Below are positions 1-64,000 of a stretch of DNA of 64,000 nucleotides, one piece after another (the first letter of the stretch is position 1; each line of letters opens with the position of its first letter). The position numbers were made by a program, and so were the translations under genes. This stretch comes from Nymphaea colorata (taxonomy: Eukaryota; Streptophyta; Magnoliopsida; Nymphaeales; Nymphaeaceae), in assembly GCF_008831285.2 (NCBI RefSeq), contig NC_045138.2, positions 27,995,934-28,059,933 on the forward strand. Direction: 5' to 3'. The notes under the pieces were generated by a model. That model had not been told where the DNA came from. It ran no database searches and saw nothing but the letters and a program-made list of their open reading frames with translations.

Positions 1-1774
1 GTTCTCTTCTCTTAGCATGGCCTTGGTTCCAATTGGGTTCCCGTATAAGCCATTGTCTGGTCTCCAAATGCGGTCTAATGCATCGTCTGGATACCTGTGG
101 AAGGGCACTCGTGATCGGATGTCCTAAACCAGGAGGCTAGCTTATAGTACAACTTTTGGTCATGTCAATCGAAAGTCCTTATATGCGTAACCCTTTGCAG
201 ATTACCTTACTTCTGCTGATGCTCCAACGTCCACCCTCATGAAGGTTGTGAATGAGCCCAAGTCTGTGTAGTTATTATAAAGGAGGTTATGCCCTGCGAT
301 AGGTCGAAGCTCCAAAGCGGAGATGAAAGGGACGGCGGCGGTGGTTTTCACAAGGCATACGCTCATGGTCGTCGTGTTCGCCCGGCTCCCAAACTCCGTC
401 CAGTACATATGAGTCGCATTGTCCAACTTGATGGTCTCCCAGAAGTCAACCCCAAGGTAGAGGTCGAAGCTAAGCGCAGCGTTACTTGCCATTCCATCGT
501 AATTGCCGTGCATGAAGTACGCCCGGACCAAATAGCTGGTTGCTTGGTCCACTGGCAGCGTGTAGCAATTCCTCTTGTAATCAGGAAAATATCTGAGCGT
601 CTGGTAGATTTTCGGAATATTTTTTAGTGCAGCGTCAATTTGCTTGTTCACTCCGCTGTCTATGAATTCATCGTCTGAGACGTAATAGAGACCGATGTCA
701 CTGGTATAGGTTGAACCGTCCGGGACACCGCAATCGATGCTGAGAAAACCTGTTACTTACGAATGAAGATAAAAAAAGTTAAAGTTTGGGAAACTATACC
801 CTTTTTGACTCCCTGTTTGTTATTGACTTCATATATATACAAGTCGTATTGAGGATGTGAATGGGGCTGTGCACCCAAGCGAGTTAACTCTACATCGACT
901 CGAACTCCCTCAATAAACTTGACTCAAACTAGATTCGTTTATTAAACTAGTTGAGTTTGAGTTAAGATTCGTTTATTAAACTAGTTGAGTTTGAGTTAAG
1001 AAATGAACTCGACAACTTAAACCAGTAGAGTCGAGTTTGAACGGACTCAAGCTCGAGCCTATTTCAAGTTCCTTTCAAAACACTTGAGTGGAGTTCAAGC
1101 GGACTCAACTCGGCTTGAACTCACCCATGAACAGCTCTAGACGTGAATAAGTGGAGAAGATCCTATCGTCGATCTGATTTCCATTCATTTAATCAAAATT
1201 GATCAAGAAACTCCATTCTAATTATTAGATAAAATCGGCTTCACATGCAAAATACATTCTTATAACCAGATTTGAACTCAAGGCCGAAATTCAATTAAAC
1301 TATATATACATGCCAAACAATTAAGAAATAGGAAAATTATTAAAAACCATACCATATAGATCTTTTAACTAAAAGAATGACTACCATGTGGCGCTCTTAT
1401 GAAGTCGAAGGAGGACCAATATTCGTCATTCGTTCATTCATGGAAAAAAATCACCTATAAAAACTTGAGGCAGGCCAGTCATTCCAGAGATGCCGTTAGG
1501 AGTACCCTAGCTCGATCTCAGTTTGTCCATTATAACGAAAAAAAGAATTAGAACACTAGCGCTCGCCAGTGGCTTCGGAAGATCACTTGGCCTTTCGGTG
1601 AAGCAGCAAATTCTTTATAAGCAAGGGGAGAGGGAGAGAGTTTGATGAAGTTCTAATCGACACAGTGGGAGGGATGGGAGGGGCGTTCTTACCTTTCTGG
1701 GCAGCAACTAGGAGCAGAGTAAAAGAGTGGCAGAGCAGAAGGAAGATACCAGAAGGGTTGATCATCGTAGACAT
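1..1774 (-). CDS. Malectin-like LRR receptor kinase, 5' part (runs off left edge)
   Basis: This is the 5' portion of a plant receptor kinase of the LRR-I / malectin-like class, plasma-membrane proteins that sense extracellular cues. Three exons are visible: 1774..1693 (start and signal peptide, with the hydrophobic stretch LLLCHSFTLLLVAAQ), 749..206 (first malectin-like half, beginning GFLSIDCG and containing RNCYTLP, YLVRAYFMHGNYDG and [10 protein letters not shown]) and 94..1 (YPDDALDRIW). Splice phases match the intact paralogue at 6923-14699: exon 1 is 82 nt in both, and exon 2 is 544 versus 535 nt, a difference of three codons. I chose the ATG at 1774 because it aligns with the paralogue's start; an in-frame ATG at 1813 would add 13 residues. 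Intron 1 holds a MITE. LRR, transmembrane and kinase parts lie outside the window, so intactness cannot be judged. Confidence 0.85.
862..1139. mobile_element. hAT-type MITE in intron 1 of the left receptor kinase
   Basis: This 278-bp element is rich in GAGTT/AACTC words. It begins TGGGGCTGTGCACC and ends GAACAGCTCTA. The flanking octamers gatgtgaa (854-861) and gacgtgaa (1140-1147) match at 7 of 8 positions, as expected for an aged hAT target-site duplication. It contains a short internal direct repeat of about 43 bp (around 931-1000). There is no coding capacity. It resembles the GAGTCGAG-rich element at 57553-58101. Confidence 0.7.
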
Positions 1775-2165
1775 CGGCAGCACCGTAGAGCACTCTTTGA
1801 ATTTCTCAAACATCGGCCTAAAAGCACATGTGGCGCACGCAACTCACTCTCACAACTTTGAGGAGACAGATTTGTGTATGTTACTGTAAACAAGTTTCTC
1901 CTTTTATTGTTCCAGTCGCCTGTTTATCCACAAGCTCGAAAAAGTCCAGGTCTACCATCATCGTCCAAGACGGGTTGAATGTATTGCACCACAATTCACG
2001 TTCGCTAGCTTTGACCGACTGTTCCACATCCCATTCAGTCTCCATCTATGGGAACTTCTATGGCAGTACGTACTTTTCAAGGAAGGAGGAGTTTAAAGGA
2101 GGGTGGAAGCAGCAGAATTGCTGAGGGCTAATTAACACCATGACTTCTGTCTGATCTATGAAATA

Positions 2166-2531
2166 GGAAATTGTCATGCAGCTTCAAAGATCGTTGCCAT
2201 CCTTTCTAGAAAATCTGCCATATTTGTCCCGTATGTGAATTCATTTTTTAATATTACGGTCAAGGTTGTCAATTAACAGCCTTTCTCAGTTACCTGATTT
2301 TTTTTTTTTCCTTTCATGAATTCAAAGATTTGTCAAGCAATAATTGTCTGATCAATTCCAAGTGGTTTGGAAGAAATGAAGGTAAATGGGGAACTCAAAT
2401 TGAGGTTGGATACTGCTTGCTTTATTTGTAGCTTCTATCTCTTAATTGAAGTGCACTAAAAACCTTTGTCTCATTGGCCACGCTTTTTTCCAAGGATCGA
2501 CAACAATCCCCACCTATACCAAGGAAAGTGT
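2166..2531 (+). pseudogene. LRR exon relics of a receptor kinase
   Basis: Three short plus-strand stretches match consecutive exons of the receptor kinase at 6923-14699. The region 2166-2236 resembles LRR exon 6 (ttgccatcctttctaga, then a donor-like gtatgtg). The region 2323-2414 resembles LRR exon 7 (gatttgtcaagcaataat). The region 2493-2531 resembles the start of exon 8 (aaggatcgacaacaatccc). Order and intron spacing are preserved, but frames are degraded and the copy breaks off after 2531. It is probably the 5' half of the same dead copy whose kinase relics lie at 6170-6600. Confidence 0.75.
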
Positions 2532-2969
2532 ATATCATTGAGAAAATCCAGTGCCCAATCTGATTTGATGAATCGGGATTTAGTATAATGCCGCACTAAT
2601 TGAATATACAACTGAACTGAACATCAAATGTATCCGAGCCATTGTCACCTCTATTTTTTGAATAATCACTAAAAGAAACTTAATAAAGAAGGGAGTTCAT
2701 GTTCCAACAAATTTCAGGGACGAAAACATGGGGATTATTTTTCCAAGTTTTTTGTATTAAACTTTAGCCTTAAGACCCTGCATATATATACAGGTAATTA
2801 GTCACAGTATAACTTTTAGTTGGTAATTGGAAACTTAACAGTGCTCATTTTGCCTGGCACTTGGTAAAGTTGCTCAGATTGTGAATGGTCAACGTTGATT
2901 CGGTCATGCCTTATCTCACAAATAATGACCGAAATGGGACGCGTTTGACATAAAAACGATCTAATCAAT
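2532..2969. other. No gene seen
   Basis: AT-rich sequence between the LRR relics and the Copia remnant. I see no coding exon or recognisable element. Confidence 0.5.
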
Positions 2970-4325
2970 AAGAAAAAACATTGTGTTCTCTGAATATAAG
3001 TTTTGTAAATGTTGTTGAACATGCAAGAAGAGAAACAAAGGAGAACACTCAAGCAATTGCGTGGTTCGGCATGACACCTACGGCCACGGTAGAATGAGCC
3101 CCTGACAGCCATGTGAACCACACGACCAAATTACAAAAGGCATTGCCTTGGTAGACCACACGGCAGGGGAGAGGAGGTAAGGATAGAATGAAATAGGTAA
3201 CTTTAAGATCATAATAAATTCTTCTCCCCTCTCTAGCGGCATCTCCAAGGTGATAAAAAAGGAATCAAATCCTCCACCAAAAATCAAGCAGATTCCTTCC
3301 TAATAGTCGCCCCCTCGAGTTGGTGTGCACATATCAATATGCTCCAACTTGCTTGTGATAAATCTATGCCTTTCAATGGTCAACTACTTAGTAAAAATAT
3401 TTGTAAGTTGCAGTCCACTTGGAACTTGAGGTGTAGTGATGACCTCATTTTGAATTTCTTTTCTAATAAAATGACAATCATTTAATTCGTTCATGATATA
3501 CAGGGTTGACCCCAATATATGTAGTTTTCATGTTGCCAAATTTTAACTCAACTGGATATGTGATGTGTATGCACATATCATTTATATAAGCCTTCAACCA
3601 AACAATTTTGCAAGTACATGTAGCCATTGGTCTAGATTTAGCCTCAGCACATAATCTAGCTACTACCTAAGTGTGGCCCATGCCGCTGACGGCGATGGTG
3701 CTGGGACCACTATGGGAGGTGGCGGAAGAGGGGGGGAGGAGAAGGAGAGGTGGAGGAGGTGGAGGGGGGGGGGGGGGGAGAAGGAGAGGCGGAGGAGGGG
3801 ATGGCTATCAAGGATTAGGGCTGGATCGAGCCGGGCCGGGCCGCACCATCGAGCCCGGGCCCGACCGGGCCGGGTACTGGGTACCCGGTGGCGTCCCGGC
3901 AGGGCAGCCAGGCCTAATCAACATAGACAAGGAGGATGGTGGTTTTAGAATTTTTTTGAAAAGTAAACATAGTATAGTGAGCCCATACTTTTCATGAATT
4001 CAATCTTAATAAGGGCATCAATCAACTTAGAAAACCAAACATGAGGAGACTGTTTGAAACCACACAATGATTTTTTTGACTTTGCACACATATGTTTGTT
4101 TTCAATACTTTGAGGTACCTCCATATAGATTTATTCTTATAAATATCCATAGAGAAATGCATTTTAGACATCAAGCTGCATGGTGTGCCAATTTTTGTAG
4201 CTGTAACAATTAATAAGGTGCAAACATAGTTCATCTTACTGACAGGAGCAAAAGTCGCACTATAGTCAACTCCTTCCTTCCCTTTTGAGTCACTACAGCA
4301 ATCTTTAGATGTAGGAATAGGTCCA
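2970..4325 (-). mobile_element. Decayed Copia retrotransposon 3' part (RT, RNase H, possible LTR)
   Basis: Read on the minus strand, this region gives fragments of a Copia polyprotein in the correct order. Around 4320-3930 is the reverse transcriptase start (GVDYSATFAPVSKMN, matching the family's VDY-TFAPV-K-N block). Around 3660-3320 is RNase H (CKIVWLKAYINDM and NPVYHERIK, matching the family's NPV-HER-K block). A purine-rich stretch (cgagggggcga) near 3310 may be the polypurine tract, followed down to about 2970 by LTR-like sequence. Many stops and frameshifts show it is dead. A GC-rich segment (about 3671-3930) interrupts it. It sits between the two halves of the receptor-kinase pseudogene and probably split it. 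Confidence 0.7.
3671..3930. mobile_element. GC-rich insertion inside the Copia remnant
   Basis: This strongly GC-rich segment, with a GGA/GGT-rich purine tract followed by CCGGGCC-type words, interrupts the Copia polyprotein between its RT and RNase H fragments. The part from about 3827 (TAGGGCTGG) to about 3916 (CCAGGCCTA) has weakly inverted ends resembling the element at 47837-48903, but I could not find a convincing target-site duplication. The long purine tract makes chance open frames, which are not genes. Confidence 0.4.
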
Positions 4326-6160
4326 CTAAACCAGTTTTAGAACCATTCCTATGACCTCTCAATCAATTCCAAGAAACTTTTACACCACCAAAATTCATAC
4401 TCTAAACCCTCATCCTCCACACCTTCAACCCTAACCCTCCACACCTCTCTTTGACTTTTTTCACCATTGCATGCCTCTCTCTCTCTCTCTCTCTGATCCA
4501 GCACATATGCAACTTCGTGGATCGGTTTGCACTTTATCTAATCCCCTGATTGAACCACCTCTAGAAGATCCTACAGGAAATTTCATACATTATGATGAAC
4601 AGGAACTGTGCATGGAGATGAATTGATCAGAGGGATGTAGAGTCAGAATCAATTCTTAAGTCTTTCTGTCATTAGAAAACCCATGACAATTTCTTCTTAT
4701 GTTGTTTCACCATTTTTCCCATTGATTATCCTTCGAACAGAGGCACATTCTCTCTCCTCCTCTCTCCATTCCCAAAAGGAGGAGGAAGATGAAGAAGATG
4801 ACTCTCTTTCATTCTCTTAGAGGTGCCCTGTGGAAAAGCATCTTTGTCAGCTTCAAATAAATTAAGTTGATATTCTCTTTTTTTAAAATATTTTTTATAT
4901 ATGTGTTTGCTTTCTACCCTGTCTTTCACATAACTTTGAGGATTAATATTGAAAAGAAGCCATGGATTCCATTCTTTGCACCAATTTTAGGGTATTGTTG
5001 GTTAAATTTGTGGTTAGGGGTTTCAATGACCTAGATCCTTAAACTGCTCACATTAACCATTTGAGAATAACCTTTACCCTAAACCATTGGAGAGTAGGCC
5101 AGGTCAGCAGTTACATCTTTACCTTTGTTCCTTTCTCGGTCTCTCTTTGTGTTTGTCTATATCCATTCATGTTTTCACTTCTCCCAACTGCAAGGATTTG
5201 CCTCCCTTTCTCTTTCAATAGGTTTTTCCCTTCACATCTGTTCCTTTGTCGATTGATTTCACTTATCATGACTCTTTCTCACGATCAATCATTTCCGCTT
5301 GCACATTCACGAGGTCCATATCTCTCACATTTTCTTGATTGCATTTGTTCAAATTACTTTTTATGTCATCTGTAAGTAAGTACACTGGCGTTCATCTTCT
5401 CCTCCATGCTTTGGTTTTGGAGTTATGTTTCTTTTGAGTTAATGCCTTGCCAAATTTTTCTGTAGTATGTTTTTTTTTTACTTTGTGCATGACTTTTTTT
5501 CCCCAATGTTGTATTTATAACACTAGCTATTGTTAGAGTCTTTTTTGCCGTTTTAAGTTTTCTATATTGACCCCATGCATCTTCCTTTCTTTTGTTAATA
5601 CAGCATATTGGGAGTTCTACATCTTGTTTGATTACATAAATGAGTCTGGAAGGACAAGTATGTTTAACAAAGAAAAGAAGTAACTTTTTAACATTTTCAT
5701 CAAACTTTACCACCAAAGGTGGTGAACATAAGAGAAAAATAGGAAAGCTATCAAATTAAAAACTGTTGTCCTTGTAAAGCATGGTGATTAGGGCTCGCTC
5801 ACGAACCTTCTTACCAATCTCAATTTACTGTGAAACAAACTCGATTTAGAGCTCGAACAGCTTAACTAAGCTCATCGCTTATGCAACAGAAGTATGCCAT
5901 TTAAGAGTGCCACTTTGTATGATACTGGTTCGTAGTTAATGTTTCTTCTCCTTTTTTCTAAGACGTAGTTAACATTCATTTTGTAAATATTTTGATTCTT
6001 TGCAATTATTTTAGATAGAACCACATATGAACTCTGAAGTTTACCATGTAAGTGCCATGCCATGTTATGAAAAAGAGATGAATTTTATATTCTTTGTTGA
6101 ATGCCAAGGAGAAACAGGCCAGGAGGCTGTAGGTCCAAATGTTGCTGAAGTAGAATCATG
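4326..6160. other. No gene seen; probable element debris
   Basis: AT-rich sequence with a short CT microsatellite near 4476-4494. The short open frames here have no recognisable domain, codon pattern or splice context. I see no supported feature. Confidence 0.4.
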
Positions 6161-6169
6161 AACATGATG

Positions 6170-6600
6170 AAGGCAACAATCTAGAGAGGGAATTCAAGAG
6201 CTAGTGGAATAATCTGCACTTTCTTTTATGATGAAGTAGTGGAATCACCACAACCTTTGAGAGAGTAATAGGTAAAGGGGGATCCTGCACTCTCTTTTGT
6301 GGATGACTTCGGGATGGCCAAGAAGTTGCAGTTAAATTAATGACTGGAAGATTTTCGCAAGGAATCAAGGAGTTCACTGGCGAAGTTAATTTGTGAGAGA
6401 GAAAGGCATTTGTTTGTTTGTATGTGACAAAGAGGAGTGCATGGTGGTCACTATTTGGATCTTATTTCAGGTCGAGTTGTTGATGAAAGTTCACCACAGG
6501 TCTTTAGTGTCCTTTATTGAGTTAATGTGATGAAGATCAGAAGGTGATCTTGGTCTATGAGTACACGAAGAAAGGAGAACTACAGATGCTACTCTCAGGT
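6170..6600 (+). pseudogene. Kinase exon relics of a receptor kinase
   Basis: The region 6170-6390 resembles kinase exon 9 of the gene at 6923-14699 (VIGKGGSC-type glycine loop, then gaagttgcagttaaatta for the VAVK lysine). The region 6471-6600 resembles exon 10 (gttgatgaaagttcaccac, ending ctctcag before a gtatcc donor). Frame is lost within both, for example by an extra base where the intact gene encodes GFCDED. These relics continue the LRR relics at 2166-2531 and lie directly upstream of the intact gene. They look like the 3' part of one tandem copy that died and was split by insertions. Activation-loop and C-lobe exons are not seen. Confidence 0.8.
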
Positions 6601-6655
6601 ATCCATGTTCCTCTTAAAGCAGTCACATTTTGCACCTGGAACACACATACAAAGG

Positions 6656-6663
6656 CACACACA

Positions 6664-6695
<32 letters not shown>
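6656..6695. repeat. (AC)n(AG)n microsatellite
   Basis: About 12 AC dinucleotides followed by about 7 AG dinucleotides, just downstream of the kinase relic. The intact gene has an AG run at the equivalent place in its intron (12893-12908), so the repeat may predate the duplication. Confidence 0.9.
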
Positions 6696-6922
6696 TGCCC
6701 CTGACAGCCATGTGACGAAGTTAAATTAAGAAGAACGAGTTGCGTGCGGCGCTCAGAATGGTGACGTCCATCCAACCATCTTTTAAAACTCATTTGACTT
6801 GTTCCAAGCTGTTGTCGATGGCTTTCAGTTATAAGATGTTAGCCGCCAATGGCTGTCGGTTATAAGATGTTACTTCTGTTCATACAGGAAAGTTATCAGA
6901 TAAACAGCATCTGATGCTGCCG

Positions 6923-9900
6923 ATGTTCATGATGATCAACCCTTTTTGTGTCTTCCTTCTGCTCTGCCAGTCCTCTACTTTGCTCCTAGCTGCTGCCCAG
7001 AAAGGTAAGGAGACCCTTCCCATCCCTCCGCACTGTACTGTCGGTTAGATCTTCTCCTTTCTACTCTTGATCAGGCTCTCTCTCTCTCTCTCTCTCTCCC
7101 TCGCTCGCTTATAAAGAATTTGCTGCTTAACTGGAAGGCCAACTGATTGAAGATCTGCCGAAACCATTGAGAATATAGCGCGCGTACGCTATTGTCATAA
7201 TTCTACTTCCTTTTTCTTGTCCCGTATAATTAGGATTCTGTTGTGTGACTGCGTCCACTATGAGATAATGGACAAACTCGCGTTTTGCTAGGGTTCTGTT
7301 ATCGTGATTCTTGTGTTCCCAAGGGTGAACGGCATCTCTCGAAGGTGCCTCAACTTTTATATGGGTGATTTTTCTCATGAATCAAGGGAACGATGAAATT
7401 TCCTCCTTAGAAATCCATCTTGTCTATCTCAATTATCTTTAAAAATGTGGCAGCTCATGAAGTTTTTGGAGGATGATTAGTTATCTCATGAATCAAAAAC
7501 TGGCAACCAGCTTCTCTGTCTCAATTTACTCAAATAATGCGTCTCAGCTTTTTGATAGGAAAATTTATCTGACATGCATCAGGCGTGAATCTTAAATCAA
7601 TTTGACCGGCGTACCCGTTGGTGCTCCTCTCGCTTCATATGAAGGTACGCCACATAATAGGCATTCTTTGGTCCAGGCATGTTTCCAGGCCAGCCATGGG
7701 TAAAAATCTTCGAATTGAGTCGGAGGTAAATCGATTCAGTTAATCCAAGGGCATCATCTATCCTAAATCATTTATATTATTTTTCCTATTCTTAATTTGT
7801 GGTCTGGTATACGGAGTTCAGTTTTTTAAATTGGTATAATAGTTTTTGTTTACCCATTGATAACCAATTCGGCTGAATGGTTCGAATCGGTAGATTGACT
7901 GAATTGGCGACCTGACCAATTTTCGACTCAAGGCTGCACACGGTCAAGCTTGAGCTGGGTCAACTCGAGTTTCACTCGACTTGGAAAATTCGAGTTCGAG
8001 ATACAACATCGAACTCGATCCATTTAACTCGTTTATGTTAAGCATATCTCATTTCTTTTAGCTAGTTTAATTCCATTAGCTCGTTTAGTCGTTGCTACTT
8101 GTTTAACTATTCTGTCATTATAATTTAACATTTATTGTGCAGTTGAGCCAAGTCAAGTCTAAACAGAGTAGAGTTCTTTGAACTCGACCCGTTTAACATT
8201 TCGAGCATACAATTGGCCTTTAATACCAATAACATATTGAAAAAGCTAATGATGTCGGTTATTCTCCAACATGCCAAAGAAACAATGATAGGGAAATCAG
8301 GGGTGGGCATCGGGCCGGGTCGGGTTAGACCCCGTTATGATAAAAAAAATTAATTATAAAGTATTTTTTGATATCAAATGCATTTTTCAATAATAAAAAA
8401 TATATATTATTAAATTAAAAATAAAAGCTATTTTTTAAATATTAACAGGCCGGATCGAGCCTAGCCCGGGCCAGCCCACCAATCCCGGTTTTTTCGGCCT
8501 GGACCCAGGCCCCTGTTTGGCCCGGCGCCCACTCTTAACGGAAATATGAAGCCACACGACAAACTTATATCTTGACGACGTGAAGAAGTAATACTTTGTC
8601 AACCTTGCAAATGAAATTCCAGATCAGACAATTATAGATTCAAACCAGCAATCAACATACGCGCTTATTTCTCACGGATAACGCTATTTAACTTGCATAA
8701 GTATTACTAAGTAAATTTTTTGGAGTGTGATCATCAGTTGGAAATGAATATGAAATTAAGGAGTATTGCTGCATTGCAAAGGATCATGATTGGTTTGTCA
8801 TTAAACATAATTCAACTAATAGTTTGATATCCAAATAGAGCCAGGCCAAGGTGGACGAATTCTTGTAAATCTGACACTATGGGATGTTAGCTACCTTCTG
8901 ACATGTAGAATGTCAAGCTTGTTTTCATCAACAAAATAGAATCTTCAAAATCCATCTTTCACCTTGGAGAAAGGGCGAATTAGTTATGTTTGGATGGTTA
9001 GATTAGGCAAGTTAGCAAAGCGCAGAATGGATTTAGAAGACAATAGAATAAGAAAATATTGCAATTCCTTAAAACCAAAAAAAGAATCATATCAGTTGAA
9101 TAACTGAATATGCTGCTTAGATGTTGACAAAATAAAAGCAGTGTCAGTTAATTTCTCAACATGTGTAGTTGTGATGCAGCCAACAAGGGGAATCGCAATT
9201 GTTATTGGTTTCCTGAACCATGTCATAACTTGATTACCTTTTTTTTTAGGGAGCACAGAGAAAGAAAAAACCAATCGAACACATGGGAATATTGTCCGCA
9301 CCGTCAGAGTGAAACAAATGGAATTCTATTTCATAGCTTCATTCCAATCAGCAATCTTCCTAACAGTAGAGCATGGTTTAACTGTCAGAGTGATTCGAAG
9401 GTTTTACCGGCAGGTTTGAAGAAGAAAAAGAAAATTATCCTACGGTCCAAATTAAACAGCTTAGATCATATGTATGTAATGTATTAGGAGAACACAAGTT
9501 TTTTGTATATCATATGTTATAAAAACGCATGCTTAAAAAATACAGTATTTTACTTGCTAAACGCTGTCATAAATGTTAAGTTTTTTTTGTCTGTGCAATC
9601 CTGTTACAAGAACATGCTACTGCTAAACAGCATCTGATGCTGCCGGAGAGTGTCCAATTTTTTTAAGAATGACGCGTGGTGGGTCATTCCATGACACAGT
9701 GTTTAGATGTTGACTTGGATTTAAATGTTATAAAACCATGCACAAACAAAACAGAGATCTGCATTTTAAATGTGAAAATCTTCAAAAATCCAGGTTCGCG
9801 GAGTGGTAATGAAATCTGACCCAAATTTAGAGCAAATACTTAGTTTAATTTTCCGGCCCGCCGGAAGAATATATGCCACTCTTATAAGTGTCTAAAACAT

Positions 9901-12900
9901 CTATTGTGTCAGGCTTCCTCAACATCGACTGCGGGCTTCCGGCCAATGCAACCTACAGAAGTGAAACCACTCTCGAGTACGTCTCCGACAGTAAATTCAC
10001 AAGCAACGGGTTCGAGAAGCAGCTCGACTCTGGCATCCCCAACGATGCGCCAACGATCTACCGGACTCTTAGATACTTCCCTCGTTACAAGAGGAACTGC
10101 TACAGTCTGCCTGTGACCCAGGGCACCAACTATCTGGTTCGGGCATCCTTCATGTATGGCAACTATGACGGAGCCAACACGGCCCCCAGCTTCGATCTCT
10201 ACCTTGGAGTTGATCTTTGGGATACCGTCAAGCTAGACAACGCAACTCATATGTACTGGACGGAGATGCTAAGCAGTGCAACAACAGCAACCATGAGCGT
10301 GTGCCTTGTTAATACTTCAATGGGCGTGCCCTTTATTTCGGGTTTGGAGCTCCGTCCCCTCAGCGGTATCAATGGTTACAAGGTGAATGCCACTTCTTCA
10401 CTTGTGACCTTCCAGAGGGTAGACGTTGGTGGAACTGCATCTGTGAGGTAAGCAACTCGCATCTGATCAAGAATCATCATTGACATAATGATCTGGATTT
10501 GCTTTTCTGCTCTGTTTAAATTTGGATCAACCATGGTTCATCCGTGATGGTTACCGGCAGGTTCCCCGATGATGCATACGATCGTATTTGGACACCAAGC
10601 TCTTCCCGATACGGAACTCCCGTCAGCACCGCTGCGACTCTAAACGAGCAGGGAACTCGCTTCAGTTTGCCGCCCGCAGTAATGCGAACTGCAGTCGCCT
10701 CTGCACATCCCATACTCATCACCTGGTCAGGTGAGCCCTCTGACAGCTACCATTTTGTTTTGGGATTTGGTGAGGTGCTAGCGTCGACGCTCCAGAGGAA
10801 CTTGACGATAAAGTTGAACGGTGACCATTGGTATGGGCCCTTCAGCCTCAACAACCGTGACATATTCACCGTTTTCACGACAAGGCCTTTCCACCTTGCC
10901 CAGTACTCTTTCACGGTGGAGGCCAGCCAAGGTTCAGACTATGGCCCCATCCTCAACGCCTTTGAGGTTTACAGGTTCGTCCAGCCCGGTGGCGCTGCAA
11001 CTTTTCCTCAAGACGGTGCGCTTCTTTTGACCTTTCCCTTTTCCTTTTCTCTTTTAGTCAATCACCCACAAGCCCTAGATCAAGGGTGCGACTCTCTTGC
11101 CATAAAATTGTAGAGCGTCTGTTTGAGCTTCAGCCTATCGGATTTTAACGGAAAAGCTTTTTCTTTTATACACAGTTCTTGCTATCAAGGCCGTGCAAGA
11201 TTACTACCAGATAAAAAAGAATTGGAACGCCGATCCATGCTTACCTCTCGATGCTCCTTGGGACGGCTTGACCTGCAGCCTTGACAATCAATCGTCTCCA
11301 AGAATAGAAGCCCTGTAAGATTTTACTTCCACTCCTTAGAAATTAATATGTTCGAGGAGGAAGCACATGATCTAGTATCTCCTTCCGATCTCCGGTCACA
11401 GAACCAACGATCAGTTTACAGACCAAAGACCATTTGATCCACCTATAAACAGTAACACTTGTAGTTTGATATCGAAATGTAAAGAAGCTTGCTATTTTCA
11501 TGTGAGATCATTCGGTCCCACCTTCAAAGAACGATTAGTGCGTGCCTGGTTCGACTGATGTGCTTACAGAAACTGTTATTTATAGGGATCTGTCTAATGC
11601 TGGACTAAGTGGTGCAATTTCCGTCCATCTTTCGCAATTAACAGCACTCAGAAAATTGTAAGACACCGCGTCTTCGTTTGGAATTAAAATGTTCTATTTT
11701 CTTACGACTTTATCTCATATCTCTTATTTCATCTCTATGTTTGATGAATCTAGGAACTTATCAATGAACAATATTCGTGGATCTTTGCCATCTTTTCTAG
11801 CAGACTTGCCGTACCTGTCCGATATGTGAGTATTTTTCAATAACACTGTCTAGGTGCATAATCAAATTAACAAGTATTTCTAGGTTATATGATTTTTTTA
11901 ATGAATTCAGAGATTTGTCGAGCAATAATTTGTCGGGATCAATTCCGAGTGGTTTGAAGGAAAAGGAGGCAACTGGGCTCACATTGAGGTCAGATAAAAT
12001 TTTGTGGCTTGCCCTCCCTGGCTTCACCTTTTTTTTTTTTTTTTTGTTTCTTCTCTTCTATTTCTTAAATTGAAGCATACTAAAGACAGTCTTTGGCCGC
12101 GCCTTCCTAAGGATCGACAACAATCCCCAGATATGCCAACAAGATCCCTGCAACCAGGGAAAAGCAAGTGATAAGAAGAGAAATTTGATAGTTATAATCT
12201 CAGTGGCGTCTTCGTCAGTTGTGGCTGTAGGTGTAATAATACTGGCGTTCATCACGGTCAACTCAAAGAGAAAGAGGCGAGGTCTGTTTCTACCTTCAGT
12301 TATATGTTCATAAACCTTAATGAATTTTCTAAAACGTATCATGATGAAAATTAGAACTGTAATTTTGTGTTCAATATATACATAAAGTTAACAGTTAATT
12401 TTTGTGATGAAGACAATAATCGAGGGCGAAAATCTTCACGACCTAGTGGGAAAATGTGCACTTTCGCATATGATGAAATTGTGGAAATCACCAATAACTT
12501 CGAAAGGGTGATAGGCAAAGGGGGATCCTGCACTGTCTTTTATGGTCGACTTTGGGATGGCCGAGAAGTTGCAGTTAAATTAATGACCGGCATATTTTCA
12601 CAAGGAATCAAGGAGTACACTGCCGAGGTTAATTATAGTGTGACAAAAGATGACATTTTTTCTTTATTTTTATGTAACAAGAAGTATTTGGAGGTCATCG
12701 TTTGCATCTTATTTCAGGTTGAGCTGTTAATGAAAGTTCACCACAAGTGTTTGGTTTCTTTTATTGGGTTCTGTGATGAAGATCAGAAAATGATCCTGGT
12801 CTACGAGTACATGAAGAACGGAGACCTGCAGATGTTACTCTCAGGTATACGTTTTCCGCTCAAAGTACTCACAGCTTACATCTGCAACACAGAGAGAGAG

Positions 12901-14699
12901 AGAGAGAGCAGAAAACGAACTAAGTTAAACGATGCCAAAATACACAACAGAAACAATCGTCCAACGAGAGTTGGGTGGAGAACCACACAGATGGAAAATT
13001 AGGCAGAACAGAGAGAGACAGAGAGAAACAGAGAGGAAACAGCTTTGCATCTAGGAGCTAAAAGGACGGTCTAAAAGCGATCATTTCTTTCCACCTGACC
13101 AAGATTTGGTGTGAGATTACTAGCTTATTTCATGCCGCTTTAGAACACAATAAAAAGAAAATGCCAAATCCTGTTATACAGCTTTTTGCTAAAACGCCAG
13201 GGCACAACTCTGAATAACAAAAACCACGACTCTTTGTTTAATTTCATAGGCAATTTATAACAGCTTTTCCCGGTTAACACTCTTTAGGACATGCACTAGC
13301 ACATTCTCACAAATGCATGTGTCTATGTGTGTGTTATATATTGTGTAAAGCAAGTATCTAACTAGAACTTGGGCGCCTTTTTCAGATGAAATAGAAACAT
13401 CAGATATGTTGGACTGGAGACAAAGACTGCAAATCGCTCACAGCGTTGCAAAGGGTTCGCTTTCGGAGCCAGATCCCATTTTGTAGCACTTCTCATTATA
13501 TGTTTAATTAATTAATATTTACTGTGGAGCTGTTGGAGCGCAGGATTGGAGTATCTGCATGCCGGATGTAGACCACCAATAATACACAGAGACGTCAAGA
13601 CGAAAAACATCCTCTTAAATGACAAATTGGAAGCCAAGATTGCAGACTTTGGTCTGTCCAAGATATGCATTACAGAAGAGACAACGCATGTATCAACTGT
13701 AGTTGCTGGAACACCTGGATACATAGACCCTGAGTATGTTCAACTTTTCTACTGCAAATCTGTCTCGCTTATATTGAACATCTATCTGTAGAGACCCTTC
13801 CCTTGAGAGCATCTCAGGTTCTCAGAATATAGAAAAAATCTAAAATTAGTTTCCCCTACCTTTTAAGGACAAGTAAATAAAGACTTTGGTCTTGTGGAAC
13901 GGAACACTCTGGGGCCTTGATTAAAGATGAAAATGAGTCAGATTGCGTATATGAACCTGATTCGATTGCCACTGCTATCAGCCTTGTCATCTCCCAGCCT
14001 TTGCCAGCAGTAGCTTCTCATATTGTTACACCCATCAATCCATTGATAATTTCTGTAACAGATGCTTGTGCATACTAACTATGAACTGCCCCATTCTGTA
14101 CACAGCCAACTAGAAACATGCTGAATATATGGAGGATTTTTTATTTGGTAGATGGAAAAAGGCACGATAGTCTAAAGGATATAATGCAAGGGTAGAAGAA
14201 TCCATATTTGGATGCATACTGTATTATTTTTTTCTAAGACCCCGGAACTTTTCTCGTTTGCGTTTCCAGGTATTACTCTACAAACAAACTTACGGAGAAG
14301 AGCGATGTTTATAGCTTTGGAGTCGTCCTGTTTGAGCTCATCACAGGCCAGAATGCTGTACTCACTCGAGGATCGCAGAGAGTCCATAATCTTGAATTTG
14401 TGATGCCCAAAATCATGAGCGGAGATGTTGCGAGCATAGTAGACCGTCGGTTGCAGGGCGAATATGATATCAATTCCGTATGGAAAGTCGCAGAGATGGC
14501 AATTGCATGCACCGCAAAGAAAGGAATCACGCGGCCTACCATGACTGAAATTGTGAGAGAACTGGAGGAGGCCATAGATATCGGGACTGAGCACCAGTTG
14601 CAAAGCAAAAGGCAATCTAAGGAACTGGGCTCCATATTACTGTCAACGAATCCAGCTCTCCTGGACATGGATTCTTTTTCTCATCCTTCAGCAAGGTAA
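6923..14699 (+). CDS. Malectin-like LRR receptor-like serine/threonine kinase (intact, 13 exons)
   Basis: Plasma-membrane receptor kinase of the LRR-I class. Exons: 6923-7004, 9913-10447, 10561-11015, 11176-11314, 11586-11657, 11754-11825, 11911-11988, 12112-12281, 12413-12627, 12718-12844, 13386-13454, 13544-13733, 14270-14699. They sum to 2634 nt, or 877 aa plus stop, with consistent phases. Layout: signal peptide 1-27; malectin-like domain about 30-355; juxta-LRR segment with WNADPC; about three LRRs from 72-, 72- and 78-nt exons; transmembrane helix about 502-526; kinase about 565-840. Visible kinase residues are the VAVK lysine (about 590), HRD (Asp about 688), DFG (Asp about 706) and activation-loop [15 protein letters not shown], so this is an RD kinase. 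The glycine loop is atypical: GKGGSC, with the third glycine replaced by cysteine. Intron 1 (2.9 kb) contains a MITE. Length and exon structure are normal for the family. The ligand is unknown; roles in immunity or symbiosis are typical of relatives but not shown here. Confidence 0.92.
7926..8215. mobile_element. Degenerate CTCGAG/GAGTT-rich repeat in intron 1
   Basis: Sequence starting aggctgcacacgg and rich in ctcgag, gaactcg and cgagtt words, like the elements at 862-1139 and 57553-58101. No clean ends or duplicated target site were found, so this is a tentative old MITE within intron 1 of the receptor kinase. Confidence 0.4.
8298..8537. mobile_element. hAT-type MITE (240 bp) in intron 1
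   Basis: It begins CAGGGGTGGGCATCGGGCC and ends GGCGCCCACTCTTA, giving partly inverted ends typical of non-autonomous hAT elements. The flanking octamers agggaaat (8290-8297) and acggaaat (8538-8545) match at 7 of 8 positions. The GC-rich ends surround an AT-rich core. There is no coding capacity. Confidence 0.75.
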
Positions 14700-15920
14700 C
14701 GCCATAGTCAATGCCTTCCCTCTCCACGAAGAATGGTTTTTGCAACATCAACTTTATTGTGTCCTTAGACGCTTCCACCAACATTTCAGCTGTGTGGCCA
14801 AGTGCTCCCCTGCTGCTGCCGTAGAGACTTTTTAGACAATACACTATCTTGTGTAATAAAATAAGATTTCTAGTAAACCATGTCTTTGCTGTATGTTTTG
14901 AAGGCATAAACAAGCAAACATGTTGTACATGCTAAAGCATATAAGGATCGATAACGTTAGACATTAAGAAGTTTGCGGAAGCATACCGATATCGATCGCA
15001 CAAGTGAAAGAGGGTCCAGTGAATCTTCAAGAGGCTGCAGGGTATAACATTAAATCCTCTCAGATGGGGTAAAGGAGATCACACAATGGAATTTCTTCCT
15101 ATCCTTTGTGCCTTGAACCACAACTAGACTTATGAAGGTTCACAAATCGGATATGGATCTTCTTTGGTTTTTACAAAAATAATCTATACCAAATGAGATG
15201 ATACAAACCCAAATTTATTAGATCACCTTAAATTGAGTCTATCTACACATACAGCGTCTACTATATAGATTTTTTACATGTTTACTTCAAAACAATTATG
15301 ATACGATTTCTGTTTTGGAGATCCACTGGTTCTAAGCGCAGCGGACAGGCCTGCCCATAAAAATTTGCATTCGGCCAGCTTTTATCTAGCCAGGTACTGG
15401 CGACTGGACACATGGAAACCTTCGCGGCAAGAATGGGTCAGATCTCCAATTTCTCTTTTGCATTATAGCGCTGGCTGCAAAAGGAAAAACAGGAGAGAGA
15501 GATTAGCAGATATAAAGATAAAAGACTTAATTTACAAATATTTGTTTATGGGTGCGATTAAATGGACTGGATCCGGGTCGCGCGTATGTAACTGCTTAGT
15601 TACTACATCTGATTAATCAGACTCTGCCGAAAATCAGATTCGATGTTTGTTTCAAATCCATAAAATATAAAAAACCACAGAAATCATACTTCATTGGATT
15701 CGGTAAAGGAATCCTGCACAGCCGATCCGAATTTTCTTATTGAAAATGATTTGGATCGTATCACGGGCGGCCAAGGGTTGGAAACAGATCAGATATTGCA
15801 AAATTAATTAAGCATCGAGGATCACGATCGAGAGAGCATCGTGATCGAAACGGGACAATCTAAAAAGCCAGCCGAAACGGATGCCGAATCTGGGTCTGAG
15901 GTCCATCCGGGCCCCATTTT
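14700..15920. other. No gene seen between receptor kinase and MND1
   Basis: Contains the receptor kinase 3' untranslated region and the distal MND1 upstream region. I see no further exon, element end or RNA gene. Confidence 0.5.
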
Positions 15921-15923
15921 TTT

Positions 15924-15967
15924 GTTGGCCCATCCTCCAAATCACAAGGCCGAGCGAAATTTCCCGC
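15924..15967 (+). promoter_or_regulatory. Candidate site II (GGCCCA) and E2F (TTTCCCGC) motifs upstream of MND1
   Basis: A GGCCCA word (TGGGCC on the other strand, a site II element of cell-cycle genes) at about 15927-15932 and a perfect E2F-type octamer TTTCCCGC at 15960-15967 lie 41-85 bases upstream of the MND1 start codon. This arrangement suits a gene expressed in dividing or meiotic cells. The motifs are seen; the function is inferred. Confidence 0.45.
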
Positions 15968-16007
15968 TCGCTTTCCTCTCTCTACCTGTCTGGGAAATTC
16001 TGAAAAT

Positions 16008-16596
16008 ATGGTAAGCCTCATTAATTTTCCTTCGCTTTGTCTTCCAAATTCTCTTCTGCTTATTTTTCATTTTGTGGTGGATCGTCTTTCTTCTTGCCAG
16101 CAGGAAGTTTGAACCGTCTACATTTCCTTCTGGAAATTTCCGAGAATCGCAGAATATGAGGGTTTACGTTTTGATTTTTTGAGCGGTATCAGGGAACGAA
16201 TTCCCAGTTATCTCAAACTTCATTCTTGTATGTGAACCCTCTGTTTTCCCTGATTGAGTTGGTGAAAGCAGGGGATTCTGCTTTTGTTTTTGGAAATAAG
16301 TTCTTTAGTGCCTCTATCGTTTTCATCTTCATTAGCTCTGAAGCTTTCTTTCCTAGTCCTTCTGTTCCTGTACCTCAGATAAGGCATTGTCTCGAGGATC
16401 CTTTTCTGTTTGTGGTTGTCATTAATTTTCTAGCCAACTCTTTTCTTTTTCTTTTTTTCAGTCGAAGAAGCGAGGTCTATCATTGGAAGAGAAGCGTGAG
16501 CATATCCTTCAGATCTTCTATGAGTCGCATGATTTTTTCCTGGTAACCCACAAGGCAACTGCAATTTTTTAAGCTCAGATTTCGATTCCTTATGTC

Positions 16597-16629
<33 letters not shown>

Positions 16630-19542
16630 CGAGCTGAACGCTGCTCGTGCTGTTCCCCTATGATTACGTTCTATCACATACCTTGCCAAGATCAGGAGAT
16701 TTGTGTACTTCGGTGAAGGAAGCTTTTCGCTGAAGTCAGTTTTGAGCTGTCTTGTTATGAAAAATGCGTTCCTTATGAATTTGTTTGTGAGCAGATGACG
16801 ATGAAGGTTAGCAATTTATCAAGAAGATGAAGCACCATAATTGTGTTAGGTTGCACGAGTTCCGATCAGGTCACTGGATGCTTCTAATTAGCAATGTGAA
16901 ATGACACTAAAATATTCCTTTCCTTGTTAGTGTGTTATCATCTGTTTGAATATCTAAACTTTCCATTTGCATGGATTGACAACCTGACCCTATCATACAA
17001 AAGGCTCCTAGTAGCCTGTAAACCTTCCCCTGCTAGAACTTGTGCATGCTGTACTGGACAACAGTATTGTCCTTCTGCTCAAAAATGTTAAATATATTGA
17101 AATTAAAAATGAAAATTTCAGTTAATGAAAATTTACCAAAATATAGTTTGTTTTTGACCTCCTATAGGTCATTATGTAGTGTGACAAAAAGGAACAAGAT
17201 AAATTCTGCTTTTCCTTGTATCAATTTAATCTATGAATAATCTGCTATCATCTAAATGATCTCTCTGACGTAGAGACCTCACATATTGCACAAGTAAAGA
17301 GTTTTTCATGATGTGATATATTTTCCTTTCGTTTTTTTGTTTTCCACTGTGCTGTTTCTCCTACCACAAAATATTGGTGTATATATCATAAACTGGGATG
17401 TAACTGGGGGCTGACACAACGTAGTTTCTGCTGCTACGTTTGTTCTTTTGTATGCAAAAATCCCATTGGCCATTGAATTTTCATCACACCCTATGGCACA
17501 TTTGGACAAGTATGCTCCTTCAATCGATATGTCAACAATTTCTTCGCTAATGGTGTCTTCTTTTTGGCATCTCAGCTCAGAGAACTTGAGAAACTAGGTC
17601 CTAAGAAAGGCGTTGTTAGCCAGACTGTGAAAGATGTGGTCCAGAGTTTAGTGGACGATGACCTTGTGCTGAAAGACAAGATTGGAAGTTCTGTGAGTGT
17701 CTATATTTTCTGATTCAATAATTAGGCATGTAAATTTCATCACAAGATGTATTTTTCCTGTAACTGGTAACATGAAACGTGATTCAAGCAAACACCAAAA
17801 AGTAAGTGTTTACCTGGATATTGTTTTAAATGTCACTCTTGATTTAAGTTGGATAAATCGATCCAATCTAAGTTGGAGGTCAGACCTAAAACAGGCCAGT
17901 TGTATCACAGTCCCAGGACGCTTGTAAAACCATTACCACTTAGTAGCCTGGGAAGAGTAACCAATACCGTGGTTTGGTTTGGCTTTCGATATTTCATTTT
18001 CTCTAGTTTGTTTTCATCTTATAATCAGACGTTTGAAATCTATTATGCAATGAAGATCATGACATTTCCTGAATTTGTATTTGTGCCCCCGTTAATGGTA
18101 TGAGTGCATGTATTGTATTTGTTCATAACAAAAGATGCTTACATAGTTACATTTTTTGGTTTTTGTGTCAGTTGAGTTTCTGTACATTTACACTAAGAGA
18201 TATTCCATGATAACTAAACCCTCTACCATCTTGTTTCAGAATGATGGCCTGAAATATGCCTATATCTTGGTCCCTTGTTGCTGTGACAGATGACATTGGG
18301 GGAGCATATCTTAGCCGTTACATGTGTTATTTACTCTAAAATCTAAAAATGGAAAATAATAGTCTGCTGATTGTGTAATTGAAAGTTATGAGGAAGTGAT
18401 CTTACTTCTTGACTAATTACGTAATGATGTTTCTCTAAATGGTGGGTTTCTTCAAGCTGCGGAACCAGTTGCAATACATTATAGTAAATGTCAAGCCTAA
18501 TGATTCGTTCACGTATAACTTAATGAAACACAAATTAGTACTTGTCTTCATGGTTGAATGTCCTGAGATGGACCAGATATTGGTGAATTTGGATGAGTTT
18601 CTTAGCACTAAACGTGAGCGTGCTTGTAAATATGTGTAGCACATGCATGCAATTTCATATGTAAATGTCAGCACCATTTATTTCCTTACCTTCTGGACTT
18701 CTACCTTAATCCACCCCCAAAACCCTACAGGTTTACTTCTGGAGCCTACCTAGTTGTGCAGGAAACCAGGTATGTTTGGGTCCTGACTACTGGTCAATTT
18801 TGATTTCTCTTTCCTTTTTCTGATTCACATCTGCTTAAATCTATTAAGTTAAGTCACCAATACCATTCTGTTAATATCGTCCCTCTTTTCAACAGCTACG
18901 GAATACACATTATAAGCTGGAAGCTGATATCAAAGCTAGTAAGAAGCGTCTTGCTGAGCTCGTTGAATTGAGAGAGAACCTAAAGAAAGGCAGGGAGGAC
19001 TCAGTAGGTGTCAGAAGTTCTGTTATCAATTCTTCCTTATGAAATATGTACAGTTTTATTTCAAATTTAGGTTCAATTTGTTATTTTTCCAGGATGAAAG
19101 GAACAGTGCTCTTGAGGAGATGAAGATTGTAGAACGGAAATACAATGCACTTAAGGTGATTCAACTTGGACGTTCGATTATTTAAATACAACGTGATGAA
19201 AATACATCCTATGGTTCATATTGATGTTGACAATGAAAGCTCCTTTCAGTTTTCAGTCTATGTTTCTCATTAAATGCTTGCCTCAGGATGAAATGGAGCT
19301 CTATGCTGACAATGACCCAGCCACCCTTGATGCAATGAGTAAGAAAAATAAAATTGGCATTTCAAGTAATCATCTCTTTTTTTTTTTTTGGATGCTTTTG
19401 CTAGAGTAATTTGTTGGATCACACGATCTGATATTTTCTGTCTTTTGAATGCTTATGTAGAGTATTTTGTTGAAGTCACGTGATCACATATTTGCTGTTT
19501 TTTGGATGCTTTTGCTAGAGTGATTTATTGAAGTCTTTAATA

Positions 19543-19585
<43 letters not shown>

Positions 19586-20775
19586 ACATGTGTGTAATCC
19601 ATTATGTGTGTGTGTGTGTGTGTGTGCATGCGTTAATTTGTGGGTATGGGTTATGCATATGATTTATGTCAAAACCTTGTAACTAAGATGAATACTTTTC
19701 TCCACTCGCTGGATCAGAATCTTATGTTGCGTCCTTTTCTTGAATGTCATATAAATAATCATAAAAATGATCAAAGCTAGCATGTGCATCCCGAAAAAGA
19801 AATATTGTATTGTTAGACAAGTGAATAAATAAAATTTTAAGAAGTGGGAGCTGTATTGGACCAAGTTCTGTTGCTGTCATCTCACTCCAGGGATAGATTC
19901 ATCGAGCTAATCCATTGGAAAGTGCAACCTGCACTGGAGCAAACATTTGTTTCATAGACTCCACTGATGCTCATATTGTCCTCATGTGGTCTGAGACGAG
20001 TTGCCCCAGATACCACACAGCCACAGGCAAATATAGTATTGCATTTTTTTTGGGTTTCTATTGGAGATCTTTGGAAGCATGAACTAAGAAATTTCCAACC
20101 TTAGGTCACTAGCTGATCTTCATAACAGCACTCTTTCATTCTTATGTACACCATATTAGACATTTTATATGATCTAGTTATCTAGATGGTGTATTTTGCA
20201 TCTCCTCTATTTTACTTTTGTTTCAGAACATTAAGTTATGCAAATCATGTGTAAATTTTGGAACGTTGATTGTCCTTTTTGGTGCAAGTTTTTGACAATT
20301 CTTCTTGGAACAGAAAGTGCTACTGAAATTGCAGTTTCTGCAACAAATAGATGGACAGGTACTTCTTGGAGCTTCATTGATGTTCTCTTGACTTCCAAAT
20401 ATGTTTTGAGATGTTTTCAAGTTTATCCAATCAGCTCGTGTTTTTTTGCATAGACAACATTTTTACAGTGCAACACTGGTGCTCGCAAAATTTTCCTCAA
20501 GCAAGGGAACAACTTGGACATTTATATGGAGAGGTAAAACTTTATTGTTTGATCGTTCCCTTTTCTTACTTGATTTATTGCACTATCATGTAACCTTTCT
20601 GCTGCATATACAGTTAGGGATTGCTGACATGTCCAAAGTTGATCCCTTCATTAAGATGGACGCTTTTCTCATTTCAATGCATGCTTCTAGATAGCTCAAC
20701 GGTTTTATCATTTCTTTATGGTCACAGGTTGGAATTACAGAAGATCTAGACTACATAGAGCCATCAAAAGTCTGA
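16008..20775 (+). CDS. MND1: Meiotic nuclear division protein 1 (MND1)
   Basis: MND1 is the partner of HOP2. The complex stimulates RAD51/DMC1 strand invasion in meiotic prophase nuclei. Ten exons: 16008-16010, 16462-16542, 17576-17692, 18731-18769, 18896-19003, 19093-19155, 19287-19338, 20314-20358, 20454-20533, 20728-20775. They total 636 nt, or 211 aa plus stop. The N-terminus SKKRGLSLEEKR and the following LQIFYESHDFFL are diagnostic. Next come the winged-helix segment with GPKKGVVSQTVKDVVQSLVD, VYFWSLPSCAGNQ, a coiled coil (about residues 85-150) and the conserved NRWTDNIFTVQHWCSQNFPQ block. The first coding exon is the ATG alone, followed at once by gtaagc. The protein ends soon after DYIE, somewhat shorter than the roughly 230-aa Arabidopsis protein as I recall it. 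No frameshift is seen. Confidence 0.96.
19546..19626. repeat. (CT)n and (TG)n microsatellites in MND1 intron 7
   Basis: A run of about 16 CT units followed, after a short gap, by a run of about 9 TG units, within the large intron between exons 7 and 8 of MND1. Confidence 0.9.
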
Positions 20776-21800
20776 AATACAGGTTGTCTATGCTGTAGAT
20801 ATTTAGTCTGGCCTATTCGAGGTAAAAGTATACTTTAGAAGTGTAATTGATGCCTTGTAGAAATTTTTCACTTGGAAATTACACATTTATCTGAAAATGT
20901 TCAACGTGAAGAAATTTCGATCTCTGAGTCTGATATGTGCATCTTAAGGCCAACCATTCTAGCATATTTTAGCAACGTCATCTACTGGACGCTCAATTAA
21001 TTTCTCTTCTTGATTCTATACTCGGTTGTAGATCACGGCCAAGAAACTGGTAAACTCCTAGTTATAGTTGTGTCACTCAAGATGCTTAGGTTATTCATGT
21101 GTTGGCATCTTATCGGCCATGTTTTCCCTTAGGCTTGAACTATATAATTGTAAGAGAATGTGAGCAGCATTCTTAATCTACTTGACCTTATTCATCTAAC
21201 CATATAATTATTTGATGCCCTTATGTTAACTTCAAAAATAGATAATAGCGGGATAGTAATGCCAGTTCCGATGCAAACCTACCGGGAGATTCGGCCTCCC
21301 TAAGCTATTTACTTATAAAAAAAAATGAGCTGTCCATGGAATCAACAAGTGCAGCCAAGGCCAACAGAAAAAAAAATGCACAGCTTCACATATCGGAACA
21401 ATAAGTTTATCCGCAATTTTCATAGGCAATGGTGTCATCAGCAACAGTAAGTTTCTAGGCTGCATTGAATATTTCTGGGAAGGATCTAAGGATCGAATTC
21501 CTGCTTTCATGGGTTTCTTCGAAAAAGTTCTTCCATTTTATGTTGTTAGAGAAAATCTCTATTACATGTAGGAAAAGGAGGTCGCCCTATTGCAAACACA
21601 TAATGACTGAACAGGGTCTTTTAGGCCCTTGCTGATCGCAACTCCAATAATCTGTTGGAGTCAAGCGTAGGATTAAGAATGTGAATGTAAATCTCATATC
21701 TGCCGTCAGGTGGCCATGGGTCACAGTGAACACCAAAATCGATCTAGAGTTTACCTCCTTGGTGAGGTCTTTCCAAACAACAGTCAAATATGTTCAACAC
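20776..21800. other. MND1 downstream region with possible LINE scraps
   Basis: No gene is seen. On the minus strand near 21435 the reading ADDTIAYENCG resembles the YADD catalytic block of LINE reverse transcriptase. The plus strand ends a segment with acttataaaaaaaaatg near 21312-21326, like a retroposon tail. The pieces are out of order relative to the LINE at 21808-23970 and may belong to another copy. Confidence 0.35.
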
Positions 21801-21807
21801 GGGTCGC

Positions 21808-23970
21808 TCAAACAATTTTAACAAATTGCATAATTGTGAAGATGCGACCTAAATGCAAGGTCTCATTCCTGACATTCCACATCTTCCAGATGGCAGTAGA
21901 GTAAATGGGTCTCCAGCATTTCCCCATCCAGCCTCTTTTCAAAGATGTTGCATGCCACTTTTGAAGATCTTGAATAACAGACGAGTGAGGAACTCTTTTT
22001 GTTGAACCTCTTGGCAGTAAAGTGCGAAAAATTTGGAAGTGTTTACATCCAAAAAGGAGATGATGCAGATTCTCTTCCTGACAGTGGCAAAGTAAACAGT
22101 GATTAGGAAGATAGTAGCTAGATAAAGGGCCCATTTACTTCCAGTGTGATAAACGCCTCTCCATGTCAGATCCCTCCATCCTTGATCCTGGGAAGAATCC
22201 CTAATGATAGCCAAATATCTCTTGTAGACATTTTTGTGACGAACTTGCCATTCTATATAATTCTATTTGGACCAAGATTAATATAAAGGTTGATTCCGTG
22301 TAGCTTCCCAAATATGAACTCGAGCAAGTCCTCAGGCCAGTTCATTTCATTGGTGTTAGTGTGCATGTGTTGTACACTAATATTAAGATTAGTAACAATC
22401 AGACCCAAATGTTCATGTGGAGCATCATCAACCGTGATGGAAGAATCCCATTTATCCAACCAGAATTGAGTGAGACATCCATATGTAATATTCCGCTCCA
22501 CTTTATCTTTGACATCATATCAATACTTGACCATGTTTTTCCATAACTAAGAGTGATGACTTTTTCCTTTGCACAACCAAATATTATTCCTAGTAGGTAT
22601 TTGCTTCTAATACGTAATATTATTCCTAGTAGGCCATTTATCCAACCAGAACTGAGTGAGACATTCATATGTAATATTCCGCTCCACTTTATCTTTGACA
22701 TCATATCAATGCTTGTCCACGTTTTTCCATAACTAAGAGTGATGACTTTTTCCTTTGAAGATTATTCCTAGTAGTTATTTGCTTCTAATACGTAATGTTA
22801 TTCCTAGTAGGCCATTTATCCGACCAGAATTGAGTGAGATATCCATATGTAATATTCCGCTCCAGTTTATCTTTGACGTCATATCAATGCTTGACCATTC
22901 TTTTACATAACTAAGAGTGATGACTTTTTCCTTTGCACAACCAAATATTATTCCTAGAAGGTATTTGCTTCTAATAATAATAGCAAACACGAGTTGGATC
23001 ATTGTGGCTCTGTTCATGCCCATTAGAGGCCTTATCCGGACTCCACCTTCATTATATGGCCTACAAAACTGTTTCCATGAGATGTAATGAGACTACCTTG
23101 CAGAGTAGTCAGATGTGGCCAATGTGTGCGCATTCTACATGTAGAGTCAACCACATCTGTTGAGTGCTAACCATTTAGTCATTCAACAGGCTATTTGCTT
23201 AGGCTTAAAGTTTGGTTGGCTTGAGGTACCTTAGAGTACTACCCTGTTCAACCTGGACTGCGCCCAGCGCTCTTAAACCATTTTCGCTACCTAGACCATA
23301 GCCTTCCACTGAATGGCAAGTTCTTTTAACAAAAAAAGAAGACTTATTCCTTCTTGTGTACAGTCCAACTTTACTTTCTTGAGTGTTGTAATTCATTTTT
23401 GAGTCCATATCAACCATATCCATCCGTATTTTAAGAATCCACTTTTTCAATCTCTTTAAACTATCTCATGTTTCTCACTCACTCTCTCTCATTCTCTCTC
23501 GATTTGAGGAAAAATTTTCTTCTTAATATCAAGAAGCCATAAATTTTTTCCCTGGACTGGTTTTCATTTTTTTAGTATGTAATGATGATGGAAATTCGTG
23601 AGTGTGATTAAGAGCCGAATTGCGCCAAGCCCATTTCACCAAATTGTCCATCTTTAAGTGATGTTTTGAAAAAACAGGGTCAGCATCTGCTCGTCATCTC
23701 CAGCCACATCAATTTATATATTTAAGGTTGCAGGTTACACCGAGAAAATGCCGTCAGCGGGTTTGAAATGGACAATAACTCAAAGTTGTCTTCAATAAGA
23801 CCGGAAACGCCAAAACATTTCCTTTCCGCTTGGTTCATGCTGTCTACGACTCCAGTTGGTAGCTGGTTAAAACTATGGAAATACGTCAGAAGGTAAGATA
23901 AATTACTGGGAATAGACGAATGCATACTCATAAAAGCTGTTTTCCTGAATAAACAAGATAAAATCAACAC
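21808..23970 (-). mobile_element. Decayed LINE retrotransposon, C-terminal part
   Basis: Minus-strand fragments appear in LINE ORF2 order. Around 23960-23830 is a thumb-like stretch (KTAFMSM, then YLLTYFHSFNQLPTGVVDSM) resembling the region after the reverse transcriptase. Around 22985-22255 are FWLDKWDSS-type and WPEDLLEFIFGKLHG blocks. At 22134-21808 is a zinc-binding zf-RVT-like domain with CLLCHCQEENLHHLLFGC. The frames are broken and a tandem duplication has expanded part of the sequence, so the element is dead. Confidence 0.7.
22447..22985. repeat. About 180-bp tandem repeat, three copies, inside the LINE
   Basis: The block starting ccatttatccaaccagaa and containing gtaatattccgctcca recurs near 22449, 22636 and 22812, giving periods of about 180-187 bp. 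Copies differ by scattered substitutions, and copy 2 to 3 lacks part of the cacaaccaaatatt stretch. On the minus strand each copy reads through the LINE frame. Confidence 0.85.
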
Positions 23971-23979
23971 TTGGGTTGC

Positions 23980-26760
23980 TTGTATAACTGGCCGGCCTTA
24001 AGACCTTGAAGTTGAGAGCTCAAGAAATGGTTGTTTGTCATGCATGTTGCTTGCTCCAGAACGGAAAAAGCGGCTTCATTCGCGTGTGCCGGCAGACAGG
24101 CGGATGAAGCATGGCGACTGGGGACCAAAATTATGGTTTTAGATAAAAGGACAATCAAAGTTGGTCACAGCCAACGCGCAAGTCTCCATCTAGCAAATTC
24201 ATACGTCTAAAAGAAATGGCGGCTTCTCAGCTCCTGATCATCCGGCCAAAGAAGAAAAGAATTTGTGGTATTTCATTGATCGATAGGGATGACAGATTTT
24301 TTGCATTGCCTTGTCATGCGAGGACACAAGACGTGCTGACAAATGAATAAATGATGTTGCAAGTAGCAGGTAATTGAATGGCATTTGTTACCGAGCCGTT
24401 TGAAACAAATCTGACTAACATATGAATTGAATATTGGCCTTGATCTGCTCATATATGACAAAGAAGTTTCGGAAAATGACCACGCCTCCACTAACAAAGC
24501 CGCATTGGAAGTGTTCACTAATTTGGGAACTCAATAGGGAGTTAATCTTACAGTTTCCCACTTTTCAACTATACTTGTTATGATGTGCAGCAAGCAATGT
24601 GAATTCCTAATACCGTTATGAAGAGAAATTCTATGAAAGCCCTGCGACTCTTCCTGGTAGTACTGTAAAAAAAAAAAAAAAAGAGGCGTCCGCTCTCTAG
24701 AGAATCCTCCAAATTGTGGTCCATGATATTCGAATGGTGCCAATATTGAATCTGTCACCTTTGGCAATCGGTTTGCCATGGCAGGTTTTTCTTCCTTAGA
24801 GACAACCCTCCCAAACTCCGTTTGACAGCATACCACATCTTAATTAGACCTGCAAATTAAGTTTCTTTCCGACCGGCAGGGATGGTTGAGTTGGAGGCTC
24901 CATCCTCTCCCAAATTCAAATTGATTCAAGATGTTGCTTGCTGTCGAAGGATCTTACGTATAAGTCCTGCTCTTTATATTGCTTTCATCCCGTCCAATTT
25001 TGTCATCGGTTACCTTTTGTTATTTTCCTGTACAGCCATGTCTTGCACTAAAAGGAAGGAGGCCTTTCCTCCATCAGGGTTGTTGCCATGTTAGCAATCA
25101 ATGTGCATAAATGGGGCAACGACCACCATGATAGGGAAGAAAAGATAGAACCAAACATATATGGTGAAAAGGAAGACTCACACAGGGCACGTAACTCTCA
25201 ACATAAATGGCGGATCAGGTGGGGCTCAGTTTGGGATTGGATTTAACTAGTGTGCATCAGTTTAATTGTTGGCAGGATTGATTTGAGACTATCACAATGG
25301 CGGCCCATTTTTCTGACCACTACATCTTCATGGAAGAGGCTATTGATGTATTTTAAATGTTGAATAGTAAATGTTGGATGTGCCACATGCACATTTGTGG
25401 GAGCCCAGCTAACCTTTTTAGGCAGCACCAATTGGAGATCAACGTTGCCTTGTAAACATCAATAATGGAAGGATTCCTATGCTGCTATGCAAGATCCATG
25501 AACCACAATTTGCTTGGTGGGACCTTCCAAAATCAGGGCGAATTGATTGCTTCTGGTTAGGTGATTGATATTTCTTTTTCTTGTGGCCTACATATACGCA
25601 TCAAATGAATGGTAAATTTATGTTGTAATCTTTCGGGTTTTCAAATACCTAGATAAACGCCCATCCATCGAAAAAAAATCGTTTAGAAACGTTTCCGACC
25701 TAATAATAGGAAGCACAAAAAAAGGTTCAAAAACTTGGCGAGTGATTTAAACTTTGAAGATTACAGACTCAAAGGGTCGTCTGACCTTGATATTCTGGTT
25801 TTAAAGCAGAATTGGTTCAAAAGGACTTGCTTTGTCACTAAAGTACCAGGTCTGAACCCTAAGGGGCTATAATTAATCGACAATTAATGCCCAAATGGCT
25901 TAATCTTATTGTTTTCGTTCCTGTTGTTAATATTTATGACAGAACTGCTATGATGCGTCTAAGAATAAGGGCTTGGTGATACAGGAACCATGAAGGCACA
26001 CTTATAGGGGAAATTACTAATATATTCACAGTAATTGAGATTGAAAACAGTTAACTGTGAAATTAACACCAATCTTTAGCTCATTCCAGTTAGCTTGATT
26101 CTTGTCTTGATGTCTTCGTGGCGCAAACAGTACTTGGTTGCATAACATGCTACATATGGCCGAAGAAAAGCCCCTCTAACCGGCCAAACGATGGAGCTTA
26201 AGACCTTCAAGCAGTAAAAAGGTCAAGAGTTCAGTAACCCAAGTGCACTGCCCTTTTAACGCAATTTATTAATTGCCAGGCTAACCTCAACTTGCCGACT
26301 AAAGAAAAACAAAAGATTCAGTATTAGGTGCATCATTCTCTTGGGAATAAGGAAATAAGCATTATTTTTTGAAAGGGCCAACTTGGCTTCTCCCAACTAA
26401 CCATCTCAACAAACATACTTTGTAGCTTAGTGAGTCCCTGCTGTGATGTCAAAGCCAGGCCCCAGAATATTTCACTTCAAAAAAACAAAGACGAAGAGGA
26501 TGATCCCTCTAATCCAGTCTAGCCAAATTGCAGCGGGAATGACGACGCAAGAGCTGCCCTCAAATTGGCAATAATGGCTACAACGTGCATGCAGAAAGGC
26601 ACCATCCACGTGGGGACATCTCATAGGTCCAACCAGATGCCATTTGCCTGGGATACTCTGCAACAGTTAGGCATCCAGTCTGGATTTCTCTGCTACCAGC
26701 TTTTGGGGCTCCGGCCACCAAAACAGGGGATGACAAGGCGGTTTTGGCTGTGGCCGTCTC
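23980..26760. other. No gene seen
   Basis: A 2.8-kb stretch between the LINE remnant and the arabinogalactan peptide. Open frames are short and have no recognisable domain. There is an A-run at 24666-24681. The last part is presumably the promoter of the following gene. Confidence 0.45.
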
Positions 26761-26911
26761 CTAGGCTCCCCTTCAAATAGAGGGCGCACCTCCCTTCACG
26801 TTGGTGGTGGCAGGCATCCCCAAGTCAGTTCCAGAGATCAGAAAAGAGGGTGAAGGAGGAAGAAGCCCGGTGGGTGGGAGGGTGGTGTTACCTCTCTACC
26901 TGGCCTTGCTC

Positions 26912-27862
26912 ATGGAGATGTTGCAGAGGTTACATGTTCTTGCAGTCATGGGCTTCTTCTTGGTAGGGCTGTCCCTGCCGGCGGCCATGGGACAACCAAG
27001 TGCGGCGCCTGCGCCTTCTCCTTCTAGCGATGGTACGTTCTGAAGCCTCACTTGGTTGTGGTCACTATGCACATTACAAACGTTTTGCCAACATTAGGTC
27101 TTCATTTCCAAGGGATCCACTTCTGCTTTCTGGAGGTTCTAGGTTTGGGTTTTTCTTGGGAATTGGCAGAGACAAAGATTTTGGGGTGCATCTTTGTCAG
27201 TGTCATTGACTGGTCTTGTTGTTTTAAGAATGAGTTGAAGAGCAACCTTTTCCCTTCCTTACTGAATTTTGCTTTTATTCATGAGAAAGAGCCCAGCTTC
27301 GTCTCAGTGTGAAGATTTGACCAGTTCCATCATTTGGGTATATTCCCCAGTAACGCTGCCAGAGAAGGGGAAAAAAGTGCATGAAGTATATGTGAAAGAA
27401 CTACAAAAAATAATCTCTTGATAAAAGGAAATGAACCCTTTTCATCATACGACAGCCAATCCTTTACTGCGGTTAAATTCAGGCTGCCAATATGGAATTG
27501 GAAGTAAATTGTTCCATGGAACATACAAAACCGATTCCGCTGATTCAGGATGTATATGAAAGAGTCTGTATCAGGACTTGACGTTTTTTCGGTGGAGGCG
27601 AATGCAATCCATATCGGGCCGTTACAGGCTTAAATCCTTATAAACAATTGATAGGAATCTTGTCTTCTGTAAACGTCAACTGCTTGTGGAATTCTGTTGG
27701 TAATGGGTTTTTTCCTTTTTGTGCTGCACTGATGAATGGCATTTTACAGGAACATCGATTGATCAAGGGATAGCGTATGTGCTGATGATCGTGGCGTTGG
27801 TGCTGACCTACCTCATTCACCCTCTTGACGCTTCCTCCTTCTACAGCAACTTCTTTTCATAG
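26912..27862 (+). CDS. Arabinogalactan peptide (GPI-anchored, AGP16/20/22/41 type)
   Basis: A short cell-surface proteoglycan backbone of the plant AG-peptide family. Two exons, 26912-27032 and 27750-27862, join G|GA to give 234 nt, or 77 aa plus stop. Residues 1-27 form a signal peptide (GFFLVGLSLPAAMG), leaving a mature core of about a dozen residues starting QPSAAPAPSPSSDG. Its AP and SP dipeptides are the sites where prolines are hydroxylated and O-glycosylated. The C-terminus, TSIDQGIAYVLMIVALVLTY then LIHPLDASS, is the very conserved GPI-attachment signal of this subgroup. The intron falls just before TSIDQG, as in relatives. The upstream in-frame extension lacks signal-peptide character, so the ATG at 26912 is preferred; MQ-type starts nearer the hydrophobic core are possible. 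It likely acts at the plasma membrane and wall. Confidence 0.94.
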
Positions 27863-28230
27863 ATATTGGTTGAGAGATGTTTATTCCAATCTAGTGTGTA
27901 TTCTCCCTCTCTCTTGCCCATTAACTTTTGTAATCCCTTCTCTGGTGTCAATGGTCTGGCCTCAATGACAGTTCGTGCTTCTTCTCTGTTTCTCTCTCTC
28001 TCTCTCTTTCTTTCTCTCGCGATGTTGCCCTTGGTGGTGGTCTGTGCTCACCCAGAGTCTAGTTCCCAAGAGTTAGACTTATTTTTATCTGATTGTTGAA
28101 AGGTCTTTGGTCATTCAAAACATATCCTTCAGTTAGTTGGTAGTGATGATCGTTAAAAGTACGTTTTAGTGAAAATACAGAAAGCGACTCTCACTTTGTT
28201 CATTTGGATCTTCGGGTGAAATCTGGATAG

Positions 28231-28335
28231 GATTTCCCTTTCAAGTTTCAGAATTGGATGAATAGGATTTCCCTTTCAAGTTTCAGAATTGGATGAATAG
28301 GATTTCCCTTTCAAGTTTCAGAATTGGATGGATAG
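28231..28335. repeat. 35-bp tandem repeat, three near-perfect copies
   Basis: Units start at 28231, 28266 and 28301 with gatttccctttcaagtttca. The copies are identical except near the last boundary (ggatgaatag versus ggatggatag), which points to recent expansion. It lies downstream of the arabinogalactan peptide gene. Confidence 0.93.
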
Positions 28336-29528
28336 GTGAGAGGAGAATAGACATTTTGGAGGTTGGCCACACCCTTCGCAAACAGATCGCTGTCCACGTT
28401 GGTTCTGCCGAAAAAGAGATTTCAAGGAAGATTTCGCCTCAGACAAAGTGATAAATTTTGAGATACATCTAGACAAAACGAAGAGCTGGATATTTCGAAA
28501 AAAAATTATAAGAAAAGGCATCGAGTGTATGAATCACGTGGCTCGTGCCCCTGCTCGTTCGTCCAAAAAGAAAAGCACAGGATTATCTAATAAAGGAACT
28601 GTTTTTACAAATTTGTAAATATGTACAAGGGGGTTTTAAGAGAATAATATGAATGCTTATCATTCGTTTAGTTCCGGACTGTTTGATGGATATCGCTTAA
28701 AGATTCAGGCAGATTCATAAAAGGTGTTAAAAAGTAGACTAATTACTGTTTCATTGGCCAACAGACCTTTAATGTTTCCTTTCTACTGCTTATTGGACAA
28801 CCTCACCATAATGGCAACACAAAAGAGAAGTCTGATCAGGAAAGAATTTTCGTGCGAGAGGAGAAATCACAATTTCTGAGCCAGGAAGATGACATGAAAC
28901 AGGCTGTCTAGGGCAGGGGCTTGTCCACTTGTGGTTAATAAGTGCGTCATGACTCATCAGATCCCATTAGTTCGAACATCGTCGTTTCTAGGTGCACCAG
29001 GCACCGATCTTTCTGTAGCTTGTGCAATCTTGAGGTGCTGTGACAATTGGTCCGTTGGCATGGAGATGGTCATAGTTTACAGTGGAAACGCGGTCCACAG
29101 GCGGCTTCTCCTGATTTAATGGAGCTTCCATCTATAACAGATATTTCTTCTTCACAAAGAGCTGAAATAATTAATGGCACAATTTTACTGAATATTGTTT
29201 GATCAGTTGTATGCAGAGGCCACTAAAACAGCTCTGCAGTGACGCTTTTCAGGATCCAAGAAGTCTTGACGGGGAGAAAAGACGAAAACTAATGAGCGGA
29301 GAACCTTTGGTCAGTTTGGCTTTCAAAGAGGAAGATTCGTAGCGGCGATTTTGAACTGCAACTGTATTTGATGCAGTGGAAGCTGAAGGGAGACCTCCAA
29401 AGTTCTTTACCTCAGGTTTTATTTACATAACTTGACATAGGCCAGGTCAGATTAGGAGTACGAGGATTACATACTGCTAAATTCCTTATTTAATTTCTCA
29501 AAATGGCTAATCAGAAGTTTGTTAACTC
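28336..29528. other. No gene seen
   Basis: About 1.2 kb with no recognisable exon, element end or RNA gene. Confidence 0.5.
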
Positions 29529-29532
29529 AAAC

Positions 29533-29940
29533 ATTTATACAAAACTTCCTACGCAAAGGTACGCAAACGAAATCCAATTCACAAACAAATTTGATCTATG
29601 GATAGTATTGTTGTTATAAAGGTTGTAATGCTAGAGGAATCATTACAGCAAGTCATAGAGAAGAAGATCACAAGCATCTATACCATAAAATCGATTTTCC
29701 ATTAAATGAAAAAGACATAGATAGTAGAATCACAATCATAGAATATGACCTTAATGGAAATGCATACATTTGCCTCAAACACTATGGAGATGGTGAGAAG
29801 AGATATATTTTACATCCCATGGGGTTTATAATTAGAGACAATTGATTTTAGTACAAAGTTTCTATATCAATGAACAATGCCCTACCTTTGCAGTTTGAAC
29901 TATTGATTTAAAAAATTGGAAGTAGACAAAACCTAAAAAT
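29533..29940 (+). pseudogene. rpl2: Nuclear plastid insertion: rpl2 exon 1 and start of its intron
   Basis: The plus strand reads as plastid ribosomal protein L2 from about its third codon. Recognisable blocks are ARGIIT, then [17 protein letters not shown] and [13 protein letters not shown]. After NNALPL the sequence passes into tttgaactattgattta, which matches the start of the plastid rpl2 group II intron as I recall it. So the donor was plastid DNA, not spliced RNA. Decay is clear: a stop appears after IIRDN, and several differences from the remembered gene look like C-to-T or G-to-A changes. There is no rpl23 upstream. The nuclear copy cannot be functional. Confidence 0.9.
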
Positions 29941-29949
29941 CGGTAACTT

Positions 29950-30324
29950 GGGCATTACTCATTATTCATAAACAAGCTGAGTTCGAGCTAGAAAAGTTAA
30001 ACTTGCCTTCTTTAATGAATTGAGTTGGATCTAGACGGGCTCGACTTGTTTAGACTTGAGGAAGCTCGTTTAGAACATATATATAAATGATATCTTTCTT
30101 AATATTAAGAGAATTAATATTGTGGTTGCTTGTCCCACTCGTCTCTTGTCTCTGTTGTTTTAAAATAAGATATATTTTAACGCTTGGCTGACTCTGTGAC
30201 TCACTTTTAATGGAGCTCTGGGTCGAGCTCAAGCAAGTTGGGTCGACTCGAGCATGAGTTGATGCACTTGAGCTCACCTAGAGTTCGAGCTGAGTCTCTC
30301 AACTAGAGCTCGAGCTGGCCCTAC
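29950..30324. mobile_element. Degenerate GAGCTCGAG-rich MITE-like repeat
   Basis: A segment rich in gagctcgagc and gagttcgagc words, ending gctcgagctggcccta. It resembles the family at 57553-58101. No target-site duplication is seen, and its left side abuts the plastid insertion. Confidence 0.4.
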
Positions 30325-30520
30325 TGGGCTCGTGAACACCGCCAGTTTCCATTAGTCATCAGTGGGGGCGCAAAAGCGTAGAACTTCTTGTCTTCTAATT
30401 GCAGGATTAAGTAGACCAAAAATCCGAACAGTCCCAAAGTCATCCTTTTTACATAGTTTCCTTTCAAGTACTGATTCACTTCCCCGTAGTCCCTGAAAAA
30501 CAGTTCTTGTTTATTACTCT
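30321..30520 (-). other. Possible terminal exon with one membrane segment, unidentified
   Basis: On the minus strand, a good acceptor (ctgtttttcag) is followed by an open frame starting GDYGEVNQYLKGNYVKR and continuing MTLGLFGFLVYLILQL, a likely membrane helix, with a short charged tail to a stop at 30321. I do not recognise the family and found no convincing upstream exons, so it could be a gene remnant. Its end overlaps the repeat to the left by a few bases. Confidence 0.25.
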
Positions 30521-30529
30521 TTAGACAAC

Positions 30530-31860
30530 TCAATTAGGAAAACAAAGAATGAAGTTGAAAGAGCTACATCATGAAGAATTAAGTAACGGAAACAAGATAC
30601 ATTGGAGAGGAAGTATTCACAATTTCACACAAAGGAACAGTAAACAAGTTAATTCCTTAAACTGCTTTAATTCACCATTCAGCAGAACCCTTGAATGGAT
30701 AGTCCGCGACAAAGCTTAGGCAGCGGTGATTATGGAGAGTTTTCGGATCGAAGCCCTGCTAATCTGTGGTGGGCTGATTCAACATTCTTTAGTTGGCCTA
30801 CGGAGAAACCAGATATTGGAAAAAATATGGTAAGGCATAAACAAGGAAACGGAAAAAGAGTACAGTAAGATACACAAGAGAACTGCCCCGATCTTACACC
30901 GATTAGGAACTAACAAGCAAGAAAGACTTGAAACGGAAAAAAGCAAGAACACAATTGATTTTGAGTCGTTCAGAAAAAGCTCTTCTATGGTTACAGCAGC
31001 ATCAGTTTCTAATTCTTTTGTTTTTGAAAAATGAATATCATATTTATATTGACGATTTGTATTCTTGGGGTGAGCGGGAGGTTGTTCCACCGCCCAAACA
31101 AACCACACCTTAAGCTTTTCCTCTTGTTTTTTTGAGGGTTTAGAATTACGTACATGCTTCAACTTATATATGGATGTCAATATATTAGAATTACGTTCAT
31201 AGTGGGGTAGCCACATGCTTCAACATATATATGGATGTCAATATATTCGATGTGAATTGAATATCTGATCAAACCGATCCAAAAAATCAGACATAAAAAA
31301 AAATTAATATTCAATTAAGAATTGGATCGGATTTGGATTTAAGAAATGACATCAATCGGACTCGAAATTGGAACTGGATATATATAAATATTCAATCAAC
31401 TTTGGATCAAATCTATTTTTTAAAAATCTCATTAGATATATCTAATGCTCTTACATTTTAAAAATTAGTAAAAGTTGGTTCAAAATTCTGATTCAGTTTG
31501 GGATATAAATATAAACATTGGATTCCGATGACATTGGGATTGTGAAATCAAATTTTGAATTCAGATTCAGATATGACTTTTCTTTATTTATATTCGAATC
31601 TAAATATGTAAATATTTGAAAAAATAGATATAATTAAGGACAGATCTAATTCAAACAACCCCTATTTGGTACAGAATAATAGCCCTCCATGAGTTGAACT
31701 GGTGACACGCCACACACGTGCTCTCAGCCCACCGGTTCGAGCTATGTCCCTTGGGGCGACATTTTCTATTTAAAATCGAAAACCCCAATAAAAGATTCCA
31801 CATATAGTGGTTAATCAAGTGTGGGTCGTAGAGATATCGAGCAAAAACTAGAATTTAGTA
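30530..31860. other. No supported gene; possible SINE scrap near 31680-31760
   Basis: A minus-strand open frame at 30779-31216 has no recognisable domain. Two copies of the phrase tatatatggatgtcaatatatt occur near 31166 and 31226. Near 31733 the words ccaccggttcgagct resemble the B box of a tRNA-derived SINE, but I could not confirm an A box or tail. Confidence 0.35.
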
Positions 31861-31865
31861 CCTGC

Positions 31866-34800
31866 TTAGATTGCCATCTCCGCTATTAACTCGTCGAGCT
31901 CCTCCTTTTCCTTTGTTTCCTGAGATACTGCCAATAAACGGCTACTGGGAGATGCTGGCTGTCTTGCATGATCTACCGGCTGGGAGGTGGAAACAGTGAC
32001 TGGCCGAAGAATCTGTTCCTGCAATTTTTCTTCAACACGATCGTCGTCCTCCAACGCGAGGAGTTCTTCCTCCAACTCATCCTTGAAAGATCATAGAGGT
32101 TAAAGAATCTAATTAGAAATAAAGAGAGAAAAGGTAAAGATTGAAGCCATGTAAGTTTAAAAATTTTGTGGCAAATTGAGTCTTATTGGAGTTCTCTTGG
32201 GTGGTGCTGAAGTACCTCATCGAAATCTGCTACACCAAGTGGAGCAGACAATGCTTCCTGTATCTGCCTTAAGTCGTCCACCTGATCGTGTATCTCTCCC
32301 ATGGTCTTATCGACATCATCGATATTCCTGCGAGGGAAAAGACACATCTTAATTAATTTGCGAAGTACTACGACAATCAATATGATCCACAAGGAATAAA
32401 AGGATTACGGTATATATACAAAAGATACAACAACTTTCAGGAAATAAATAAATATCGAAATCAAAGATCCTTTTATGCACATGTACAAAAGGAGTGCAAA
32501 GTGTATGCTTGTGATTTTCAGAACAACTGTTGCAAGAAATAAGCTTTAAAGTCATTTTATGGAGAAATTTCCAGCTACCCAACAAACTTTTTTGTTCAAA
32601 CAAATCTCTACATCAAATTTTGCGTTTCTGGTGTACCACCAAAATTTGTGTTTGAATTATACCAATGACTTCTATGATTAGCTATTCGTTCAGACAACCA
32701 TTAAAACTACACGAAAGGGAAACATTATTGGTCGAACGAGGTGAGAGGGCAGCATTTTTTCTTTAAGAATCGTAAGGGCAAAAGAGAATTTCTATCTATG
32801 TAGAATTTGCTGGGAAGGTTAGAAAAAGTAGCTTAATTTGGTTAAGAAGATGTACAGCTTTGGCCAAACCTACTCAATTGGCAAGAACTAGTAGACAAGA
32901 AGGGCAGATCGATGACTCTTAAACGAAAATACGCAAAAAATTCGCGCGCACTTTTCTTGCTAACTGAGATCTTCGACAATTTATTATAAATCGGTCAACA
33001 TTTTTCCTCTTCAATGCAAAATGCTCACATCTCTTGTTGCATCTTTTTGATAGCCGCTGCTCCTGTTCTTAATGCATCCACAGTATCTGTAGTAGCTTTT
33101 GCGCCTTCTAGCAGAACCATCTGCATAAAACGGGAGAGTTACTAAGCAGTGAAGTGAAATTATCGAGGCATCGGCCTGAACACGTTTTGTCGTAAAGGCC
33201 CGAACGTATAAACAATGTGTTCGGCCTCAAACTTGACGGCCTTCAAAAGATTCATGACAAACTTTCTACAGCAGAACGAAATGACAAATCACCTGATCCT
33301 GGACGCGTAGCTGGAAATTTCTTATTTGCTGAATTTGTACGTCATATAATTTCTTCTTCTTTAAACATTGCATGGCAGCTGCGTCAAACAAAAGAAAAGA
33401 AAAAAATCACAGACGGAGCCAGGAATTTTTTGTCACAGAGAACAAACTATGTTTCAAAATTTTAACAAGGGCTGAAATAAAAATTTTCAAATTATATATA
33501 TATATATATTATATTATATTAAACTAAATTTTTTGAGATTTACATATAAAATTTTAAAGTTTTTAAAATATGAGGAGTGTGGTTCACCGCGTCTTTTCAA
33601 TACAAGTCTATCTTCCATGGCTTCTGTTTTGTTTAATTTGATATGGTCTATATCATTGGGGGCCTGAGCTTAGAACAAAGTCTAACCACTTTACAACCCA
33701 AACAGTTGAGGAGCTAGGTGGAGGAATAACATGAAAGATTGTTGGAGCATGATGAGTGCTTTCTATGACTGATTCCATTATATTAATCCAAGGTTAAAGG
33801 AAAGGCACACCTCTTTTGTTGTTTGCTTTGATAAATTGCTTTGCTCGCTCGACCTCTGAGTCAGCCTTCTTTTCCAGCATCTTTTCTTTCTTCTCTAGCA
33901 TGCCAAGGGTCTTGTAAAAAGAAAATTAAAGACAAAACCGTTTAATTTCATGTGCACAGAATCACTTGTTTAAAAAAGAGAAAAATATTTGAGACTATTA
34001 GTAACGTCTCAGATTGATGAGATGGAAACCTTAACTGCATGCTGTATTAATCTTACGATGCAGTAAATTTAGAGGGTCAATTCTGACTTCTGAGACCCTT
34101 ATAATAGTAGTAAATTTAGATATAAAACTAAACTTTTCAAAGTGAAATGTAACAGAAGAGGTCCATTAAAATTTGCCATTTAAAAGAAGACAGATGGAGA
34201 CAACCCACAAAGATCGATTATGTCTACATTACATGACTCTTTGTTCATTCATGTAAATCCAAAGTACATTAGTTCGACAAACCATATCAACCCTAGTAAT
34301 TTTGACAAAGTATCTAATAGCATACTTGTTCTTGCAACCAAACACTACTTAGAGGTAAAGGTGAAGCTATCCAAATTTTCTAAGAAGTCAATGGTTGTCA
34401 AGGAAAGCAGCTAAGACAAAGAAGAGATGAGAAATTTCAGGATAAATGTAACATCGTCACAATCTCACCAAATTATCTAAGAAGTCTATGGTTGTCATTA
34501 TGAGAAGCATGATGTGATTATGTCACTTGAAATGAAAACATGACATTGTTAGAGTATGTGCTTCAAACAATACAATGTTTTTCTTATCAAACATCCTCGA
34601 AAGACATATTTGGTTGTTAACCGTTTGAGATTAACTGTGTGGCTCGACCATGCGCTCTTCATTCAAACACGGTAGAAGGTGTCTCACGACACGCTCCATC
34701 ATTTCCCTCGTAAAATGTATAAAGTTTTCGAAAAAAATGTATCTGCTCAATATTTCAGGTGCAACAAAATGTCAGCAGAAAAGTCTCAAGACACTCTGCA

Positions 34801-35076
34801 TCGCGATTCAAATGCAACCTAATTAGGTCACAAGAATGGCGAGACAATCAAAACTATAATTCACAGACCCGGGCAGATCGTGCAGTAAATCAGCATGCTG
34901 TTGAGAATTACAGGAGACCAGAAGCTTAAGGTTGGATACAATCAACAGAAGCAAACAGAGAAGTACCAGGAGAAGAGAATGATGTGAATCACCTCATTCA
35001 ACTTTTCTATCGAGTTGATGGGATTCGCCTGTTGCTGCTTCCTTTTGCGAGTGAGCCTAGAAGAAGATCCTCCCAT
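31866..35076 (-). CDS. VPS32: SNF7/VPS32-type ESCRT-III subunit (CHMP4-like)
   Basis: SNF7 proteins polymerise on endosomal membranes to bud vesicles into multivesicular bodies. Six exons: 35076..34993, 33910..33811, 33378..33293, 33120..33029, 32327..32216, 32081..31866. They total 690 nt, or 229 aa plus stop, with consistent phases. Diagnostic blocks are NSIEKLNE then TLGMLEKKEKMLEKKA, LLEGAKATTDTVDALRTG, NIDDVDKTMGEI and IQEALSAPLG. The basic N-terminal half and acidic C-terminal half (DELEEELLALEDDD) are typical of ESCRT-III autoinhibition. The C-terminal ELDELIAEMAI resembles the family's MIT-interacting end. The start MGGSSSRLTRKRK is unusual: G2 and S6 fit an N-myristoylation signal, which I associate with VPS20/CHMP6 rather than SNF7. 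No upstream in-frame ATG exists. VPS20 is a weaker alternative because the core matches VPS32 better. Confidence 0.9.
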
Positions 35077-35285
35077 TTTAATTTCCTTTCCAAACACTAA
35101 TCTAAGAAAAGCCAACCGAACCAAAAAAAACGAGCAATTTTGCGGGAATCCTCCACAACGCAAACTGGATTTGTCCCAAAGAAGAAAACTGTCAATGAAG
35201 AAACACCCAAAAGAATTTTCTCAGAGAAACTTCCCTTCGCAGAGAAGACACGAGGAGAAACAGAGACGATCGTCTTCAAATGATC

Positions 35286-35315
35286 TTAAGAGAGAGAGAG
35301 AGAGAGAGAGAGCTG
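35286..35315. repeat. (GA)n microsatellite upstream of the ESCRT gene
   Basis: About 14 GA units, some 210-240 bases upstream of the VPS32 start codon, possibly in its 5' untranslated region or core promoter. Confidence 0.9.
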
Positions 35316-36269
35316 TAATGGAGAAGAATTAAGAAGTTGAAAAACTGTTTGGACGACATTTCTACAAAACCAGAAATTTAAATCGGAAAAATTGCTTTTG
35401 TAAATAGAATTATTGGAAAGAGAATCTCACCGTGTACTTTTATATGTCGACGTGTTTGGATGTTTGAACAATGTTCATGCAACCTTTTTTTTTTTAGGAA
35501 TTAAAATGACCCGATTCCGTGAGCACTTCCCTTTCTATCTATTTATTTATGTATTTGATTCCCCACCACAACCACAGGAAATTCATTCCTTCTCGCCATC
35601 AAGGAGGAAACAGAAAACCGGCGGACGTCCTCCTTGAAAACAATTACCCAGAAGGTTTACTTTGTTTGGATGAAAAGAAAGAAAACTAAAAGCTTTGTTT
35701 GGATAGAAGAAAAGAAAGTGAAAGGTGCTTTGGATTTCTTTGTCCCACCCACAAGCTTTTATTCTCATTTTTATTATATGTTTCCAGAAAAAAGTTCCAA
35801 AACCGTTAGAATGTTATCAGGAGCAACTGTTGCGAGGAGGAAGAAACCATCTGCAGATTAGTTTTCTTCTATTTCTTACTTTTTCATGCTATTATGTTGC
35901 AAGGCAGAATCAATCTTACAGGTGCGAAGTTTGAGGTCTTCTATTAGTTCATCCAATTTGAAAAGTTAATTACCGAATTTTCTGGAAAAAGGAAAATGTT
36001 ATTTGTCGTTTCTACTTCTTTTTATCTGGTTAGAGTTACTGGGAAATGATTCTTTAACTAAATTTCTAATGTGCAAAATAACCGATTTCTCCTTCTGAGA
36101 CACTCATATGTACAGGATATTAACCGTCTAGTATAACAATTGTTCAAAGGCCCTTTTCTTTTAGTAATGGATTTTTATCCATCAAAATAAAAAATTCAAT
36201 ATATATATATATATATATATGCGAAAAGTGAGTAAATTAAGTACAAAAATTAAAGAAGAAAAAAATAGA

Positions 36270-36990
36270 AAGAGACTACAATGGTACGCCCAAATGGGGG
36301 CCGGTACGCCGGTACGTTTGGATCTGGTTCTAATTCGAAATTAGATCCAAACCATATCATAACCAAAAAAAAAAAAAAAAACCCGACGGGCCGACGCCCG
36401 ATGCCTTACTTCTCCGTCTCGAGTTTGGTCCTTCCCTCGGCGGCGATTCTTTGCTGCGACTTTGGGCAGCGGCAACGGACGGTGGCTGGCGGCAGACGGG
36501 GACCGGCGACGGACGCGACTGGCGACGGACCAAGATTTCTACACATTTTTTAAATGGCCAAACACCCAAAAGCCAAAGGAAAATCCCCCAAATCCAGAAG
36601 AAGAAGAGAGGGAAAGTGGGAGGGAGAGAGTCATGCGGCCGGCGGCTGGTGCGCAACGCCGGGATCGGACTGGACGACGGCGAGAGAGAGAGAGGGAAAG
36701 ACTCACACGGTGCGCTGCCAGTGACGGCGGGACCCTGGTTGCCATTAGGCGACCGTGCGACGATTCGCGCTCTTTCTCTTGCTGTGGAAGGACGCAGCGT
36801 AGGGACCGAAATGAAGCAGCTTGGATCGGGTCTCATCCCTCAGGCGCACCGACCCGGGTCCAGTAAGGCCACAACTTCCACACATTTTTAGGTAAGTACA
36901 TTTTAAAAAATGGTTTTTTTAATTTTTTGAATTAAAAATATATAATAATATATAATATTCACCATAACACCGTACCATACCCGTATGACA
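36270..36990. mobile_element. GC-rich insertion present only in unit A
   Basis: Unit B is colinear on both sides of this block but lacks it. It contains a 17-base A run (36366-36382) and GGCGACGGA-rich sequence. Open frames on both strands are by-products of composition. Ends are not clearly defined and no target-site duplication was found. Confidence 0.5.
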
Positions 36991-37463
36991 TAGGAAGAGA
37001 GGAAAAAGTAAGAGCCGATGAAGAAAAGGGTAGGAAGAACCATTCTTAAAATGGAATTTTTTTCTTTTGTTTTTGTTTTTCTTCTCATGGTTCTCACATA
37101 ATTTTCCTTTATCCTGGTCTTATTTTTCTTTAATTTTTTGATGAAATTGTCATCCAAACATAAGATTACTATATCTTAAAAAATTCAGAGACTTGAAAAT
37201 TTCCTTCACTCATTCAATGTCGACAGAACCTTAGAGATGTAGCAAGTATTGAAATTAATAAGAAAAATTTGTTCTCTATAATTGCACCAAGAAAAAAGAA
37301 GCATACGTTCACTCATTCGAATCTTCCCATGCTCATCCACCAAAATACAAAATCCAATATGGGCATTGAACGAGAACCGAACCGATTCACCTGAAGATGG
37401 ATCTACTCGCATTTATTTAAGGGATAAAAGCAAAAAACCAATTGCGGCCATGGGATGAGATCT

Positions 37464-39924
37464 TCACTCCACACTCAATTCATTAATCATGTCCATCTTT
37501 GGCGCTTCAGAGCTTAAACCTGCACCGCTTGAGTCTGGGGAGAGGTCGGCTAACTGCTTGACGTTGAAGGGATAGACGTCGGACTTGGAGTCCGATAAGA
37601 ATATCCTTCTCGCGAGGATCAAGTTTGCTGCATTGGTAGGATGGCCGTCGTCGAAGAAGAGATATGTGTTTCTATCTTCACAAACACTGCCATTCTTCTT
37701 GCACTGCGCACTCGATACGGCACAACAAGGCTTGTCAACCACCGTGAGTCCTGTTAACCAGTGAAGCTTAACTCAGTCAAGCTAAGAATGGAAATTCGGT
37801 AATTATACATTATTTTACCGACAGCTATTTCAAATAGTAGATATTAAACGTTCTTCCATAGCAAGAAAATAGTACAAAAATATGCTCAAGTTTTCATGAA
37901 ATAAGAAAAACACACTTTTAATTTTTTTTTTTTTTTTTTTACCATAAAAACTCGTGGATTGAAGTGGGCTGGGGTTCCAGATGAATATTTTGTTTCAAAT
38001 TTCTTTTTTTTCTTTTTTTTTTTTAATAGAAGGGAAGTCGTTCAGTTTATCATGCTGTTCATTTTCTTCACATAACACAGAGTCTCTGATCGTTAAAAAA
38101 AAAAAAACCTGGTCATGATTCAAGGTTGACCCGGCTAAACCTAGCCATGAGTTAATGTTGGTTGAGCTTACTCCTAACTGGGCTTGACTTGACCCTAACT
38201 GGTCCATTTCAAAATATTTTAAAACTGGATAGAAGCAATGAGTCAACTCATCATCGTCGGCTCATGAACCTAATGACCTAATTATTAACTGATCGGAATC
38301 CGATTCAGAAATTTAGCAACGATGGTTCCCAGAAAAGCTGCATCGCCCAAGCACGCGAGTTAAAAGGAGGATTTCTTACACCAACCTCGTCAAGGACAAG
38401 TTTAACTGGTTCATAAAGCCATTGTTAGAATATGTGGAATCATGAAATGGAAGTGTTCGGCATACCGTAATCGGCGGGAGAATGTATCATCTCGCTCATG
38501 ATTTTGTAGCTGTTAGCAAAAACAACATGGGAGCCGGGCATGTCTCTGGTTAGCGTGTCGATTGAGGCGTTGAGGCGAATGTTGAATTGCATGGATGCCA
38601 AATTGTAGGTTTCGTTGCAGCTGCCGTCTGTAGTTGTTGATCTTGCTAACGGCGTGCAGCCACTCACCTGGATGGACAGTAACGCGAATTTCCGGGCTCC
38701 CAGACCATACAGCCACTGCGAAAAAAAGGGGAAATTTGAGTATATCTGTTCGTTTTAACTGTCGAAAAATTCATAAAATTTAGTCGAAGTTTTCGCGGTG
38801 CAATAAAAACAGGCTCAAGTTTTATTGTTTATCCAAGGATGTGGATGTTTGTCAATGCTGAGAGTGATGGGTGGTGATAAATAGACAGAAAGCTTTATTT
38901 ACCTTTAGTTGCTGCGTGAACCTGCCGAGAAGTTCCTCCGTGAATTCCGGCAGATAGCAGGCAGCTCGGAAAAAACAACCCCATACATAATCATTTCCGC
39001 CGGTATTAATCGCAAATATACTCCGTGAGAGATAAGATGAAAGATCCTTTCCAAGGAGGGACCTTAGTTCGGGCAGAGTTCTTGCCTCAAAGTTCCTGAT
39101 TTGTTGGTTGAATGGTATCACTTCCTCCTGCAACGCCAACAAACAAACAAAAGGGTTAATAAAAAAGAAGAGAGGCCCACAGAATCCACGTGCCATCCAT
39201 TATACTATGTAGATGTTGGAGTTCGGGTGCTATTTGACATCCTTCTTCTGTTAAAAGAAGGGCAATTGTGTTTTAGATAATGCCACATCAATCACGTAGA
39301 GCGTGTTTGGCAGTGAACGAAATCGCCCTTCTCTTGTTGTTTTATACAGTTGAACACGGCGCTCCACAGACACAAACAGTGGACGAGACCGGAGCAATGC
39401 GTTTGGCACACTCCAAGTCCTCTGAATTTTGTGTTTCGACCAGAATGTCCTCTTTCTGGGCGTGTCCTTAAGACAGGTAACCTGATTTGCTGCCCTCGAT
39501 CTTCGAGAATTAAAGAAGGCAAAGGCAAAAAAAGGAGCGATAATTTTACACTGAAATTGGTTGAGTCAAGAATGCCGGAAGATCCTGAAGCATAGTTCAC
39601 TCCACTTAGAATCATGCGTCCTTTGGTGCTCGGGTTAGTGAAGCAAGGTAGTAAATTGGGGACGCCCAGAAGCTGTCCAAGAACATCGGCCACTGTTTTG
39701 TCATTGTTGAACCTTCCTGTCGGAAAGCCAAAATCAACGCCGTAAGGCGGATAATTGGCTTTGGCTGTTGAACCTGCAAAGAATATATTGTTGCCATTGT
39801 CAACTAAGGAATCCCCAAAAACAAACATGGATGTGGTATTGGACGCTCCATTTTCCTCCAGGCAATGCAGAAGAGACGAGGAGCCGAGGAGGATGAAGAT
39901 GAACAACGTCATCGCTGCCATCAT
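37464..39924 (-). CDS. GDSL esterase/lipase A1 (intact)
   Basis: A secreted SGNH-fold serine hydrolase of the plant GDSL family, acting on ester bonds of lipids or wall polymers; the substrate is not predictable here. Exons: 39924..39550, 39127..38903, 38715..38466, 37750..37464. They total 1137 nt, or 378 aa plus stop, with phases 0, 0 and 1 at the junctions. A signal peptide (MTLFIFILLGSSSLLHC) precedes block I, FVFGDSLVDNGNN (Ser39). Block II is SGVNYASGSSGIL, block III is NTGGND (Asn170) and block V is FFDDGHPTNAAN (Asp317, His320). All four catalytic blocks are present and the length is typical. It is nearly identical in structure to B1 at 49122-51733, so the duplication is recent. The first in-frame ATG opens MMAAM. 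An ATG at 39912 is also possible. Confidence 0.93.
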
Positions 39925-40010
39925 TCACTTTGCAGTGTGGTTGGCAGTGCTTTGGTGTCTTTATGCAATTGGGAAGATGCAATTGTTTGTTCTCCTTCGG
40001 TCATTCACCA

Positions 40011-40020
40011 CACTTATAGG
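40011..40020 (-). promoter_or_regulatory. Candidate TATA box of GDSL A1
   Basis: On the minus strand cctataagtg lies about 90 bases upstream of the A1 start. Homology to B1 stops at about 40003, so this promoter element is not shared with B1. Confidence 0.35.
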
Positions 40021-40069
40021 GTGCCTGTTCTAGGTACATTTGACTTATCGATGCTCAAGGAAGGAGCCT

Positions 40070-41640
40070 GAATACATTTCTTAGAGCTATAGACTTGACC
40101 AGTTGTTGCCTTCTTAACAGTCTTTGCTAATTGTGGGGTCAATGTGAGCCACAGTCTGTAAAAAAAGCTTTAACGGTGCGCTGTTGGAGCTAAGTTTAGC
40201 CACATAATCTCAATCATTCGCCCTGTCTTGAGGCCCAGATTCTTTATTTCGTATGCAAACAGCACCAAAGCTAGTTGTATGCTTACATATGTCCCTGCCA
40301 GTGGACCAGATGCATTCAGTTGCACATAACCACCTCGAGCAACACCTACTTAACAACTCGTCTTTTTTTTTTTAATTTTAATAAAATGATACTAACAATA
40401 TTTTCTATACTAACTTTTAAAAAGCGTTACTTTTGAAAGAAATGCAAGAAATCGAAATGCCGTTTAAAACTTAAAAAAAAATGTGTTTTTCTTGAAAAAA
40501 AATGAAAAAAAACTCACTAAAAACACGTTTGTAACGTGCTTTTTATCATTATTATTTTTTTATTTTTTAATGCCAAATCAGTTTTTTTTTTGCAAATGTA
40601 TCTTTTCATGTTTGTGTTAATATGTTCTCAATTATTTTATTTTTCTTTATTTTCAGTTTTTTTAATTTTTTTTAAAATTACCATTTTTTTCTTGTATTTT
40701 TTAAGCGGGCCGTATCATACCCCAAAAAACAGCTCACCGTTTAAAACTCCAAAAAGTTATTTTGACTATGCAGTTTATTTATTCTCTATGCAGTAAATCT
40801 CTTGGCTATTATCTCCAGCCTCAAAACTTTAGGTACCCAAATAGAAGCCTTTAGGTAACAAAAACGGTGCATTCCAAAAATACAATGTTGATGAATCATG
40901 AATGCATCTATTTTGAAAACATATTTATGAAACACTATGTTCCAAACAATACAACCAAATGCCTGGACTTGAAACATCGATGACGGCTCGCTTAAAGGTC
41001 GTGTTGTGCCTCGAATACCAACAGAGGACATTCCAACACAGGACCCTTGTAGAAAAGAAATGGCATTTGCCACTGTAGGTGTTAGGGGGAGTGTCGTGGA
41101 TGGCGATCGCAGTCGGCAAAGCACAAATAGATTGAGCTGTCGTTTGGCTCGGAAACGTCGACGGAATGGTGGGATGGGATAAACTCCAAAACTGGGGCTT
41201 ATTCAAGCTAACGGTTGCTGTTCATGTAAGCATCGGGAACTGAGAGGAACAGTGCATCGTTTTTTGCTTTTCGTGCTCCAGGGTTGATGCCATGGAATTG
41301 TCCAAGTTTTGCTTCCTCGGTCAAGCAAGAACTCATTTGGTGGATGAAAAAGACTTTCTTCATTAAATGGTTGAGTCCATCTCCTAGACAAGAAATTATG
41401 GTTTGTGAAGGATGTAACGACCCATCGGACAAATCCCATGAGCTTGGTGAATTTCGGCAGTTGCATCCTAAGAAGGTCAGCGAAGCTACCCTTTTGTGCG
41501 CTAGCACTTACCTAATTAGCAGTCTTACCTAATTAGCAGAGTCTCGACTCTCCTGGATGTTGGTTGGTGCTTATCACAATGAATGTGCAGCCGGAGGTCA
41601 TTCAAATAGCATAAGAACTATTAGTCAGATGATCAACAAT
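40070..41640. other. Intergenic part of unit A, no gene seen
   Basis: AT-rich sequence with T-runs. The block 40290-41130 recurs in unit C at about 59400-59960 and is missing from unit B. The sequence near 41455-41510 resembles 62000-62080, the 3' flank of the GDSL copy at 61427-62397. Exon 4 of psi-A2 should lie here but was not found. Confidence 0.6.
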
Positions 41641-41652
41641 CACACAACATAC

Positions 41653-43972
41653 CATAAGAAGTTGGATCATCGATAATTTCACTGAAGATTTGACAAGTGC
41701 TAGCAAAAACGGCGTGGGAGCCAGGCATTTCACTCTTAAGACCGTCGATTGACGCGTTCAGGTGAGTGTTGAATAGAACAGCGGGGAGGTTGGAAACTTC
41801 ACTGCAGTTCCCACCATTCTGCAGTCGAGCCCCCAGCGTGCAGCCACTTGGTTGGCTGCCAAATAGCACAAATTTCCAAGCACCCCAGCCATAAAACCAC
41901 TTTAGAAATATTTCCATGAGAATCGACCACCTATACTACACCCTTCAGAGCCTAAAACAAGTTTTATGTTCGAAGCTGAACAAATTTTAATGATTTTTTT
42001 ATAAGTTTTTTTTAAAATATCCACCTTCCACCTTCTTTTTCCGTTTGATGGATATATTTTGCATGCACCACCTATGCACGCAACCGCTTCTTTAGAATAA
42101 ACAATATCCTTGTCTTTTGACAAAATGGAATGTTCTCATCTCAACGACAAAGTTTATGCATTACTTCTTCAAATTGATCTAGAGATGTGAACAAAATATT
42201 GTTTGCGGATGAGTTTTTTCCCGTATATGGTACAGTAAAGTTGAAAATCTCAGGAAAATGAAAAAAAAAACTTAAAAATGCAATGCGAAAGATACAAAAA
42301 TAAAATAAAATGCAACAATAAGAAATGCCCAATGCCAATACAAAATGCAGTCAAAAAATGTGTTTTTTTAATGTTTTTTTGACATCTTTTACTTTTAGCA
42401 TTGTTTTTCAAAAAGCTGGGTTTTTTGGGCTAACTTTTATTTGAAGTATAACGTGGGTTTTTAAGACAATGCATTTGAGTCATACTTCACAGATTCTACT
42501 TATTGCTCTTAGGCTAGAAGTTCAAGATTCTAATAAATTTTCTTCCTCTTGTCTTAGTAGAAAGAACCTTTGTGTTAACTTCAGTTGCTCAGTGACATTC
42601 CCGGTGAGTAACCGTGAAAATTCTGGCAAACAACATGGTGTTTCTGGAAACAATGAGCGGCGTAATCGTTTCCAAGACAAATATACTCCGCGGCAGATAA
42701 GAAGAAAGGTTGCTTCCAACAAGAGATTGTTGGTGTATGGAACTTGATCCATACTAGACAATCATATGTAATACTGCGGATCCAACTTCACGGTAAGTTG
42801 GTGGGTTTTGCCCATTATGTTGAGAGGAGGGCCGCAGTTTTCTGTGTCTTTTCTTCTGAGAGTGTCTGTGTTTATTTGTGAGTGAATAGTAAAGATTTGT
42901 GCGACCGTGGACGTAGGAGATTATTGCTCCGAACCACGTAAATCTTTGTCTTCTTCCTTGTTGCTTCTAACCCCCTCTTAAAAGTGCATGAAAAAAGTTT
43001 AGAGATCTCAACTCCAGCAAAGTCCCTTCTTTGAAGTTCCTGATTTGCTGATTTAGATGTATTATTATCATCTGTGAGCGCAACAGACCGAAAAAATATA
43101 TATATCTTTCCTGTTCATTGAAGACGTTAAGGAGACGGAAAAAAAATATATCTTTCCTGCTCATTGAAGACGTTAAGGAAACTGAAATCAGATTAGGGGA
43201 AGAATGGTATGAAAGTGCAGGTGCTAGAAATGTTATTTTTGGGAAACATAAACTATTTTGGGAGCAAATCAAAGCCTTAAATAAAAAATATAAAAATGTA
43301 TCATGAATGTTTTTTTCTTTTATTTTTTCAACTTAAAAAACGTCAAAGGTAATAAAAACTTTATTGAGCGAGTAGTAGAAATATTTAATTCTACCACCGC
43401 AAAATAGAGTCAAAACCCAACTCAATTTCTTGTCTCCTTAGGATGGAGGGTTTAGTGTAGCCCCGCTGTTCTTTCAACGTCTCTTTTGCATATAATTTGA
43501 TACAAAACTCGCTACCTACCCAGCCTCCACCTCACTCCCTATGACAATAAAAATGATTCAAGAAGATCGAAAACACGAGCGGGGCTAGAGATATTATCGG
43601 CGAGGATCTCCTTTACATTGAAAGTAGTCGAGTCGAGAATGCTGGAGCCAGCAGATGCGTAGTTCACTTCATTGAAAATTTTGGTTCCTTTGGTGGTGGG
43701 ATCGTTGAAACAGGGGAGTCGATGAGGGAGTCCCAGATGCTGTCAAAGAGCATCGGCCATGGTCATCTATTGGTGAACCTCTCCGTCGGAACTTCAAGAT
43801 CAATCCCGTACGGCAGAAAATTGGCCGTGGCATCAGAATCCAGGAAGTACACGTTGTTACCGTTATCAACAACCGAGTCCCCAAAGACAAACAAGGCCGT
43901 GATATTGCCGGGTGCTTCATTGAAGAAGAAGCTCACCAGAATCAGAATACTGAAAAACGCCACCCTTGTCAT
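41653..43972 (-). pseudogene. GDSL esterase/lipase pseudogene psi-A2
   Basis: A second GDSL type, related to the copy at 61427-62397. Exon 1 (43972..43617) keeps the signal peptide and block I FVFGDSVVDNGNN but has lost one base after RFTN and runs into a stop. Exon 2 (43071..42579) is split by an LTR insertion (42728-43001), has a 10-base deletion that removes part of the NTGGND block, and lost a G at its donor (aagttaac instead of aaggtaac). Exon 3 (41899..41653) is open (FVLFGSQPSGCT). Exon 4 was not found downstream. The gene is clearly dead. Confidence 0.88.
42728..43001 (+). mobile_element. Solo-LTR-like insertion in exon 2 of psi-A2
   Basis: It starts TGTTGGTGTATGGA and is flanked by gagat (42723-42727) and gagat (43002-43006). 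It belongs to the same family as the element at 56612-56937 but lies in the opposite orientation: both carry the gaaccacgtaaat word (atttacgtggttc on the other strand). Its distal end lacks the last ~20 bases of the other copy, so it does not end in CA. Confidence 0.75.
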
Positions 43973-44661
43973 GGTCTCCACTTGTTTGTATCCATGAGCA
44001 AGCTCTCCATTATTCCTTTATACAGCGTGCGATCTGATGCCAGTAGGGGCTTCATGTAGACCGCTTCTGGCACGCTCGTTACTGAATACTGTGTGGTTAC
44101 AGTGGTCCTGCCATAAGCCTAAACATGTAAGCTGGTTCACCATTTACCTACTTCTTCAGTTCAGGTCCAGTTGATTGTTTATTGGGGCTGAACATTTTGG
44201 TGGTTGAACTGATGAACAAGAGTGTTATTATTGGAGTTTCCGTGGCTAGGCTTGGTTTCATACACTACACGGGCCAATTTAAGAGACTTTATTCATTGTA
44301 AAGAGTCTAAGAGATTATTCAGGTCCGTCCAATGGTATGAGAGCTCATTGAAGTAGGGTCTGTTCACAAATCGTATCAAAGTGGGTCTAGTTTAACAGAG
44401 TAAATACTGTAATAAAACCTCCTAAATTGACAAACAAAACTTTGGTCAAACTGACTGGGTAACGCAAACTGATCAATTAAAAGTTAACCACAAATCACAA
44501 GGTGCTTCATTATTGATCATATAAATACATAAGAACTTTTCTGGGATTCCAGAAAATCCCCTTGCTTGTAAATCCATCAGAAAAATGTAGCATGGATATA
44601 AGTCTAGCTATATGAACATATCAGTACGTCTTCAATGCTTGGTAACTGTTCTGATGCCACT

Positions 44662-44850
44662 ATAACAACCCGACTCACTCTTAAACTCGGGCCTTTGGTT
44701 TGGTGAATTTCAACCCTCTCCTTAACAGTTTCGGCTCTAATCTCAAAAGGTTATAAACCAAGACAACCATTTATGGTAATGATCCTCTTTATAAATCCTT
44801 GAAAATTCCTCACAATCTTTAATATGGAACTAAATTTTTGGGGTGTTACA
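44662..44850 (-). repeat. TGTAACACCCC-type repeat, copy in unit A
   Basis: On the minus strand it starts TGTAACACCCC and ends GGGTTGTTAT. Related copies lie at 54911-55097 and 55175-55363. The start resembles a retrotransposon LTR, but no second LTR or internal region is present. Confidence 0.55.
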
Positions 44851-44851
44851 A

Positions 44852-45040
44852 TATATATACTCTACTCTAATGCAGAGAGGGGAAGAAAGAGAGAAAGAGA
44901 GCCGATAAAAATGGTAGATATATGTACTCTACTGTAATACAAAGGGGGGAGGGGGGGGAGCGAGAGAGAGAAAGAGCCGATAAAAATGGTAGATATATGT
45001 ACTCTAGTGTAATACATAGGGGAGGGAGAGAGAGAGAGAA
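44852..45040. repeat. Minisatellite, about 67-73 bp unit, unit A spacer
   Basis: Three copies, each with tactct, then a GA-rich tract, then gccgataaaaatggtaga. The equivalent array in unit B is 55365-55545; unit C keeps one degraded copy near 60600. Confidence 0.8.
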
Positions 45041-45096
45041 GAGTCTAGTAGTGCCTGCTCCCTCTTCAAGCATCCATAAGAACTCGTATTTGTCTT

Positions 45097-45362
45097 GGAT
45101 TAGAAAACTTATTTCACGAGCAAACTGCTTTGTTGCTGTGTTTCATGGTGAGAGTGATAACATTACACATAAAGAGGTGACGAACATTGTGCAAAGTGGC
45201 ATGACTAATGAACCTAAAAGCAAGGACCATGGCAAGAGTTATGAACCTAAAAAGCAGGGATTGTGGGCGGCAACTTGTCAAAACTTTAGACAACACCTGC
45301 CTGAATTTAAATTCAATAGTAGTTATTCATACAAGTTACAAACAAAAATAAAGAACCGTTAG
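45097..45362 (+). other. Conserved unidentified open frame, copy A
   Basis: An open frame reading WIRKLISRANCFVAVFHGES, then DNITHKEV, down to KIKNR and a stop at 45362. Near-identical copies lie at 55593-55859 and 60699-60869. I do not recognise the family. It may be an exon fragment captured before the array expanded, or noncoding sequence kept similar only by recent duplication. No start codon is shared by all copies. Confidence 0.4.
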
Positions 45363-45765
45363 TGTACCTCTCTATGCATGGCTTCTAACAATAAGCAGCA
45401 TTTGGCGTGATCCTCTTTTTCATTCTAATATGAGAGCTATTGTGAAAGCAGGTGGAAACCATCGAACCACATTAAAATTTGCATTGCTTTGTTCACTTTA
45501 ATTCTTTGTTGTTAAGACAACAAAGAAGAGTAAACAGAACCCCTTAGGAACAGAACAGTGGCTCCGTGTGGGAGTCATTTTATTAGAAGACATTGGTCTC
45601 ACCAGTGCGAATAAGAATAATAGCATTCCCGCAATCAGACATGCTCTAAGTGTTTTAATTTGGAAAAGAAACTGCCACAAATTACAAGAGATTGTAAGGT
45701 TGAAGCATATTTTCTGAACTGCTTGATTTGTTTACATTCATGTGGCTGTTCGTGGCATAGAGATA

Positions 45766-45960
45766 AGCAGGGGCAGAGGGAGAGGGGGCCACCTAGGCCG
45801 TGGCTCCACCTCAGTTAAGTGAAAAAAAAATTACATTAACAAAATTTAAAAAAATTTAATTGCATAATACATTTTTTGGATTTGGGTTTAGTTTGGCCTT
45901 ACCTTGATAAATTCGTTGGACCGTTTGGCCCACCCTAAAAAAAAAATCCTCGCTCCCCCT
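45766..45960. mobile_element. Possible small DNA element, GGGGGCC-type ends
   Basis: It begins near aggggcagagggagaggggg and ends with aatcctcgctccccct. The ends are roughly inverted and the interior is AT-rich. It adjoins the Copia LTR. Tentative. Confidence 0.35.
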
Positions 45961-46649
45961 TGGAGATAAGGAGATGATCTCTCAACTTCCATAAGATAAT
46001 AAAGAATCCACTATCTTTGGTAGAAGATATGATTATAAATTATCCTCACCAAGATTATTGGAATCAATCAAGACTATCGGTATCTGCTGAAGGATTCTAG
46101 TAAATCTCTCATAAAATTGTTTCCATCTTACTCTGGTGTATTCAAATTTATATAAGGAGTTGTATTCCTGCTGTAATATAGACAAAAAATAAAAAAGAAG
46201 AAAGTTCCTTTTTCTCTCTCCCGGATGTAGGCTAATAAGCCGAACCACGTAAATTATTGTTATATTCTGTTTCTTCTACGTATCTCCTGTTTCTGTCATA
46301 TACATTTTTAACATGGTATCAGAGCCAGGTTTTCCTGAGCACTTGAAGATGATTCTTCGTGGGGATCTGCAATCGGTTTGTCACTAACATCTGCAGCAGA
46401 GAAATTCTGTCAACCCTGAGAAATTCTGGCGATAGGAGTTGCTTTCAGAGTACAGGAAGAATCTGGCGAGAATCTGTCGCTACGATGCTTGCTTTCCTAA
46501 TTTCTAAACAAAATTGGGAAAATACTTTGCCACGGTGATTCATTCTAACAATCTTGCATTCTTTAATTTATGTCGCCAATTAATCGATTCTCTTATGAAC
46601 GCCTAATTTTCGGTTGATGCTATGACCGAAAATCCAAGCATAGGGAAGT
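45961..46649 (+). mobile_element. Truncated Copia retrotransposon: 5' LTR, primer-binding site, leader
   Basis: The LTR (45961-46313) starts TGGAGATAAGGAG and ends TTAACA. It is followed directly by the primer-binding site TGGTATCAGAGCC (46314-46326), complementary to initiator methionine tRNA and standard for plant Copia elements. The leader continues to an ATG-initiated gag-like start (MTENPSIGK, near 46622). The element stops abruptly at 46649, exactly where duplication unit B begins. Confidence 0.85.
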
Positions 46650-47836
46650 TATATGTCGACGTGTTTGGATGTTTGAACAATGTTTATGCAACCCTTTTTT
46701 TCCTTAGGAATTAAAATGACCCGATTCCGTGAGCACATCCCTTTCTATCTATTTATTTATGTATTTGATTCCCCACCACAACCACAGGAAATTCATTCCT
46801 TTTCGCCATCAAGGAGGAAACAGGAAACCGGCGGACGTCCTATTTGAAAACATTTACCTTTACTTTGTTTGTATGGAAGGAAAGAAAACTAAAAACTTTG
46901 TTTGGATGTAAGGAAAGAAAGTGAAAAGTCGCTTTGGATTTCTTTGTCCCAGCCACAACCTTTTATTCTCATTTTTATTACATGTTTCCAGAAAAAAGTT
47001 CCATTAAATTCTAGGCTAAAATCGTAAGAATGTTATCAGGGGCAACTGGTGCGAAGAGGAAGAAACCATTTGCAGATTAGCTTTCTTCTATTTTTACTTT
47101 TTCATGCTATCATGTTGTAAGGCAGAACCAATTTTACAGGCGGCGAAGTTTGAGCCATTTTATCAGTTTATCAGATTTGAAAGTTTAATTATCAAAATTT
47201 TCTGGAAAAAGGAAAATGTTATTTATCAGACATCTTATGCTTCTACTTTTTATTTGGTTATAGTTACTGGGAAATGATTCTTTAACTAAATTTCTAATGT
47301 ACAAAAAATTCCAATTTCTCTTTCTGAGACACGAATATGTACAGGAGCATTATTAACTGTCTACTATAACAATTGTTTAAGACCCTTTGCTTTTATTACT
47401 GAATTTTAGCCATCCAGCAAAATACAAAATCCAACACACATATATATATATATATATATATACACACGTGTGTGTGTGTACGTGTGTGTTCTAAAAATAA
47501 AAATGAAGATTTATGACCCATCGCATGTAAAGGCGCATAAAAGCTTATGGTTCAAATGTATTTATAAAAATATTCGTGAGTAAATCAAGTATAAAAACAA
47601 TGAAGAAGAAAAAGATAGTAGGCGAGGAAAAGCTAAGAGCTGATAGAGAAAAGGGTTGGAAGAATCATTCTTAAAATGGGATTATTGGCTTTTTTCCTTT
47701 TTTCTTCTCTTAGTTCTCACATAATTTTCCTTTAACCTGGTTGTATTTTTCTTTTATTTTTTGATGAAATTGTCATCCAAGCTTAAGGTTACTAATATGT
47801 AAAAAAAGGCAGAGACTTAAAAACTCACCTTAAAAC

Positions 47837-48903
47837 TAGGCCTGGGTGCCGTCGGGTACCCTGTACCCAGCCCGGTATGGACCAAGTCCGGGTCAAAAAA
47901 ATGTCTTATCGGGTTCACCTTCAGTGCGCCCGGCTCAACCCGAGATCTTAACGGGTCGGGCACGGTTATCAGTTCTATAGCCCGGCCCGACGGCCCGTTA
48001 GGTCAAGAGATTCCTGCCTCCCCTAATCTCATTTTCCATTGAGGATTTGAGGGAGGCAGAGCCACAGAGACAAGGAGAGCCACAGCGGGACAGCCAGTCC
48101 GCTACCGCCACCACGCCACCGTCTCCGCTCCGCCAGTGGGCCACCTGCCACCGTCGCCCTTTTGCCGCTCCGCCACTGGTCCACCACTCCACAGTCGAAC
48201 TTTTGCTTTGTGAAGGTACACACTGCTCATTGAAAACATGTCGCTTTGTGCATTTTCGATTTCTTTGAAAAAATCTGTTGCAAGTAAATTCAATGTGTAG
48301 TTTGCCATTTTGTGCACCTCTTCATGATCTTTTCTCTTGGTAGAGGAAGAAGTTTGCTTCTACCTGGGTGAAGAAACGCTGGTGTATGTTTTTTCTTTTG
48401 ATTCTCAAAGGAAAGGAATGAGAGTCCATCTATTCACTTATATGCAAATCCATATGGAAAGATTTTTCATTTCTTTGTGAATAATGCCCAGACCCATAGA
48501 AATGAAAAGGTTTTGTGGTTTAGATCTGGCATTCGTCTAGATCGTAGACTTCGTTTGAGGTCTGTTGATTATATTTGTGAATGTATTTGCTGGAACTCAC
48601 GTATTTGCTGGAACTCTAGTTGTTATCAGAAACACACAATCGTCAATTATTTTTACACACAATCGTGAATGGTCTTTTTTCTTTTTTTCTTTTTATTTGA
48701 TTTTTGGATCAAACCGACCCTGCCCGGCCTGACCCGGCCCGCCAGTTAACAAAAAGGGTTGGGCTGGGCCTCGAACATGGTGGACCAGACCCGGTACCCA
48801 GCCCGTTTTGTAATCGGGCCGGGCCCGGGCTTTGGGGACGGGCCGTCCCGGGCCCGGTCTTACCGGGCCGGACAGTGCCGGCTGGACCGGATGCCCACCC
48901 CTA
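47837..48903. mobile_element. hAT-type non-autonomous element (1067 bp) with perfect 8-bp TSD
   Basis: It starts TAGGCCTGGGTGCC and ends GGATGCCCACCCCTA. Both flanks carry cttaaaac (47829-47836 and 48904-48911), an exact 8-bp target-site duplication. GC-rich CCGGGCC-type ends surround a less GC-rich core. Unit A lacks it at the orthologous place near 37190, so insertion followed the duplication. No transposase was seen. Confidence 0.92.
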
Positions 48904-49121
48904 CTTAAAACGAGACTTGAAATTTCCTTCACTCATATAATGTGGACAGAACCTTAGATATGTAGCAAGTATTGAAATTAATAAGATAAAATTGTTCTCT
49001 AATTGTAACAAGAAAAAAGTATCATACGGTAATTCTAATCTTCCCATGCTTCTCTCCCCCATGACCAAAAAAAAAAGAGATCGAAGAAAGGAACCAATAG
49101 CGACATTGAACGCCAACCGAT

Positions 49122-51733
49122 TCACTTGAAGATGGATCTACGGCCATTTATTGAGGGGATGAAAGCAAAACCGATTGCGGCCATGGGATGAGATCTTCCC
49201 TCCACACTCAATTCATTGATCATGTCCATCGTTGGTGCTTCAGAGCTTAAACCTGCACCGCTTGCGTCTGGGTCTGGGGAGAGGTCGGCTAAGTGCTTGA
49301 TATTGAAGGGATAGACGTCGGACTTGGAGTCCGACAAGTACATCCTTCTCGCTAGGATCAAGTTTGCTGCATTGGTCGGATGGCCTCCGTCAAAGAAGAG
49401 ATATGTGTTTCTATCTTCACAAACACTGCCATTCTTCTCGCACAGCGCACCCGATACGGTACAACAATGCTTGTCAACCACCGTGAGTCCTGTTAATCAG
49501 TAAAGATTAACTCAATCAAACTAAGAATGGAAATTCGGTAAGTATGCATTATTTTACCTACAGATATTTCAAACAGTAGATATTATCCATAGCAAGAAAA
49601 TTGTACAAAAAATATGCTCAAGTTTTCATGAAATAAGAAAAACACACTTTTGACGGTTTTTTTTTTTTTTTGTTTTACCAAAAAAACTCGTGGATTGAAG
49701 TAGGCTGGGTTCCAGATGAATATTTTGGTCGAGTCCTTTTTTCAGATTATTTATTTATTTTTTTTAGAAGGGAAGTCGTTCGGTTTATCATGTTGATAAT
49801 TTTCTTCACATAACACACAGTCTCTCATCGTTAAAAAAGCTGGCTACGATTCAAGGTTGACCCGGCTAAACCTAGCCATGAGTTGATGTTGGCTGCGCTT
49901 ACCCCTGACTCGGCTTGACTTGACCCTAACTCGTCCGATTCAAATTATTTTAAAACCGGATCGAATCAACGAGTCAACTCAATGTCAACTCATGAACCTA
50001 ATGACCTGATTTTTAACTCATCATCATTCAGAAATTTACCAACTCTGCTTTCCACAAAAGCTGCATCACCCAAGCACGCGAGTTAAAAGGAGGATTCCTT
50101 ACACCAACCTCGTCAAGGGCAAGTTTAACTGGTTAATAAAGCCATTGTTAGAATATGTGGAATCTTGAGACGGGAGTGTTCAGCATACCGTAATCGGCGG
50201 GAGAATCAATCATCTCGCTGATGATTTTGTAGCTGTTAGCAAAAACAAAATGGGAGCCGGGCATGTCTCTGGTTAGCCTATCGATTGAGGCGTTGAGCCG
50301 AGTGTTGAATTGCATGGATGCCAAATTGTAGGTTTCATTGCAGCTGCCGTCTGTAGTTGTTAATCGAGCCGCCGGCGTGCAGCCACTCACCTGGATGGAC
50401 AGTAACGCAAATTTCCGGGCTCCCAGACCATATAGCCACTGGGAAAGGGGGAAATTTGAGTATTTCAGTCTCTTTAACTGTCGAAAAAAATCATAAAATG
50501 TATGCAAAGTTTTGGTGGCACAGTAAAAAGAGGCTCAAGTTTTTCTGTCTAACTGTCGATGTGGATGTTTCAAGCTGTCAATGCAGATAGTCATGGGAGG
50601 TGATAAATAGACAGAAAGCTTTATTTACCTTTAGTTGCTGGGTGAACCTGCCGAGAAGTTCCTCCGTGAATTCCGGCAAATAGCATGCAGTTCCGTCAAA
50701 ACAACTACATGCAAAATCATTTCCGCCGGTATTAATCGCAAATATACTCCGCGAGAGATAAGATGAAAGATCCTTCCCAAGGAGGGACCTTAGTTCGGGC
50801 AGAGTTCTTGACTCAAAGTTCCTTATTTGTTGGTTGAATGTTATCACTTCTGTCTGCAACGCCAGCAAACAAACAAAAAGGTTAATAAAACAGAACAGAA
50901 GCCCACAGAATCCACGTCTCATCCACTATACTATGTAGATGTTGGAGTTCGATTGCTATTTGACATCCTTCTTCTGTTAAATCTTTCCATTTTTTTAATT
51001 ATCACTTTCGTCTACCTTTGCATATCATTAAACTAAACGTCTACTCAAACGCAAACAGCACCAAGAAGGCAATTGTGTTTTAGATAATGCCACACCAATC
51101 ACGTTTTTAATCTTATAGAGCGTGTTTGGCAGTGAATGAAATAGCCCTTCTGTAGTTGTTGTATACAGTGGAACAGGGCGCTCCACAAACACAAACAGTG
51201 GACGAGGCCGGAGCATGGCGTTTGGCACACTCCAAGTCCGCTGAATTAGGCGTTTCGACCAGCATGTCCTCGCGTCCTTAAGACGGGTAACCTGATTTGC
51301 TGCACTCGATCTTCGAGAAATAAAGAAGGAAAAAAAAAAAAAAGAGCAATAATTTTACACTGAAGTTGGTTGAGTCAAGAATGCCAGAAGCTGATGAAGC
51401 GTAGTTCACTCCACTTAGAATCATGGGCCCTTTGGTGCTCGGGTTACTGAAGCAAGGAAGTAAATTGGGGACGCCCAGAAGCTGTCCAAGAACATCGGCC
51501 ACTGTTTTGTTATTGGTGAACCTTCCTGTCGGAAAGCCAAAATCAACGCCATAAGGCGGATAATTGGCCTTGGCTGTTGATACTGCAAAGAATATATTGT
51601 TGCCATTGTCAACTAACGAATCCCCAAAAACAAACATGGATGTGATATTGGACGCTCCATTTTCCTCCAGGCAATGCAGAAGACACGAGGAGCTGAGGAG
51701 GATGAAGATGAACAACGTCATCGCTGCCATCAT
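49122..51733 (-). CDS. GDSL esterase/lipase B1 (intact, with C-terminal extension)
   Basis: A paralogue of A1 with the same four-exon structure: 51733..51359, 50853..50629, 50438..50189, 49489..49122. The total is 1218 nt, or 405 aa plus stop. A signal peptide precedes FVFGDSLVDNGNN (Ser39). Block III is NTGGNDF (Asn170) and block V is FFDGGHPTNAAN (Asp317, His320). All catalytic blocks are intact. Exon lengths of the first three exons equal those of A1 exactly. The A1 stop codon TGA is GGA here, adding 25 residues (GRSHPMAAIGFAFIPS and on) before the next stop. The sequence upstream of the start differs from A1 beyond about 75 bases, so regulation may differ. It is probably secreted; the substrate is unknown. 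Confidence 0.92.
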
Positions 51734-52828
51734 TCACTTTGCAGTGTGGTTGGCAGTGCTTTGGTGTCTTTATGCAATTGGGAAGAAGCAATTTTTTGTT
51801 CTCCTTCGGATGACAAACCGACCAGTCAATGATATTTTAGATTGGATTGAGGCATAAATTTCAGTATTTCGTCGTTCAAATACTCTTCTACTTCTTATTG
51901 TTGTCGCAAACACATTAATGCCTTGCTGAAAATTAAACTCATAATTGTGATTTTCTAGATAGTAGCGCCACATTGGGATTTGGGAAAGCATAATACCTGT
52001 GAAATTAATCACTTTATAGCCCCTTATTAATGGAAAAAAATTAATTTCTGGTCTCCTTGAACAAGAAGAGTAGTTGAACATGGTCGTAAACTTGCAGCTG
52101 CCTGCTTTTGGTTGTTGAAACATGCCTACTTTTGGTTGTTCAAACAAACTTGCAGAGGGTTAGGTGGGCAGAGCACGTGACCGGCTCTTGTCTAAGAGAC
52201 TTACCATAGGATTGCAAGTGTTACCAAGGTATTTCGACAACTTTATCAATTTTTCATACAGCCAATTGTATTTCCACTCTACAAGGAAGGAGCCTGAATA
52301 CATTTCTTAGAGACAGAATCTTGACCAGTTGTTTTCTTTTTGAACTCTATAAAGAGGTTGCTCGCTTTCTGTCTCAACGTCAAACATTATGCATTAGTTC
52401 TTAAATTATTCTGGAGATGTGAGCTTTAAATATTGTCAAAATGTTGTTTGCGGGTGAGATTTTTCTCGTATATGATACAGTAAAGTTGAAGTCTCAATAA
52501 AGTCTCAGGAAAATTAAAAAAAAAAAACTCCAATATGCAATGCAAAAAAATACAAAATAAAATGCAACAATAAGAAGTGCACAATACCGAAACAAAATGC
52601 AGTGAAAAAATGTGTTTGTTTATGTTTTTTTGACATTTTTACTCTTAGTTTTTTTTTTTTTTTCAAAAAGGTGGATTTGTTGGGCTAACTTATTTTTGAA
52701 GTATAACGTGGGTTTTTATGACAATTTTAATTCATACTTCACAGATTCTACTTATTGCTCTCAGGCTAGAAGTTCAAGATTCTAATAAATTTTCTTCCTC
52801 GTCTTAGTAGAAAGAAGCTTTATGTTAC

Positions 52829-53924
52829 CTTCAGTTGCTCGGTGAAATTCCCAGTGAGTAACCGTGTAAACTCTGGCTAACAGCATGGTGTTTCTGGAAG
52901 CAGTAAGCGGCGTAATCGTTTCCACCGGTGTTGAAGACAAATATACTCGGAGGCAAGGAAGAAGAAAGGTTGCTTCCAACAAGAGATGTCAACTCCGGCT
53001 GAAGTTCCTGATTTGCTGATTCAGAGGTATTACTATCATCTGCAAGCGCAACAGGAAAGGGGAAAAAAAAAACTTTCCTTTTGGTTGAGGATGTTAAGGA
53101 AACATAAATCAGATTATGGGAAGAATGGTAAAGAATGGTATGAAAGTGCAGGTGTTAGAAATGTTATTTTTGGCAAATAGAAACTATTTTGAGAGCAAGT
53201 CAAAGCCTTAAATATAAAAATGTAACGTGAATGTTTTTTCTTTTCTTTTATTTCTTTAACTAAAAAAAAAAAACAAAGGTAATAAAAACTTTGTTGAGCG
53301 AGCAGTAGAAATATTTCTTTATCCCACCAAAGAACAACAGAGTCAAAACCCCAACCCAATTTCTTGTCGAAGGTTTGCTTGGGTGCTTAGGGTGTTGTCG
53401 CCTATGCATTTATGTTCTCCTCTTTCGCATATAGAAAGTTGATGGTTCTAAAATTTGATACCAGCCTCCACCCCAGCGCCAACACCCTATGACAATAAAA
53501 ATGATTCAAGAAGATCGAAAACAAGGAAGAGTGGGGCTAGAGATATTATCGGCGAGGGTCTCCTTTACATTGAAAGTAGGCGAGTCGAGAATCCTGGAGC
53601 CAACGGATACGTAGTTCACTCCATTGAAAATTTTGGTTCCTTCGGTGGTGGGATCGTTGAAACAGGGAAGTCGATGAGGGAGTCCCAGATGCTGTCAAAG
53701 AGCATCGGCCACGGTCCATCTATTGGTGAACCTCTCCGTCGGAACTTCAAGATCAATCCTATACGGCGGAAAATTGGCCGTGGCATCAGAATCCGGCAAG
53801 TACACGTTGTTGCCGTTATCAACAACGGATTCCCAAAGACAAACATGGCCGTGATATTGCCGGGTGCTTCATTGAAGAAGAAGCTCACCAGAATCAGAAT
53901 ACTGAAGAACGCCTCCCTTGTCAT
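52829..53924 (-). pseudogene. GDSL esterase/lipase pseudogene psi-B2
   Basis: The unit B counterpart of psi-A2. Exon 1 (53924..53569) has lost one base inside the catalytic block (FVFG followed by NPLLI instead of DSVVD), so the nucleophile serine frame is destroyed; downstream it keeps the base that psi-A2 lost. Exon 2 (53039..52829) retains NTGGNDYAAY and a gtaaca donor but has a deletion before LTSLVGSNL and a later frameshift. Exons 3 and 4 are absent because the segment equivalent to 40110-42100 of unit A is deleted. Confidence 0.88.
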
Positions 53925-54910
53925 GGTTTTCACTTGTTTGCATCCATGAGCAAGCTCTCCATTATTCCTTTGTACAGCGTGCGATCTGGTGCCAGTAAGG
54001 GCTTCATGTAGACAGCTTCTGACACGCTCGTCACTGAATACTGTGCGGGAGTGGTCCTGCCATAAGCCCAGACAGTTAAGCTGGTTCACCATTTACCTAC
54101 TTCTTCGGGCCCAGTTGACTGTTTGTTGGGGCTGAACATTTTGGAGGTCGAACAGATGAATCAGAGTGTTATTGTTCGAGTTTCCGTGGCTAGGTTTGGT
54201 TTCATACACTACACTTGTCAGTTTAAGAGACTTTATTATAAAGAGTAAGAGATTATTCAGGTCCAATGGTATGAGAGCTCATTGAAGTAGAGTCTGTTCA
54301 CAAATGGTTACATAGTGGGTTTAGTCTAACAGACTGAATACAGTAAGTAAATGTCCTAAATTGACAATCAAAACTTGGTCAAACTGACTGGGTAACGCAA
54401 ACGGATTAATTAAAAGTTAACCACAAATCACAAGGTGCTTCAATATTGATCATATAAATACGTAAGAACTTTTCTGGGGTTCCAGAAAATCCCCTTGCTT
54501 GTAAATCCATCAGAAAAATGTAGCATGGATATAAGTCTTGCTATATGAACATATCAGCATGTCTTCAATGCTTGATAACAATTTTCCTGTTAACTTTCTT
54601 GTGGATGTAAGATCTCACACCTCTCGTCTTTCTCTTTGTTGTTGCTCCTTTTCTTTGTGGGTACATTTGATTACTTTATTCAGATTCGAAATCCATGGAT
54701 CTATATAGATCTGACATGGTATGATTTTGGTGATATGACAAATGAACGGTTCATCAAAGACCTTTATACATTGAGAGAAGTCAGATTTACGATCTGAGAG
54801 AGGGGAGGGTCTTATCTCAACTTAATCTCTTTCGTTATACTTCATAGTTTTGAAATGTGAATATCATGTCCATATTGTTAGTTTTATAATAAAAAAATGG
54901 TAGATATATG

Positions 54911-55363
54911 TAACAACCCGACTCATTCTTGGGCTAGAGCCCCGGTTTGGTAGATTCCAACCCGTCCCTTAATAGTTTCGGCTCCAACCTTAAAAGGTTA
55001 GGAATCATGACAACTATTTATGGTAATGATCCTTTTTATAAACCCTTGAAGCTTCCTCACAATCTTCAATACGTGATTAAATTCTTGGGGTGTTACAATC
55101 CAACCCTCTTAAGGCACGCGAGTCTACGCGTGTGGGACATTAGGTCCGAGTGTTGAAACTGTTTTGATGCCACTATAACAACCCGACCCACTCCTAAACT
55201 TGAGCTTTTGGTTTGGCGGATCTCAACCCTCCTCCTAACAGTTTCGGCTCTAACCTCAAAAGGTTATTAACCAATACAACCATTTATGGTAATGATCTTC
55301 TTTATAAACCCTTGAAAATTTCTCACAATCTTTAATATGGAACTAAATTTTTGGGGTGTTGTA
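54911..55363 (-). repeat. Two TGTAACACCCC-type repeats in unit B spacer
   Basis: Copies at 54911-55097 and 55175-55363, both on the minus strand. The second is the orthologue of 44662-44850 and the first is an additional, more diverged copy. About 75 bases containing cacgcgagtctacgcgtg separate them, as if two LTR-like ends flank a residual internal piece. Confidence 0.55.
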
Positions 55364-55364
55364 A

Positions 55365-55545
55365 TATATGTACTCTACTCTAATGCAGAGAGGGAGAGAG
55401 AGAGAGAGAACCGATAAAAATGGTAGATATATGTACTCTAGTATAATATAGAAGGGGGGGAGAGAGAGAGAGAGAGAGCCGATAAAAATGGTAGATATAT
55501 GTACTCTAGTGTAATACATAGAGGGAGGGAGAGAGAGAGAGAGGA
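55365..55545. repeat. Minisatellite, unit B spacer
   Basis: Three copies of the same tactct / GA tract / ccgataaaaatggtaga unit as in unit A, with different GA-tract lengths. Confidence 0.8.
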
Positions 55546-55592
55546 GTCTCCTGCTCCCTCTTCAAGCATCCATAAGAACTAGTATTGGTCGT

Positions 55593-55859
55593 TGGATTAG
55601 AAAACTTATTTCACGAGCAAACTGCTTTGTTGCTGTGTTTCATGGTGAGAGTGATAACATTACACATAAAGAGGTGACAGACATTGTGCAAAGTGGCATG
55701 AATAATGAACCTAAAGGCAAGGACCATGGCAAGAGTTATGAACCTAAAAAGCAGGGATTGTGGGCGGCAACTTGTCAAAACTTTGGACAACACCTGCCTG
55801 AATTTAAATTCAATAGTAATCGTTCATACAAGTTACAAACAAAAATAAAGAACCGTTAG
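55593..55859 (+). other. Conserved unidentified open frame, copy B
   Basis: The same frame as at 45097-45362 (WIRKLISRANCFVAVFHGES to KIKNR), with a few substitutions and the same stop position at 55859. No family is recognised. It lies between the minisatellite and the unit B/C junction. Confidence 0.4.
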
Positions 55860-56611
55860 TGTATCTCTCTATGTATGGCTTCTAACAGTCATTCTAATAT
55901 GAGAGCTATTGTGTATGCAGGTGGAAACCATCAAAGCACATTAAAATTTGCACTGCGTTGTTCACTTTAATTCTTTGCTGTTAAAGACAACAAACAAGCA
56001 TAAACAGAGGCCCTTAGGAACAGAACAGAGGCACTCCGTGTGGGGGCCTTTTTATTGGAAGACATTGATCTCACCAGTGCGAATAAGAATAATAGCATTC
56101 CCGCAATCAGACATGCTTTTGGCCGGTTAATTTTGGAAAAGAAACTGCCACAAATTACTAGAGATTTTGCGGTTGATGGAGGTGGGATTTACCTGTTAAT
56201 AATGGATTTTTATTTTTGGCCATCCCCCAAAATACAAAATCCAATATGGACATTGAACGCGAACCGATTCACTTGAAGATGGATTTACGCCGATTTATTG
56301 AATGGATAAAAGCAAAACCAATTGCGGCCATAGGATGAGATCTTCATTCTGCACTCAATTCCTCAATCATGTCCATCTTTGGTGCTTCAGAGCTTAAACC
56401 TGCATCGCTTGAGTCTGGGTAGAGGTCGGCTAAGTGCTTGACATTGAATGGATAGACGTCGGACCTGGAGTCCGATAAGCACATCCTTCTCGCAAGGATC
56501 AAGTTTGCTGCATTGGTCGGATGGCCTCCGTCAAAGAAGAGATATGCCTTTCTATCTTCACAAATACTGCCATTCTTCCTGCACTTTCTAACCGGTACGG
56601 CACAACAAGGC

Positions 56612-56937
56612 TGTTAGAAACAACACAGAATAAACTCTCCTCTCGCATTTTTAAGAAGGGGTTAGAAACAATAAGAAAGAAGACAACGATTTACGTGGTT
56701 CGGAACAAAAATCTCTTACGTCCGCGGTCGCACAGATCTCTTGTATTCTCTCACTTCTATGAACACACATAACAGACACTCTCAAGCGGCGGCCATCCTC
56801 AAAACATAAGGATTAGGGCAAACCCGCATTTGTACAAAATGACATATATACCCTTACATAAAGAAAAAATGAGTGTGTCGGCGGTATTATAAATGAGTGT
56901 CTAGTATGGATCAACTTCCATACACCAAACACCAACA
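56612..56937 (-). mobile_element. Solo LTR (326 bp) in exon 4 of psi-C1, perfect 5-bp TSD
   Basis: It starts TGTTAGAAAC and ends CACCAACA, so it has TG...CA ends. Both flanks carry aaggc (56607-56611 and 56938-56942). A1 and B1 have the uninterrupted sequence here. No internal region or second LTR remains. Orientation is assigned from the related copy at 42728-43001, which lies the other way round, and is uncertain. Confidence 0.93.
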
Positions 56938-57552
56938 AAGGCTTGTCAACCACCGTGAGTCCTGTTAGTTAGTAAACATCAACTCAATCAAACTAAGAAT
57001 GAAAATTCGGTAATTATACATGTTTTTACCTACAGCTGTTTCAAAGAGTAGATATTAAATGTTATTCCGTAGCAAAAAAAGTTTACAAAAAATATGCTCA
57101 AGTTTTCATGAAATAAGAAAAACACACTTTTAAGTGTTTTTTTTTTACCAAAAAAAAAAAACTCGTGGATTGGAGTAGACTGGGTTCCAGATGAATATTT
57201 TGGTCGAGTCATTTTTTCAAATTCCATTTTTTTTTTATAGAAGGGAAGTCGTTCGGTTTATCACGTTGTTCATTTTCTTCACATAACACAGTCTCTCATC
57301 GTTAAAGAACCTCGTCACTATTCAAGTTTGACCCGGCTAAACCTAGCCATGAGTTAAGGTTGGCTGAGCTTACTTGACTCGGCTTGAGTCCACCCTAACT
57401 CACCCGATTCAAACTATTTTAAAACTCGATCGAATCAATGAGTCCACTCACAGTCGACTCATGAACCTAATGACCTAATTATTAACTGATCAGAATCCGA
57501 TTCAGAAATTGACCAACTCTGCTTCCCAAGAAAGCTGCATCACCCAAGCAGG

Positions 57553-58101
57553 TAGGGGTGCACAACGAGTCGAGTTACACAATGAGTCGAGTTACTCGAA
57601 CTCGACTCGTTAGTGTAAACGAGCTGCTTCATTAGTTAAACGAGTCGAGTTCGAGTTCACGAGTCAACTCGTTTAACTAATCGAGTCGAGCTCGAGTTCA
57701 CTTTGCGAACTCGTTAAAGCTCGACTCGGCTCGATTAACATACCGGTTTTAAAAAAACCGGTTCACTAGTCACGACTCACTTCTTCTCAAACGAGTTAAA
57801 CGAGTCGAGCTCGACTATTGGTTTAATTCTTAAACGTTAAACGAGTTAAACGAGTCGAGCTCGACTAAACGAGTCGAGCTCGACTAAACGAGTTAAATGA
57901 GTCGAGCTCGACTATTGGTTTAATAATTAAATGTTAAACGAGTTAAACGAGCCGAGCTCGAGCTCGACTATGTATAGTCGAGTCGAGCTCGAGCTCGTGT
58001 TAGGAACTCGACTCGAGTTCGAGTTCAAGCTCAAGCATTTCGAGCCGAGTCGAGTTCGAGCTGGGCGAGCTCGAGCTCGACTCGGCTCGTGTGCAGCCCT
58101 A
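57553..58101. mobile_element. GAGTCGAG-rich hAT-type MITE (549 bp) with perfect 8-bp TSD
   Basis: It starts TAGGGGTGCACAACGAG and ends CTCGTGTGCAGCCCTA. Both flanks carry caagcagg (57545-57552 and 58102-58109). The interior is an unusual array of gagtcgagctcgact and aaacgagtt words, many of them locally self-complementary. It is inserted in the last intron of psi-C1; the A1 and B1 introns lack it. Confidence 0.94.
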
Positions 58102-58118
58102 CAAGCAGGCGAGTCTCA

Positions 58119-58335
58119 CCCGACGCTCTCACACAGCAGCCCATGAAGCCCGCACACGTTGCTGGACACGATGGCCAGCACCTCTATTTATAGGCAACAA
58201 GTCGACGGTGGAAAATTTCACAAGTTTCTATTCTTTTTATTTTTCTTTTACTTTATTTTATTTTTAATCACTAGTTTTTCATTACCACCGACTTGCAACT
58301 CCTTTTACGAGCAAGAGTTGGAGGTTTCGGAGATT
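58119..58335. other. Extra sequence in psi-C1 intron, origin unknown
   Basis: About 215 bases absent from the A1 and B1 introns, lying right after the MITE. It contains a TATA-like ctctatttatag and an AT-rich tail. No ends or target-site duplication were recognised. Confidence 0.45.
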
Positions 58336-59134
58336 TAAAAGGAGGATTCCTTACTCCAACCTCCGTCGAGGACAAGTTTAACTGGTTTAATAAAGTCATT
58401 GTTAGAATATGTGGAATCTTGAGACGGGAGTGTTCTGCATATCGTAATTGGCGGGAGAATGTATCATCTCGCCGATGATTTTGTAGCTGTTAGCAAAAAC
58501 AAAGTGGGAGCCGGGCATGTCTCTGGTTAGCGTGTCGATTGAGGCGAGTGTTGAATTGCATTGATGCCAAATTGTAGGTTTCGTTGTTTTATACAGTGGA
58601 ACACGGCGCTCCACAAACATAAGCAGTGGACGAGGCCGGAGCTTGGCGCTTGGTACACTCCAAGTCCGCTGAATTAGGCGTTTCGACTAGAATGTCCTCT
58701 TTCTGGGCGTCCTTAAGACGGGCAACTTGATATGCTGCCCTCGATCTTCGAGAAATGAAGAAGGCAAAAAAAAAGAGCGATAATTTTACACTGAAGTTAT
58801 TTGAGTCAAGAATGCCAGAAGATCCTGAAGCATAGTTCACTCCACTTAGAATCATGGGTCCTTTGGTACTCGGGTTAGTGAAGCAAGGAAGTAAATTGGG
58901 GACGTCCAAGAACATCGGCTACTGTTTTGTCATTGGTGAACCTTCCTGTGGGAAAGCCAAAATCAATGCCATAAGGCGGATAGTCGGCCTTGGCTGTTGA
59001 ATCTGCAAAGAATATATTGTTGCCATTGTCAACTAACGAATCCCCAAAAACAAACATGGATGTGATATTGGACGCTCCATTTTCCTCCAGGCAATGCAGA
59101 AGACACGAGGAGCTGAGGAGGATGAAGATGAATG

Positions 59135-60029
59135 ACAACCCGACCAGTCAATGATATTTTAGATTGGTTTGAGGCATAAATTTCAGTATTTTGTCATTCA
59201 AATACTCTTCTACTTCTTATTGTGGTCGCAAAAACGTTAATGCCTTGCTGAAAATTAAAATCATAATTGTGATTTTCTAGACAGTTGCGCCACATTGGGA
59301 AAATGTCGATTAGAAGATTGTGTGGTGAATGACAAAATTGTAATTTTAGTGCTCAACCACCTGCCTTTGGGTACGAATTATTTATTTCCTAAACTACCAA
59401 ACCTGGTTATATGCACAAGCGATACACTGGCCCATATAAATGCCAATGGACCAGCGGACCAGCACTTGTACACCTCGCGCAGCACCTACTTAAGAACTTG
59501 TCTTCGTTTTTTTTTTTAATAAAATAGTACTAACTATTTTTTTATACTATTTTTATTCTCTATAGCAGTAACTCTCTTGGCTATTATCTTTGGCCTAAAA
59601 AATTTACGTATGCACATAGGGGCCTTTTAGATAACAAAAAAGCTGCATTCAAAAATACAATGTCGGTGAATGTGTCCATTTTGAGGACATGAAACATTAG
59701 GTTCCAAATGCCAGGACTTGAAACATCGATGACTGATCGCTTAAAGGTCGTGTTGTGCATCGAATACCAACAGAGGACCCATGTAAAAAATGAGGACATT
59801 CCAACACAGGACCCTTGTAGAAAAGAAATGGCATTTGCCACTGTAGGTGTTAGGGGGAGAAAGGGAGTGTCTTGGATGGCGATTGCAGTCGGCAAAGCAC
59901 AAATAGATTGGGCTGTGCAAGGCGGTCGGCAAAGCACAAATAGTATGGATCCTTCACACTTGAGATCCTTGTTTTACCCTTATGGAATGAGAGAAGGCAG
60001 ATTTGAGGTCTGGGAGGGGAGGGTCCTAC
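59135..60029. other. Intergenic part of unit C, no gene seen
   Basis: The region 59135-59290 matches the extra sequence upstream of B1 (51808-51970), and 59400-59960 matches unit A 40290-41130. Open frames here recur in unit A on both strands but have no recognisable domain. Near 59925 a short duplication of cggcaaagcacaaatag is present. Confidence 0.6.
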
Positions 60030-60484
60030 TGTTGGGATTTCTCCCCATAACGCATATACAAAACCAAACGTATATATCCTAAACAGGATCATGCTCTTGC
60101 TAAATCATTGAAATAAACGAAACCTTAAACTGAAGCGGAAGCGTACCTGAATCCATCTGATCTGGAGCACGGGAAGATCGCAGTAGGGTCTTACATGGTA
60201 CGTGCGGCGTGCTTGAGGTCTCTCTCAGATGGAGAAGAGGAAAAACCCTAGAAACCAATGTCCCCAAGGACCACTACCATTTTATAATAAGGACAATTAC
60301 GGATTTCACCCATCAAAGAGTCCGTAATTCCGTACTGGTATCTATACATTTCAAAATTACCCCATACCATCTAAAATGACGTAATATCCCAAAACGCAAT
60401 CACTTAAGCGGATATTTACGTTAAGACAACCATAATGTCTGAAATTCCTTATAGACATATGTCGGCCCACCAAATGATCTTACA
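60030..60484. mobile_element. Solo LTR (455 bp) in unit C
   Basis: It starts TGTTGGGATTTCTCC and ends GATCTTACA. The flanks are cctac (60025-60029) and cttac (60485-60489), matching at 4 of 5 positions. Unit B has the unoccupied site near 54810 (gggagggtcttatctcaac). It is a different family from the LTRs at 42728 and 56612. Confidence 0.82.
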
Positions 60485-60698
60485 CTTACCTCAACTTATC
60501 ATGTTTCGTTAATAGTTTCGAAATGTGAATATCTTGTCCATATTGTTAGTTTTGTAAATAAAAAAAAAAAAGAAAAAAAAAAGAAGAAGAGAAAGGTAGG
60601 TAAGTATATCTAGTGTAATACAGAGAGAGAGAGCAGTCTAGTAGTGCCTGCTCCCTCTTCAAGGATCCATGTCTAACTCTAGAATTCGTATTTGTCGT

Positions 60699-60869
60699 TG
60701 GATTAGAAAACTTATTTCACGAGCTAACTGCTTTGTTGCTGTGTTTCATGGTGAGAGTGATAACATTACACACAAAGAGGTGACAGACGTTGTGCAGACA
60801 GACGTTGTGCAGAGTGGCATGAGTAATGAACCTAAAAGCAAGGACCATGGCAAGGATTGTGGGCGGTAA
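60699..60869 (+). other. Conserved unidentified open frame, copy C (rearranged)
   Basis: The same start, WIRKLISRANCFVAVFHGES, with a clean 15-base in-frame tandem duplication (TDVVQ twice) and then a deletion of about 21 bases, after which it ends at 60869. In this copy an ATG at 60669 opens the frame. Confidence 0.4.
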
Positions 60870-61426
60870 CTTGTCAAAACTTTGGAAAAGACCTGCCTGA
60901 ATTTAAATTCAATAGTAATTATTCATACAAACTACAAACAAGAATGAAGAACCGTTAGTGTACCACTCCATGTATGGCTTCTAACATTAAGCAGCATTTA
61001 GTGCGATCCTCTTCTTCATTCTAATATGAGAGCTATTGTGGACGCAGGTGGAAACCATCGAACCACATTAAAATTTGCATTGCTTTGTTCACTTTAATCC
61101 TTTGCTGTTAAAGACAACAAAGAAGCATAAACAGAGCCCCTTAGGAACAGAACAGAGGCACTCCATGTCGGAGTCATTTTATTAGAAGACATTGGTCTCA
61201 CCAGTGCGAATAAGAATGAAAGCATTCCCGCAATCAGACTTGCTCTAAGCGGGTTAATTTGGAAAAGAGACTGCCACAAATTACAAGAGATTGTAAGCCT
61301 GACGCATATTTCCTGAACTGCTTGATCTGTTCAAATTCATGTAGTTACTTCTAAACGACTTTATAGCACATGTTTCAATAATAGACCTAAAATCCTGATT
61401 GAAGCAACCTATTGTAAATGGAGGCT

Positions 61427-62397
61427 TTACTGCACTTCCATCTCAATTACATCCCTTGATGCATCAGAAATCAAACCAGGATGTGTAAAGTCTGCATCCA
61501 GGTCAGATAACTGCTTGACATTAAAGGGATAGGCGTATGACTGCACGTCTGATGAGTAAATCTTTGAGGCTAATATCTCGTTTGCTGCATTTGATGGGTG
61601 GCTTCCATCGAAGTAAAGATACGTGTTTCTGTCTGCACAGGCACTGCCATTTCTCTGGCACAGGCTGCCCTGAGAGTCTGCCGACACAGCACAGCATGGT
61701 TTGTCGATCACTTCAAAACCTGGCGACAAACAAATACAGAAAGTAAAATAACAAACTAAATTTTGCACTGCAGCAACATGCGTGGCATATTGAAACAGAA
61801 TATGAAGTAAAGTAGCATGTAAGATTGATTTATCAACAATATAGTGAAAAGAAGCAAATCAAGGTGAGATTCTCAGCTGTAAGGTCTTACTCATCTGGAG
61901 AGCAACAAAAACTCAGCTTAGCTTGCCAAGTTTAGCAACTTAATATTAACTCAAACTCTTCCCTGGATATGCAAATTCAAACGAGTGAATCCCCATCAGC
62001 TTGGTGAATTTGGCAGTTGCCCGCCGAGAAGGAGATTCAAAGTTAGCTAGCCCTTTGTGCGGCTAGCACTTAATTTATAATAGTGAGTGAGCAGCCGCAG
62101 GTCATTCACATAGCATAAGAATCATTAGCTAAATCAGAAATAATGTATACCATAAGAAGCTGGATCAGCGATAATTTCACTGAGCAATTCATAAGTGTTA
62201 GCAAACACAAAGTGGGAGCCTGGCATTTCACTCGTAAGGCCGTCGATTGAATCGTTGAGGCAAGTGTTAAATAAAATAGCAGCGAGGTTGAAATCTTCAC
62301 TGCAGTTTCCACCATTTCGCAGTCGAGCTCCTGGCGTGCAGCCACTTGGTTGACAGCCAAACAACACAAATTTCCGAGCACCCAAGCCATACATCCA
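61427..62397 (-). CDS. GDSL esterase/lipase, last two exons only
   Basis: Exon 3 (62397..62151) and exon 4 (61719..61427) of a GDSL gene of the psi-A2 type. They join in phase (247 + 293 nt, 180 codons including stop). Exon 3 carries ARKFVLFGCQPSGCT and exon 4 carries block V, YFDGSHPSNAAN (Asp and His of the catalytic dyad), then NVKQLSDLDAD and a stop. The acceptor tacag and donor gtatac look normal. Exons 1 and 2, with the serine and the NTGGND block, are not found in the remaining 1.6 kb, so the gene is either 5' truncated or has a long intron running past the window. It is the only member of its type here with an exon 4. Confidence 0.7.
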
Positions 62398-62559
62398 CTG
62401 TAGAAAGATTCAGGAGACAAATGTAAGCACTCCTTTGAATGCAATTGCTCTAGGCTTAGGTCACATCTGTCTATCCCGGGTATGGCAAAGCAGGTGTTAT
62501 GTTTGAGGATGAACACAATTAATGTGCTGGGGTCTGTCAACATACAAAAATTGTTCTAC

Positions 62560-63200
62560 TGAAACAATGCATGAGAAAGAAAAGGCTTCTTACATGGAGA
62601 AAATGGTAGAACGTTCAACTTTTTAGAGAGGTGACATGGGTGACTAATGATAAATTTATACCGGAATGCTGTGTTCGACCCAGAATATCCTGACGGGACA
62701 TACTAATCGACTCCTGACACTCGTCAGGTGTACAATTAAATGCAGGCCTGCCTGGACTCACACACATGCAGCCTCATTTAAATTGGTTTGCATATATGAG
62801 AGGCCCAAGCATCTGGACTACAAGAGAATTTAAACTCCTCCAACTAAAGGATGTCATTTGCAATGTAAGAATTTGACTGTATGTGTGGGCGGCGGAAACA
62901 GTTGGGTGCTCCAAAGGAGGAAAGCACCTCTACATAACAGTCTATGCTAGGTAGCTTAGAATGTCGCTGTGAAGGTATTTATTTTTCTTTCTAATGACGC
63001 GTTTTTTTTGTCTTCTCCATAAAGGCACAGTGAGATCAACGCAGCTCTGACGCTAGGAGACAATTTGGGTGCGTTTGATATCCATGGATTCAAAATCCAT
63101 GGTTTTATCAACCACAGATTCCAAAGCATCAAAAAGGTAAAATATGTTTTTTTTTTTTATCTGTATGGGAGATTTTCGTGAAAAGCAACAGCAGCTAGTG
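62560..63200. other. No gene seen; possible MITE end near 63067
   Basis: No GDSL exon 1 or 2. Near 63067 the words gggtgcgtttgatatcca, followed by ccatggattcaaaatccatgg (an imperfect palindrome), resemble a MITE terminus, but no second end was found. Confidence 0.35.
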
Positions 63201-63204
63201 GGAT

Positions 63205-63851
63205 CCCCGAGTTGAGAGAGAGAGACTTGGCCATGGCCACGGGTTCCGCTGGCTGATATTCTTAGCCATGGGTGGGGGGTGTCTTAAATCTAGAGAGAAA
63301 CTCTCGGTCATGGATGAGGGTTTCATTGACTTAAGACCATGGTCAATGGTTCTGCCAAAGCTGGAACCGAGAGAAACCCACGGCCAGGGCCAAGAGTTCA
63401 CATGGGGGAGAGAAACACTGTACTGCGGATTCGCACACCGGCTAGAAGCTCTCCGATTTTTTGATGTGAGAGAGAGAGGATAAAATGAAATATATAATAA
63501 AATTTGAAGAAGCTCTCGGATTTTTTGATGTGAGAGAGAGAGGATAAAATGAAATATATAATAAAATTTGAAGATAAAAAGTCTTCTAACCACAAAAACA
63601 CACCGCAAAAACAAAATAAGAGAGGGAAAGAAAATTGAAGAATGCTTTTCCAAATCTAGGAGACGCATGCCATGGGTTCGTGTGTATATATATATATATA
63701 TATGAGGGAGAGAGGAAAGGGGGAGGGAAGGAGAGAGCGAGAGAAAGAGTATTTCAACATTGCAAATCACCAACCAGCAGTTAAGACAGAGAGAAGGAGG
63801 GAGAGAGAAAATATCTCTCAAAGCAAACTGGTGACTTGCTGGTGGTTGGAT

Positions 63852-63882
<31 letters not shown>

Positions 63883-63890
63883 GATAAAAT
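63205..63890. repeat. GA-rich low-complexity region with 64-bp direct repeat
   Basis: Several GAGA runs (for example 63851-63878) and an AT run (63686-63703). Two adjacent 64-base copies at 63447-63510 and 63511-63574 both start agctctc and end aatttgaag or the like. A diverged third copy lies near 63880-63940. Long open frames on either strand here arise from the repeat composition. Confidence 0.85.
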
Positions 63891-64000
63891 GGGAATATAT
63901 AACAAAATTTGAGGACAAGAGGTCCCCTAAATATAAAAACAATCCGTAAAGAACAAAATTACGCAAGCAAGAGGAACAAATAAACAATACAATGCACAGA

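Follow-up and report, generated by a model that had tools for sequence, protein, structure and literature searches.

Introduction

The plant GDSL-type esterase/lipase (GELP) family is known for tandem expansion. As cited in PMC7332888, Arabidopsis has 16 tandem sets of 2–9 genes, 54 of the 114 genes in rice are clustered, and tandem duplication accounts for 22 of the 194 in soybean. In the orthogroup account of PMC9602515 expansion is attributed mostly to tandem duplication, and pseudogenes were found by manual inspection. Most surveys of the family count intact genes only. The locus described below lies in a window of 64,000 nucleotides of Nymphaea colorata DNA, by which we mean the whole stretch analysed. 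Like the Arabidopsis, rice and soybean clusters, as they are summarised in that literature, it carries PF00657 genes head-to-tail with a conserved exon pattern, but it is unlike them, as far as those summaries go, in that its repeating unit consists of two unlike paralogues, one of which had apparently died before it was duplicated. We regard it as very probably a plant GELP tandem array produced by repeated tandem duplication, in the order of events proposed below.

Family membership was judged by the Pfam profile PF00657 above its cut-off of 23.6 bits, a level exceeded by the genes that we call A1 (89 bits) and B1 (90.5 bits) and by the joined exons 3 and 4 of a further copy, D (37.9 bits); a profile search with the ORFs of B1 and D that hold exon 4 only gave no match. 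Matches among solved structures were weak, the best being a Lysophospholipase A chain, 8a24 (E = 1.2e-5), which we set aside, and no plant GELP appeared by name among the matches listed. Plasmids searched by tblastn with the A1 N-terminus gave no matches, nor did the window when scanned for Rfam families and tRNA genes.

Organisation of the array

Self-BLAST of the window reveals three tandem units, A, B and C, all on the minus strand and built of collinear blocks. A reading of the sequence alone had derived three units from one segment, and this is borne out, as the blocks of A recur in B and C. Unit A (35440–46648, delimited by self-BLAST and block distances) comprises a segment L (35440–36220), the type-1 gene A1, a block I (40778–41140), the type-2 pseudogene psi-A2 and a segment R (44644–45743), between which and unit B lie 905 bp without a unit match in self-BLAST. 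Unit B spans 46649–56176 (self-BLAST), and unit C (56221–61342), which begins about 120–130 bp past the stop codon of C1, holds psi-C1, block I (59552–59916) and segment R (60622–61342). In the self-BLAST matches, segment L of A is repeated at 46649–47455 in B and is absent from C; the type-1 gene at 37188–40000 is repeated at 48912–51809 in B and 56221–59132 in C; block I of A recurs in C; the type-2 region at 42139–44646 recurs at 52372–54579 in B; and segment R recurs at 55157–56176 in B and at its position in C. No second-type gene was found by self-BLAST or tblastn between block I and segment R of unit C. The stretches that join segment L to the type-1 gene in A (36221–36989) and B (47824–48911) are unlike in sequence apart from short matches, and are probably separate insertions.

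Searching with the four A1 exons (tblastn) identified pieces of six gene copies, namely A1, B1 and C1 of type 1 and A2, B2 and D of type 2, the best match elsewhere in the 64 kb having E = 0.54. Since the E-values for A1 exon 1 are 1e-73 (B1), 6e-54 (C1), 1e-28 (B2) and 1e-25 (A2), these matches are not due to chance. The copies are tandem duplicates, some open and some dead, without apparent homogenisation, as expected of a birth-and-death array, and birth and death by duplication of a tandem segment, as originally proposed, is supported.

The window is AT-rich and plant-like. Near its left end are pieces with malectin-like and kinase domains, from malectin-like receptor-kinase genes (PF12819, PF07714), at 202–651 (minus strand), 9888–10451 (plus) and 12367–13002 (plus); these lie in opposite orientations, are 71% alike over 302–752 and 10357–9910, and form a small duplicated gene group. 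There is also short tandem repetition at 22448–22976, with copies about 89–95% identical.

Divergence among the units

Pairwise K80 values (AB, AC, BC) in the five three-way blocks are 0.226, 0.086 and 0.226; 0.141, 0.164 and 0.133; 0.078, 0.111 and 0.058; 0.111, 0.123 and 0.086; and 0.071, 0.076 and 0.087, so that the closest pair varies and none is consistently nearest. When type 2 serves as the outgroup, 7 shared-derived sites unite A with B, 6 unite A with C and 4 unite B with C, and one tree joins A1 with C1 at a support of 89, a value below the usual threshold for that tree measure. Among blocks A–B K80 spans 0.027 to 0.265, and because it varies so widely, gene conversion or misalignment is possible in some of them; non-exonic K80 is about 0.07–0.16 in most blocks. 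The two gene types are much further apart (K80 0.37–0.41 in exon 1 and 0.42–0.51 in exon 3), and A2 differs from D by 0.19 in exon 3 and by 0.30 in 74 bp of intron.

These distances bear on whether A and B could represent a single locus whose haplotypes the assembler wrongly joined, which had been put forward as the finding that would overturn the duplication history. The identical gene order and orientation of A and B would fit such an error, but there are three units in a row rather than two, their junctions, insertions and missing pieces are unlike, and the non-exonic divergence, with no pair consistently nearest, is high; differences between plant haplotypes are usually no more than a few percent. 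A run of three diverged units is therefore a poor fit to misjoined haplotypes, and with contents and junctions also unlike we consider this explanation unsupported and highly improbable.

The type-1 genes A1 and B1

A1 (37464–39924, minus strand) is an intact-looking GDSL esterase/lipase gene, and B1 (49122–51733, minus strand) an open one, both models being drawn from splice junctions, translation and PF00657. The exons of A1 are 39924–39550, 39127–38903, 38715–38466 and 37750–37464, stop included, with a product of 378 amino acids, and those of B1 are 51733–51359, 50853–50629, 50438–50189 and 49489–49122, with a product of 405. Each gene has four coding exons with GT donors and AG acceptors at the junctions, and that both read through, as had been proposed, is upheld by these canonical junctions and the open frames. 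The accompanying claim of equal exon lengths stands for exons 1–3, which measure 375, 225 and 250 nt in either gene, and fails for the last, where A1 has 284 nt and then TGA, while B1 has 290 nt, i.e., 6 nt more, and GGA at the position of the A1 and C1 stop, adding 25 C-terminal residues.

The conserved plant layout usually has five coding exons, with fused variants. Table 3 of PMC9602515 lists a layout of (1), (2'+3'), (4), (5) for OG-GELP-C10a alone. A1 and B1, with four coding exons, resemble this entry as tabulated when compared by exon number only, a likeness that we treat as a lead, as the exon fusion could be independent.

Both translations contain the catalytic blocks FGDSLVDNGNN, GGND and FFDDGHP (A1) or FFDGGHP (B1), which we take to be the GDSL serine, the GxND asparagine and the DxxH near the C-terminus, so at sequence level both keep the Ser, Asn, Asp and His; a hydrophobic N-terminus, MMAAMTLFIFILLGSSSLL, is visible by eye in the type-1 translation. 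A1 probably encodes a functional secreted esterase/lipase, and B1 probably does so, or recently did, with an altered C-terminus.

The constraint on the two genes is harder to read from substitutions. About 7% of their coding positions distinguish the two, with dS 0.132, dN 0.052 and a ratio of 0.395 (bootstrap 0.26–0.63). When C1 is added as the third arm of a star phylogeny (256 codons), dN/dS values on the branches are 0.42 for A, 0.65 for B and 0.64 for C; only the A1 branch is separable from 1, and that marginally (2 x delta lnL 3.84), and a single ratio of 0.56 for all three is not rejected. As a value of 1 is not rejected for the B1 branch (2 x delta lnL 0.86), substitutions alone do not prove that B1 has been constrained. 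Indels say more. Across about 1,134 coding bases a single in-frame indel of 6 nt separates A1 from B1, against 14.7 expected, giving a Poisson P of 6e-6, or 0.005 if one gene alone were constrained, and this scarcity argues for past constraint. The expectation is scaled from 70 events counted over 5,385 aligned bases that lie beyond the A1 and B1 model exons. These bases belong to 12 A–B blocks out of 15, one block having been excluded for overlap and two for lacking A or B; the blocks are bounded by BLAST limits, so that large indels are uncounted, and one takes in about 80 bases of the B1 extension.

It is possible, though on balance unlikely, that B1, intact in looks, is relaxed or a recent pseudogene, with A1 alone functional. 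The loss of the stop codon kept by A1 and C1, a branch dN/dS like that of the dead C1, and the changes that exon 2 has undergone in B only (GGNDYVWGCFFRAAC to GGNDFACSCFDGTAC) would all suit such a fate; however, 1,140 nt without a frame-breaking indel, a stop or a splice loss, a Poisson P that stays at 0.005 with one copy unconstrained, and the retained catalytic residues and PF00657 score weigh against it. Another suggestion is that B1 is a duplicate with a new substrate or expression pattern, A1 keeping the old one. This would draw on the 25-residue extension, if real, on the altered exon-2 loop and on the upstream sequence, where A1 and B1 are alignable only over the 76 bp before the ATG (39925–40777 against 51734–51978). 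Farther upstream B matches C rather than A (51810–51978 with 59132–59300, 94%), and the regulation of A1 and B1 may therefore differ. Even so, we hold a new role for B1 to be improbable, and keep to the reading of B1 as a gene that probably works or did so recently.

Pseudogenes and copy D

The third type-1 copy, psi-C1 (56347–59132, minus strand; self-BLAST and alignment to A1), had been called wrecked, and it is. Its start region is lost, gaps of 11 bp and 8 bp interrupt exons 1 and 3, and a deletion corresponding to A 38618–39335 removes exon 2 with the first part of exon 3, leaving intron 1 joined to a point midway through exon 3, while the type-1 stop codon TGA is kept, like that of A1. 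Exon 4 is broken by an LTR-like insertion of 326 bp (56612–56937, minus strand) with the ends TGTTGG...CTAACA and a 5-bp target duplication, GCCTT, on each side. With TG...CA ends, this duplication and no internal region, the element is a probable solo LTR of a retrotransposon, an identification that is drawn from the element ends and target duplication. Intron 3 contains an insertion of about 780 bp (57551–58331), in which direct and inverted repeats rich in GAGCTCGA predominate and which is probably a transposable element.

Both second-type copies in the units are likewise dead, as the sequence-only reading had it, through frameshifts, stops and missing exons. Psi-A2 (41651–43972, minus strand, ATG at 43972) and psi-B2 (52829–53924, minus strand, ATG at 53924), both placed by tblastn and alignment, open with the ATG and an identical signal-like sequence. 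The lesions of psi-A2 alone are a 1-bp deletion in exon 1, an element and a 10-bp gap in exon 2, and a change of the exon-2 donor from GT to TT; exon 3 is open, and a search with D exon 4 did not recover an exon 4. The element (42728–43001, plus strand) is LTR-like, antisense to the gene and flanked by ATCTC on both sides, with one end that looks truncated, and belongs to the same family as that of psi-C1 (84% over 124 bp and 88% over 51 bp). The lesions of psi-B2 alone are a 1-bp deletion within the GDSL motif and, in exon 2, a 13-bp deletion and a stop (reading C C, stop, P E F); tblastn did not find its exons 3 and 4.

One lesion is common to both, a TGA in the ancestral frame of exon 1 (43745–43743 in psi-A2, 53697–53695 in psi-B2), where CTT TGA CAG stands against CTT GGA CAG in A1 and B1. 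Because this codon is held in common, both pseudogenes are better explained by a single death that preceded the copying than by two deaths. Exon 1 differences between A2 and B2 fall 6, 6 and 8 by codon position, and over 117 codons pN is 0.054 and pS 0.068 (pN/pS about 0.8, with few changes); such near-neutral change fits a gene that was already dead when copied. The second-type gene thus most likely died once, before the units were duplicated, though this likely history is read from one common lesion and few codon changes.

Independent deaths of A2 and B2 after the duplication, with the TGA arising by parallel mutation or gene conversion, we judge to be distinctly unlikely. Each copy does carry lesions of its own, and exon 1 is less diverged than the rest of the block (21/355 against 147/1,125 differences, Fisher P = 1e-4), which is expected from constraint or conversion later than the duplication. 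Of the 147 differences, 56 fall in two 100-column windows where the alignment is poor, and these account for part of the gap but not all of it, as without them the rest of the block still stands at about 9.7% against 5.9% in exon 1. On the other side, an identical base change in an identical codon is most simply explained by common descent, and the spread over codon positions is that of sequence without coding constraint. We therefore retain a single death before duplication as the preferred reading.

The remaining type-2 copy, D (61430–62397, minus strand; tblastn, junctions, PF00657), comes after segment R of unit C, and in its exon 3 region (62075–62410) matches A2 41571–41912 at 80%. Its exon 3 (62397–62149) and exon 4 (61717–61430) are both open with GT/AG junctions, which confirms that a second-type copy outside the units keeps its 3' exons. 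Queries with type-2 exons 1 and 2 and with A1 exons did not find 5' exons in 62398–64000, where the window ends, and D may be a whole gene with a long intron and upstream exons beyond the window, or truncated, so that the earlier description of it as a partial gene may not apply. Within the 1.6 kb upstream of its exon 3 there are two 64-bp tandem copies, 98% alike (63444–63571).

Discussion

The distances and lesions suggest the following history. An old duplication would first have set type 1 apart from type 2 (exon K80 about 0.37–0.51), after which type 2 would have split again into D and the type-2 gene of the unit (0.19 in exon 3). This latter gene would then have acquired the TGA in exon 1 and died, before duplications of the entire segment produced A, B and C over a brief span, we infer by unequal crossing-over. 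Each unit would separately have lost pieces, C1 being wrecked by deletions and a retrotransposon LTR and the dead A2 and B2 decaying further, while A1 and B1 stayed open. The sharply different fates first ascribed to the copies thus hold for type 1, where C1 is wrecked and A1 and B1 are open, the openness of B1 being qualified by its lost stop and by a branch dN/dS not separable from neutral; they are an overstatement for type 2, where A2 and B2 have the TGA in common.

The locus is an ordinary, well-preserved example of tandem birth and death in a family known for tandem expansion, and it offers a readable order of events while leaving knowledge of the GELP family unchanged. What it adds is a detail, that a pseudogene was probably multiplied after its death. 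If the type-2 gene did die before the segment multiplied, duplication here yielded pseudogenes as well as genes, and, as lesions may be common by descent, counts of 'death' in tandem arrays would need correcting for them.
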